In this document: positions 1 to 64,000 of the stretch, one piece after another
Layout: every line of letters begins with the position of its first letter
How positions within the stretch are numbered: position 1 is the stretch's first letter
NCBI GenBank assembly: GCA_022432975.1
Contig: CM039511.1
Span: 21,292,557 to 21,356,556, forward strand
Reading direction: 5' to 3'
Length of the DNA stretch: 64,000 nt
From: Begonia masoniana
Lineage: Eukaryota; Streptophyta; Magnoliopsida; Cucurbitales; Begoniaceae
Notes under the pieces: model-generated
Told to the model about the DNA's origin: nothing
Seen by the model: only the letters and a program-made list of their open reading frames with translations
The model's database searches: none
Made by a program: the position numbers and the translations under genes

Positions 1-1981
1 CATAACAATATATTGTATCATGTAATTTTGTTTGTAGTAATTTTGGGGTGTTCAAAACCGAGCTTGAACAGGTGAACTGAACCAAAACCGATCAATTTGG
101 TATGGTTCGGGTCGGTTTTGACCCCTACAAAAACTTGGTTCCATTTTGAAGAGCCTAAATTTTTCGGTTCAGTTTTCGGTTTGATGGTGTCAAAACCAAC
201 AAAAACCGAACCAAACTGATGTTTTTAATTTTTTTAAGAAAACCCGGGGATCCAAAGATCCAGCCACATCACCTTGGCTACCAGCAAACAACTCAGCAAC
301 AGTAAAATCAGTTAATCAAAAGGGTAGTCGGCGATCCAAAGACTAGGCAGCGACACCACTCGCAAACATCATATCAATAAAAAATATCATGGTCAGATGT
401 AGGGATTCAAAACTCAAGGAGCACGTCATCACTATTCTATTACCCATTTTTGCAGTGTATAAACAACATTCACGTAGCAGAAGATGCATACTAACCAACT
501 TCAGTTGCTTTGGTTGCTCAGCCACACACAACCCAAAAAAACTAAAGATCTGTATCAAAGTCTCCATCAACTCCAAAATCATCAGATTTGACTTTGGTTG
601 TTTTGGTTGTTCAGTTCGATACAACTAAAAACAACCAAAGGCCAATATAAAAAAGGCTCAATTAGCCCATTGGGCGTGCATATGTAACAATTCACAAAGA
701 AATATCATACACTTGAAAATTAAACGTGTAAAACATTTATACATATATATAAAAACTGACGTGCTAATGACTAGGCCCCGTTAAGGTTTTCATATGTGTC
801 AATCCACCAAAATATGGTTTTGAAAACCATACAATGCAAATGCAATACAATATAGAAACCTTTACCTCAATGACAACCACATCCTTACCGACAATCTGAA
901 CATGCTAGCTAGATCAGAAACCAGAATCAAGGCATCGAGAACTAGGACATTGTCGGAACCAATAATCAACCCGAAATCAAACCATAAAACAAAATACTAA
1001 AGATTCCAAAGGAAAATAAATAAGGATTGAAACCCTAACTGACAAGAGACGACGTTAAATACTAAGTATACAAGGACGTACCATGGAGATCCTACATCGA
1101 TCCTAGGAACCCAACCAAAAGACCAAGACCAACGGTCGCGAACTTTGCCGACTATCCTTTTCTAGTTATCCTTCTTGAAAATAAAAATCTACGCTATTGA
1201 ACGTTGAATTGAAATCGAAAGTAATACTGAATTGAATTGCTTGTTTTATTGCAGAATGAAGTAGGTTATTTAATTTTGAAGCTTTTGTGCATGCTTATGC
1301 AATCTCCTCAATTTGCAAAGTTTCTGAAATCTTTAAAATTCCAAATTAATGTTATTTCAAATTAGTAGTTTCCAATATCTCTAGCATATGTCTTTTTGTT
1401 TGACTTAATAATTTTTGCTCGCTTTCTTGAATCTCAAGTGTCAAGAATCGTAATGCTCAGTGTCAAAGTTTGACTATTTCTATAATCAATCACGACGATA
1501 AGAGGTCATCGAGGGGCCACAACGATATCAAGTGGTGCAATCTATGTGCAAGACATGGTTGCATAATACTTGCCAGATAAGTAGACTTACTTGCAAGATA
1601 AGAAAAGTTACTCCTCGCCACCATGAGATGTCTACTCTTACCACAATGAAGGTATTTCTAATTTCTTTTTAGGAAGAGGCGTGGTGTTAGCTCTCCACCA
1701 CCTCGGGGCCTTGGCCTCAAGCGAGCTACTCCATAGTGTGCGGGCATGCCGCGATGTGCAGGCACTAGTGAGACAAGAGAGAGCCTTAGTGTCTCCATAA
1801 AACGAGAAGTTCCATGGACATTATCGGTTGTCAATCCAGTATTGATATTGCGTACCTCCTTAGTCGTAGAGGCTTAGATATGGGATCGTTATAGATTATA
1901 GACTCTAATATTCCCACATGGTCGAATCGAGATTAGGAACGATGCGGGCGAGGTCGACACGGCTTCGAGAGAAAGGAATGT
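1..1981. other. Gene-free flank with hAT-like terminal fragment
   Basis: I see no supportable gene here. Positions 46-128 hold a small inverted repeat: GGGGTGTTCAAAACC near 46-60 and its approximate complement GGTTTTGACCCCT near 112-124. The sequence between is rich in AACCGAACC-type words, as in hAT-like MITE ends. No second terminus or 8 bp target duplication was found, so this is only a possible fragment. The rest is AT-rich intergenic-looking sequence. A 93-codon minus-strand frame at 343-624 has no recognisable domain and I do not call it. Confidence 0.35.
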
Positions 1982-4900
1982 TGTAACACCCGAAACTTTC
2001 GTATATTTTGTCCCAAAAATATTTTGTACGATACATAGGGATTATGTAAAGTACTTTTGGTGTATAATTGATAAGAAATTATGGAGAATTAAATAAAAGA
2101 GTGAAAGGGATAATTTAAATCAAAAGGGGGCAAAAAAAAATTAAAAGAATGTAAAGTAGTGTGGTTATTTGGTAATTACGGCAGGACCAGACTGAGGACC
2201 GAGGACCGAGGACTAGACTGGACCATCGGTTTCGGTCCGGTTTTGGTCCAACAAATAGAATTCCCGTGGGAAATGTTTCGGTTCTTGGTCTAGGTCCAAA
2301 ATTTCTTGAAATCCTGGATCTGACCGAACCTTTAATTCAATAGCCATTTAAGGCTCGGCTGAAGGGGGAACATGAATCAGTCTTCTACAGACTACAAATC
2401 CCTAACCTTCAATTTCATTCTCCCCTCCCGAGTCCCGAGTCCCGTCGGCTTTCGGCTGTCAGCCTCCTCAGTGCTCAGCCCGTGCTCTTTGGCCTCTGCT
2501 GCTTGCCTCACTCCTCAGATCTCAGCTCTGCACTGCCTCACACACGTGCAAGTGACCTCGGTTCTCCTCAGCTCTCCTCGGCAAAAAGCTGCTCGCGGTA
2601 AAAACTAAAGTTTGTCTCGCTTTTTAATTTTTGTCTCGCGGCAACAACGTGTGTAAATAAAAGACAAAGGAGATTTTACAATTTACAATTTATATTTATT
2701 TTTTAGGTTTTCTTACAGATAAATAACATTTCCTCTTGGTTGCAGACAAAGAATAATAGCCCTGCAGCTCAGGAGAAATGTATTACTCGCCTACTGCTCT
2801 ATCATTTAAGTGTCAATCTTCCTCTTATAAGTTTTTCCTAAGTATCTTGTCTTCAAATATATGGGCATGAGGAGTAGCCTTCCACTGCCACCTTGGTATT
2901 TTCAGGTTCTTTATATATTTATGGTATTTATCCTGGGAGTTGATCAACTAACAAGTCTTTACTTTCAATGAGCTATTGCAGCTGTCGATAAAATATACAC
3001 AACATCAATAACTTTTGTGGCAATAACATGTATGTGCTTTGTTTTCTAGGAAAGTGATTTTGACTCAGATTATATTCTACTTCATTCTGAAGGATTTTGT
3101 GTTCTATTGGGGGCATAAGATTTTGCATACAAAATGACTATATAAGCATGTTCAGTGTTCATCACGAGTAAGAGATTTGATATGCAACTAATGTTTCTTC
3201 TTTCACATAATTTTGGACAATGCTGAAATCAATGATTTCCACAGCTTATTGAATTTGCTCTAATATGTAACAGATATGCAACACCTTTTGGATTGACATA
3301 AGAATATGCATCATGGAAATCAAAGTTTCTCTTCTTTCTGTAGTTTATCATTTGTAGTCTTTTAATTCTTTGTAGGAAATGACTTGATTGTATATAACAT
3401 GTCCTTACTTCAGTGTTTTGGAGGAAATTTTAATTTTTTGTATTGCAATTTACTGTAAAAAAAAATTGGTGGGAGAAACCGGGACCGGACTGAAAATTTT
3501 TGTCCGGTTCTGGGATTCGAGAAAAAATTTCCGAACCGGACCATGCCCACCCCTACCTAAAACCTAGTCTTCTTCTCCTTCAGGATTTGCATCTCCTTTT
3601 TCCACCATTGAAGCCTTTCTTTCAAGCCAAAGTTTCACACTTCAAGGGATTTAATGTAAGGAACGTTTATGTTTTGATTTATACTTGTTAAAAGACAAAT
3701 ATGACAAGTTTTTGGATGTATTTTGTGCATGGGTGTAGAACCTACGAAAATTCAGATTTAGGGCTTGATGTTTTTCACTTATATGGATGTTTAATCTTCA
3801 TATAAAGACGTTCTAAAGGATTGAACGGATAGAAAATGGATAGTATGCGTGTTTATGCAAGAAATAAAAAACCGGTTTTGAGGTTTACACAAAACAGGGC
3901 AGCCACAATTTTTAAGAGTTTCGACCTAACTCTTGAATTCTATTTGCTAAATGGCTTGCACCATTAGAAATAAGACTCTTAGAGGAGTCCATAGCACATG
4001 GAGTTACTCAATTCCGATTTAAATTGAGAAAATTATGGTAGTTTGAAATTAGATGAAAATTTGAAGTGAATTTCGACAAGGAGTTTGGTTTGCTCAATTT
4101 TCTGCTATTTTGGGTGAGTGGTTTTCTTAAATGAATTCACCATGTTAAAATAGACTCTTTAAGAAAATTTTAGTCTTTGGAATTAAATGATTTCGATAAA
4201 AATTGAGTGAGATACGCTCAACTGAAGTTTAGCCTATAATTAGCGTAAATCCGAAAATTTTACTTTGTTTGAGTTAAGTTTCTGAATTGAATATTTTGTT
4301 AGGTTGTTTGAAATCAACAAGAACAGACTAACAAATTTCAAGCTTGAATTGCTAAGAACCCAAGGTAAGTCTTCGTGATTTGCTTGGCCGATTTGGCCTA
4401 CGCCACAAGAGTTTGATGTTTCGAGGGAATTGGTGATTTAATTAGTATTAATTCAAGTTGGATGGGTAGCTAGGTTGTTTGAGTTATAGAATGTTTTTAT
4501 GTTTTATTGATTATTCTATATGTTTCTTTACTATTATGCATTGTACATTGTCCATGCATCATGTTTTCAAAATAGCATGAAAAATGAGGTTATGCATATG
4601 TTTTACGAAAAGAAACGAAATAACGAAATGAAATGAATGCACGTAATTCCGGTCACGTCAGGGTGGGGTTTAGGCATGGCTGTGTCGTAGGTGGATCATA
4701 TTTTTCCCCCAGTAGATGGAGAGGGCTATCTAATCGCAAGATGTGCCACCTCCATCTGGTGAGAGTAAACCCCCAGTGACATCCCTTTATGAAACGAAAT
4801 GAATGAAAAGATACCACATGATTTTACGAATTGCATATGCAAAACATGCATTTATCATGTATGTTGATTTGCTAAGCCTTTAGCTCATTAGTTGTCTTTG

Positions 4901-5028
4901 TGGTGTTGGTGACATTGAAGAAGGTGAGGGTAATGTACCTCAACCAGATGAATGAAGCAGTTGAAGAAGAATGTCCGTGGTAGGGCGCTCGTGGCTGTTG
5001 GAGCGTATTTTGACCCGTGGGCTATGTG
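1982..5028 (+). mobile_element. Forward chromovirus LTR, 5' part, interrupted
   Basis: The LTR begins TGTAACACCCGAAAC at 1982. Its 3' part reappears at about 20905-21649 on the far side of a nested element, ending GTTGTCACA and followed by a primer-binding site. Without the hAT insertion at 2180-3555 the two parts sum to about 2.4 kb, close to sister LTRs. The shared LTR landmarks are present: a splice-donor-like AAG|GTAAGT at 4364/4365, the inverted repeat AGATGGAG...CTCCATCT (4714-4757), and the short frame GDIEEGEGNVPQPDE-stop (4908-4955). The acceptor before that frame is GTTG rather than GTAG. The far 3' end of this element was not found. Confidence 0.7.
2180..3555. mobile_element. hAT-like non-autonomous element, 1.4 kb
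   Basis: The right end reads CCATGCCCACCCCTA, the complement of a TAGGGGTGGGCATGG terminus typical of plant hAT-like MITEs. The left end (GGCAGGACCAGACTGAGG) matches the family but lacks about ten terminal bases. Both ends are rich in GGTCCGGTCCGG/GGACCGAGG words. Stretches near 2230-2345 and 3419-3530 match, in reverse, the 500 bp element at 25675-26174, so both belong to one family and this is the longer copy. No transposase frame is present. A 78-codon frame at 2372-2608 has no recognisable domain. Confidence 0.65.
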
Positions 5029-7337
5029 TGTAACGTCCCCTTTTTCTTTACCTTAAAATTCTCATAAAATTTTTTTTTCGACTTTATTTAATGACTTTAT
5101 TCATTTCCTCGAGCGACATCGTTTAAAATATTAAACCTTGGTAGCGGAAGACTATCGTGTTTGGAAGACTCGTTATAAAGTAAAATTAACCAAAATCCCA
5201 AGTTTGACACAATAAAAAGAACCCCGGTCGACCCCCAAAGCTTTCGGTCAACACTTCATAATAGTGGTGGACCACTCCTAATAAGGGTCGACACTCCATT
5301 TGTCTCTGGTTTTTATTTCTACTGAAACCGGTTGACACCTTGTAACAGCGGTCGACACCTTGTCTGGTAGGGGTCGACCACTGCTGATAGGGTCAACACC
5401 TCATTTGCCTTTGGTTTTTTGTTGTATTGAAACCGGTCAACACCTTGTAACAGCGGTTGAAACCTTGCCTGATAAGGGTCTACCCCTGCAGGCACAGGTC
5501 TACCCCTCGTCTGGTAGTGGTCGACCCCTGCAAGCACAGGTCGACACTCCGAAGGCAATTTTTATATTTTTTACACATTCAACATCTCCAATCTCCTCCA
5601 TATTTAGCCAACTCTACATACTCAATATCAATTCACCTTTTCCTTATGAAAACGGGTAGCATAACCCTATACTTACCTCTAACCAGAATTTACCTAATCA
5701 ACCACCATCCAGAAATTTCATAATCATATAACTATTTAACATCATTCGAATTACTTTACAAGTTTTCTAATTAAATCTTATACGTCTATCATGTCCCAAA
5801 ATGTCTATACATACTTCAAAATACCTATACTTCACCCACGGGTCAATCACGCTCCGATAGTCCCAAACGCACCACCAGAGTCATCATCCGCCAACCGCGT
5901 CACTCGTCAGGTTGAGGTACTAAATCCTCACCTTGATCGTCTATGTCACCTACACAACAGAGACATCTATGAGCCAATACTCAGCAAGTCATCGTAAATG
6001 TAAATGCATGCTATACATATGCAGTTCATAAAATATGCAGTCAATTCATCCTTTTGTTACATAGCAGGATGTCACAAGAGGTTTACTCTTACCAGATGGA
6101 GGCGACACATCCTGCAGTTGGATAGCCCTCTCCATCTACTGGGGGAAAAACATGCTCCTCATCTCAGGACAGCCATGTCTGAACCCCACCCTGACATGAC
6201 CGTGATTACATATATTCATATCTTTTTATTAGTCATTTCTTTTTCGTAAAACATGCGCATAAACTCGTTTTCATGCCATTTTGAAAAGATGTGATGCATG
6301 GACAGTTCATATTGCATAAACTTATAAAAAGCAAAAAAAAACAATTAATAGAGACATAAAAGACGTTCTATAGCTTAAACATCCTAACTACCCATCCAAA
6401 TTACACTAAACAATCTAAAACACCAAAATCCTCAATAACATCTAATCATCGTGGTGTAGGTCAACTCAGCCAAGTAAATCACGAAGACTTACCTTGTCTC
6501 CCTTGAGATTTAGTTTGAAAGTCCTTAGCTTTGCTTTTGCCAATCGTAAATAACCTAACAATAAATCAAAATTAAACACTTAACACACACAAGTAAATTT
6601 TTGGATTTTCACACTTAAATTTTTTGTCCAACTTAGAATGCTCATAACTTTTTCGATATAACTCGAAATTGAGTGATTCCAAGTCCTATGGACTCCTCTA
6701 AGAGTTCTCTTTCTAATGGTGCAAATCATTCAGCAAATAAAATTCAGAATATAGAGTAGAATTCCAAAAACCTGAGCTGCTCTGTTTTTGACACTTTCAA
6801 AAAAACCAATTTCTCCCTCTTTGTAAACTAATGCACCAATTGTTCATATAATCTAATACTTTATCCTTAAAGTGTCATTTAAACACATTCAACTCAGCAA
6901 GAAACCCATTTTTTAGGGAAAATTCGTAGGTTAGGGCTTTTGGAGAAAATACATTCCACTAAAACCTCAACAAACCCTAGTTTATCACTCATAAACACCA
7001 AAATTGAGTAACATTAAACCCAAAAACTCAAACTCACCTTGAATCTGCACCAAATCAGAGCTAGGGCGTGGGAGAGAGGGCTGGAAATGGAGAAATGCAG
7101 AGGGATATCGTTGGAGGGAGAGAGAGAAGAAGATAGGGTTCTTTTTATAAACATTGGCTTATTTACCCAATTTGCACATAACTTTTAATTTCATCAAAAC
7201 TTACCCTCTTTCTTATTCCTATCATTTTCCACTCTTTTCATCTCAAGCTATTTTATATCAAAAGTATATATTGCATTGACGAAATATATGTACAAAATGT
7301 TTTAGGGATAAAACATATAGAAATTTTGAGTGTTACA
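5029..7337 (-). repeat. 3' LTR of chromovirus 1
   Basis: On the minus strand it starts TGTAACACTCAAAATTTC (at 7337) and ends GGGGACGTTACA (at 5029), length 2309 bp. The polypurine tract AAGGAGGGTGGAA lies immediately 5' of it (7338-7350). Reading minus strand, it carries a donor-like AAG|GTGAGT near 7037, a second donor-like AAG|GTAAGT with GT at 6492-6491, the inverted repeat pair at 6094-6105/6126-6137, and the short frame GDIDDQGEDLVPQPDE-stop at 5950-5900. The last 500 bp contain a GTCGACC-rich minisatellite. Confidence 0.85.
5205..5560. repeat. GTCGACC-type minisatellite in LTR
   Basis: Roughly 10-12 imperfect units built on GGTCGACAC(C/T)(T/C)TTG and GGTCGACCCCTG, many containing the palindrome GGTCGACC or GTCGAC, with spacers such as TGTAACAGC and TCTGGTAG. 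It occupies the same place in the LTR as the unrelated minisatellites of the other LTRs in this window. Confidence 0.7.
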
Positions 7338-7377
7338 TTCCACCCTCCTTAAACAAAATTTTATCCCCAAAATTTGA

Positions 7378-10300
7378 TTAACCAAAAAGTTTAGGATATC
7401 TACTCATCATATCCTGTTGTCTTTCCCATGTGGCTTCCTCCACCCCGTGATTCTTCCATAAGACCTTCACTAGCCGGACCTCCTTGTTGCATAGTACTTT
7501 GATTGAAGATTCCAGAATCCTCACTAGTTTCTCTTCGTATGTCAACATTGGTTGCACTTCAATTTCTATTGGCTGTATGATATGAGATGGATCACACACA
7601 CATTTCCTGAGCATAGATACGTAAAATACGTTGTGAATGTGATGGGAACTCGGGTGCCAACCATGACACTCAGTTCATATTTGCGGAAGCTAATTACAAG
7701 AAAAGAAATGCACAATAAAAGACGACAAACAGAGGAGAGAAACAGAGAACAGATCAGGGGAAAGGAAATTGTACCGAGCGAAGATGAAGTGGGTGAAGTA
7801 TTCTACGAGCTGAGTTTGTGAGAAACAACCTGTAGACGCTTCAGAGGATCGTCGTTGGATGAGAGGAGGTCCTGGCTGGTCCATAGGCGATCGCAGCGCC
7901 AATTTGGAGAAAACTGCTTCGGAGAAGCGAGTTCCAGCAAAAGACGATAATCCCTCTTGCAGTCCTTGCTTCTTCCACAGAGGAGGCCGACGGGGAGGAT
8001 GGAATGTGATGAACCCGAAGCTGACCCAGAAGCAACATCATGCTTTGGGTGAAAGAATCCTCGTTGCTGACGATTCACAGCGCAAGGGCGAATGGTTTTT
8101 ACCCAACTTCCTCTGCTTTCCATCTCCTTCTGAGATTGGAGGGAAGATTGAGGATGAGAGCTCAACCAAGCAACCTGAACTTGGAGGAGCAATGGAGGCG
8201 TGACTCCTCGGTGAATCATCACCGAACTCACGGTGCTACGCACCAACGAAGGAACTCCTTCAAGAAGAAACAATCTTCTGATTTTCCAAATATTTCATTC
8301 AACAACTAAAAATTACAAAGGAGGAAAGAAAGCTTTAATACAGAGGGAAAACTTCAGAAAGCTACGGGAGGAATGAAAAAGCTAAACGCTTCAGAGAGTC
8401 GTTGGAGCGCTTAGAGAGGGAATAGCCGTTAGCGTGAACCGACTGAAGAATAGGCGTTGGGTGAACCGGTTTGGTCTAGCAATCTTTCTTCAATTGTTCT
8501 CCACGTGGCAGCTCCTCTTGAACTTCTCTTGTTCCATTCTTTTGGTCATCTCCTTTGTGCAATTGAGTGCTACAAAAATATTAAGGCATGCATGCCTTTT
8601 ACAATACTAATGCTTGTTTTACCAAAATAACTTGGCAATTAAAGCCATAAAATATATGGTAATTATTGCCAACAAAATAAGATAAAAGCTTTCTAAAATA
8701 ATAGAAGCTTGGTTACAATATTTGATAAGGGAAGACAAATTCCCTCTTTTGAATCCTTTTCCAAGCTACATAGAAACATTTTCCTACAAAACTCAAGAAC
8801 CAATTAGTAGATAAAATAATTAAAATAAGTACCTTGGTTCGTGTTCAGAATCGGGGCCGTGGGCATATCAGAATGCTTTCCATCAATGCCGGAAGTTGTA
8901 GTTTGTAGGCCGTCTTTCCAATTCATTTCACAATAGGGAATGGTCCTACATACCTGGGACTGAGTTTTCCTTTCCTTCTGAAATGCATAACTCCTTTAAA
9001 TGGAGATATCTTCAGAAATACCTCGTCTCCCTCGTTGAATTCCAGCTCTCTTCGTCTTTGATCTGCATAGCTTTGCTAATGAATTTGAGCTGTCTCAATC
9101 CGTTGTCTGATAATGGCAATTTTTCCTGCAGTTTGTTGTAGAATATCAGGTCAAATCAAACTAACTTTGCCAACTTCATCCCAATACAGCGGGGATCAGC
9201 ATTTTCGTCCATATAATGCTTCATACGGAGCCACACCGATTGTGGATTGAAAGCTATTGTTGTAGGAGAACTCGATCAGTGGTAAATATTTACTCCACAA
9301 ACCTTGGAATTTCAACACACAGGCTCTAAGCATATCTTCCAGAATTTGATTCGTTCTCTCTGTCTATCCATCAGTCTGAGGATGAAAAGCTGTGCTGAAA
9401 TTCAGTTGAATTCCCATAGCTTTATGCAGACTTTTCCAGAACTTAGAAGTGAACCTCGGATCTCTGTCGGAAACAATAGAAACAGAAACCCCATGCAGTC
9501 TGACAATTTCTTGAATATAAAGCTCTGCAAGCTGATTCATGGAATACGTCATCTTGACTGGTACAAATTGGACTGACTTTGTCAAACGGTCCACTATAAC
9601 CCATATTCCGTCATATCCTTTCGTAGTTCTGGGCAATCCGACAATGAAGTCCATTGAAATCTGTTCGTATTTCTATTCTGGAACTGGCAGGGTTGTAAAG
9701 TTCCTGCTGGCCTTTGGTGCTCCACTTTGACCTGTTGACAGATTAAACAAGTTTCTACATACCTAGTAACTTCTCTTTTCATGTTAGGCCACTAGAAGTG
9801 CTGTTTTAAATCTCTATACATCTTTGTACTTCCCGGATGTACAGAGAACATCGATGAGTGAGCTTCTGATAATTTCTCAGTCTTCAATACTTTATCATCG
9901 GGCACGTACCATATGTTTCTGAATTTCAAAGTGCCATCGTCTGACTGGTTGAAATCAGACGAATTATCAGATGTCATGCTCAATCTGAGGCTTTCACACT
10001 CAAGATCTTTCTGCTGAGCTTCTTGAATTTTTTCTAGGATCGTCGACTTTAGTGAGATGGCATTAAGCATAGCCGATAATTATAAAACAATCTCTATGTC
10101 AAACTTAGAAATTTCAAATTTTAGCATTACTTACATAACCGAAATTGAAGATTTGTTCGCCGCGGGCATTTTACTTAAGGCGTCAGCCACTTTGTTCGCT
10201 TTTCCTGAGTGGTACTTGATCTCAAAGTCGTAATCCTTGAAGAGCTTTAACCACCTCCTTTGCTGCATGTTCAACTCCTTTTGCGTAAACAAGTATTTTA

Positions 10301-10720
10301 GACTCTTGTGATCTAAAAATACCTTGCACTGTTGTCCATATAAATAATGTCTCCATATTTTTAGTGCGAAGATGACTGCTGCTAGCTCGAGATAATGAGT
10401 CGGGTAATTCTATTCATACACCTTTAATTGTCGAGAAGCATACGCAATAACTCTTCCTTCTTGCATTAGTACGCATCCCAATCCGATCTTAGATGCATCA
10501 AAGTATATGCTAAACTTGCCACCTTCAACTGGAAGTGTCAAGACTGGAGCTGTAGTTAATTTTTGTTTCAGCTCTTGAAAACTCTTATTACAGTCAGTTG
10601 ACCATATAAATCTCACGTTCTTCCTCATCCAACGTGACAAAGGAACTACAATTCTCGAAAATCCCTGTATGAACTTTCGATAATATCCGGCCAATTCAAG
10701 AAATCCATGTATTTCTCGTT
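7378..10720 (-). pseudogene. Chromovirus 1 pol: RT end, RNase H, integrase, chromodomain
   Basis: Read from high to low coordinate, 10720-10410 encodes the end of RT and start of RNase H ([26 protein letters not shown]). About 10390-10100 holds the rest of RNase H. At 10070-9700 comes the integrase zinc-binding segment (HPGSTKMYRDL, CLICQQVK), and at 9654-9364 the catalytic core with MDFIVGLP and [16 protein letters not shown]. About 9100-8876 has the GPFPIV-type C-terminal segment. A solo LTR interrupts it, and 7639-7378 gives FYVSMLRKC and the chromodomain-like end (VKVLWKNHGVEEATWER). Several in-frame stops and frame changes occur, including a stop just after the QTDG motif. It joins the RT half at 19022, as the CATTT target duplication shows. 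Confidence 0.85.
7640..8870. mobile_element. 1.2 kb solo LTR inside integrase
   Basis: The insertion starts TGATGGGAACTCGGG and ends GGGCATATCA. It is flanked by a perfect 5 bp direct repeat GAATG (7635-7639 and 8871-8875), and removing it restores continuity of the integrase C-terminus. TG...CA ends and a 5 bp duplication fit a solo LTR. The sequence is unlike the chromovirus LTRs here and could be Copia-type, which is a guess. Orientation is unresolved. Frames of 89-156 codons on both strands inside it have no recognisable domain, so I do not call genes. Confidence 0.75.
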
Positions 10721-10725
10721 CATTT

Positions 10726-13217
10726 TGTAACACCCAGTTTTACGGGTTTTCGATTGTCCACTACATAATGCCATTTTTGTAAATATAATAAATTAAGCCC
10801 GCTTTACGAACGGAAAGTTTCATTAGAGCCCTAGGAATTTATGAGGATTTTAGAGGAATAAAGAAGTCTTCGAAAATTCAAACCGATAGGGTAACACCCG
10901 AGTTTCGACTTTCCACTATATAAGGTTAAAGTCGTAAATATAGCAAAATAAGTCCGTTTTACGAACGGATGGTTTATAAATTGAAATTTTTGACAAAATA
11001 AGGAAATGTGAAGAAACCGATTCGATAGACAAAATAACGAAATAGATAACGAAATAATAAAAAAATCAAGAGGAGGGGCAAACTTGTCTTTTGACAAGTC
11101 AAATTCATTAAACCTTAACTCTCCTCTCTTCCTTCCCCACTTCTGCGAAAATCTCCAGAGGCTTCTCCGTCTCTCTGGCGACTTGGCTTCCAACGGCTAT
11201 TCTCCTCTTCTTCAACGATTCCTCCTCCAATCGATCAATCTTCTTCACGTTTCCTTCTCCAAACGACGTCCTAGGTATGATTCTATAGTTTTAGTCCATT
11301 AGTTATCGATTTCTAGGTTGTTAAACAGTTAGAGTTTCGTTAGATTTTTGTCAAATTAGTCGGGTCAGGTATCACCGTATTTATGATTATTGAGCGTAGT
11401 TAGCCAAAATAATGGATGTATTTGGAGTTTTGGTTAAAAATTGGATATTTGAAGTTTTGGAAAACTCCATTAATAAAAGTTTATGATTTGCGAGCGTAAA
11501 TTGCTCGACGAAATGTCTGAGAGAAGTTAATTAGAATTTTAAGAAATTTCCTTTAGCTAGGAGTTTCGTTAGCCTTCGAAATTTGATTTCCTAGGATCGA
11601 TTTTAATGACGATTGTTATGGATTTTCTTAGGTGAACAACGCTCGTGGACAGAGCTTGGATTGCTATGGACGCAAGGTAAGTCTTCCTGAATTGTTTGGC
11701 CGATCCGGCCTATACCATAGGAGAGTTAATTGTTCGAGGATATTGGTGAAGCGATTGTTAGTGTAGGTTGGATGGGTAGTCTAGGATATTTGTTATGTTA
11801 AAATGTTTTTTTTCTTAGGTTCTATATATTGTTTATGCTTTTCTTACTTTTATTGTACAACTCCATGTTCATTCATCATGTTTTACAAGCTAGCACAAAA
11901 AATGAATTTCCGCATACGTTTTCATGAAAAGAAACGACTAAAGAAAGATATGAATGTATGTAATTATGGTCATATCAGGGTGGGGTTCAGACATGGTTAT
12001 CCTGAAAGAAGGAGCATGTTTTCCTCCGGTAGATGGAAAGGGTTATTTAACCGCCAGATGTGCCCTCTCCATCTGGTGAGAGCAAACCCCTGGTGATGCC
12101 TATGCTATGTAACTAAAGAATGAAAATGAATGCATGATTTTATGAACTGCATACGCATAGCACGCATTTGCATTTACGTAGATTTACTGAGCCCTTTAGC
12201 TCATAGGTTATTTCTATGGTGTAGGTGACTGTGATACAGGTGAGGATGACATCCCTCCACCCGATGTATGAGCAGGTTGAAGAAGTGTGCCCGTGGGAGT
12301 GTGCTAGCGTAGTCGGTGCTATTTTGACCCGTGGGGGGACGACGTAAAGGTATGTTGGTTTAGAGATGGGTAGAAATTGTATGGATAGTGTATTTGATGG
12401 ATTAGCCTAGAAATTTGTGATGAAAATGGTTTATGGATAATTTGTGAACGGGAGTATAGAAAGTCTCAGTGATAGTTTTTGTTTTGGAATTTTACTGGAC
12501 TACTTGGTGACTTAAGTTTCATAGGGGGTTTGTTAAATTTTCAAACAGATCCATGTAGTTTGTTTTTATGAAATTTGGCTACATTTTTATATGTTTCGAG
12601 TAGTTTTTGGACGATTGGTGAATTGAGGAAATGTGTGAGGATAAAGGAGTTATTATGTTAAATTGTGAATGAGTACTGGGTGATGTAGGGATACGGTGAA
12701 GGAAGAAGAACTGTTAAGTGTGTGTGAAAAAGGAAAGGAAAAGGGTGCCGGCTCTCTGGAGTTCAAACTCCAAAGAGTAGGGCGATCGATCGCCAGAAAA
12801 GGGCCGATCGATCGCCAGAAGAAAGGGCGACTCTCTGGAATTCCAGAGAGTCTGCCGATCGTTTGCCAGAAAAGGGGCAAACAATCGGGTCTTGCAGGCT
12901 ACGCTCTGGAAGAAATTCCAGAACGGCAGCCGATCAATCGCCAGAAAGGGGCGATTGATCGGCTGTTCAACGGCCGATCGATCGGCTATCAAGTGGCCGA
13001 TCGATCGCCCCTTTGTTTTCTTGTTTCGGACATGTTTGCCCCCAGCTTTTGCACTGCATTTTCCCTCTGCTTAATACATGGTTTTATTTGAAGGATTTTA
13101 GACAAATTCAACAATCCAAGACTTCGATTTAGAGGTTTAGAAGTTAGAATTTTATGAGTGTTATAAAAAGAAAAATTTATACGGAAATTTCGAGGTATAG
13201 GATTAGGGGATGTCACA
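10726..13217 (+). repeat. 5' LTR of the TR-GAG element
   Basis: Runs from TGTAACACCCAGTTTTACGG to GGGGATGTCACA, 2492 bp. The first 165 bp are followed by a diverged second copy of the same LTR start (GTAACACCCGAGTTTCGAC at 10892). The second copy holds a TATA-like TATATAAGG (10917-10925), whereas the first has TACATAATG at that place. Other landmarks are donor-like CTAG|GTATGA near 11274, acceptor-like TTCTTAG near 11631, donor AAG|GTAAGT at 11676/11677, hairpin arms AGATGGAAAGGG (12031-12042) and CCCTCTCCATCT (12063-12074), branch-like TTACTGAG near 12184, and the frame GDCDTGEDDIPPPDV-stop (12224-12271). Confidence 0.85.
12770..13015. repeat. CGATCGATCG minisatellite, 5' LTR
   Basis: Repeated palindromic CGATCGATCG, or near copies of it, alternates with GCCAGAAAAGGGGC-like and CTCTGGAATTCCAGAG words. 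The latter are themselves inverted repeats. The block sits between the conserved short frame and the LTR 3' end. Confidence 0.7.
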
Positions 13218-13222
13218 ATTTA

Positions 13223-13237
13223 TGGTATCCGAGCCCC
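13223..13237 (+). promoter_or_regulatory. Primer-binding site, initiator tRNA-Met type (variant)
   Basis: TGGTATCCGAGCCCC starts five bases after the 5' LTR. It differs at one base from TGGTATCAGAGC, the usual complement of the initiator tRNA-Met 3' end in plant LTR elements. Confidence 0.75.
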
Positions 13238-13378
13238 CGGGTTTTAAAATCGCTTCTGTAGACTGCTCGACTGCACAGCCACTACGCGGACATCCTTCCT
13301 CAACTGTAAGTACGTTTTTAAGTTTTCTTTTTGATTTTTTTAGTTTTGTTGTTCTTCAATTTTTATAGGATTTCAAAA

Positions 13379-13948
13379 ATGGTTTGTAAAGATAACGATA
13401 GGGATGCGAGGGACGACACCATAGATCTATTGAGGGGTGTCGTTGCCCAACAAGCTCAGCATCTAGACCAACAAGCGCAACATATAGATTAGCAATCCTG
13501 CCAGCTTGAAGCATTGAAAAACCGAGAGGGCCCTAGAACCCAAGTGGTGATTACTCATAGTAACCACAACATGGATAGGTTCCGCATAAAATTTCAACTG
13601 CACCCAGTAGAGAAAAAGTAACAAAGAGGTGTTAAAAGGTCGTATGAGGGAAGGGATGGCCGGGGTAAAGGGAAACAGGCACAAGGAACTTCGCGAAAAC
13701 CCCAGTGTCCTAATTGCCAGAAGGAACATTATGGCGATTGCAAATTAGGCACAAATAGGTGCTTTCGATGTGGCGAGATTGGCCACTATGTCAAGGATTG
13801 CCTGAAGCCAGACAGAGACCAATCGGGCACTGATCAGAAAAATATTACGCCGAAGATGCTTGCCCTGGCTGGAGAAGAGGAAACTGCCCAACCTTCAGCT
13901 GTTTCAGGTAGAGTTTTATCTCAACAGTTAATGGAGTTAAAACATTAG
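13379..13948 (+). pseudogene. gag remnant with CCHC zinc knuckle
   Basis: The frame opens at ATG 13379 (MVCKDNDRDARDD...) with a Gln-rich N-terminus. It contains in-frame stops after 'AQHID' and after 'HPVEKK', then reaches a nucleocapsid zinc knuckle CFRCGEIGHYVKDC near 13760-13800 (CX2CX4HX4C). The conserved gag body between N-terminus and knuckle is missing, so there is an internal deletion of roughly 150-200 codons relative to the gag at 31355 onward. The frame ends at TAG 13946-13948, before any protease motif. Confidence 0.7.
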
Positions 13949-16543
13949 AATGAAGATGTAGTATAGAATAAGGATTTGACTGTAATAATTATGCGATAGA
14001 TCAAAGTAGGTTGGAAAATAGAGGAAAAATAGAATAGTAGGAGTTGAGTAAGAAGGATTCCTAGGTGAACTTCGACGAGAAGACTGTAGGTTAAATACAT
14101 GATGACATAGACCTTATAGAAAGAGAGTTATGTAGTAATAGAAATAGGCCGAACTAACCACAAGAATTGTGCACTTAAAATTTGATTACCACTAGAGGAA
14201 TACAACCTATGAGAAATAACTTTTAAATAGATAGGGACTGGACCTAGTTGACAAACCCTTGAAGTTATAGGATAAGACTAATCAAAGAGAAAGATGAAAG
14301 CTTAGGTATAAACTTATTGAGGGATACCCTAAATCGTCGAGATACTATTAGTGTGTTTAAGTGGATAAGTGAGTATCGCAGAACTCGTATGTTTCAGATT
14401 CGCGTGAAGTGAGAGTGTCTAGACGAAGATAGTATTCGAGAGTTCAACTTGAATTAATTTTTGAGAGGATATGGGGTGGGGCCATTACCACTGTGACCTT
14501 GGAGGATGAGATGAATCAATACAAAGTCGTGGATGTAAAATCGGAGTGATTACATCGGGGTGTCCGTATCGATCGATATCGATGAAGGAAATAAGGAGAT
14601 TTGCTCGGGGTTGGAAGTTAGTGAATTTTGAGACATTAGAGAGTTAAGGACATGTGCAAGGTGATACTCGAGATTTCAAAAATTGGCCGATCTCAAGAGA
14701 TAAGTATCGTCTAAGAAGACTAATTAGTAAAGGATGATTATAGATTCGCGAAAAGATTACGACCGATATAGTATAAGGGAGGAGACTTAGAGAAGTTAAG
14801 AATGATCGACGAGTAGTAGACACGTTAGACATTTGGTGTTGCTTGATTAGAGATTGTGAAGCTAAAACATAAGAGTTAGAAAGAGCTTAAAAACCTAAAC
14901 GCATTAACTAATGAGAAAAAGTTTAGCACCTTAAATTGTAAGACGTGTTTAGGGGTTAAAGCGACTAGTATGACCATAAAGGGGATGACGATTCGACCAG
15001 AGTGAGTGTATAGTTGGTACAGTTTAAGTTAAGAACCACAAACATAAGACTTACCTCCAGGGTGGAAGTAGGATCATCAGTGTTTGAGGAACTAAGAAGG
15101 TTAACCTGAATGAAGTGGTGTTTCTAAATTTTTGGAAAATAGAAGGGTAAGATTTTAGAATTCGAGTAGATTTGGACTAAGGATGTAAACTTATCTACAA
15201 CAAGTTTGCAAACAAGAAGATCGTTGGATAAATCGTTGAAAGGGAACAAAGTAGAATATTCAGACCGACTAAGAGGAATGAAAGAGGGTAACCTCAAAGA
15301 AATCCTTGTGTGATATTAGGGATAAGTGCAGGGGATTGTTAGATTAAATGAAGGGTTAAAATTGAAAGCTTGGCTCAGTGCTTAGTGTCGTACGATTTGA
15401 GGAATTCGTGGATTATCAAATGAGGATTTACACAGAAATTATGTAAGTAAACTTGGAAGTGAAATTAAGTTAGAAAATTTCAAAAGTTTGACTTGTATTC
15501 AACAAGTCGAGGCCAATGAATATGTAAATGACTTAAGGTTTTAATAAATAGTTTAGAGTAATTCAATGGCAAAACTTAGGGACTCAACTGTGCTCAAACT
15601 TAATACAGATTTAGGTTGGACAAATGAGCATAATGTAGATAGTATGAGAATTTCAGTAAAGGGCATAGCAAGAGAACCCCTTAAGGTAGCTTAGAATGAA
15701 TGTGATGTTTATAGGATCTTATCTGCGAAGGGACCGGGACCTTAAGAGAGTAGCGACGCCAGCACTCAATTGGACTCATTGAGATCTTGAAGTACTGTGA
15801 TGATACAGTTTGAAAAGTGTGGCAATGTGAACTTAGTTGAGAAACCCGCACCAAAATGGTCGCCAATGATTGGCGAGTTGCCCAAGGAAGCGTACGACTT
15901 GGGGTAATAATGATGAAAAGGTTTAGGATAGATCATTATTGGAGTAAATGTGAGGAATTTAGTAGACATACGTTTCGACTATGGTTGAGGTCGATGAATT
16001 TACGTAGATATTGGTTTACAATCCAAGAATTAGTAGAAACCTTTAGATGATAGTCAACCCAAAAAGTGATAGGAAGCTTAGGTATGGCTATTGCCTAAGG
16101 AAGTAACTAGAGGAGATCTGAATATAAGGTCAGTTAGAAGAGTTTGAAAGCTTAACGTTTGGATGATTAAGTGTAGACCAGAGCGTGCACGAGTCATTCA
16201 GTGTCAAGTGCACAGTAAGGATCGTTTGATTGAGACTTAAGAAATTTGATAAGGCTCGATGCATAAACAAGGACATGCTTAGCTCAATTGGTTAGTAGGC
16301 TAAGGTGGTATCATTGGGATTTTAGAAGTTTTAATTTGGAACCATAGGGATAGATCCCAAGTATGGATGAGATCAAAGTTCTTAAAGAGAAACTCAAGAT
16401 TTTGGAGAGATGAAGGGAAGACACTTGAAAAGAACAGGGTATTGTAAGTTGAAATATAAAGTCGCAAGACATGAGACAAGAATATCAAGGGCTATAAGCT
16501 AAGTCAAATTTTGAGGACAAAATTTTGTTTAAGGTGGATGGAA
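13949..16543 (+). other. Non-coding interior of the TR-GAG element
   Basis: About 2.6 kb, purine-rich and full of TAG/TAA/TGA on the plus strand. No frame exceeds about 70 codons and no pol motif is visible. It ends with TTTGAGGACAAAATTTTG and the purine tract, the same pre-LTR sequence as in the chromoviruses here, so the 3' edge of a pol-bearing ancestor is retained while the coding part is lost or unrecognisable. Confidence 0.6.
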
Positions 16544-19016
16544 TGAAACATCCGGTTTTACGGGTTTTTGATTTTTCACTACATAATGCCATTTTCGTAA
16601 ATATAATAAATTAAGCCCGCTTTACGAATTGAAAGTTTCATTAGAGCCCCAAGAATTTATGAGGATTTTAGAGGAATAAAGAAGTCTTTAGAAATCCAAA
16701 CCGATAGGATAACACCCGAGTTTCGACTTTCCACTATATAAGGTTAAAGTCGTAAATATAGCAAAATAAGTCCATTTTGCGAACAGATGAATTTATTAGA
16801 ACCCTAGTAATAAATTGGAATTTTTGGCAAAATAAAAAAATATGGAGAAACCGATTCGATAGACAAAATAACGAAATAGATAACGAAATAATAAAAAAAT
16901 CAAGAGGAGGGGCAAACTTGTCTTTTGACAAGTCAAATTCGTTAAACCTTAACTCTCCTCTCTTCCTTCCCCACTTCCACGAAAATCTCTAGAGGCTTCT
17001 CCCTCTCTCTGGCGACTTGGCTTCCAACGGCGATTCTCCTCTTCTTAAACGATTCCTCCTCCAATTAATCAATCTTCTTCACGTTTCCTTCTCCAAACGA
17101 CGTCCTAGGTATGATTTTTATCGTTTTAGTCCGTTAGTTCTCGATTTCTAGGTTGTTAAACGGTTAGGGTTTCATTAGGTTTTCGTCAAATTAGTCGGGT
17201 TATGTTAGAAACGGTCAGGTATCGCCGTATTTATGATCATTGAGCGTAGTTAGCCAAAATAATGGATGTATTTGGTGTTTTGGTTAAAAATCGGATATTT
17301 GAAGTTTTGGAAAACTCCATTAATGGAGGTTTATGATTTGCGAGCGTAAATTGCTTGACGAATGTCTGAGAGAAGTTAATTAGAATTTTAGGAAATTTCC
17401 TTTAGCTAAGAGTTTCGTTAGCCTTCGAAATTCAATTTCCTAGAATCGATTTTAATGACGATTGTTATGGATTCCCTTAGGTGAACAACGCTCGTGGACG
17501 GAGCTCGGATTGCTAAGGACGCAAGGTAAGTCTTCGTGACTTGTTTGGCCGATCCGACCTACACCATAGGAGAGTTAATTGTTCGAGGATATTGGTGAAG
17601 CGATTGTTAGTGTAGGTTGGATGGGTAGTCTAGGATAATTGTTATGTTAGAACGTTTTTTTCTTAGGTTCGATGTATTGTTTATGCTTTTCTTACTTTTA
17701 TTATACAACTCCATGTTCATGCATCATGTTTTACAAGCTAGCACGAAAAATGAATTTCCGCATACGTTTTCATGAAAAGAAATGACTAAAGAAAGATATG
17801 AATGTATGTAATTACGGTCATGTCGGAGTGGGGTTCAGACATAGCTGTCCTGAGAGGAGGAGCACGTTTTTGCCTCGGTAGATGGAAAGGGCTATCTAAC
17901 CACCAGATGTGCCCTCTCCATCTGGTGACGCCCATGCTATGTAACTAAAGAATGAAAATGAATGCATGATTTTATGAACTGCATACGCGTGGCACACATT
18001 TACATTTATATAGATTTACTGAGCCCTTTAGCTCATAGGTTATTTCTATGGTGTAGGTGACTGTGATACAGGTGAGGATGACATCCCTCCACCCGATGTA
18101 TGAGCAGGTTGAAGAAGTGTGCCCGTGGGAGTGTGCTGGCATAGTCGGTGCTATTTTGACCCGTGGGGGGACGACATAAAGGCATTTTGGGTTAGAGATG
18201 GGTAGAAATTGTATGGATAGTGTATTTGATGGATTAGCCTAGAAATTTGTGATGAAAATGGTTTATGGATAATTTGTGAACGAGAGTATAGAAAGTCTAA
18301 GTGATAGTTTTTGTTTTGGAATGTTACTGGACTGCTTGGTGACTTAAGTTTCATAGGGGGTTTGTTAAATTTTCAAACAGATCCATGTAGTTTGTTTTTA
18401 TGAAATTTGGCTACATTTTTATATGTTTCGAGTAGTTTTTGGACGATTGGTGAATTGAGGAAATGTGTGAGGATAGAGGAGTTATTATGTTAAATTGTGA
18501 ATGAGTACTGGGTGATGTAGGGATACGGTGAAGGAAGAAGAACTGTTAAGTGTGTGTGAAAAGGGAAAGGAAAAGGGTGCCGGCTCTCTGGAGTTCAAAC
18601 TCCAGAGAGTAGGGTAATCGATCGCCAGAAAAGGGCCGATCGATCGCTAGAAGAGAGGGCGACTATCTGGAATTCCAGAGAGTCTGCCGATCGTTTGCCA
18701 GAAAAGGGGCGAACGATCGGGTCTTGCAGGCTACGCTCTGGAAGAAATTCCAGAGCGGCAGCCGATCGATCGCCAGAAAGGGGGTGATTGATCGACTGTT
18801 CAAGGGCCGATCGATCAGCTGTCAAGTGGCCGATCGATTGGCTCTTTGTTTTCTTGTTTCAGACATGTTCGCCCCTAACTTTTGCACTGCATTTTCCCTC
18901 TGCTTAATACATGGTTTTATGTGAAGGATTTTAGATAAATTCAACAATCCAAGACTTCGATTTAGAGGTTTAGAAGTTAGAATTTTATGAGTGTTATAGG
19001 ATTAGGGGACGTCACA
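16544..19016 (+). repeat. 3' LTR of the TR-GAG element
   Basis: Runs from TGAAACATCCGGTTTTACGG to GGGGACGTCACA, 2473 bp, collinear with the 5' LTR with scattered substitutions and short indels. It shares the duplicated start (second copy from about 16710), donor AAG|GTAAGT at 17525/17526, hairpin arms 17880-17891 and 17912-17923, the frame GDCDTGEDDIPPPDV-stop at 18056-18103, and a CGATCGATCG block at 18600-18845. The first base pair block TGAAACATCC has changed from TGTAACACCC. Confidence 0.85.
18600..18845. repeat. CGATCGATCG minisatellite, 3' LTR
   Basis: Counterpart of the block at 12770-13015, with the same alternating palindromic words and several point differences. It shows how the array looked before and after the element's last replication. 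Confidence 0.65.
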
Positions 19017-19021
19017 CATTT

Positions 19022-19638
19022 TTAGGCTACGGCCAATCTCTAACAACCTTAATCTTGGTTGGATCTACAGAAATTCCTTCTTGAGATATAACATGGCCAA
19101 GAAAATCGATCATGTCCAGCCAAAATTCAGATTTGGAAAATTTCGGGTACAGTTGATGTTGCTTCAGAATTGACAAAACGATCCTCAATTGCTCCTCATG
19201 TTCCTCCTTTGTTCTTGAGTAGACCAAGATGTCATCAATGAAGACGACGACAAACTTGTCTAAATACTCCTTAAACACCCGATTCATTCGGTCCATGAAG
19301 GCTGCAGGGGCATTTGTAAGTCCAAAAGACATTACTAGAAAATCGTAATGCCCATACCTCGTACGAAATGCTATCTTCGGGATATCTTCTCTTCTGACTC
19401 TCAGCTGATTGTAGCTTGAGCGTAAGTCGATTCTTGAAAAGATTCGGGCACCTTGTACTTGATCGAACAAGTCATCTATTTGAGGCAATGGATACTTGTT
19501 CTTTATAGTAAGCTTATTCAATTATCGGTAGTCGATACACATTCTGAGAGTTTCATCTTTCTTCTTGACAAAAAGAACTGGCGCTCCTCAAGGAGAAAAA
19601 CTAGGTCGAATGAACCCTTTGTCCACCAACTCTTCTAA
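19022..19638 (-). pseudogene. Chromovirus 1 reverse transcriptase half
   Basis: The 164-codon open frame at 19521-19027 encodes RT from [15 protein letters not shown] through [21 protein letters not shown] and the catalytic FIDD box ([12 protein letters not shown]) to [18 protein letters not shown]. Just upstream (19522-19638) the fingers region is present but interrupted by stops. At its 3' end there is an in-frame stop close to the CATTT insertion site. The remainder of RT lies at 10720 on the other side of the nested TR-GAG element. Confidence 0.85.
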
Positions 19639-20898
19639 CTAAGATTTCAATTCTTTCAATTTAGTAGGTGCCAATCTGTACAGATTCTTCGACACAGGTT
19701 CAGATCCTGGGTATACATCAATAACAAATTCTAGTTCTCGGTCTAGAGGTAATCCTGGAAGATCATCGAGAAAAATCTCTGGAAATTCTCTAACAATTGG
19801 GATATCCATTGGCGTTACCTCACTGAATAATCGAGCATCTATTACTCTGGCCAAATAGACTGAGCATTCATCTTTAAACATCTCCCAGACCATCATCGAA
19901 TAGGAGATAGGAAGCCCACTCGTTCTATTCATCGTCTGAAAAGTGAACTTTTCTCTATTTGGAGGCTGGAAGGATACTACCCCAGATCTACAGTCAATAG
20001 TAGCAAAATGGTAGGATAGCCAATCCATTCCCAGAATAAGATCATATCTTTCTATACTCATTACTATCAGGCGACCAAAAAGCGTATTATTTTCTATAGA
20101 AATAACATTGCCTTGGAATACTCGATCTGAATTCATACATTCCCCCGAGGGCAGCATTACACTAGAAGAACAATCTGCTAACTCTATCACCAAGTTTAAT
20201 CTAGCTACACACTTACTAGAAATAAAGGAATGCATAGCCCCTGTATCTATTAAAGTAAAGATTACTACGCCGGTAATCAAAACAATACCTAAAATAACTG
20301 AAGGTCTAGCATCTTCATCAACATCACCAGGCTCGATGAAAGTGAATATCCTCGGCATAACTCTCCGTTGACCTCTGCCTGGCTGGTCTCTACCTGGTTT
20401 CGGGCAATATTTAACAAAATGGCCCGTCTCTCCACATCGGAAACAAAGATCTGTACCTATTTTACACTCGTCAAAATGTTCATTCTGGCACTTAGGACAC
20501 AAAGGCTTCTGAGAAGTTCCTTGTATCTGTTTCCCTTTGCCCTCGTCATTCTTTCCCTTATACGGCCTTTTAATACCCCTTTGTTGCTGTGGTTGTTGTT
20601 GTCCTCTTAGCTGCCAACCCCTGTTCTAAGGTTGAAGTTCTCTGAAGAAACCTATTGCAGGCTCCCTCAGCTTAACAAATTTCTGTTCGACCTCATCTAC
20701 TTCCAAGGCCTTGGCTACAATACTCGCATAGGGAACACCCAGAGTCCCCGATATCTTCACGCTCTTATAAATTTCAGGCTTCAGACCCTGAACAAATTGA
20801 TGCACTTTATCCTCATTATCACTTACCAGATTAATTGCAAATTGTGATAACGCTTTGAACTGCCAAACAAGTAACTTATAGATAGTTAGATTTTCCAT
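19639..20898 (-). pseudogene. Chromovirus 1 gag and protease
   Basis: At 20898-20626 lies the end of the gag body ([16 protein letters not shown]). After a stop region, 20502-19639 carries a nucleocapsid zinc knuckle (CFRCGETGHFVKYC), the aspartic protease motif LIDTGAMHSFIS, and the linker into RT ([16 protein letters not shown]). Gag and pol are in one reading direction as in chromoviruses. The N-terminal half of gag is absent because the element is truncated at about 20900. Confidence 0.8.
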
Positions 20899-20904
20899 TT
20901 TTGA

Positions 20905-21649
20905 TTACTGGAGATGTTGGCGAGTCTTTTGTTTTTTGTCTGTATAGATATGTTCATTTTAGACGTATCCATGCAGTTCGTTTCTAGAATTTTGCTAAGT
21001 ATTCACGGTGTTGATGTGGTGACAAATTATTATGTTATTAAAGTATAAGCGTTAAATTTATGGTATATTTATGGTATTTTGGATGTTTAGAGAGGAAAGG
21101 AAGTGTATTGGGGATGAGTAAGTAGAATTGGTTATGTGTGGAGGAAAGGTGAAGTGTTAAGCGTAATAAGGATGACAGTTTGCCTTCGAGGTGTCGACCG
21201 CTATTGCAAGGTGTTGATTGGTCACTGTACAAAACAAAAAACAGAGACAATAAAGTGTCGACCGCTATTGCAAGATGTCGACCAGTTTGTGTAGAACCGG
21301 CAGCAAGTGTCGACCGATATTGTGAGGTATCGATCGGTCACTATACAAACAGAAAACAGAGGCAAATAAAGTGTCAACTAAAGTTATAGGTGTCGACCGG
21401 TTTGTGTAGAATCGACAGTAAGTGTCGACCAAAACTCGTGGGGGTCAACTGAGATTCTCTTTATTGTTTTCATACTTAGGATTTTGGTTAATTTTATTTT
21501 ATAACGAGTCTTCCACGCACGAATGTTTTTCGCTGCCAAGGTTTAACGTTTTAAACAATGTCGCTTGTGGAAATTATTAAGTCAAAAAAAATTATACGCT
21601 AAAAAGTCAAGTATGACAAGTCACGTGGGGACCTGCGAGGGTTGTCACA
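20905..21649 (+). mobile_element. Forward LTR, 3' part (continues 1982-5028)
   Basis: The sequence matches the region of sister LTRs between the 'GACCCGTGG' block and the 3' end: a TCCATGCAGTTCG segment, a GTCGACC minisatellite (21175-21450), AACGAGTCTTCC, and a terminal GTTGTCACA at 21649. It is best read as the continuation of the LTR broken at 5028, with perhaps 100-200 bp lost. The left edge is approximate. Confidence 0.65.
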
Positions 21650-21654
21650 ACTTA

Positions 21655-21667
21655 TGGTATCAGAGCC
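21655..21667 (+). promoter_or_regulatory. Primer-binding site, initiator tRNA-Met type
   Basis: TGGTATCAGAGCC lies five bases after the LTR end at 21649, the exact complement expected for initiator tRNA-Met. It marks the preceding LTR as a 5' LTR of a forward element. Confidence 0.75.
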
Positions 21668-21687
21668 AGGTTTCGATCCTAGTCAAG

Positions 21688-21880
21688 TACAACTAGCTCA
21701 AGTGGTACCAGTGATGGGGAAATTTTGGTCATGACCTGGAAGCTAGGGTTCAAATCACTGGGAGGCAAAAACTCCCCTTCCAAGGGGGAGAAGGTTATGA
21801 GTGACGACTGACCCGTATACTGGATCTGGACCCAGATGGCAATGCGTTCGCGTGGAAAAAAAGCTGGTGAAGGGGGTAGG
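21688..21880 (+). mobile_element. Possible tRNA-derived SINE
   Basis: TAGCTCAAGTGG (from about 21691) resembles a pol III A box. GGGTTCAAATCAC, about 60 bp further, resembles a B box. A GC-rich body follows (AACTCCCCTTCCAAGGGGGAG and onward). No clear target duplication or tail was found, so it may instead be the start of the internal region of the forward LTR element. Confidence 0.35.
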
Positions 21881-22530
21881 TCGTTACAAATGTTGTCATC
21901 GAGGATCTCATGGTTGGATCACGCTTGCTCGCGATGTACGTTGGGTAGCGTCAACATCTCGAGATATGCATTTTGGGCAAGAACGCCATCATGCCCGTTG
22001 ATTATTCTGAAAGTGCGTACAAGGTCTTAGCATTATTGTTTGCGGATTCTGAGAGAGTTGATTATGGATAACATTTGTCGTTGCTTGTTAGCGTTGTTGC
22101 TTCTGCATGCAGATAGGTCCATTGTCCCGAGTAGGCTAGCCGGAATAAGTTGTGAATTTGGGCGCCCCACAGTATTGACCACTAGTACCGTAAGACCCAA
22201 CTTAGACACAAAATTTCTTCTTTGAATTCTTTATGGAAAATAAAATGTTCTTTTCTGCAAAAATATAATAAATCATTAGAATCTATCCTGAATAATCTAG
22301 AAATTTAACTAATATCACAAAATATTTCTCTAAACTTAGAATTCTTTTTTGTCGTAACAAAAACAACTATTTTCTTTGAAAACAGTTAAAGTAAATATAT
22401 TTATTTTAAATATAAAAATTCATGTCAAACGTATGAAATTAAAAGGTAAACATAAAATTAGCTTAATCTTTAAAAAATATAATATTTTTATCTTTGTTTT
22501 TAAAGAATTACATAAATTTAATTTTTTATA
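21881..22530. other. AT-rich, no gene seen
   Basis: Short frames of 61-67 codons have no recognisable motif. From about 22200 the sequence is strongly AT-rich up to the MULE terminus at 22531. Confidence 0.4.
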
Positions 22531-22752
22531 GGATTAAGTTCAAAACAAGCTTCAACTATCGGAAAAGTGCAAAAAAAAGCTTCAACTATGGAAAGTGCAA
22601 AATAAAGCTCTGCGATACCCACTCACCCCCTGCAAAGGGTGCAGCGGTTACCCGCGTGCAGCGGGTACCCGCCTTACAAGAGGGGTCACGCGGGTAACCG
22701 CTGACTCCCCGCGTCAGCGGGTACCCGCATCATTTGAGGCGGGTACCCGCGT
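22531..22752 (+). repeat. MULE-1 left terminal inverted repeat
   Basis: Outer part: two AAGCTTCAACTAT(C/G)GAAAA-type repeats and GTGCAAAATAAAGCTCTGCG. Inner part is GC-rich and contains three perfect copies of the 12 bp palindrome GCGGGTACCCGC (22661-22672, 22717-22728, 22739-22750) plus degenerate ones. It aligns with the complement of 48978-49179. Confidence 0.85.
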
Positions 22753-23208
22753 TAGCAACAATACACCCTCCTCGCAATTTTTAACCCTAAATATGTTTGC
22801 AGCTCTGTTATTCGTCGTCGAAACCTTTTCTTCCTCGCCGCCGAAGCTCGCCTAACTCCGATCACCACTACGCCCAACCCAAATCGTCCTGCTACGCCCA
22901 ACTCCGATGCCCATTACGCCGACCTTGTCCAAAATCCGAGCTCCCCAAATCGCAAGAAATCCGAGTGCCAAAAATCGACGAAATCCGACCGGATTTTGTC
23001 CAAACCGACCTCAAATTAGTCAAAACCGACCCCAAATTAGTCAAAATCACGCCCAAATTGTCACATTTTTGCTGAAATCGCCACAACTGACCGATTTTCA
23101 CCCACATTTTACATAATTCGAGAGTGAATTTCTAGTATCGACGGTGCTCGTTTTAAAACAGATGATCATATTTTATGTAACATTTTTAATATTATTCAAT
23201 TATGTGTT
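22753..23208 (+). other. MULE-1 subterminal and probable ORF2 leader region
   Basis: Contains a C-rich stretch and repeated CCGACC(C/T)CAAATTAGTCAAAA words (about 22980-23060). It probably belongs to the 5' leader of the plus-strand gene at 38938. It is cut at 23208 by the first solo LTR. I cannot define an exon here. Confidence 0.35.
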
Positions 23209-26200
23209 TGTAACGAACCTTAATTAAACCCTTGTACTATTCCTAAAAAATCCCATGAAATTTAAACTTTTATTCGTATTTTGATCATGCATGCATAAGG
23301 GTGCTCAACCCCGTTCAGCAGAAGACTATTCATGTGTGAAAATTTCCTCTCGGGTTCTATCACTTAATTTCTCTCGGAATAAATAATCACTTAGTTCTTC
23401 TCGGGTTTCATCAATTTAAGCAGTGGAGGAGGATGTTTCTCTCTATCGGGTTTGGACGACGGAAACATAAGGAAATACCTCTCGGGTTTCATCAATTTAA
23501 ACAGTGGAGGAGGATATTTCTCACTTGGGTTTGGACGATAAAAACCTTAGGGGGCATAGACGACAAAAACTGTAGGCAGTGTGGACGACTGAAAACAGTA
23601 GTCAGTGTGGACGACCAAAAACTGTAGGCAGCATGGACGACTGAAAACTGTAGGCAGCGTGGACGACTGAGTTTCTCTGCCAGAATACTTTAAACTTTAT
23701 CGTCCACATTCGTTCACGTGACTTATTCGTCCACGAGACTTATTCGTCCACATGACTTACTTGTCCACAGGCTACTTAAACCCTATTCGTCCACGGGCTC
23801 TATTCGTCCCCGAGGCTTGGACATTGACTTTGGATGATGACTTTCTTACAGAAACACTTAACTGAACTTTATCGTCCACAGACTTTGGACGATGACTTTC
23901 TTACAGAAATACTTAACTGAAACTCATACAATTTTCCCCCTGTTTCACCCATTACCCGAACGATTGCCCCTTTCTGGCGATCGATCGGATAGCTCTCTGG
24001 ATTTTGTTCATAGAGCTGTTTTCACCATCTTTCCCCTGCATAATCTAAAATCATCAAACAACCTAAAACGGCACTTCTCAACTCAAATCATCAAACCTAT
24101 TACCAACCTTAAGCCAATTCAATTCATTAAAATCTAATCTATTTCAATTATCAATCAACCCAGTTCATCAATCTCCAAACATACAAAAACATTTCTCCCA
24201 ACAGAAACATATATCGTAAAATCTCCAAAGACAACAAAGTTTTTTAAAACATTAAAACATCTATCTATCAATTATCCAGGTACCAGACATCTTAAAATGA
24301 TTCTATCTACACAAATCTCCTATCTGATCCACCATCAGCCAAAAATATCCCAGAAATCCTCAAAACACCTACTTACATCCCAATGGGTCAAAATAAGCAA
24401 CAACTGCCCAGTGCACTCCCACGGGCACACCTCTTCAACCAGCTTATACATCGGGCAGAGGAATCTCATCCTCACCTGTATCGAAGTCACCTACACCATA
24501 GAGATAAACTATGAGCTAAAGGCTCAGTAAATCTACGTAAATGAAGATACATGTCGTGCATATGTAGTTCATAAAATCATGCAGTCATGTTCATTTTTTA
24601 CATTTCATAGCAGAGGGTGTCACCGGGGGTTGACTCTCACCAGATGGAGAGGGCACATCTCGCAGTTAGATAGGCATTTCCATCTACCGAGGGAAAAACA
24701 TACTCCTCCTCTCAGGACAGCCATGTCTGAACCCCACCCCGGACGTGACCAGATTACATGCATTCATATCCTTTCTTTTAGCCATTTCTTTTCATGAAAA
24801 CTTAATGCGGGAAATTCCTTTTCATTTTTTTCTGAAAACTATGATGCATGAGCGTGAACGATGCATTAAACATAAAACAAGCATAAAGCAGTAAATAAAG
24901 CTTAGGCAGGACGTTCTATAAATTGTAAACACCCTATCTACCCATCCAGCCTACACTAAAGCATTAAAATCACCAAATCCTCAACCAATAACTCTCTTGT
25001 GGTGTAGGCCAAATCGGCCAAACAAGTCACGAAGACTTACCTCGCATTCTTAGCACGCAGAGCTTTTCGTTTTGAGCTGGTCCACCTAGAACATTTCACA
25101 ACCCACGACATTAGAACCGAGCCTAAATCATCGAACTTTCAAAATCTCCAACATTTACCAATAGATTAACCAACTACTTCCAATAATCGCCAATACATCC
25201 ACTAGAGTCATAAATAACGGAAACCCTTCCATTTTTAACATAAACCATCAATTTCGATAAAACCCTAAATGAAACCCTAGTTAATAATAACTCCAAAACT
25301 TGTACAACAACGTCCTTAAGCATAGAATCTTACCTAAGGTCGCGATTTAAGAAGAAAACGTGGAGACGGATCTATGACCGGAGGAACACCGTCGACGGGC
25401 TGTGAAGAAATGGAGGCGATGAAGAATCGCCAGAAAAGCTCACTGGAGTTTTTCTTTCGTGGAAGCAGAGGGAACTGAGGGAGAGAGAGGAATACTTAGG
25501 TTTTATAAATGTTTTAACACTTAAATTACCATATTACCCTTTATTTGATTTTTCTATTAATATTCCTCTTATTCGTTAATTAGTCTATAAATTCGGTTTC
25601 TCCAAATATTTCGATTTATTCCTAGGGTTCCGATTTATTCCTAGAGTTCCAATAAAACTTTCCGTTTACAAAACTAGGGGTGAGCATGGTCCGGTCCGGT
25701 CTAGTCCGGTTTCAAGCCGGAATCGGACCAGACCAAAGGATTCAGGATTTTTTTTCCTAATCCCAGAACCGGACCAAAATTTTCGGTTCGGTCCCGGTTT
25801 CTCCCACAAATTTTTTTTTTACAGTAAATTGCAATAAAAAAAAATTAAAATTTCCTCTAAGGACATGTTATATACAATCAAACTATTTCCTACAAAGAAT
25901 TAAAAGACTACAAATGATAAATTACATAGAGAAGAGAAACTGAAAGTTTGAGATTTGTAGAAAACTGAAACTTTGAACCTTCTTCCCCCTTAGGCCGAGC
26001 CTTAAATGACTATTGAATTAAAGTTTCAGTCCGGTCTGGGATTTCGGGAAATTTTGGTCCTGGACCGAGAACCGGACCATTTCCCATGGGAATTCTATTT
26101 TTAGAACTAAAACCGGACCAAAACTGGTGGTCCGGTCCGGTTCTCGATCCTCGGTCCAGTCCTGCTCACCCCTACACAAAACGAACTTAATTTACTATAT

Positions 26201-26257
26201 TTACAGAAATGCCACTATACATTGGAATTCCAAAAATCCGTAAAACCGAGTGTTACA
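23209..26257 (-). mobile_element. Solo LTR, target duplication GTGTT
   Basis: Minus strand runs from TGTAACACTCGGTTTTACGG (26257) to GGTTCGTTACA (23209). Perfect GTGTT duplications lie at 23204-23208 and 26258-26262. No internal region is present, so it arose by LTR-LTR recombination. It carries a 500 bp hAT-like insertion at 25675-26174. Landmarks on the minus strand: donor TTAG|GTAAGA near 25334, donor GAG|GTAAGT with GT at 25040-25039, inverted repeat arms 24642-24653 and 24674-24685, and the frame GDFDTGEDEIPLPDV-stop at 24491-24444. The block at 23540-23930 is a CGTCCAC/GTGGACGAC minisatellite. Confidence 0.85.
25675..26174. mobile_element. hAT-like MITE, 500 bp
   Basis: Ends TAGGGGTGAGCA...TGCTCACCCCTA, flanked by 8 bp duplications TACAAAAC (25667-25674) and CACAAAAC (26175-26182), 7 of 8 identical. 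Internal blocks match the element at 2180-3555 in reverse orientation, so it is a deletion derivative of that family. It sits inside the solo LTR at 23209-26257. Confidence 0.8.
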
Positions 26258-28747
26258 GTGTTGGTGATTGTTGTCAATTCTGTCATGGCCCTAATAGGTC
26301 GCGGCATATTCTTAACTTAAACTTAATCAATTTATGTCATGGAACATCTACTTATAAAATTTTGAAACTCTCGGACGTCTAAAACAACAAATTAAAAACT
26401 CTAAATTCTCAGAACTCGACTCTTTCATATATCTGACGGCGTACTCATCCACAGAGTCGAACGACATAACTCGAGCAACAATTTTATCTACAAGGTCGGG
26501 CAACTTAATTGTCCACACACTACTTTGACATTTTCATCCACTGACTGTTAAACATTATCACTCTCTGTTCAAGTGACTTCATCGTCCACAGACCACGTGA
26601 CTTCATCTCTCATCGGTTATATAGACTCACCGTCCACGGACCAACGTCCATAGACTGACTTAAATTTATCGTCCACGGACCACGTGACTTTATCATCCAC
26701 AGTCCACGTGACTACTTACTTTGGACGATATCATTTCATACAACCTTAATTTGAACGACATCGTTTTGGACGACATCTCAACTTCATTTTCTGGACTCGA
26801 ACTCGCCCCTAACTTTGGACGATGACTCATCCACTTAATCTGGATGACATATTCGTCCATTCAATTCTGGATGACGACTTACTTACAACTCTAGACGACT
26901 GTTTTTACTTACGAAACAGAACACATTGACAGCCGATCAATCGCCCTCCCTGGAGAACGTTTGGCTAGCTCTCTGGATCTGACTCTATAAATAATTTCAC
27001 ATCTTATTTCAAAAGAAAATCATTCTACTCATAAAAATATAAGTATACGTAGCGGAAGACTTAAGGAAAAACTGACAAAAATCCTCTAATCCTAGAGTCT
27101 TTTATAGTTCATGAACATCAAGAATATTTCCTACTTATACTTCCATTTCATTGCCTTATACCATGGTAGATTAAGAGCACACTCCTCGGGTCAAATCGCC
27201 TCCCAGCCACAAATCATCGCCATGAGCACCATCCAGCAACCCAAATTATGCCTCATCATTTGATTTGAAGTTCTCACCTTCCAAATTGTCACCTACATCA
27301 TAAGGTTTAAACTATAAACCTAATACTTAGTAAGGAGTGCAACGTATGCATAAATGCTCATGAATGCATACTTAGTAAAATCATGTTCACATTCTTTATT
27401 CATATCATGGGAATCATGTTCTTGTTCATCGTTCATTTATGTGCATGTACTTGGTCCTTGCGGACAGAAATCTTGGTCCATTGAATGGACAGTGACATAT
27501 ACATGTTCGTTTACTCGTTCTTGTTCTTTTCATGTTCTTGTTCATCATTTACATGACATGGATTAAGGGGGGTTTGTGCCGAAGGGGGTAGGCAGAGTGC
27601 GTGTACATGATCCTCTCAGACAGAGTTCTTGGTCTATTTCTGGACAGTGACATGGCCAAACCACCCCGACCCTCACTTAATCATGGTTGCATATATTTCA
27701 TATTCATATCTCATTCATAAAAGGAGCGTGTACATAAAATATTTTCGTATTCTTGGAAGATAAATCAAGATACAGGAACATGAATGCACTTAAATCATCA
27801 GACTATGGAAAGAATCATATCAGAACAGACGACTTCATAAACTCTATCAGGACATCACATAACATAACTCTTAGTCATCCATAAATCATCAAGCAACATC
27901 ATACAGATTTCCTAGTACCCTTGTGATGTAAGGCCCTAAAGGCCAAAAACCTAGCACACTCACTTACCTGGACTCCTTAGCAATGCCGTGACTTCACTTG
28001 AATCCTTCTCCACTTAAGACATTTCATACTTCAATGTTAAATATATCCTGAATAATCTAAACTCAAAGCTGGTAAAATCTTAGCTAAAAAAATCATCCTA
28101 GAATCTAGCTTAAACCTCTAAGGCATTTCACTGAGCACCTAGTGTGCAGAGCTTAACCTTCATTAACATTAATGGCAATAGCGTCTATACTACCAGATCC
28201 ATACCAACATCAAATTTCTCAAAGTCTAAACATCGACAACATCAGAATCTTATCCTCAATGCCATTAAATAAGGGAACTCGAAGATATAGCTTTGAATCT
28301 GGTATCGACCGATTCTCAATCTTCAGACATCAACCAATAACCATTCCTAAATCGAAGACTCAAAGAATGAATCATCTAAACCTTACCTGAGCTTTGAATC
28401 GTCGAAGAAAGAGGAGGAAGAAATCAGTCGTTGAAGGAGGAAATCGCCAGGAGGGAAAAGTCGGCTACAGGACGGGTTTAAGTGAGGTTTTAGACCTTCA
28501 TTTTCCTATTTATATTGATTAAAATTGCCTTTATATACAAATCTTGCCATTACCTAATTTTTCTCTTAAAACAAGTAATACCCGTCATGTAACACCTGAG
28601 ATACGACTAGGTAATTTTCCTAACTGTATTAACGGTCATGAATATTTAATCTTCGCGGTTTAGAATTTTATGACAAGTTTAATTAATTACATGTGGGTTT
28701 TAAACTAGGTTGAGTGGCAATATTGTAATATTGGAAGTCGAGATCAG

Positions 28748-28755
28748 TATATAAA
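28748..28755 (+). promoter_or_regulatory. LTR TATA box
   Basis: TATATAAA lies 160 bp into the LTR, followed by AGAAAAAGG; an identical copy is at 35972-35979 in the 3' LTR. If used, transcription starts early, so most of the 2.6 kb LTR would be transcribed leader (R-U5). This is an inference. Confidence 0.6.
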
Positions 28756-29582
28756 GAAAAAGGAAAAGTTTTAAATTTCACTCAAGCCACTGTAGCCGAC
28801 ATCTTCTACTCTCGGCGATTTCTCTTTCCCCGAGCTCGCACCCCGCCTGCTAGCAATCTCCCTTCGACGACCGGTTTTTCCCGCCATTTCCTGGATACTC
28901 TACGCCCGAGGTATGAGTTTGTCAATGTAGTTATCTGTTAGTTGATTAGCCCTGCCTTCTGCTTAGCATTGTAGTTTTGGACTTTTCTAATGGCCGACTA
29001 ATAATAAGGATATCTAAAATCTGAGAGTTGTAGTGTTATTTATCGAATCAATTCTGGGCATTTTAGATTAATCAATAGTCGAATCTGTCGGTCTTGTTTT
29101 TGGGATTTCAGACTACACTGAGTATTAGACTAAGGAAACTCGGGAATGACTTTAACTAATAGATCCTAGGATGATTTATGAGTAGAGTTTTAGGATTTTG
29201 ATTTAACTACTGTAATGCATATGTTTTAGGTGAAGAAGTTGAAGAGAAAAGGTTCAGATTGCTAAGGAGACCAGGTAAGTGGATGTATTAGGATTTCTAG
29301 CCACTAGGGCCCTACACCATAAGGATACTAGGAGAAAAATTGTTGAAATGTTTAACTGATGATTTTGACTAGTAGTTTGCCATGATATGAAGTATTTGAG
29401 CAGGAAGATGTTAAGTTACATGATGTTCTACTCGTTCATACAGTATGATATTCCTCTGTGAAAATTCTTGTCCATGCATTATGTGCTCGTTTATGATTAA
29501 GTTAAGAATATGAAAAGAAAAACAAATGTAAGCATGATTAAGCGCGGAATGGGGGAAATGACTATGACATGTTCACAAGGCT

Positions 29583-29815
29583 TATGTATGGCTCGCGAAT
29601 TCTCCCACTGGTGGAGGCCGAGTTGATGATAAGCATGGCTCGTGAATTCTCCCACTGGTGGAGGCCGAGATAATGATAAGTATGGCTCGTGAATTCTCCC
29701 ACTGGTGGAGGCCGAGATAATGATAAGTATGGCTCGCGAATCTTTCTACTGGTGGAGGCCGAGATGATGATAAGTATGGCTCGCGAATTCTCCCACTGGT
29801 GGAGGCCGAGCTAGT
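29583..29815. repeat. 47 bp tandem repeat in chromovirus 2 LTR
   Basis: Five units of about 47 bp, each containing TATGGCTCGCGAATTCTCCC followed by ACTGGTGGAGGCCGAG and a spacer GATAATGATAAG. The 3' LTR copy is at 36807-37039. One unit of the 5' array (AATCTTTCTACTGG) has a cluster of changes absent in the 3' copy, suggesting unit-level mutation or conversion. Minus-strand frames through the array are translation artefacts of the repeat. Confidence 0.85.
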
Positions 29816-30359
29816 CGTTACTATGATTGCCCGGTTGGCAATGATCATGTGCCCTGTCTTTCTCCCTCGTTCCCTCCCTTAATACATGCTATGTAATGAT
29901 GAAAATGAGCATGAATGAAGAAAGATTTACGAACTTATGTTTCTTTAATTTGTTCATTCATGTATGTCTGTCACCATGCATTCCTTACTAAGCATTACGC
30001 TTATAGTTAAACCTTATGTTGTAGGCGAAGAGACTACAGGTGAAGATACTAATTTCAAAGAGGATATTTAAAGTTGGTTGCTGGAGGATGCTCAATATGA
30101 TAGTGCAGGACTGGAGAGGCGATTATGACCCCTGGTTATTGCTTCCTTATGTCAGTAAGAATACAAGAACTGGAAATATGTAGGATAGTGTTAGTATTGT
30201 CTGAGTCAACTTTTGAGTCTGGAATTAATTTTAAGGGATTATCGAACGGTCTGTTTTGCTTAAGTCTTCCGCTACGTTTATTCTGAACGAGTCTATAATT
30301 TTCTACACGTATGAATGTTAAGTCATTGAAATTTGAAGTCTGTGAAGATTAAGTCTATC

Positions 30360-30900
30360 GGATGTTGTCGAGTGTTTTAGTCATCCGGTGATGTCGAGTG
30401 TTTTGCTCGTCGGATAATAAGGGTTAAGTCGTTTGTCGCATAGTCACCGGATGATGCGGGTATTTACAATACCGGGCGATGTGAGTGTTATTTTGTCGTC
30501 TAGCGCCCGGTGGATGAAGCGTATTTTCTTCACCGGATGATGTGAGTGTTTTCTTGTCGTTTAGTGACCGGATGATGTGAGAGTTGAAGTGTGTTAGTTG
30601 CCGGATGATGAAAGTATGGTTTGTCGTGTAGTTATTCACCTGATGATGTAGACGATGTTTGTCGTTTAGTGGCCGAATGTGATTTAATAAGTCATGCGCG
30701 ATGCGCGTGCTCACCGGATGATGTTTCTTATCTAGTGAGATTTTAATGAGTCACGTGTTTGACTCGTGTTCACCGGTGGATGTCCACTACTGGGCGATGT
30801 TTTAATTGAACATGTGAAACCCACGTGCCTACCGGAAGATATCTTCTATTAGGCGATGATAAGTGAGTCTCGTAGAGTACACGTGATGAATCGGATGGGG
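30360..30900. repeat. CACCGGATGATG minisatellite, chromovirus 2 LTR
   Basis: About 15 irregular copies of (T/C)CACCGGATGATG(T/A) or close variants, with TTTGTCGT(C/T)TAGTG spacers. The 3' LTR copy is at about 37575-38120. Same LTR position as the other families' minisatellites. Confidence 0.75.
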
Positions 30901-31195
30901 CACACCCTGCCAGCCGATGCATGCAAAACCATGCAAACCCGAGTAGAATGAGGTTAGGTGATTTAAGGGCATTTCTTCCCTATCCGATTATGCTTTGGAA
31001 CTGACGATCGAGTTTAATCGACTGATTCTGTCAATGAATGAATTATTAGAAATATGAAGGAGTCAAGTTCATGTTCTGAGTTTTTAAAAAAAAAAGAAGA
31101 GAGGAATACTAATGATGAACAGGTGTAGAAATTAAGAAGTAAATGATTACGATTGTCATGTTTACGTGGCGATCCCATCCGGGTTGTTACAATTA

Positions 31196-31207
31196 TGGTA
31201 TCAGAGC
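31196..31207 (+). promoter_or_regulatory. Primer-binding site, initiator tRNA-Met
   Basis: TGGTATCAGAGC begins five bases after the 5' LTR end, the exact complement of the initiator tRNA-Met 3' end used by most plant Ty3/gypsy elements. Confidence 0.85.
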
Positions 31208-31354
31208 AAAACCGGGTTCTCAAATCGATTCTGCAGACTGCCTTCCAGCACTGACTGTCACATGAGCACACTTCAGCGACTGTAAGTATTTATGATTTCC
31301 GTATATGTCATTAAGTTAAGATATATTTGTAATGATTTGTCTAGGAATCCCAAA

Positions 31355-34300
31355 ATGGTTAGAGGTCAACAGAGAGAGACCAATGAGGATAGCAATGCTA
31401 TCGCTCAGTTGACTGAGTTGGTCATGCGCCAATCTCACCAGATAGAACGACTGATGACTGCTAGAGAGGAACAAGGCAACTCCAGTACTAATGCAACTCA
31501 TGATCATGGGGGTGAGCATTTTCACCGGCTTCGACCCCCGGTGTTTAATGGATATGTTTCAGATCTTATTCATGCTGAGGAGTGAATTCGAAAGATAGAA
31601 GACATGTTTAAGTATGCAAAGGTTGATGAAGGGGATAAGGTCACCTATGCTGTCTTTCATTTGGAGTTAAGTGCGAGGCATTGGTAGGACTCGATCCAGA
31701 ACACCGCTAATGCCGAAGCTATGACCTGAGAGATGTTCAAGACTGCCTTCTTTGACAAGTACTTCAATAGGACTGTTCGGGCCAACAAGAAGAAGGAGTT
31801 CATGAATCTACGACAAACTGGCTCTGTGACGGATTACATATGCAAGTTTGATGCTTTATCACTGTTTGCTCCCCGTATGATTGAGGATGAGGAGGACAAG
31901 ATTTACCAATTTGTTCAAGGACTGAAGCCAAGTCTGTACATGAAAGTGAAGACTGCTGGGATACACAATGTACCTTATGGTGAAGTGACGGCTAAGGCCT
32001 TGGAGCTGGAAGAGGCAGAAATGATAGTATATGCACAGCGCGAGCAGCCAAGGAAACCCACGAAGGACACTCAGCCGCCACCACGTCAGAACAAAGGTTG
32101 GCAGCCGCAACAGAACAGGAGACCACAGCAACAACAACAAGGAATAAAGAGACCCTTCAATTCAAATGATGACCAGGGAAAAGGAAAGAGACCTCTGGCA
32201 CCCCTATGCCCCACTTGTCAGAAGAACCATCCTGGTGAGTGCAAGTTGCTTTCTGGCCGCTGTTTCAGGTGTGATAAGGCTGGACACCTAGTCAGAGACT
32301 GCCCCATGCCGCCAGACCCGAACCGTGGAAGAGTAGTACCCAGAGTTTATGCCATGTTGGAAGATGAGGATACAGTGCCGCATACAGTCATAACAGGTAC
32401 CATTATGATATGTGGTTTTGCTGCTTACACGCTTATAGATACAGGAGCCACACACTCGTTTATATCAACCTTGTTTGTATGCAATCATAACATAGGATCT
32501 TTACCAGCTGAAAGGTCGTTTAGTGTTATGTTACCATCAGGGAAATCACTACATTCCGAACAGATTGTTAAAGGTGATGTTGTGTCCTTAGGAAGTAAGA
32601 AACTGTATGTAGAACTGATTGTAATTGACATGAAAGGGTATGAGGTGATATTAGGAATGGATTGGTTATTTAGGCATTATGCCACAATAAGTTGTAGATC
32701 TGGAATGGTTGATTTTCGACCCCCAAATGGTGATCATTATTCCTTCCAAGCTATTCCTAAGATAAGCAAAATACCGATTATATCCTCACTAGAAATTTAC
32801 CGGTTACTGAAAAATGGTTATGAGAGTTACTTAGCTAGCATAATGGATGTACGGGTGAAGAATAAGATAGAGTTACAAGATATCCCCATAGTCAGAGAGT
32901 TCCCTGAGGCATTTCTGGATGACTTGCCAGGATTACCACCTAATAGAGAAGTAGAGTTTGTAATTGATACATATCCCGAGGCATTATCGGTATCTAAGAA
33001 CCCTTACCGTATGGCGCCTGTAGAACTAAAGGAGTTAAAGGTCCAACTACAGGAATTAGTAGACAAAGGGTTTATACGCCCTAGTAGTTCCCCTTGGGGT
33101 GCACCTGTCTTATTTGTCAAGAAGAATGATGGTTCCCTTAGAATGTGCATAGACTACAGGGAACTAAATAAGTTGACAATTAAGAATAAGTACCCCTTAC
33201 CTCGGATTGATGATTTGTTTGACCAATTGCAAGGAGCTAAGGTGTTTTCGAAAATAGATTTACGTTTGGGTTATTACCAACTGAAGGTTAAGGAAGGAGA
33301 TATACCAAAGACAGCCTTCAGAACCCGTTATGGACACTATGAATTCTTGGTCATGTCATTTGGACTGACCAATGCACCTGCAGCCTTGATGGACTTAATG
33401 AATCGAGTGTTTCGGGAGTACTTGGACAAATTTGTAATTGTGTTTATAGATGATATCCTGATTTACTCACGGACTGAAGCTGACCATGCAGAACATTTAA
33501 GAGTAGTTTTGACAACATTGAAGGACCACCAGCTTTATGCCAAATTGTCTAAGTGTGAATTTTGGTTGGACAAGGTCAATTTTCTTGGACATGTAGTTTC
33601 TGCTAATGGAATATCAGTGGACCCGATTAAAATTCAGGCAGTAGAGTATTGGCCACAACCAAAGAATGCCAGTGAAGTCCGCAGTTTCCTTTGATTGGGA
33701 GGCTATTACAGAAAGTTCATCAAAGGATTCTCTCTGATAGCTAAGCTCCTGAAAAATTTGACAAAGAAGGACAATAAATATTCTTGGATCGAAGCTTGTG
33801 AGAATAGCTTCCAGACATTGAAGGTGAAGTTAACAACAGCCCCGGTTTTGACTCTCCCAACCGATGAAGGAAAGTTTAGCGTATATTGTGATGCATCTAA
33901 AGTTGGGTTGAGCTGTGTTTTGATGCAATAAGGTAAAGTTGTAGCGTATGCCTCTAGGCAGCTAAAGAGTTACAAACAGAACTACCCTACTCATAATTTA
34001 GAATTAGCCGCTGTCGTTTTTGCTTTGAAGATATGGAGGCACTACTTATATGGACAGCAGTGTGAGGTGTTTTCTGACCATAAAAGTTTGAAGTATCTCT
34101 TTACACAAAAAGAATTGAACATGAGGCAGAGGCATTGGTTGGAATTTGTTAAGGATTACGACTTTGAGATCAAGTATCACCCGGGTAAGGCTAACTCTGT
34201 AGCTGACGCATTGAGCAGGATGTCAACAACAATGCAACCCATTGTATCAACTATGTCTATACCTTTGAGGACAGAGATTTAGAAATTGGAGTTGGAGATA

Positions 34301-35770
34301 GTTCCAGAGTTGTTAGCTTTGCTTGCAAATTTGACCATTCAACCGACGGTTCTAGAAAAGATCAAAGAAGCACAACAGAAGGACCCAGATAACAGTATGA
34401 TAAACAAGGTGAAGGACACCACCTCCGAGTTTAGTCTCTCCAAGCAGGGGATCCTGAGGTTTAGAAATAGATGGTATGTCCCTAATGATGAAGGATTACG
34501 TAAGCTAATCTTGGCTGAGGCGCATTCGTCTCCCTTTTCTGTGCATCCTGGAAGCACCAAGATGTACCGAGACCTGAAGTTACTCTATTGGTGGCCAAAC
34601 TTAAAGAGAGATGTTGCTAAGTATGTAGAGTCATGTTTGGTTTGCCAACAGGTTAAAGCCGAGCACCAACGTCCAGGAGGTACCCTTCGACCTCTGCCTA
34701 TCCCCGAGTGGAAGTGGGAACACATAGCTATGGATTTCGTTGTAGGATTACCTAAGACAACTAAAGAACATGATAGTATTTGGGTTGTGATTTATAGACT
34801 GACGAAATTGGCCCATTTCTTACCAGTAAGGACAACCTACTAGATGGACCAGCTTGCTGATCTTTATGTACAAGAAGTTATTAGGTTGCATGGGATTCCT
34901 ACATCTATTGTCTCTGATCGTGATCCTAGATTCACCTCTAGGTTTTGGAAAAGCTTGCAGGGCACATTAGGTACAAAATTATCCTTCAGCACTGCTTTTC
35001 ACCCACAGACAGATGGCCAATCAGAGAGGACTATTCAGATACTTGAGGATATGTTGAGAGCATGTGTGTTGGACTTTCAGACGACTTGGAGCAGACATCT
35101 ACCCTTGGTTGAGTTTTCTTACAACAATAGTTACCAGTCCACCATAGGTATGGCACCTTATGAGGCGTTGTATGGTAGGAAATGTAGATAACCTCTGTAT
35201 TGGGATGAGGTTGGTGAAGCAAAACTTCTTGGACCCGATATTCTGCAGCAGATGTCGGATAAGATTTCTGTTATCAGGAAAAGGATGATGGCTGCGCAAA
35301 GCCGACAGAAGAGTTATGCTGATCGAAGGAGAAGGGATCTTGAGTTTGCAGTCGGAGATGAAGTGTTCTTAAAGATTTCACCATTTAAAGGAGTCCTAAG
35401 ATTTGGCAAGAAAGGAAAACTCACTCCACGGTTTATTGGACCCTTCCCTGTCTTGGCTAGAATTGGTGGTACAGCTTACAGACTGCAATTGCCCCCATCA
35501 TTGGATAAAGTTCATAATGTCTTCCATGTGTCAATGCTAAGGAAATGCATACGAGATCCGACACAAGTTATTCAACCAACAGGCATTGAACTGGAGCCGA
35601 CGCTGGCATATGAAGAGAAACCGGTACAAATATTGGAATATGCAGTTAAGACTCTGAGGAATAAAGAAATTCCATTGGTGAAAGTTTTATGGACAAACCA
35701 CAGCATCGAAGAAGCCACATGGGAGCGACAGCTAGACATGCTAGATAAATATCCGGAGTTATTTGTTTGA
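31355..35770 (+). pseudogene. Chromovirus 2 gag-pol, single frame with eight stops
   Basis: ATG at 31355 opens one reading frame that stays in phase to TGA at 35768-35770 (about 1471 codons), so no indel has shifted it. Domains in order: gag; zinc knuckle [14 protein letters not shown] from codon about 303; protease [12 protein letters not shown] (DTGA near codon 362); RT with FIDD near codons 697-700; RNase H ([20 protein letters not shown]); integrase zinc-binding HPGSTKMYRDL and CLVCQQVKAE; core with MDFVVGLP and [10 protein letters not shown]; and a C-terminal chromodomain-like segment (VKVLWTNHSIEEATWER), which points to Tekay/Del. Internal stops are at 31583, 31685, 31727, 33692, 33929, 34280, 34841 and 35189. 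At least the first three replace expected Trp codons. Confidence 0.9.
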
Positions 35771-35800
35771 GCAATTTTCGAGGACGAAAATTTTGTTTAA

Positions 35801-35811
35801 GGAGGGGTGGA
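35801..35811 (+). promoter_or_regulatory. Polypurine tract of chromovirus 2
   Basis: GGAGGGGTGGA directly precedes the 3' LTR, preceded by GGACGAAAATTTTGTTTAA as in the other chromoviruses of the window. It is the usual primer site for plus-strand synthesis. Confidence 0.8.
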
Positions 35812-38415
35812 TGTAACACTCGAGATACGACTAGGTAATTTTCCTAACTGTATTAACGGTCATGAATATTTAATCTTCGCAGTTTAGAATTTTATGACAA
35901 GTTTAATTAATTACATGTGGGTTTTAAACTAGGTTGAGTGGCAATATTGTAATATTGGAAGTCGAGATCAGTATATAAAGAAAAAGGAAAAGTTTTAAAT
36001 TTCACTCAAGCCACTGTAGCCGACATCTTCTACTCTCGGCGATTTCTCTTTCCCCGAGCTCGCACCCCGCCTGCCAGCAATCTCCCTTCGACGACCGGTT
36101 TTCCCCGCCATTTCCTGGATACTCTACGCCCGAGGTATGAGTTTGTCAATGTAGTTATCTGTTAGTTGATTAGCCCTGCCTTTTGCTTAGCATTGTAGTT
36201 TTGGACTTTTCTAATGGCCGACTAATAATAAGGATATCTAAAATCTGAGAGTTGTGGTGTTATTTCTCGAATCAATTCTGGACATTTTAGATTAATCAAT
36301 AGTCGAATCTGTCGGTCTTGTTTTTGGGATTTCAGACTACACTGAGTATTAGACTAAGGAAACTCGGGAATGACTTTAACTAATAGATCCTAGGATGATT
36401 TATGAGTAGAGTTTTAGGATTTTGATTTAACTACTGTAATGCACATGTTTTAGGTGAAGAAGTTGAAGAGAAAATGTTCAGATTGCTAAGGAGACCAGGT
36501 AAGTGGATGTATTAGGATTTCTGGCCACTAGGGCCCTACACCATAAGGATACTAGGAGAAAAATTGTTGAAATGTTTAACTGATGATTTTGACTAGTAGT
36601 TTGCCATGATATGAAGTATTTGAGCAGGAAGATGTTAAGTTACATGATGTTCTACTCGTTCATACAGTATGATATTCCTCTGTGAAAATTCGTGTCCATG
36701 CATTATGTGCTCGTTTATGATTAAGTTAAGAATATGAAAAGAAAAACAAATGTAAGCATGATTAAGCGCGGAACGGGGGAAATGACTATGACATGTTCAC
36801 AAGGCATATGTATGGCTCGCGAATTCTCCCACTGGTGGAGGCCGAGTTGATGATAAGCATGGCTCGTGAATTCTCCCACTGGTGGAGGCCAAGATAATGA
36901 TAAGTATGGCTCGTGAATTCTCCCATTGGTGGAGGCCGAGATAATGATAAGTATGGCTCGTGAATTCTCCCACTGGTGGAGGCCGAGATAATGATAAGTA
37001 TGGCTCACGAATTCTCCCACTGGTGGAGGCCGAGCTAGTCGTTACTATGATTGCCCGTTTGGCAATGATCATGTGCCCTGTCTTTCTCCCTCGTTCCCTC
37101 CCTTAATACATGCTATGTAATGATGAAAATGAGCATGAATGAAGAAAGATTTACGAACTTATGTTTCTTTAATTTGTTCATTCATGTATGTTTGTCACCA
37201 TGCATTCCTTACTAAGCATTACGCTTATAGTTAAACCTTATGTTGTAGGCGAAGAGACTACAGGTGAAGATACTAATTTCAAAGAGGATATTTAAAGCTG
37301 GTTGCTGGAGGATGCTCAATGTGACAGTGCAGGACTGGAGAGGCGATTATGACCCCTGGTTATTGCTTCCTTATGTCAGTAAGAATACAAGAACTGGAAT
37401 TATGTAGGATAGTGTTAGTATTGTCTGAGTCAACTTCTGAGTCTGGAATTAATTTTAAGGGATTATCGAACGGTCTGTTTTGCTTAAGTCTTCCGCTACG
37501 TTTATTCTGAACGAGTCTCTAATTTTCTACACGTATGAATGTTAAGTCATTGAAATTTGAAGTCTGTGAAGATTAAGTCTATCGGATGTTGTCGAGTGTT
37601 TTAGTCATCCGGTGATGTCGAGTGTTTTGCTCACCGGATGATAAGGGTTAAGTCGTTTGTCGCATAGTCACCGGATGATGTGGGTATTTACAATACCGGG
37701 CGATGTGAGTGTTATTTTGTCGTCTAGCGCCCGGTGGATGAAGCGTATTTTCTTCACCGGATGATGTGAGTGTTTTCTTGTCGTTTAGTGACCGGATGAT
37801 GTGAGAGTTGAAGTGTGTTAGTTGCCGGATGATGAAAGTATGGTTCGTCGTGTAGTTATTCACCGGATGATGTAGACGATGTTTGTCGTTTAGTGGCCGA
37901 ATGTGATTTAATAAGTCATGCGCGATGCGCGTGCTCACCGGATGATGTTTCTTATCTAGTGAGATTTTAATGAGTCACGTGTTTGACTCGTGTTCACCGG
38001 TGGATGTCCACTACTGGGCGATGTTTTAATTGAACATGTGAAACCCACGTGCCTACCGGAAGATATCTTCTATTAGGCGATGATAAGTGAGTCTCGTAGA
38101 GTACACGTGATGAATCGGATGGGGCACACCCTGCCAGCCGATGCATGCAAAACCATGCAAACCCGAGTAGAATCAAGTTAGGTGATTTAAGGGCATTTCT
38201 TCCCTATCCGATTATGCTTTGGAACTGACGATCGAGTTTAATCGACTGATTCTGTCGATGAATGAATTATTAGAAATATGAAGGAGTCAAGTTCATGTTC
38301 TGAGTTTTTTAAAAAAAAAGAAGAGAGGAATACTAATGATGAACATGTGTAGAAATTAAGAAGTAAATGATTACGATTGTCATGTTTACGTGGCGATCCC
38401 ATCGGGGTTGTTACA
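35812..38415 (+). repeat. 3' LTR of chromovirus 2
   Basis: 2604 bp, the same length as the 5' LTR and collinear with it throughout. Donor CCAG|GTAAGT near 36498 and frame GEETTGEDTNFKEDI-stop at 37248-37295 are both conserved. Confidence 0.9.
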
Positions 38416-38937
38416 CGTCATCTTAAAACCTCGTAAATTTTCACATACAACAAGCCACTCCAAAATTATTCACGGGATAATTACCTGGCGACGTGCTGGT
38501 TGTTACAAGTTCAAAATCGTAGGACAATCCATAATTTGTTTGTGATAGGTGTTGAAATGTTGAAATCGGCCGTGTGAAATTTATATTTGTTGAAATGTTG
38601 TTGTTTGTGGTAGGTGTTGAAATGTTGAAATGTTGTTATTTTAAATGTTGAAATTCAAATTTCTGAAGTTGGAATGTTGTTATTTGAAATTTATATTTGT
38701 TTGTGGTAGGTGTTTTGAAGGAACTTTCGTGAGAAAATCGCCCAAACCGACCCGAAAATGCCCCCCCCCCAAACTTTTGTTGGTCGAAAGGTTCCCCGGA
38801 CGACAAACTGGGAGGAGGAGCCGCAGCCGTCGTCGATGGAATTTTGAAATCGAGCGTGTGAGGAGCAATTCGAGCGGGATACGTCAAACCGCTCGATTAT
38901 TTATGGAAAGACTGCAAACTTTAGCGGTTGGTAATCA

Positions 38938-39947
38938 TTGGAGATTAAAGAGATGTTTGACAACATCTCCTTGCACGGGATGTACGACATGCAAGGAGAT
39001 AGCTGTGACAGAATGGTTCGTCTATTTTATGAGAACTTGGTTGTTTCAGGGAGGGCGGGGTGCATGGAGTCGTACCTATTCGGTACGAATATTGTTGTCT
39101 CTGCCAGCGTCATCAACAAATTAATCGGATTTTACGAAGAAGACGCGGAGAAATATTATCACTCTTCCCGAGAGTGTGATTTTACCCGGACTACAGAGGG
39201 AATTGAGTTCATAAGGCAAATCCATTCAAATTCAAACATTGCAGGCTTTGTGAAGCCAAGAGCGAATGCCTTGAACGTCAAGGCTCGAGTTGTTCACAAC
39301 TTGATCACTCAAACCCTATTGCCAAGAGATGGTCACAGAGATCTAGTCAGCTGGATGGATCTCTATATTATGCAGAAGCTATACAGTGGCAGGACGTTCG
39401 ACCCAGGATTTATGATTGTAAGTCTTATGCACGAGGTCGGTCGAACAAAAAACAAGAGTCTGCCGTTTGGTTCATTGATTTGGAAGATCGTAGAGCGATC
39501 TCAGCTTTGTCTGCCCAGAGGAGAGCATATCAGATCAAACAGATCGGGCGATGTATTTGACAGGATTCATCTTACTCGGATGGGTCTGGTTGAAGTTGAT
39601 GGGTCTTGGATGCCCAAGGGAGATCCTGGAGCCTCTACATCTCGGGATGTTCTGATGGAGGACAACACCACCACCGAGAACGCTGACGCCACTGCCACCA
39701 AGGACGCCACCGCCACTTCACCGCACCGCCATTGCACCCCCATGAGGCTAGTATGTCGGAGCAAATGCTTAACAGGATAGATGACTATTTTGCCCAGATG
39801 AACCGGAGGTTGGACATGTGGGAGATCATGTAGAAGAGGCAGGATATTCTGCGATCGTCTCAACTACGGCTCGAAGATGCTTTCGAGCGTTGGCGTGCAG
39901 GCAGAGGCGGCGAGGGCGACGATGCCCCACCTCCACCCTTACCGTAG
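38938..39947 (+). pseudogene. MULE-1 second ORF, plant 'transposon protein'-like
   Basis: The open frame runs 38938-39780; the first in-frame ATG is at 38953 because 38938 is TTG. It reads MFDNISLHGMYDMQGD..., FYENLV, LFGTNIVVSASVINKLIGF, KARVVHNLITQTLLP, and MQKLYSGRTFDPGFMIV. This resembles, from memory, the family annotated 'putative plant transposon protein domain'. A one-base shift in the C5 run at 39736-39740 moves the tail into the next frame (MSEQMLNRIDDYFAQMNRRL, FERWRAGRGGEGDD), with an in-frame TAG near 39832 and the final stop at 39945-39947. A 5' exon may lie upstream beyond the LTR insertions. The gene converges on the transposase. Its function is unknown. Confidence 0.6.
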
Positions 39948-40571
39948 TTTAGCTTATGTTGTATATTCGTTTTAATGTACTCCTTATGTTTGTCATTTTT
40001 ATATAGTTTATTTTTATTCTGTAGCTTAGTTTAACTTATTTGTCTATTGAATTTGTCTGTTGGAAATATTTTTGTGATTTGCATATGTAGAAATTGTTTG
40101 AAGATAGCTATGGGGGAGTCATAAAACAAACAAAATTCTGCCCATTTTTTCAATTTTAATTTTATATTTTATTATAAATTAATTTTATATTTAATCTTTT
40201 CAATTTGATTAATAAATTAAGTTATGTGTTTAATAATTAAATATTATTTATTAATTAATGTATGTATTTAATTAAACACGTTAAAGTAATTAACGTGTTT
40301 TTAATTTAATTTCAATTAATTAACGAGATTAATTAATGTATTAAACACTTTAGTTAATTAATGAATTAACGTGTTAACTTTAATTAATTAATTAATGTAT
40401 TAAACACTTTAATTAATTAATGAATTAACGTGTTAAACGTGTTTTTAATTAATTAATTAAAGTTTACATTAATTCATTAATTAAAGTGTTACGTTAATTA
40501 AAGTGTTAAATGAAATAATTAATTAAACAACGTCATGTATTTATTTAATTCGCCAATTTCAAACATTACAT
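39948..40571. other. AT-rich centre between the two MULE-1 genes
   Basis: From about 40140 to 40560 the sequence is almost entirely TTAATTAA-, AACGTGTT- and AACACTTT-type words, including long self-complementary runs such as TTAATTAATTAA. It separates the convergent 3' ends, as the intergenic region does in two-gene Mutator elements. I see no gene. Confidence 0.55.
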
Positions 40572-42645
40572 TCAACAATTTCTACCTCGGCCTCGCGTCG
40601 TAGATTCTTGCGTCCCCTCAAATTCATTGAAACCCATAACCGTGTCTGCTGCAGGAGCGTCAGAAGTGGATCCCCAGTGAGGACAAGTACGAATGTTATG
40701 CCCTTGCTATCGACATATGCTACGCGTCATCTTCGAGTTCTTCTTACTAATTTTTGAATTCGATGGTTCGTCGACATCCCGCACTCTTGTCTTTTTCGGC
40801 CTTCCAGGTTGACGATGTCTTGTAGGCGGCATGAGTGTCGTCATAGCCGGCCACATTTGTGGGCCGTTCATGGGTTGAATAAAATGTGAATATATCTGCA
40901 TATAAGTCGTCCGGTGATAGTAGGGATGCTTGTACCTTTCTAGTTCCACTCTCATTTTATTAATGCAGGGAATGGAGTGGACACAAGGGATTCTGGTCAG
41001 CTCCCATCTGGTGCACTCGCACACACCCATATTCATGTCGACCATGTATTGTTCGTAACCATTGCTGACCTCAAATCGTGCATCTCCTGCTAACTGAGCA
41101 CTCCAGTTTCGAGCTGAAATTTGTAGATCCTCAAGCTTTTTCTTTATCCGGGGACATAAAATGTCTGTTGATTGTGCCATCTACTCAAACTTTTTGACAA
41201 TGCGAGTCATCAAATCCTTCCGTATTATCTCGAACATGGTGATAATCGGTTTGTCTCTGGCAGGCAATAGAACTGCATTGTATGACTCCGACAAATTATT
41301 CAAGCCTATATCGCACTTAGAGATCGAAGAGAATGCATAACTAGCCCAATGTCTAGGCTCTTCCCTTCGAAGCCATGTGTGGACTTCCGAGTTTAACTGA
41401 AATATTTTTCTCATTTCTATTTCGAAATGATGCTGGATGGGGGCCCTGGCCGCTTTCCACATCGCCTCTCTGTACTTTTTACCCCGAAAGAGACTTTTGA
41501 AATTTGCATACATATGTCGTAGGCAGAAGCGGTATTCGGTGAAAGGAAATTCGGTCTTAACAGCATTCTGCAACCCCTGATATTTGAAATAAAAATCGAG
41601 TCAAAATTAGCAACAATATAATTATCTAACAATTGAAAATGAATTATACCTTTTGACGATCCGAAATAATTATCCAGTTCTCACCCGATCTCATATTCAG
41701 GTCTTGCTTCAAAATTTCCAAAAACTACGTCCATGTTTCCTCAGTTTCTTTTTCAACGTTGGCAACGGCAAGAGGATATATTCCATCGTTGCCATCAATA
41801 TTGACGGCCGTGAGTAATTGGCTGGGACACGAGTCCTTTAGATGACAACCATCCAAACAGATGACAGGGCATCCGTGCTGCAGCAGACCTGCCTTGCAAG
41901 CACACATGCACATATATACTCTTTGACATATCATTAAAGTACTTCTTGTATCGTAAGTATATACTGCTAATGTGCTGCCCAGATTTGATCTATATATTTC
42001 TGATGCGTACGACCAGACTAGTTTGTATTCTTCGTCGCCATCATCTTCGTTTAGTGTTCGGGCTATGCTCCTTGCTCTTTTGACAATATGATGCGTAATG
42101 TTGACAGTGAAATCTTTCCTGACTGTCTCGATGATAGAAGGGATAGCTCACATAGGTTGACTTTTAAATCTATCAAGATAATGAGTTGCAAGATTTTTTG
42201 CTCTAGCATTTCGATTCTCAACTACCCTCGCACAGTTGTGAGAATTGACCAAAGTCTTTATTTGATAGGTCTCCTCGCCTTTAATCTTCGAAGCATGCAG
42301 TCGCCACGGACATCCGTTTGCGCATCTTGCTGTCAGTCGCTTAGTGTCACTTTGGACAAATGTGATGTCGAAACCCTCTTTCAAAGAATATAGTTCTATT
42401 TATTTTTTAATTTCTTTTATATAACTATATGTTCTTCCCAAACAAAAATCATTTGAGTTTTCTTCACATACCAGTAAGTTTTCTACCTCATCAACGTCCG
42501 ATTCGATTGGTGTTCGCAGCTCCTCGTCTAGAGTTACAGATGTCGAATACGCCTCAATTTCTTCATTATTAGTATGCGAATTCCAATCTATATCGACATT
42601 AAAATTTGTTTGATCATTTAAATCGATAAATCTTCTTGGATCCAT
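40572..42645 (-). pseudogene. MURA-type Mutator transposase, broken by stops
   Basis: Starts at ATG 42645 (MDPRRFIDLNDQ, acidic N-terminus). A 76 bp intron, 42471-42396 (TG|GTATGTG...AATAG|), precedes a zinc-binding segment (CANGCPWRLHAS...HNC). The DDE catalytic region shows LDGCHLK, IIISDRQK and NNLSESYNA, with CLRHMYANF between the last two. A second intron, 41649-41577 (AG|GTATAA...ATCAG|), follows DRQK. The SWIM zinc finger CECTRWELTRIPCVH is near 41010, then a basic tail and a degenerate zinc knuckle (QGHNIRTCP), ending at TGA 40572-40574. In-frame stops occur near 42145 (after SQPM), 41726 (after ETWT), 41178 (after KKFE) and 40706 (after SICR). The Asp-Asp-Glu residues themselves look intact. 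Confidence 0.85.
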
Positions 42646-43403
42646 TGTCTACAAAAAAAAAAAGAATAAATAATAATTCTGAAATAATAAATTTGTAAAT
42701 AGTAGCAAAATAATTAAAGGTGTAATACAAATATTAGTAATTACTATAAAAAAATATACTGTAAATAATTACTATAATAAATAATTTAAAAATAATTACT
42801 ATAATAAAATAATTAAGAAATAATTACTATAATAAATAATTCAGAAATAATGAAATATACATTAATATTGATAATTACTAATCCTAATAAATAATTATAA
42901 ACAGTAAAATAATTATAATTAATAATAATTACTATAATAAATAATTCAGAAATAATGAAATATTCATTAATATTCATAATTACTAATTCTAATAAATAAT
43001 TTATAAACAGTAAAATAATTATAATTAATTAATTAATAATTACTATAATAAATAATTCAAAAATAATAAAATCTTAAATAACAGTAAAATAATATTTAAT
43101 GGAATATACATTAATATTCATAAACAATACCGTTGAAATAAATCTGTCAAACTAACAGGAGAGGTGGAGAAGAAAAACTAATAGGAGAGAGCGGAGAGGA
43201 AGTCGGCTGTGGAAAACAAGAGGAGGAGTAGGAGAGAGCGGAGAGGAATTTGGCTGTGAAAAACAAGAGAAGGAGGGGGCGAGATTAAATAGGCACTACA
43301 ACGGTCGACCGTATTCATAAAACGGTCGACCGTTCTGGGATTCTTTTTCAAAAATTATTCGCCCACAGTATACCCGTGCTGCGAATATTTCAGAGGGTTC
43401 ACG
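42646..43403. other. Transposase upstream region
   Basis: 42660-43130 is AT-rich with several imperfect repeats of AATAATTACTATAATAAATAATTC. 43150-43275 holds two direct copies of a purine-rich GGAGAGAGCGGAGAGGAA...GGCTGTG(G/A)AAAACAAGAG segment. A pair of palindromes follows. This is the probable promoter side of the minus-strand transposase. Confidence 0.5.
43301..43334. promoter_or_regulatory. Twin ACGGTCGACCGT palindromes
   Basis: Two perfect palindromes, ACGGTCGACCGT at 43301-43312 and AACGGTCGACCGTT at 43321-43334, are separated by ATTCATAA. They lie about 660 bp upstream of the transposase start and near the inner edge of the right terminal region. Binding by transposase or a host factor is speculation. 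Confidence 0.35.
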
Positions 43404-46228
43404 TGTGACAGCCCGGAACCGGATCCCGATCGGAATCCGAGAACCAAGCCGTCACTCCGGACATTTAACGGAAAACGGTGACTATTTTTTTTTTATCAAA
43501 ACAGACTGAACATTTACAAAACTATACACAGAGGGAGAGAAGATGTTCTCTGGTTTGAAAGCAAAACGGGTTTCACTGAAGAATGGCAGAAGAAAACCGA
43601 AATGCAAGAATGTAGACGGAAAACAATTAGGAATCAGAATACAACAAAGTGACAGAAGGAAAGCAGGAAGACAGGGATATTAAAGAGAAACTTAAACTGG
43701 AGAAGAAACATACTGTGGAAGGCTACAGTGTATAACAGAAACCATAGACAATCGAGGATGAATAATAGAAGAGAAAAAGGTAAAACAAAAAACAGAAATG
43801 GGCGATAAAACATAGAAACAGAATAAAACAGGAAGACGTAGGCGGAAGACTTAGTTTAAAAACCAATAAAATACTGTTGGGCGGAAGATGTGACCTGACG
43901 TCAGGCGGAAGATGCATTTGCAAAGACAAAAGTAAGGATGACGTCAACCGGAAGATACAGACAGCAGAGGAAATCAAATGAAATGATGACGTCAGCCGGA
44001 TGATGGATGACGTCAACCGGAAGATACAGACAGCAAAGGAAATCAAATGAAATGATGACGTCAGCCGGAAGATGGATGACGTCAACCGGAAGATACAGAC
44101 AGCAGAGGAAATCAAATGAAATGATGACGTCAGCCGGAAGATGGATGACGTCAACCGGAAGATACAGACAGTAGAGAAAATCAAATGAAATGATGACGTC
44201 AGCCGGAAGATGGATGACGTCAACCGGAAGATACAGATAGAAGACGGAATTCGGATGAGGTGATGACGTGAGCCGGAAGATGGATGACGTCAACCGGAAG
44301 ATACAGACAGCAGATGGAATTCGGATGAGGTGATGATGTCAGCCGGAAGATGGATGACGTCAGCCGGAAGATACAGACAACAAACAACACCGGATGAGAT
44401 GAAGACGTCATCGGATGAGATAATTGAACTGGGCGGTGGAGGTGGATGACGTCACCGGTGGATATACACTTAAACAACAGTGGACGTGATAGGATGATAT
44501 AGTCTAAAAGGGGCAGAGTTTGAAAACTTTTAACAGAAAAACATACGGGCAGGGAGCATCAAAATAGAAGGCATAAGGGTTTCAAACCTTCAAAACCCGA
44601 TTCAAAACAAGATTTTTGAAACACACTTTGCAGATGATAGATTTCAACTAACAGATTTAAGAAAGACAGACTGCATGGATAGCTCTAGAATTCGAGACCA
44701 TCCATGCAAACCTTAAAACAAGAAAATATTCTAAAACATTTCAGAACATTCAGGACATGAGTTCAACTGTCAAATACAGTGATTTCTAAAGCTGAGACAT
44801 CAGAACTTGTACATTGTTCTAAAAGTAAAACCTCTGAATCAGTACAGAACCTAACATGCAATTGCAGAATCTACCAAAAGAAGAGTTTTTACAGAATTTT
44901 ACAACACAACCAGAACTTCCAGAAGACTTACAGATATAGACATTACAGAAAACTTAAACCTCGGGTCAGAATTTGTCTTGTGTAGCAACCACACCCCCAT
45001 GAGCTCGATCCACCAGCCACCTATTCATCAGACTGAGGCACGAAGTCCTCATTTTTGGGTTCAGTACCTACATCGGGGAGTTCACCTATCAGTCTAAAAC
45101 TCAATAAGAACATATATATATATATGCAGTGATGCAAAATGCTATGCATGCGGTTTTCAGAATACAGTGACAGTACAGAACATTACGTTTCAGTGGCAGA
45201 GGGGTATAAGTGGGGATTATAGGGGAACTGGCGAACAGTAGGTGCACTATCAGGCACAACAGAGATACAGAACATAACAGAAACAGATCTGGGGGCCAGT
45301 CCCCGTCCCACACTTAACCGGTACATTTCAGTCAGATTTTATCTTGCTTAACTTCAAAACCGTGTACAGAAAACAGTTTTGCATGAACTTTCAGAAAATC
45401 GTGTATGCATGGACATTTACAGTGCTTACAGTTGATACAGCAGAGAACAAGAAGATAAAACAACAGGAACCTGAACAGAAACCACAGAACTTAACTCTAA
45501 CCCTTCTACCCGAAACCAGCCAACAGAATGTAGAACCTAGTACCTCCGAGATGTAAGACCTTAAGGGCCAACCTACAGATATGAACTTACCTGTTATCCG
45601 CGATGCAGTTGACTGGAAAGTCTCGGGAATGCACAGATCTGTAACAAACACGTAAAGAAATAAACAATGCTACAAATGCTAACAATAAGTTAGAAGAATC
45701 AGCAGCAACACGTTTCAAATCTTTAGAAAACACACCAACGTGTTTTCATCCAACGACAGTGAGCTTTCACTAAATACCAAGCCCTAAACTTCGGTAAAAA
45801 CCCACATTAAACTTGTCCAAACTTGTTAGCATGAGTAGATGCTTACCTTTTGCTGAAGGAAACAGAAGAATGCAAGAGAAACAAGGTTTGGTACTTTGTT
45901 TCAGTCGCCAGGAAGAAAGAAAGCAGAGAAAGAAGAGAAGAAGCAGAGAAGTGAACTAAGGGGTTTCACGTAGGAGGAGTATGTCTTGTTCAGCAAGTTG
46001 TCAAGTGTCGATAGCATATTGGTTTCTTCCCACCAAACTTAATTAGTTCTCTATTTTACCCTTCCATCCATTTTAAACTTAGTGTTTTGTTTAGTTACAC
46101 ATTAGTTTGGTTCTCCCCTCACTAAATGCTCCAAAATTTTACAATAAAATAGTTATTGTATTTATGGCAATTTAAATCCATACAATAATTCAACAGATTA
46201 TTACATGGCAAAAATGCCGGGTGTTACA
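43404..46228 (-). mobile_element. Solo LTR, target duplication TCACG
   Basis: Minus strand runs from TGTAACACCCGGCATTTTTG (46228) to CCGGGCTGTCACA (43404), 2825 bp. Perfect TCACG copies lie at 43399-43403 and 46229-46233. Landmarks (minus): donor AAAAG|GTAAGC near 45846, donor ACAG|GTAAGT with GT at 45590-45589, acceptor-like CTGATAG, and a 21-codon frame GELPDVGTE...EDFVPQSDE-stop at 45086-45021. It carries a large TGACGTCA minisatellite. No internal region is present. Confidence 0.85.
43890..44470. repeat. 69 bp tandem repeat with TGACGTCA palindromes
   Basis: About six units of 69 bp. Each has GGATGACGTCAACCGGAAGA and GATGACGTCAGCCGGAAGAT joined by an ACAGACAGCAGAGGAAATC spacer. I count 13 exact TGACGTCA palindromes, which is a classical bZIP/TGA-factor binding core. 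The last units are more diverged. Minus-strand frames of 85-166 codons across the block are artefacts of the repeat. Confidence 0.85.
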
Positions 46229-46342
46229 TCACGTGCTCGGTGGGGGACAATGTCAAAGTAGCGGGTACCCGCCTGACGCGGGTGGTCAGCAGTTTCAGAG
46301 AATTCACATGCTCGACGGGTACCCGCATCAAAGCAGCGGGTA
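46229..46342 (-). repeat. MULE-1 right inverted repeat, inner part between two LTRs
   Basis: About 110 bp of MULE terminal sequence lie between two solo LTRs, with GCGGGTACCCGC at 46261-46272 and a one-mismatch copy at about 46315-46326. It continues into 48978-49179 once the LTR at 46343-48977 is removed. Confidence 0.7.
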
Positions 46343-48977
46343 TGTGACGGCCCGAGACCCGATTCTGATCGGAATCTGAGAGCCAAGCCATCACTCCGAG
46401 ACATAATAGAAAAACACAGACTATATTTTTTTTTTTGAAACTTTTAGAACGTTATAGGGAGAAGAAACCTTCTCTGGAAATGGGACTGGATGACATATGT
46501 ATAAAATTGGATGACAATTACAGTTCGAAAAAAAAAAACAGAAGACAGAGGACAGAGGACTTTTATAAATCGAACCTTTAAAACTTCTCAAAGAGAGAAA
46601 ACTTTCTCTGGATTTTCAAAGTAAACGGGAAACAGTTAATTGGATATCATGCAGGAAGTAGGGCTACAGTGAATGACATGATCGAGTGATAAAAGGCGGG
46701 AGAAGTAAATAAACAGACTGAAACTTTTAAAAGCAAACCCTTAAAAACATTACCGAGCGATAGAACTTTCTCTGGATTTAAAAACTGGGAGCTAATTTAA
46801 AACCGGATCACAGAAGTGAATAACAGAAGAAACTGGGAAGAACAGGGTACAGAAAGGGACGATGAGAATAAATAAAGAGAATTAAACAGGAAATAAATGC
46901 GGAAAAACATAGGCAGAAGACTGGCGGAAGAAGTGGATTTTAAACAAATGTGAACAGTGACAATGGTGGATGTGAATAAGACAAAATTGTGCAGTGGCAG
47001 CGGTGGATGTGAACAATCAAAGGCAGCAGTGGATGTGAATTTTAAGAGCAGCAGTAGATGTGAAAACGACAAAAATGAACAGTGACAGCGGTGGAAGCGG
47101 GCAGAAGTGCACTGTTCACCGGTGGACGTGAATAAGACAAAACAGATGACGTTAGGCGGAAGATTAAATTGTAAAGACAGCAGTGGATGCAGTTTTAAAC
47201 GGGCAGCGGGCAGCGGTGGATATGATTTTACAAGTAACGGTGAACGTGATTTTTAAAACGGGCAGCTGTAGAAGTGAATTTAAAGCAGCGGTGGACGTGA
47301 TCGGAAGATGTAGTTTAAAAGGGCAGAATTTGACAACTTTTGATAGGATTACACCGAAACAGAAATCGTGAAAACAGAAAGTGTGAAAGCTTCACGCTTC
47401 AGAGAAACGATCCACAACATGATTTTTGGGCATATCAAGAAAATACGACAGAGTTCTAAGGAAACAGATCGCATGGATAACTCCAAAACCAGAGATAAAC
47501 CGTGCACACCCTAAAAGAGAAATATTCCAAACAATTCCAGAATACTTCAAAATATACACAACTGTCAACTACAGAATTTTTAAAACTTAAACATCAGAAC
47601 TGATACATTGTTTTAAGATCTGGAAGACTGTACAGAACTCGATATACATTACCAAAACTTCACCAGACAGGGGTTTTCAAACATCAACACCAATTCTATA
47701 CACCGGTTTAAAATTTCAAAAGTTATACAGGACTTGACAAAATTTTAAAATACCCTCACAGAAACAGAATGTGTCTGGCTACAGCAACCAACCCCCATAA
47801 GCTCGATCTGCCAACTACTTCAAATCATCATCTTGAGGCACAAAGTCCTCGTCCATGGTTTCAGTACCTACATCAGAGAGCTCACCTATGAGTCTAAAAC
47901 TCAGTAAGAACATATAGGGGAACTGGCAAGTGCACGACAGACACATAACAGATTTACAGAACAGAAACAAAACAAAATAAACAGAGCTGTACAGAACAGT
48001 AGGCCAGTCCCCGTCCCGCACTTAACCAATACATTACAATCCGATTTTTATCTTTCTTAACTTCAAAACCGAGCACAGAAAATTTTTGCATGTCTTTCGG
48101 GAAAATCGTGTATGCATGAGCATTTACAGTGCTTAAACATAAAACGGCAGACAACAAAAATATTACAATAGAACGTAATGTGTGACACAGATAACTCAGA
48201 ACTTAACTCTAACTTTCTATACCCGAAACCAACAGACATAAGAAATACCTAGTATCTCCGTGATGTAGGGCCTTAAGGGCCAACCTACGGATATGAACTT
48301 ACCTGTTTGCTGTAGAGTTGATAGTCTTGAACGTCTCGGTTATGTACGGACCTAAAACATGCACGTAGAGAAAATAAACAAGCTGCAAATGCTAACTAAT
48401 AATTTGTAGAATATGCTCCTAACTCCATTCAGACTTTTAGAAAACAAACCAACGTGTTTTCATGCAATAACAGCGAGTTTTCTCCAAAATATCACAACCC
48501 TAAACTTCAACAGAACTGTCATTTTAACTTGTCTAAACACGTTAGCATAAGCAGATGCTTACCTTAGGCAGAAACAGAAGAAAATTCAAGGAAGATCGAA
48601 GGTAATTCGATGGATGATTTTCGTCTGGAAGAGAGGAAACAGAGAGGAAAGGATGAGTGTGAAGGTTCACGTAGAAGAGAGGAGAATAGGTAGGTTTATC
48701 AGCAAGTTATTGACATTTGACAACCATCCATTGGCTCCCTCCCACCAACCTTAATTCCTTCCCAATTTACCCCTCCATGTATCTCTAACTAATGGTTTCG
48801 TTTACTCATACATTAGTTTGGTTTTTATCTCATTATCCAAATATACATATTTACATGTAACAATATATAATTTCCATCGATTTGGTTTCCAACAAAACGT
48901 TCATTGTATTAATACCAAATTAATCCCACATAATGATTCGAGAAGAAATTACATAGGCAAAAATGTCGGGTGTTACA
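46343..48977 (-). mobile_element. Solo LTR, target duplication GGGTA
   Basis: Minus strand runs from TGTAACACCCGACATTTTTG (48977) to TCGGGCCGTCACA (46343), 2635 bp. Perfect GGGTA copies lie at 46338-46342 and 48978-48982. It is the same family as the LTR at 43404-46228. Landmarks (minus): donor TAAG|GTAAGC near 48560, donor ACAG|GTAAGT with GT at 48302-48301, and a 23-codon frame GELSDVGTE...EDFVPQDDDLK-stop at 47886-47815. A one-base indel relative to its sister puts a stop into the upstream short exon. GCAG(C/T)GGTGGATGTGAA repeats occupy 46920-47300. Confidence 0.85.
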
Positions 48978-49179
48978 GGGTACTCGCCTGACGCGGGGGG
49001 TCAGCGATTACCCGCGTGACCCCCCGCGTAAGGCGGATACCCGCTCAATGGGGCGGGTACTCGCTGGACCTTCTGTGGGGGGTGAGCGGGTATCCGCAGA
49101 GCTTTATTTTGCACTTTCCATAGTTGAAGCTTTCTTTTTGCACTTTTATGATAGTTGAAGCTTTTTTTGCACTTAATCC
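48978..49179 (-). repeat. MULE-1 right terminal inverted repeat, outer part
   Basis: The complement aligns with 22531-22735, including both AAGCTTCAACTAT repeats and the GC-rich palindromic zone. The GCGGGTACCCGC copies here are all degraded by single changes (GCGGATACCC, GGGTACTCGC, GGGTATCCGC), mostly C-to-T or G-to-A. Confidence 0.85.
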
Positions 49180-49435
49180 TTTTTTAATATTTATGACATA
49201 TCCCTCCTAATTCTCTCTCTCTAACATTTCTCTCTTCCCTTTTAATTTTATTTTTTATTTTGATTATTTTTTAATATCATAATATAAATTTATTTTATTT
49301 AATGAATCTATTTATGGATTTTTTTTATTTCTTAGGTATTTTTTTTATTTTGAATCTTGTTTTAGGTAAGAAACTTAACATATATATTTATATATCGTAA
49401 AGTAATTTGACAGTTTAAAAAGTAAGTAAATATTA
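49180..49435. other. AT-rich spacer between two MULEs
   Basis: Poly-T/TA-rich sequence with a CTCTCTCT run. No gene is seen. Confidence 0.4.
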
Positions 49436-49569
49436 AGAAAAAGTTCAATTCAGACCCTATCCCATGATTCATTTATCATTTAGTCTATGGCATTTATTTT
49501 TAATCTAATGAGACTCTATCGTATGGGTCATTTATCATTTGGTCTGTAGCATTTATTTTTAACTCAAAG

Positions 49570-51803
49570 TGTAACGACCCAGACACTGTACCCTATTTCC
49601 CGTACGAAATTCTTCTTTTTCTTTTTATACTTAGCGTTTAAGTGGAAAACGATTTAATAAAACGTTTAAAAAATTTCAAAACTATTATTTAAACTAACAC
49701 GCGCACAAACACCTACAAAATACACCTCACCATTTCACTAACGCAATTCTATCTATACCACGAATTATAACTACATCACAAACATACACTTCCCAATACG
49801 ACTTAACTTTAAACCACTGATACTCCTACATCTCCGAAATCTCACTCAGAACGACTCGAGATATAATTAAACAAAACACATTTTCACGAAAACAAACTGC
49901 ATGGTTCCGTTTAAAAGTTTAACATATCCTCCTGTTTACAAAATACCAAGCAGTTCATAAAAATCCAAATAAAAACCTTAACAAACGTTTTATAAAACAA
50001 ATCTATCAACTAAACAGAACCAAACACCCTAATATGATCAACTATACATTTTATAATACCATTAACATAAATCTATCACCTAACCAGATCCAAGCATCCT
50101 AATATGATCAACTATACATTTTATAATACCATTAACTCCTCCAAAATACTTACATACATCCCAAAATACCAACTCCTCCAAAACACTCACATACATCCCA
50201 AAATACCTTTACATCATTCCCCACGGGTCAAAACGCGCCTCGACTGCCCAGCGCACTTCCACGGCCATCATCCATCAGCTGCATCATACGTCAGGAGGAG
50301 GAACGCCATCCTCACCTGGTTCGATGTCACCTATACGTCACCTACACCATACAGACACCTATGAGATAATTAAATCTCAGTAAGCTACGTAAATGCAGAT
50401 GTATGCGTGCAGATGCCATTCAGAAAACATGCATGATACAGATTCAGATACAGACAGATACAGATTCAGATTTTATTACGTCGCAGACAGATTGTTACCG
50501 AGATATCAGCCCACTAAATGGAAAGGATACATTCCGCGGTCGAACTACCACTTTCCACCTAGAGGAGGGGGGTACATGCTCACAAACCCTACAGCCATGC
50601 CTGAGCCCCACCTCGCGTAACCAGATACAGATACAGATTACGTAGATTAATTACAGAGGTTCATTTCATTTTCTTAAAACACGTGCGGAAATTCATTTTC
50701 ATGACTTTTAAATACGTGATGCATGAACAGTTCATATAAAAGTAAACATATAGACAGAGCATACCATCAAAACTCAACAATCAACCTATACACATATAGA
50801 CAGAGCATACCATCAAAACTCAACAATCAACCTATACACACATAACTTAACTACCCAACCAAATCAATAAAACAAACAATCATTTAAGATCCTCGACGCT
50901 AAATCGAAGTACGGTGTAGGCCAATTGGCCAAAGAAGATCACGAGAACTTACCTGTCGTCCGTAGCTCGTTGGTTTTGCCACATCACGTCACATATGGCT
51001 CGACCTATGTCAAACATTCAAGCCTCATTAAAATCAAGCCTACATTCACTAATTTCTCTCAAATTACTATTTCTAGCCCAATCCAATTAAAATCTAACTA
51101 AATGGGCCACTATTTTGGGTTCGGTAAAACCGACCCGAAACTTCGAACGCGCGTAACTTTCGCGTCGGTTATCGGAATCGAACGATTCCAGTGGCCACGT
51201 ACTCCTCTAATAACCTATTTTAATCTGCCAAAATGAATTTTAAAACAAATAACCGGAACTAGGTCAAAAAGGGCAAAACCCGAACTGCCCCTTTTACCCA
51301 AAATTTCTCTTTTTCGATTTTTCATCAAAACTCTCTCAATTCATCACTAATCTATCCTCCTAACATCCAATTAACCTAAACTAAGCGGAATTTCAAGGCA
51401 ACACACTAAACCCGAAATCCCCCAATTCGGGATTTACTAATTTTCGCACAAATTGAGCTCACCATTGCTCGGCAGCCATCGCCGGTGTTAAACCCGACCA
51501 TTCGACGCCAAGAACGGCCACAAAGGGCCGGCGATCGGAGCTCAACAGAGCTCGCCGTTCCCGGCCACAAACCGAGCAATAAACAGGGGAGAACTCACCG
51601 ATTTTTCGGTCGAGTCAGGCGCGGAAAGGCTGGACCGAACTCTGGCTTCAGCTCGCCGGAGTCTGCTCGTCTGAACGGTGGTCGGAGCCGCGTCGTCGCC
51701 GGCTCACTCTCTCTCTCTCTCTCCGGTTTCCCCTCTCGGCGTCGGGCTTGAACGAACGACAGAATGGTTCAAAACCATTCTGTCGTTTGTTTTATGTTTA
51801 TTT

Positions 51804-51843
<40 letters not shown>

Positions 51844-52207
51844 CTCAAACTATTTCTTAACAAAACATTAATTTTGCCCTCTCGTGTTTTCGACCATTCG
51901 AATTTTCTCATTTTGCCAATAAATCCAACTTATTATCTGGGTTCTATTAAAACTGTCCGTTCACAAATCGGACCTCGTTTACTATTTTTTACTAAAACGT
52001 CATTTATATTACGAAAAGCGTATTTACTCAGAATATATCGATATTATTCCGAAAATTCCCTAAATTTCTTTAAAATTTCTATTAATTGTTAGGATCGTCA
52101 TGACGCTTTCTTTTCGTAAAACAGACCTGATTTGACATATTTACAAAAATGCCATCTAATAATATAATAATGATATTCTCAAGAATCCGTACGAGCCGGA
52201 TATTACA
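49570..52207 (-). mobile_element. Solo LTR, target duplication CAAAG
   Basis: Minus strand runs from TGTAATATCCGGCTCGTACG (52207) to CTGGGTCGTTACA (49570), 2638 bp. Perfect CAAAG copies lie at 49565-49569 and 52208-52212. Landmarks (minus): donor AATG|GTGAGC near 51463, donor ACAG|GTAAGT with GT at 50952-50951, and frame GDIEPGEDGVPPPDV-stop at 50331-50284, just after a small GTAGGTGACGT/ATAGGTGACAT duplication. The 3' end has short tandem duplications (50029-50200) rather than a palindrome minisatellite. Confidence 0.85.
51806..51841. repeat. (TAA)n microsatellite
   Basis: Twelve uninterrupted TAA units inside the solo LTR at 49570-52207. A short CT run lies at about 51706-51722. Confidence 0.9.
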
Positions 52208-53218
52208 CAAAGAGACCCTATCGTATACACCATTTGTAATTCAAACATTTACGTTCAATTAACAGTAAATTTCCCAAATTACCCTTCTCTGTCTTCCATC
52301 TTCCTCCTGTTTCTAGCGAATTGCTTCCTCTCATCAGCAATGGCGTCTTGCAAGGATGCGGAACCATCCTTTGAATACCTGAGTCGCAAAGACACCGAGG
52401 TCAAGCTGCCCAGACACCGAGAATCAGCTTCCTCTTTTCGTACTGGAAAAAATATTTAATTTTGCATTCCCTTCTATCTCTGCAAACCAAGAACATGAGC
52501 AGTTGAAGAATGGGCAGTATAAAGGAGCCATGAGCAGTTGAAGAATGGACAGTGTTTCAACAATCTGGCTTTGCGAAATTTAATGTTGTTTAAATATGTT
52601 TTTTAGACCGACTCGAAGTTTATTCTGGCGTCGAGGATGAGTTCATCGGAATTCGTCGGCCATTGATTTTGATTGAATTGATGTTAATGATATAGTCGAG
52701 ACTCAGATTTTCTCTGCTTTTCACCAGAGGTGTGTAGGTCAGCAGTTCTGAAATCCCAGCGCCGAGAAGAGAACCACGGTTTCTGATATTCAAGATCACG
52801 GCGCCGGTCGAAGATGAGAGACACAACAAAAACCCTCTGGCATAGTTAAACTCCGCTATTTGCGACGAAAAGGAAATCGACGACCTCCCTAGACCCAAAA
52901 TTCCTCTCGCCCCTATCGCAAGACCTTGCAGAAGCAAATTAGGCCCGCAGAAGTGAAGAAAACGACAGACGGCGAGGGTCGATCCGACGGCCAACGCGTC
53001 TTGCTAGACGCCATTGCTGATGAGATGAAGCCATTAGCTAGAAGCAGAAAAAGAAGAAGGAATAGGAAAGAGAAGGGTAATTTGAGAAATTTAATGTTAA
53101 TTGAACAGAAAATTAAACCTAAATGTTTGAATTGCAAACTACATGTACGATAGGGTAAAATGTTAGAAATTAAATGACAAATGATCCCATACGATTAGTT
53201 CTGAATCGAACTTTTCCT

Positions 53219-55435
53219 TAGATATTATAACTTACAAAACACTTGATTGCCTAATCAGCTAAATGGTTGTCAGCAAGCTAAACTACATCATTTAACTAAG
53301 AAGTTTGAATCTTAAGCGAGATAAAGCGTCAAACGAGCGAATAGAAATCGCGGTTAACAGAATTACCTTTATACCCTCTACTTCGAAAGCAAATAAATTA
53401 AATTAGCCAAAATAATAAAATAAAAGGCAGCGTTATTTTAGGACAGAGTAGGGCAACTGTCTCCCGTATCCGGCCGACCTCCATTGACGAAAAGCTCTAG
53501 TAGATTTTCCATTGCTCTGTTTTCTCTGTCATTACCGAAGAAGAAGAAGAAGAAGAAGAAGAAGAAGACACTTACACTCTTGCTCCGGTCGGTTGAGGTT
53601 TTACATTTTCACTGTTCGTTGCGACAAACTGATTCTTTCTTGCGTTGTTTATTGCCAATTATTGTTGTTTACTGGAATATCTTCTGCTTATAGTTTAATT
53701 TTCGGTATTTCCTTTCCATTTTGGCTATCTATGCAGTAATTTCCCTAAATCTTCACTGTCCATCATTTTCTATTTTTTCAGTTATGTAGGTGAGATGAGT
53801 CATCTCTCCACCTAAGTAGAACTATTTTTAGCTTCCATCGTTAAGTCTTATGTTTTCAAAAGCTACAGGTTTTACTCCTTAGAGAGTTTAACATAGTGCG
53901 GATGGCGAGTGTGAGTGTTTCAAATTCTAATTCCGATGTCAGTTATGTTCAGAATTACTCTTGTTTGTCTAATTGACAGCAAAATAAGGCAATGAATGTA
54001 GTGTTCATCTCTCAATATTAGATACACTAACTTACAGCTGTAAAGTTGACTATAATTGGAGAAAATTATACATAAGAATTTCTGGAGAATCTTAACCACA
54101 CCAATGAATATCACTTCACTAAATTATACATAATGATCATACAGCTTTTTACATACTGCATCTGATCCTGAAAATGAGAGGGTGAAATGACACCCAAATT
54201 CAAGGTTCTAACTCTTGAACATTCCTCTGTTCATCTCCTAGTTACATGTTGGTCTGGTTCATCTTCTAGTTACCTGTTGGTTAATCCCACTCAAGTCCCA
54301 TGTAGTGGTGGTGGAATCCACACCTTAGTGTGACTGTCAATCCTTTCAGGCATGGGGATAAAATAGGACGCAATGTCAGGAGATGGTAACTTATGCAATC
54401 TCTTACGACTTGGGAAATGTGAAAAGTAATAGTATTAGAAAAAGTTTCATCTACAATTAGTACCAGATTTTTTAAGGTACAACTCAATAACAAAGCCATT
54501 AGTGCTTCGACTGAAAGTAGATAATATTGTACTATTGGTGGATTCGGATCATTACCCTTATGATTTTAAAGAAAATGCAAAAAGATGAGTAAAAAGTAAG
54601 ATGCCATTTGGGAGAGAGTAAATGAGAGGAGAAATTTTGAGAAAGGCAAGGAAGATTTCAGGCTGTCAAGTGGGTAAACTTGGAGCGTTATTTTTGCTGT
54701 TGTCGTCTTATCGCAGCCATATTTCACTATGTTGTACGTGGCATGTTGAACTAAACTTTTTTATTGGTTAGAATGTTTTCTTTCTTTAATTGTTAGTATT
54801 TTGTGGTAGCTAACCTACTAGAGTTGTATTTTATTGAATCAAGCTTTTAGGTCTGTTTGTGGACGATTGATAATATTTTTTTTTATCTAGCGAAGAACTT
54901 TGGTGTAACTCTTCATTATCATATATGAAGTTAGAGTGCTGAAGGGTTTTGTACTAAGTATTTGGTGTGCCGACTCTTGTTAATTCTGTTGATATCATCA
55001 GCTTTTTTGCTTGGATTGAGATTGATTAGTTTTGCATGTCCATTTGATTGTGTAGAGGGAAAAAGAGTTGAATGTATTCTGTTTGATTTTTTGTTGTTAT
55101 TGAGATAAAGTCCTTTTCTCAACATAACATAGGCGTGTTTAGTTGGTTTAGAATTTTCCCGCAAAGATTTTTGGTTACGCAGTAGGTTCAAACCTTGACT
55201 ACAACTCCAGGAATTATGGTCATAGAAACATAATGTCTTAATTAACTGCAAACTCAATGGTGAATTGTTTATCTTTTTTTGAAAAAAGAAAATATATGTT
55301 TAGACGCTACGAAATTTGGGCTGCCTTGAGCATCAAAATAGGTTAGGCTGCCGTGGAATGAAAATTCCATACGCATCAGATCAATTTATTCATCTGATCG
55401 TTGGCTAATTATACAACAGATTGTTATTGATTTTA
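53219..55435 (+). other. Low-copy region, probable 5' leader of the gene at 55436
   Basis: No coding frame with a recognisable motif is seen. A (GAA)n run occurs at 53537-53568. The sequence TATACAACAG ending at 55419, with CTAAT about 12 bases before, looks like a 3' splice site just upstream of the ATG at 55436. The leader may therefore be spliced from an exon further left, perhaps the CT-rich stretch near 53480-53570. This is an inference. Confidence 0.35.
53537..53568. repeat. (GAA)n microsatellite
   Basis: Ten consecutive GAA units. (GAA)n/(CTT)n runs are common in plant 5' leaders, consistent with a transcribed exon here, but this is not proof. Confidence 0.85.
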
Positions 55436-55723
55436 ATGGAGAACCAATCTCAAGACTCTGTTCCTCATAGACCCCTTGTCAAAGCTTCGTTTGGCCTTGG
55501 TTTGGAAACATATTCGGTCAATGCAGCTATGGAGGGCTCACTTTCAGAGCAATTAGTTTCGATGAAGGAGAAGAGCATGGCCATTTTGAAGGACTACATC
55601 ACCAAACACAATGCCCCTACTGAAGTCCCTGATGACCTAGTTGAAGACTCGTCCGATGAGGGCGAGGATGAAGAGATTCAAGACAAATCTTCTGTGAAGT
55701 CGAAGAAATCAAAGTTAACTTGA
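55436..55723 (+). CDS. Small acidic protein of unknown function
   Basis: A 95-codon frame from ATG 55436, which follows a plausible splice acceptor, to TGA 55721-55723. An in-frame ATG at 55421 would add five residues but lies right beside that acceptor. The protein has a conserved-looking N-terminal half (VKASFGLGLETYSVNAAMEG, QLVSMKEKSMAILKDYI) and an acidic, Ser/Asp/Glu-rich stretch (VEDSSDEGEDEEIQD). It ends in a Lys-rich tail (KSKKSKL) that could act as a nuclear signal. No membrane segment or signal peptide is seen. Codon use and context look gene-like, and it lies outside any transposon I can define. I do not recognise a named family. It runs toward CP12, tail to tail, about 770 bp apart. 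Confidence 0.6.
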   Translation: MENQSQDSVPHRPLVKASFGLGLETYSVNAAMEGSLSEQLVSMKEKSMAILKDYITKHNAPTEVPDDLVEDSSDEGEDEEIQDKSSVKSKKSKLT

Positions 55724-56493
55724 ATATCTTTTCGAAAACTAGCTGAACTTTGTATGAACTTGGGTCATTGAATCCCACTATTTTATACTTGTCTGGAGGT
55801 TAGAATTTTGATTTATCTGGGAATCATATGCAGTATAAATTTGTGCTATGGTCAAAGCCATACTAGATTAAAGGGTAAAAAGCTTGGATTTGCAAAAAAA
55901 TGTTGAATATTCACGCTGAGATTTTGAAGCTATTCAGTAATTCCATTATTTTTCATGGATGAATTTTGAATAATTGAATCACAGGATTGATCATTTTTAT
56001 TGATTTGATCAAATTGGGGTAAAATTTACAGTAGGTTCTGTAATTTTCAGATGCAAAACATGGTAATAGTCTGGCTGCTGGGATTCGAGCCCAGGTCTCC
56101 ACGGCAGCTACGTGGAATTCTAACAACTAACTACAGCCACTTTGTGCTTAATTAAATCTATACTTAAACTATGGTGAATATGTTATCATCCTAACTTATA
56201 ACCTTTCTACATCGTCCAACAAAAAAGTGTTTTTGGGTTAAATTGGATAATCTAAGAGCAATTTAGAATTATGAACAGAGTACAATTGTACACACCCGTA
56301 TTGTACATGAAATAGGCTGCTTCAATTGAGGGTTTCTTAGCTAATAGCTATGATTACACAAAACTACAACATTCCATCCTCGTAAGCAACATCAAACTAT
56401 GGATCAAACTGACTATGCTTTGCACGCTTATGGCTTCGGAATCGCTCAATCTTGACTTAAATCTACCATTAACATGTGAGAAAATACATGTAC
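55724..56493. other. Intergenic between two convergent genes
   Basis: Probable 3' flanks of both genes. It contains a tRNA-like fold at 56072-56139, listed separately. I see no other gene. Confidence 0.4.
56072..56139 (-). other. tRNA-like sequence (tRNA pseudogene or SINE head)
   Basis: On the minus strand a cloverleaf can be drawn: acceptor TGGCTG/CAGCCA, weak D arm around TAGTTAGTTGTTAGAAT, anticodon-type stem CCACG/CGTGG with loop TAGCTGC, and T arm CTGGG-CTCGAAT-CCCAG. Position 33 is A instead of the invariant T and the D stem is poor, so it is unlikely to be a working tRNA. It could be the head of a tRNA-derived SINE. Confidence 0.4.
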
Positions 56494-56871
56494 TTAGTCT
56501 TCGTAGGTGCGACACTCTTCTGTCTCTGGATTGTCTTTACAGAATGTCTCCAATGGGTCGTACGTCTTCTGCCGGTCGCGCGCATGGCTCGCCGCCGCGC
56601 TCAGCTCCTCAACCTCGTCCCACGCTGCAACGCACTCACCGCTAGCCGGATCATCTGAGCACGCCACCTCCGCGTTCTTTATGCTCTCCGCCACCTTCTC
56701 TGCTATCTGATCCGGCGAAGCGTATAATGGTCCGACTCTCATCCGACCTTTCACGACCTGGGCTGATCTCCCCCATGGCCGGTTCAGCCACAATGGTTTC
56801 AAGGTCTGAGCTTTCGATAATGGGTCTGACGGTGTTGGGGTTGAAAGGTTCGATCTGGAAATAGTCGCCAT
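56494..56871 (-). CDS. CP12: Chloroplast CP12 (Calvin cycle regulator)
   Basis: 125 residues, with the start chosen at 56871 (MATISRSNLSTPTPSD), which gives a normal Ser/Thr-rich transit peptide. An upstream in-frame ATG at 56898 would add nine residues. The mature part begins near RVGPLYASPDQ and has the family landmarks: Cys pair C-SDDPASGE-C, the AWDEVEEL core followed by SAAASHARD, and the C-terminal Cys pair C-KDNPETEE-C ending in TYED. CP12 is a small redox-switched disordered protein of the stroma. In the dark its two disulphides form and it ties GAPDH and phosphoribulokinase into an inactive complex. All four Cys are present and the frame is intact, with no intron. A GATAAG I-box-like word lies about 100 bp upstream (56970-56975, minus), as in many light-regulated genes. 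Confidence 0.95.
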   Translation of the reverse strand: MATISRSNLSTPTPSDPLSKAQTLKPLWLNRPWGRSAQVVKGRMRVGPLYASPDQIAEKVAESIKNAEVACSDDPASGECVAAWDEVEELSAAASHARDRQKTYDPLETFCKDNPETEECRTYED

Positions 56872-58183
56872 TGATGCAACTCTAACTAAGCAGTTCACAT
56901 GAGTTTTATTTGTTAGAAATAGAAGGTTGCAGAAACGGAAAGAGCTGGTGAATTTTCAGGCTCACATTTCTTATCAGATTACATCCAATCGCAGTGTCAC
57001 ACGTCAGATTTCATTGAGATATTTGGCTTGATTCGTTTACTTTGGACAAACTCATCATCCTTATGGATTGTCTCAATCATTGTCTTGTTGGATGTTGAGA
57101 TGTTGACGTTAATCCACCTTATCTAAACTTGAACAAAAGTACAGAGAGGTTTGTATACATTATAATGTAACACTTGTTGATGATCATTTATTATTGAAGT
57201 AAAAACTCTTAATTTACATGCACAAACCTATTTTTGTATGGTATTCTTGAAACTAAATATAACAAATTTCAAAGAACTAGGTAACAAGCTTGGTCTTGTC
57301 CTAGATTCCTTATTGAAACCATCTTACGTCAATCTTGCACGCAATTCGCATCAAGGCTCGTATCTATATCCATGACTCTGAGCTGAGAATCTAAAATTAC
57401 CCTCAAATTAGAAAAAAGTTGTTTAATAAATTATAAACAAAGGCGCATCAAACTACTCGATAAACACAATTTTACCCAAGTGCGTTTTAGCTTAAAGTGA
57501 ATAAGTTTAATTATTTTAACAATTAATAAATTAAGTTGACAAGTTTACTTAATAAAATTTGTCACAATTTTTTTAACCAACTTTTTTAATTAATATAACA
57601 AGTTTTAATGTCAAGATTGCAGTCGACTGGACTTCGACAACTTTTTTCACAATTTCAATGTAAAGATTGCGGTCAACCAGACCCAATAAGCGAACGACTA
57701 GATCAGAGAACACTAGGAAAACATAAAGTTGCGATCGACTGGAGATGAGACATCGACGACTAGTCCAAGACACAAAATTGGACATATTCAATGTTCAAAC
57801 CGTGATCGACCGGAACATAATTGCAAGCGACAAAACTTTTCAAAATAAGCCCTAATGGTAAATTGCAGTCAACCGAAACATGGGAGTGGTCGACCAGCAC
57901 GCACAGAAAAATAGTAATGGTCATGATCTAATAAACCAGAGTTAATAAGTGGTCATCTGCCTCGAAATCCGGTGCTCATTTATAAATAGAGAGTGACCTT
58001 CGTGGCGCTAAGACTACTAAAGCTTTCAACTGACATGAGCATTCAATTTTCTGTGCTTACTTACCTTATTCTCACCCAATCCAACACTTGAGATTACATT
58101 TATTGTGAGAAGTTAGGTTGACGTTGTTACAAAAACTGTCGTCATCTTTATTATTGAAAAGAGAGAAAAGATGAAGCCCTAGG
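56872..58183. other. CP12 upstream and degenerate repeat region
   Basis: The first few hundred bases are the CP12 promoter side. At 57600-57900 irregular copies of GATTGC(A/G)GTC(G/A)AC(T/C)(G/A)GA recur about every 50-60 bp. They resemble the TCGACC minisatellites of the LTRs, but no LTR landmarks are visible. No gene is seen. Confidence 0.4.
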
Positions 58184-58683
58184 TAGGGGTGGGAGTAGTC
58201 CGACCTAGTTCGGTTCTGAGATGGTACCTGAACTGGACCGCCAATTTTGAAATCTTTTTGTCGGTCTCGAAACCGACACCAAGAGAAACTCGTACTGAAC
58301 TGAAACTGAAACCGAACCAAAGTTTTTAGTCCGGTTCAAAAGTTTTTTAAAAAAATAGAAATAAATAAATAAATAATTTACATATATTAAATTTAACTAT
58401 CCAACATTAAAATTAAATCTAACAAACTAAATTCAAATATTTAATATTAAAATTAAATTCAACAAATTCAATCCAACATTCAAAATAAAGAAAAAATATT
58501 TTAAAATTCAAATTAAATAGTATTTTCGGAATTTTTCAATTATTCTAGATTTTTGCATTCAGACCATGGTCCGGCTCGTGAACCATGGGATTTGGGATGT
58601 GAGAATCGATCCGAACCTTCTATCGTGCAGAACTGACCTGAACTGCTCAGTTTGATCTGGTCGCGCTGTTCTGCCCACCCATC
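58184..58683. mobile_element. hAT-like MITE, 500 bp
   Basis: Ends TAGGGGTGGGAG...CTGCCCACCCATC. The flanking 8-mers GCCCTAGG (58176-58183) and GCCCTAAG (58684-58691) match at 7 of 8. The body has GGTTCGG/CCGAACC words near both ends and an AT-rich centre. It differs from the 2180/25675 family in its interior. It has no coding capacity. Confidence 0.75.
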
Positions 58684-60371
58684 GCCCTAAGATTCTAAAG
58701 ACACGATTGACTCCTAAAAAATCGATCAAGTGTAACAAGAAAGGTTAATAAAAAATAATATTAAAAGAAAGCCTTGAAACGTAGATGCAAACAGTCAGCT
58801 AAACTGTGTTAGCAATTGTGTTTGTATTATCTTTCTTTCTTCTATTACTTTGTTAATATGTTTGTAATATTTGAAAGGTTTAATAAATTAATTCACTCTC
58901 TCTTAATTTATATTATTTTATAATGAGATCACCATTTGATTTTAATTATAAAAATATCATATCAAATGAACTAATATAGTAGATATCAATTTGATCAAGA
59001 TGTAATTGTTTTTTTTTATCTTACTAGAGTAAAGTGGAATTTAAAACTTGAAATAGGGGAGCAGCACAACTAATGCCTAAACTTTTTCCTCATTGTCACA
59101 AAATCTATTAAAAACATTATTCACAGTTACAAAAAAAATGTATAAAAGTTATTTTTGTCACTATTAACTTTCATTTCAATAAACTTTCAAGAGAAAAGTA
59201 CAAAATAAATCATATCATTTGGGGTCGCTGTCAATTTAGACTTTAACATATTTTTTCTGTCAAAACAAATCTTAACGTATCAACTGTTAGTGATTTAGAC
59301 CTTACCGTTGGAATTTCCGTTAAACATCCTGTAGACACTCACTGCTAAAGCCCAGTGGATTTTGACCAAGAAAGGGGGAGTGAACTGATGGAGGAACAAA
59401 GAGTTTTTGACGTTAGATTCATGTTCGTGATGCTCCGATCTTTAACTTGTTAAGGTTCTTCAAAGGTAAAATGATTTGTTAGTTTTTCGTTGGTTCATAA
59501 ATATTTTTTGGATTCAGATTTCGAGTTCGAAAAATCAAAATCTTTAGTTGTTTTCACGTTATTTTGGTCGTTAAAAAAAAAAAAGTATTTATTGTGAAAT
59601 TTGTTGCTAAAATGTCATCTTCGGCAGTCTGCTGTTTGAGTCGAACGACTACGGGGGCCGCAAGTTCAGGCATTCATAATTCTATTGAAGCCCAGATCCA
59701 AGACAATGTTCTTCAAACTTAAGTTGCAGATGCTCGAATCTAAAGAGCTGATGCCCAAACTATCGTGCAAAAGCTCTATCCCGATGCGCTATATTTTGAA
59801 GTTCAAATTGTTAAAAAAAAAAAAACACACATGTGGACAACCTTAGTGGACATCTAAAGAGTCTCGCAAATGTCCAAACACCTTTTTAACATAAATTCTA
59901 ACGTATTTTTTTCGTTCTTACGTGGGATTTGTTAAAGTCAGTGTTAAAAAATACTATTTAGCATGAGGGTTTATATTTGCACTTCAAAGGAGATCGTGAA
60001 CATAATACAGAGGGAGATGAGAGAAGATAGCCATGAGTGATTGCCAGAGACGTCTTAGGCTTCTTTTTACGGTATTTTTGAGGTTGATTATCATTTTTGC
60101 GTATGGGGCGTAATTAAGACATTTTATTAAAAAATATTTTATGATACGATTTTGTATTTGACCCTTAAGTTTAGAGTTCATTTGAACTTTAAACTGATTA
60201 TTATTATTAATATTATAATTTTGAGATTTCACAGCCAATTTATTTCTATTAGCGAAAATATTTAATAAAACCACAAATATTATTGTTCCTAGACAATTTT
60301 AATTAATTGTTATAGTTTAACATTCGTATTGATTAGTAGAATTTTAAGTTTTTTTAAAACTTCACTTCAAT
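58684..60371. other. AT-rich region before the gap, no gene seen
   Basis: Poly-A/T runs and short frames only. Two segments (about 59195-59330 and the complement of about 59990-59850) share AAGT(A/G)CAAA and GACTTTAACA in the same order, and may be worn ends of another transposon. Confidence 0.35.
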
Positions 60372-60471
60372 NNNNNNNNNNNNNNNNNNNNNNNNNNNNN
60401 NNNNNNNNNNNNNNNNNNNNNNNNNNNNNNNNNNNNNNNNNNNNNNNNNNNNNNNNNNNNNNNNNNNNNNN
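60372..60471. other. Assembly gap, 100 N
   Basis: Exactly 100 N, the usual placeholder for a gap of unknown size. Sequence on its two sides does not belong together: AT-rich unclassified sequence on the left and the middle of an LTR on the right. Confidence 0.98.
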
Positions 60472-62324
60472 TAGCAGTTTATTTAAGATACTGTCTGTTT
60501 ACTTATGTTGATGTTGAATTAATGGTATGATTTCACGTCGGATAAATGCACTATTCTGTAGCTTGATGAGTTAAGAGTTCTCATGTTCATGCATCATGAA
60601 TGTTTTATGCATATGAAAATGTTTTAAGAGCATGTTTTCTTCATGAATAAGATAAGAATATAAAACTTATGCAACATGAATTAAACGAGGGTTGGGGGCG
60701 GTTTGGCGTATGTCACTGTCCAAAAGGAAGGACCATGATTACGACCCACAAGGGTCTATGTACACTCTCACTGTCAACCCCCTTTACCGGCACAAATCCT
60801 CTCTTAATCCACACAACATGAACGAAGAATATGATTGATGAACATGAATGATGAATATGAATGATGAGCATGAATGATGAATGAACGATGAATACGAACG
60901 ATGAACAAGAATGAAGACTTTGAGTATGAATATGAACAAGAAAAGATTAATGAGCATTTGTTTCTTAAAATGAGCATTCATGCATACTTGTTAGTATTGC
61001 ATTCCTTACTAAGCATTATGCTTATAGTTTAAACCTTATGATGTAGGTGAAGATTTAGCAGGTGAGGATTCCAAATTCAGTGATGATGTCTAAGGCTGGT
61101 TGCAGGATGGTGCTCAGGGTGGAAGTCTGTGGCTAGCAGGCGAATATGACCCGTAGTTATGCTCATAATGTGTCAGTAAGATTTATGATGAACTGATGTT
61201 TAAGTAGAATGAGATTTTCTTTAGAATATTGGATTCTGTGATTGTCTAGTTTGGTTACCAAAATTTGGGGATGATTATAAGGGTATAGAATGATCTGTTT
61301 TAATTAAGTCTTCCGCTACATGTATCCTAGATGAGTTTATGTTTTATGTCTGCCTATGTTTATGTCTACGAGTATGAGATCTGTGAAGGTCAGATTATCT
61401 TTCTGTCGATATGAGTTGTTTGAAGTTTTCTGTATTTTACTACTGTGTGATAGAAGTTGGATGAATACATTATCCGGCTGACGTCACCGGTGTGAGCTGA
61501 ATGATAGAAGCTGGATGGGTGAATCATCCGGCTGACGTCACCGGTGGATGGCGAACGTTTGTTGTTCACCGGATGATGTCTCTTATCGGTTGAGGTAAGT
61601 GAGTCACGTATATTGCACATGCTTACCGGATGATGTCTTTGTTGAATGAGGACATCATCCGGCTGATGTCATCGGTGGATGGGGACAATTGTTGCCCACC
61701 GGATGATGCCTCTTACTGGCGATGTTAAGTAGTCACGTGAGATGCACATGTCTATCGGATGATATAAATGTAGTTTTGTCGTCTAGTGACCGGGTGATGT
61801 AGTGTATTTCAAATATCGGATGACGTAAGTGAAGTTTTGTCGTCTAGTGACCGGGCGATGTAGTGTATTTCAAATATCGGGTGATGTACAATGGATTACG
61901 TGCACTGCACGTGCCCATCGGTAGATGACCTCTACCGGGCGATGTCCATTGAGTCACGCGAAGTGCACGTGACAGATCGGATGGTGTGTACCCTATCAGC
62001 CAATGCATGCAAACCCATGTAGCCCGAACAGGATGACGTCGAGTGATCTGAGGGCCTTTCTTCTCTGCCCGATTATGTCATGGAACTGATAACCAAGCAT
62101 AGTCGCTCGATTCTGTGAACTAATGATATTAGATTTATGAAAGAGTTGGGTTTTAGATGGTTTAGTTTTTGTCAGATGATATTTTGTCCGCGAGTCAAGT
62201 TTTAAGTTCTAAGTTTCGAGAAATAAAAAAAAATAATACTGATAATGAACAAGGTGCTGAAAGTAAGAATTAAATGATTAAGAAAGTCATGAATTATGTC
62301 TCGGCTCTACTGGGGTCGTTACAG
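60472..62324 (+). mobile_element. Forward LTR, 5' end lost in gap
   Basis: Ends GGGGTCGTTACA at 62324, inserted into minus-strand gypsy pol. It is the same family as the LTR at 26281-38517, sharing ACTGTCC...GACAGTGA blocks and the GTCAACCCCCTTTACCGGC segment. It has branch-like TACTAAG near 61007, acceptor GATGTAG, and frame GEDLAGEDSKFSDDV-stop at 61046-61093. About 0.5 kb of its 5' end, including the donor sites, is missing. Confidence 0.8.
61440..62000. repeat. CACCGGATGATG minisatellite in LTR
   Basis: Irregular copies of (T/C)(C/A)ACCGG(A/T)(T/G)GATG, CATCCGGCTGA(C/T)GTCA and GTCGTCTAGTGACCGGG. It contains exact TGACGTCA twice. Related in wording to the block at 30360-30900. Confidence 0.7.
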
Positions 62325-64000
62325 TAACACGTTCCTCAGTCTTAGCCCAACATAAAGGCGATCTACAAGATCTTCCATATAAGGCTTCATAAGGCGATAT
62401 ACCAATACTGGCTTGGTAACTATTGTTGTAGACAAACTCTACCAAAAACAAATGGTTTATCCAACTATCATCAAACTCTAGAACACACGATCTCAGCATG
62501 CCCTCAAGAATTTGAATAGTACATTTAGACTGACCATCTGTTTGAAGATGATGTGCTGTACTCAAATTTATCTCGGTGCCCAAAGATTTTTGAAGGGCTT
62601 TCCAAAACTTTGATGTGAACCTCAGGTTTCTATCAGATACTATACTCGAGGGAACGCCGTGAAGACGAACATTGTTTTCAACATACAACTTACTTAACTT
62701 TGTCAAGGAAAAGTACATTTTGACTGGAATAAAATGGGCTAACTTTGTCAATCTATCTACAATCACCCACACAACATCAAATTTTTGTAGTGTCCTTGAT
62801 AATCGTGTTACAAAATCCATGGTCATCCTATCTCACTCCTACTTAGGAATAGGTAAGGGTTGCAATAACCCACCTAGTCTCTGGTCTTCAGCCTTAACCT
62901 GTTGACAAGTCAAACATCGGGAAACATGTTCTGCCACATCTCGTTTCATTCTAACCCACCAATACTGACGCTTCAAGTCATGGTACATCTTAGTGCTACC
63001 TGAGTGTATAGCAAATCTGGACTTATGTGTCTCTGCTAAAACGACTTGTCTCAATTCCAAATCTTTAGACACCATAACTCGCTTTTTGAATAACAAAAAT
63101 CCATTGGAGCTGGCTTCCCAACTGTCAAATTGTTCACCAGACCGAATCTTCTCAAGTCTTTCTTTTAATTTATCATCAAATTTCTGCATGTCTATAACAC
63201 GATGAAGGAGTGTGGGGGTAGCAACCAAATTAAATACTTGAACTGTTTGACTATCTTCCTGGTAATGTAGTTCATAATCTTTTAACAAAAAACTAGAAAG
63301 AAATCCTTGAGGGTAACGACTCAAGGCATCATCTACAATATTAACCTTTTCAGGATGATACTCTAATTTAAAATCATAATCTCCCATATACTCCATCCAT
63401 CGACACTGCCGAAGATTTAGATCACGCTGCGTAAATAGATACTTTAAGCTCTTATGGTCAGAAAATATTTCAAATTTGGTTCCATACAAATAACTTCGCC
63501 AAATCTTCAGAGCAAAAATAATAGCAGCTACTTCCAAATCGTGTATAGGGTAATTTCACTCATGCGCCTTTAGCTGTTGAGATGCATATGTTATTACTTT
63601 ATCTTGCTGCATTAAAACACATCCCAAACCTACTCCTGACGCATCTGTATATACTGCATATGGTAAACTTTCATCAGGTATTGCTAAAATTAGCGCAGTA
63701 CTCAACTTCTGCTTAAGTTCTTCAAAAGCCATTTGACATTTATCATCCTAAATAAACTTTATATCTTTCCTGAATAATTGAGTCAGAGGCATATCAATAG
63801 AAGAAAATTTTTTGATGAATCGTCGATAATAACCAACCAAACCCAAGAAACTTCGTACTTCAATAACATTATTGGGTGGTTTCCATTCTAACACCACTTT
63901 GACCTTAACAGGGTCTACTGAGATGCCATTCTGAGAAACGACATGACCCAAGAACTTCACTTCTATCATCCAAAAGTTGCATTTCTCTCGTTTTGCAAAT
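62325..64000 (-). pseudogene. Gypsy pol: RT end, RNase H, integrase (partial)
   Basis: From 63969 down: end of RT ([20 protein letters not shown]), RNase H ([28 protein letters not shown]), integrase zinc-binding part ([27 protein letters not shown]), then the core (MTMDFVTRL, SIVSDRNLRFTSKFWKAL, ALYGRSCRSPLCW). It continues beyond the window at 64000 and is cut at 62325 by the forward LTR. In-frame stops lie near 63750 (FI-stop-DDKCQ), 63556 (HE-stop-NYP), 62845 and 62839 (PIPK-stop-E-stop-D). In the core the family's catalytic Glu of the GQSE motif reads Lys (QTDGQSK). It is a different subfamily from chromoviruses 1 and 2. Confidence 0.85.

Follow-up and report, generated by a model that had tools for sequence, protein, structure and literature searches.

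A short acidic exon in the LTRs of a Begonia Ty3/gypsy family as a candidate C-terminal exon of Gag

The window, a 64,000-nt stretch of Begonia masoniana contig CM039511.1, contains two LTR retrotransposons with both LTRs and further LTR copies of the same kind (Table 1). Matches to the Pfam families Retrotrans_gag, RVP_2 and RVT_1, in that order, and an LTR pair with 98.3% identity identify the element at 28588 as a Ty3/gypsy LTR retrotransposon; a primer-binding site (PBS), TGGTATCAGAGC, and a purine tract are also present. PF24626 (SH3_Tf2-1) was the sole match in the last piece of pol, where a chromodomain was sought at the integrase C-terminus. From its general features, the family may be a chromovirus of the Tekay/Del clade. 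Apart from stops, which interrupt gag, the 28588 element has one frame from the gag ATG to the end of pol, and gag continues into protease (PR) in three genomic copies (L186, L187 and L190). The family is represented by at least 5,514 LTR anchor words in the genome. In the window no Rfam family reached its gathering score, and no tRNA was found. One search of IMG/VR gave no match and another no confirmed pol relative; pattern matches in IMG/VR (four) and in GTDB contigs (64) comprised 68 loci, none of which aligned with the window.

Table 1. Features of the window. A slash marks a predicted splice site; E3 is the short acidic frame with its stop.
Feature	Position	Strand
E3 copy 1, GDIEEGEGNVPQPDE-stop, acceptor mutated to TTG	4909..4955	+
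E3 copy 2, 16 codons	5900..5949	-
E3 copy 3, 5′ LTR of element 10726-18998	12225..12271	+
E3 copy 4, 3′ LTR of element 10726-18998	18057..18103	+
E3 copy 5	24444..24490	-
E3 copy 6	27246..27292	-
E3 copy 7, 5′ LTR of element 28588-38415	30025..30071	+
E3 copy 8, 3′ LTR of element 28588-38415; predicted terminal Gag exon	37249..37295	+
E3 copy 9, acceptor re-assigned, GTEPKNEDFVPQSDE-stop	45021..45067	-
E3 copy 10, acceptor re-assigned	47815..47867	-
E3 copy 11	50284..50330	-
E3 copy 12	61047..61093	+
Leader exon 2, 45 nt, non-coding, 28588 5′ LTR; donor AG/GTAAGT	29230..29274	+
Leader exon 2, 45 nt, 10726 5′ LTR	11632..11676	+
Leader exon 2, 62 nt, copy 5900	6493..6554	-
Leader exon 2, 45 nt, copy 24444	25041..25085	-
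Predicted intron 1, 28588 5′ LTR; CT-rich exon 1 ends at 28910	28911..29229	+
Predicted intron 2, 28588 5′ LTR	29275..30024	+
Short predicted intron between PBS and gag ATG (at 31355)	31282..31344	+
Predicted PBS-gag intron of element 10726	13306..13368	+
gag/PR-border Gly codon G/GT, element 28588; predicted phase-1 donor aCAG/GTACC	32396..32398	+
Predicted gag/PR-border donor, second element, tTAG/GTATT	20287..20289	-
Predicted long intron (PR-RT-RH-IN, U3, exons 1 and 2, intron 2), pairing putative	32397..37248	+

The original prediction of a short acidic frame with an equivalent stop in twelve LTR copies was confirmed at every position. Ten of these copies are independent, since 12224 and 18056 (92.4% identical), as well as 30024 and 37248 (98.3%), are the LTR pairs of single elements. 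The predicted perfect donor AG/GTAAGT upstream is present in all 11 copies with sequence there, which account for 11 of the 15 occurrences of AGGTAAGT in the window; in copy 61046 the position falls in an N gap. A TAG-type acceptor, expected in every copy, is replaced by TTG in copy 4908, and in copies 45021 and 47815 a TAG 18 nt further on (GATGTAG/GTACTGA) aligns better with the other acceptors, giving 15 and 17 codons, respectively; an 11-nt stretch is duplicated at the acceptor of copy 50284. The branch-like words TACTAAG or TACTGAG precede the acceptor in nine of the twelve copies, the other three having TGCTAAG, TGCTGAG and TATTGAG. The two middle-exon stops of the prediction are those of copy 47815 and of copy 50284, whose exon 2 is identical to that of genomic copy L094, which has a stop.

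The frame recurs beyond chance: the 795 Mb genome holds 826 E3 words of the 12224 type, against none for the reversed control. Sixty copies (L126–L185, all on contig C1) were chosen by an anchor downstream of the frame, TTTTGACCCGTGGGG, and 58 of them carry an E3-type frame, typically G[DE][FIL][ED]xGE[DE][DE][VI]PPP[DE]x-stop. The pattern AGG[TC]G[AC] marked the start of E3; where several fitted, likeness to the motif decided, a mild bias. No start was found in L131 and L145, and L130, L182 and L183 were dropped as mis-started, leaving 55 copies for the rate test, which works on alignment columns; three copies with insertions (L129, L147 and L170) were also left out of the residue table, leaving 52. 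In the acceptor TAG of this sample only the T is informative, and it is kept in 54 of 55 copies; the perfect donor lies inside the examined stretch in 37 of 55. For another 40 copies (L077–L116) the selecting pattern lay within E3 itself, which biases codons 1–8 in that sample.

E3 looks like a coding exon under selection, because its substitutions per site at codon positions 1, 2 and 3 are 4.3, 2.2 and 8.3, as against 6.4 in the flanks (permutation p 0.001; 55 copies). The periodicity statistic is 5.1, compared with at most 2.47 in 208 other windows. Acidity is kept: D or E occupies residues 2, 4, 8, 9 and 14 in 52, 45, 49, 47 and 48 of 52 copies. The stop lies at codon 16 in 37 of 58 copies and three codons later in 15, and so is not strictly fixed. 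In a six-copy alignment of the module, E3 alone among the shared frames open for at least 12 codons has a stop that lines up across all the copies; a reverse-strand frame that was also flagged merely runs off the alignment end. By the dN/dS ratio (omega) proposed as a check, E3 does not stand apart: its 0.68 is no lower than the lowest of 183 control windows (0.62). In the 40-copy sample it is 0.63, the lowest forward value, with reverse-strand windows down to 0.52; codons 10–15 give 0.62, and the +1 and +2 frames over E3 give 1.01 and 1.58. The lowest control windows lie just past the stop in frame +1. An ORF or frameshift in that frame (omega 0.62–0.67) was largely set aside, since it has no periodicity near that of E3 and no single open peptide shared among the 55 copies.

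A candidate donor for this exon lies at the gag/PR border, where the Gly codon of (V/I)xGTI is GGT and follows a codon ending in A, giving AG/GT in a phase that matches the E3 acceptor. The window and the fetched loci (L117–L125, L186–L206) yielded 13 instances of the protease motif, the other fetched loci being without it; NNA-GGT stands in phase 1 in all 13, and the preceding residue varies (A, S, T or L). Only three of 81 nearby third positions are invariant among the 12 distinct sequences, and two of these are the donor's. Elsewhere, 13 of 65 GGN codons are GGT and 74 of 254 NCN codons are NCA. With both bases left free, the pattern has at least 5,790 matches in the genome (reversed control, 1). 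The first 100 in the list come from contig C1 and are related rather than independent copies; by eye, 99 of them have NCA-GGT (CAG/GT) and every one has GGT, whereas third positions nearby vary. This conservation at synonymous sites suggests that the donor may be used.

We propose, with a probability of about 0.65, that E3 encodes the C-terminus of Gag as an exon kept in the LTR, the 3′ copy being the one that is used. Gag and pol lie in one frame, and on some transcripts the border donor (usually CAG/GTA) would be joined to the E3 acceptor of the 3′ LTR. A Gly codon would be re-formed, since donor and acceptor are both in phase 1, and the joined message would read, for example, ...V-I-A-G-D-I-E-P-G-E-D-D-V-P-P-P-D-V-stop. 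Its product would be Gag with the zinc knuckle and a 15-residue acidic tail, free of protease, reverse transcriptase (RT) and integrase, and the outcome would be an excess of Gag over Gag-Pol. LTR exons 1 and 2 would form a separate, ATG-poor spliced 5′ leader, with a further short intron between the PBS and the gag ATG. This reading draws on the coding-type evolution of E3 and its absence from exon 2, the conserved splice signals, the synonymous-site conservation at the donor and the matching phase, as well as on the stop that E3 carries; from these we infer the pairing of the two sites, the making of the RNA and its role in Gag supply.

Two other readings concern E3 itself. It might be untranslated, the conserved stretch being an RNA or DNA element such as a purine-rich splicing enhancer beside the acceptor. 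In its favour are the GA-richness of the stretch, the alignment of the entire module, intron 2 included, at 73–79% between subfamilies, and conservation that extends by eye about 85 nt beyond the stop. An enhancer, however, needs neither a position-3 rate above the flanks nor a position-2 rate about one third of theirs, in one frame only; we regard this reading as unlikely. The original prediction was of a spliced leader, LTR exons 1-2-3, encoding a small protein that ends in E3. Its constrained splice signals and coding E3 are supported; the peptide through the middle exon is not. In its favour, exon 2 is 45 nt long, and hence phase-neutral, in five of the eight window copies that could be parsed and in 13 of 14 such genome copies (14 of the sample of 40, the rest being without a recognisable exon-1 donor, exon 2 or exon-2 donor); 13 of these 14 also have an open joined exon-1 frame. 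In-frame stops interrupt exon 1 of three window copies (24444, 5900 and 18056) but of only one of the 14 genome copies, although stops are rare anyway in so CT-rich an exon. Against such a peptide, exon 2 evolves like the introns or faster (6.6, 6.5 and 5.7 substitutions per codon position; introns 4.7–5.2), with an omega of 1.04 and 12 stop gains versus 20.2 expected, similar deficits being found in the other two frames. In-frame ATGs are rare: one open to E3 occurs in one of 14 genome copies, exon 2 has one in two of eight parsed window copies (24444 and 37248), and the observed/expected ratio for ATG is 0.08 for exon 1 and 0.22 for exon 2. The joined LTR peptide had no protein relative among 76 candidates (none with E up to 1). 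On exon 2 evolution and the rarity of starts, a peptide through exon 2 into E3 was rejected, and the leader protein is very improbable. An unspliced ORF through the end of the intron was likewise rejected, with an in-frame ATG in just four of 12 copies (30024, 37248, 45021 and 47815). The translation start must therefore lie elsewhere, and gag is more likely than the LTR leader to be the upstream coding partner of E3.

A further reading, likewise unlikely, accepts the gag/PR donor but joins it to another acceptor, either local in pol or that of exon 2 in the 3′ LTR, and pairs E3 with another donor in gag-pol. The copia-superfamily elements EVD and BARE1 use nearby acceptors, as far as the consulted parts of the sources describe (PMC12786077, PMC3735527), several other phase-1 donor-like words occur in gag-pol, and a gag-exon 2-E3 message would stay in frame because the 45-nt exon 2 is phase-neutral. 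For a plant, the intron predicted for direct joining is long (4.85 kb in the window element). However, a gap-free comparison of 10 sequences revealed no pyrimidine-rich YAG common to the 600 nt past the donor, the one shared YAG, at +127, being purine-rich, and exon 2 has no coding constraint. Splicing from the 3′ half of pol into E3 was rejected, as no phase-1 donor there passed the conservation filter. A genome search for the gag-E3 junction word gave no exact match among the matches listed; 276 were found with up to two mismatches, and the 100 listed, all with one or two, look like ordinary LTR acceptor contexts, except C1:29920332, which may be an insertion. The exon 2-E3 junction word of one subfamily had no match in the genome. 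The lack of spliced retrocopies says little about direct gag-E3 joining, because a spliced Gag RNA would lack U3 and would presumably yield no normal LTR copy. A protein search with the Gag end, which had a single candidate, turned up no Gag-length protein bearing such a tail.

In foamy virus and HTLV the major splice donor lies inside the LTR R region; the Begonia LTR also has a predicted donor, but in addition two full predicted introns and a probable coding exon. MMTV Sag is likewise encoded in the 3′ LTR, as a full ORF with its own start, whereas E3 is a 15-codon tail without a start. To our knowledge, the route to excess Gag has been little studied in plant Ty3/gypsy elements. Most plant retrotransposons have a single gag-pol ORF (PMC3735527). 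Spliced Gag-only mRNAs (shGAG) are described, in the parts of the literature consulted, for Ty1/copia elements: Drosophila copia, barley BARE1, in which a 104-nt intron leads to termination three residues after Gag, and Arabidopsis EVD, in which protease is removed and a frameshift leads to an early stop (PMC3735527, PMC12786077, PMC7730604, PMC8892269). As predicted here, Gag and Pol share one frame, the donor lies near the end of gag, and a stop soon after Gag gives Gag in excess; the present case differs in being Ty3/gypsy and in its predicted terminal exon, a conserved, acidic and apparently coding one that would come from the 3′ LTR and bring its own stop. A Ty3/gypsy element in which splicing removes part of pol is also on record, and the mention consulted gives no Gag tail exon or LTR acceptor. 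A 2025 review names Ogre and EVD, in the part consulted, as notable intron-containing plant LTR elements (PMC12786077). Partial splicing also decides which proteins are made in Ogre (Ty3/gypsy, Tat lineage), as far as the source describes it; its intron parts gag-prot from rt-int and its removal joins them, whereas the predicted splicing here removes pol (PMC6317226). In the Begonia family PR and RT are in the gag frame and the predicted splice takes them out, so the predicted intron is not of the Ogre type.

From the comparisons made here, it seems fairly probable that a widespread plant Ty3/gypsy lineage carries an LTR coding exon that is idle in the 5′ copy and serves as the last Gag exon only from the 3′ copy; splicing across the whole of pol would then set the Gag:Pol ratio, and the acidic tail would be under selection. 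The exact donor, acceptor and tail peptide are named in a family of at least 5,514 LTR anchor words, which makes the proposal testable with long-read RNA. The finding suggests that LTRs can hold coding exons, which would bear on LTR annotation and on chimeric host transcripts.

Exon 3 of the LTR (E3), a short acidic frame closed by a stop, occurs in 12 copies in the window. These frames, their stops and the 11 upstream donors of the original prediction were rechecked there and all are real. The window copies alone give a weak coding signal, with position 3 more variable (p 0.045) and an NG86 dN/dS of 0.35–0.49. Sixty copies were drawn from the 795 Mb genome using an anchor located some 100 nt downstream of E3, which is found at least 5,514 times; since the anchor sits outside the frame, the frame is free of selection by sampling. 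An E3-type start is present in 58 of the 60, and the stop lies at codon 16 in 37 of these 58 and at codon 19 in 15. Across 55 copies, codon positions 1, 2 and 3 have accumulated 4.3, 2.2 and 8.3 substitutions per site, other columns 6.4 (permutation p 0.001); the periodicity statistic is 5.1 vs at most 2.47 among 208 other windows. With position 3 the fastest, the predicted small coding exon under selection is upheld, and E3 very likely codes for an acidic C-terminal tail. Omega over these copies (0.68) is not below the lowest control windows (0.62). Omega understates the constraint, because many position-3 changes exchange Asp and Glu. In one subfamily of loci from the same genome (L069, L074, L083 and others) E3 has two acceptors at a spacing of 12 nt (GTGTAG/GTGACGTTATAG/GTGAC in L083); the earlier site would add four in-frame codons.

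Eight window copies parsed by script share a common anatomy: a CT-rich exon 1, intron 1 (208–483 nt), exon 2 (five copies with 45 nt, one each with 48, 49 and 62), the donor AG/GTAAGT, intron 2 (435–750 nt) and the E3 acceptor. In some copies TATA-like words were noted by eye. Parsing succeeded for 14 of 40 genome copies, in which the observed/expected ratio of ATG is 0.08 in exon 1 and 0.22 in exon 2, 0.64 and 1.89 in introns 1 and 2, and 2.58 in the post-stop part of E3. As ATG is depleted in both, exons 1 and 2 look like a 5′ leader. The last 170 nt of exon 1 hold no ATG in six of the eight window copies and three in the other two, where this stretch may extend beyond the exon 1 start. Most of 11 aligned copies carry a GGCC(N)GGCC-like palindrome in the opening 60 nt of intron 2, adjoining the donor; it is a candidate structure confined to unspliced RNA.

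Which coding exon precedes E3 is a separate matter. The original prediction had a coding leader read through the middle exon. The acceptor AG and donor of exon 2 are well kept (0–2 substitutions per site); its body has 6.6, 6.5 and 5.7 substitutions by codon position, similar to or above the intron rates (5.2 and 4.7). Omega is 1.04, and 12 stops were gained vs 20.2 expected, the other frames giving 8 vs 11.7 and 6 vs 8.7. Exon 2, lacking codon constraint, is evidently non-coding; E3 must therefore have a different upstream coding exon, and the coding leader is abandoned.

The proposed donor lies at the gag/protease border, directly behind the zinc knuckle and acidic spacer; the protease starts there with (V/I)xGTI. 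At all 13 places with this motif Gly is encoded by GGT, and the preceding codon (Ala, Ser, Thr or Leu) ends in A. Of the 81 third positions within the 240 nt around the border, only three are invariant among 12 distinct sequences, and two of them are the border-donor bases. A pattern leaving both bases free matches at least 5,790 places in the genome; in the first 100 matches listed, all on one other contig, NCA-GGT occurs in 99 and GGT in 100 (counted by eye), and other free third positions vary. Such conservation is evidently not explicable by protein coding alone and would be explained by a splice donor; there is little doubt that this putative donor is under selection. This donor and the E3 acceptor share phase 1. 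An ungapped comparison of 10 sequences revealed no shared acceptor-like site within 600 nt past the border, only one purine-rich YAG, and no phase-1 donor in the 3′ half of pol passed the conservation filter. Further phase-1 donor-like words do occur in gag-pol, so the pairing with E3 is not unique. That the border donor and the E3 acceptor are joined to each other is given a probability of roughly 0.65.

The window is plant DNA, as its pol relatives are mostly plant retrotransposon proteins (among 120 matches listed), and is crowded with long LTRs, usually starting with TGTAACAC. The best-preserved element, 28588–38415, has 2.6 kb LTRs, 98.3% identical, with gag, protease and RT domains in a single gag-pol frame broken by stops. 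Its primer-binding site (PBS), TGGTATCAGAGC, is presumably of the initiator Met-tRNA type. The lineage is tentatively taken to be Tekay/Del-like; no chromodomain match was obtained for it. Element 10726–18998 has LTRs 92.4% identical with only about 3.4 kb between them and is perhaps non-autonomous. The ORFs taken to be MULE-like gave no Pfam match in the two pieces scanned.

Coordinates of features in the window
Feature	Position	Strand	Remark
GGCC(N)GGCC-like palindrome region	about 4365–4412, 11677–11724, 29275–29330 and equivalents		start of intron 2
47-bp tandem repeats	29536–29872, 36760–37096		intron 2, inside LTRs
61-bp tandem repeats	30470–30591, 37694–37815, 61753–61874		downstream of E3, inside LTRs
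PBS-gag intron	31282–31344, 13306–13368	+	sequence-predicted
CP12 gene (PF02672)	56494–56955	-	amid LTRs
Transposase_32 piece	38935–39780	+	
MULE-like ORFs (presumed)	40707–42147	-	
TAXi_N protease piece	52620–53003	-	

A review describes plant LTR elements as generally intron-less, with Ogre and EVD as exceptions (PMC12786077). Within the copia group, Gag-only splicing is established for copia itself in Drosophila, for BARE1 of barley (PMC3735527) and for Arabidopsis EVD (PMC12786077, PMC8892269). In sunflower, two copia elements have short Gag isoforms, and Tekay elements are missing from that study's expressed set (PMC7730604). The BARE paper (PMC3735527) also names Ogre and CRR as Ty3/gypsy elements whose transcripts are spliced, with rt being lost in CRR; this is the nearest gypsy precedent found for the proposed splicing. 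Among the listed titles and abstract beginnings of non-subscription papers, none could be recognised as describing a Gag exon inside the LTR of a Ty3/gypsy element.

Under the proposed mechanism, full-length RNA would yield Gag-Pol and also act as the genome. In a minority of the RNA, the gag border would be spliced over pol, U3, exons 1 and 2 and intron 2 to E3 of the 3′ LTR (predicted intron 32397–37248 in the best-preserved element); E3 of the 5′ LTR would not be required. The predicted product is Gag followed by G-[DE]-[FIL]-[ED]-x-G-E-[DE]-[DE]-[VI]-P-P-P-[DE]-x and a stop, an example of the peptide across the Gag end and acidic tail being ...VIAGDIEPGEDDVPPPDV. The spliced RNA would lack U3, so no new elements should arise from copying it; the joined gag/E3 word has no exact genomic match among the matches listed, which fits this yet proves nothing. 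An intron-like stretch of about 63–65 nt lies between the PBS and the gag ATG at two of three window PBS sites and in all six elements fetched from the genome (L186–L191); the window PBS at 21655 is followed by a different sequence without it. Kept at eight of nine PBS sites, this predicted intron suggests packaging of the RNA in unspliced form.
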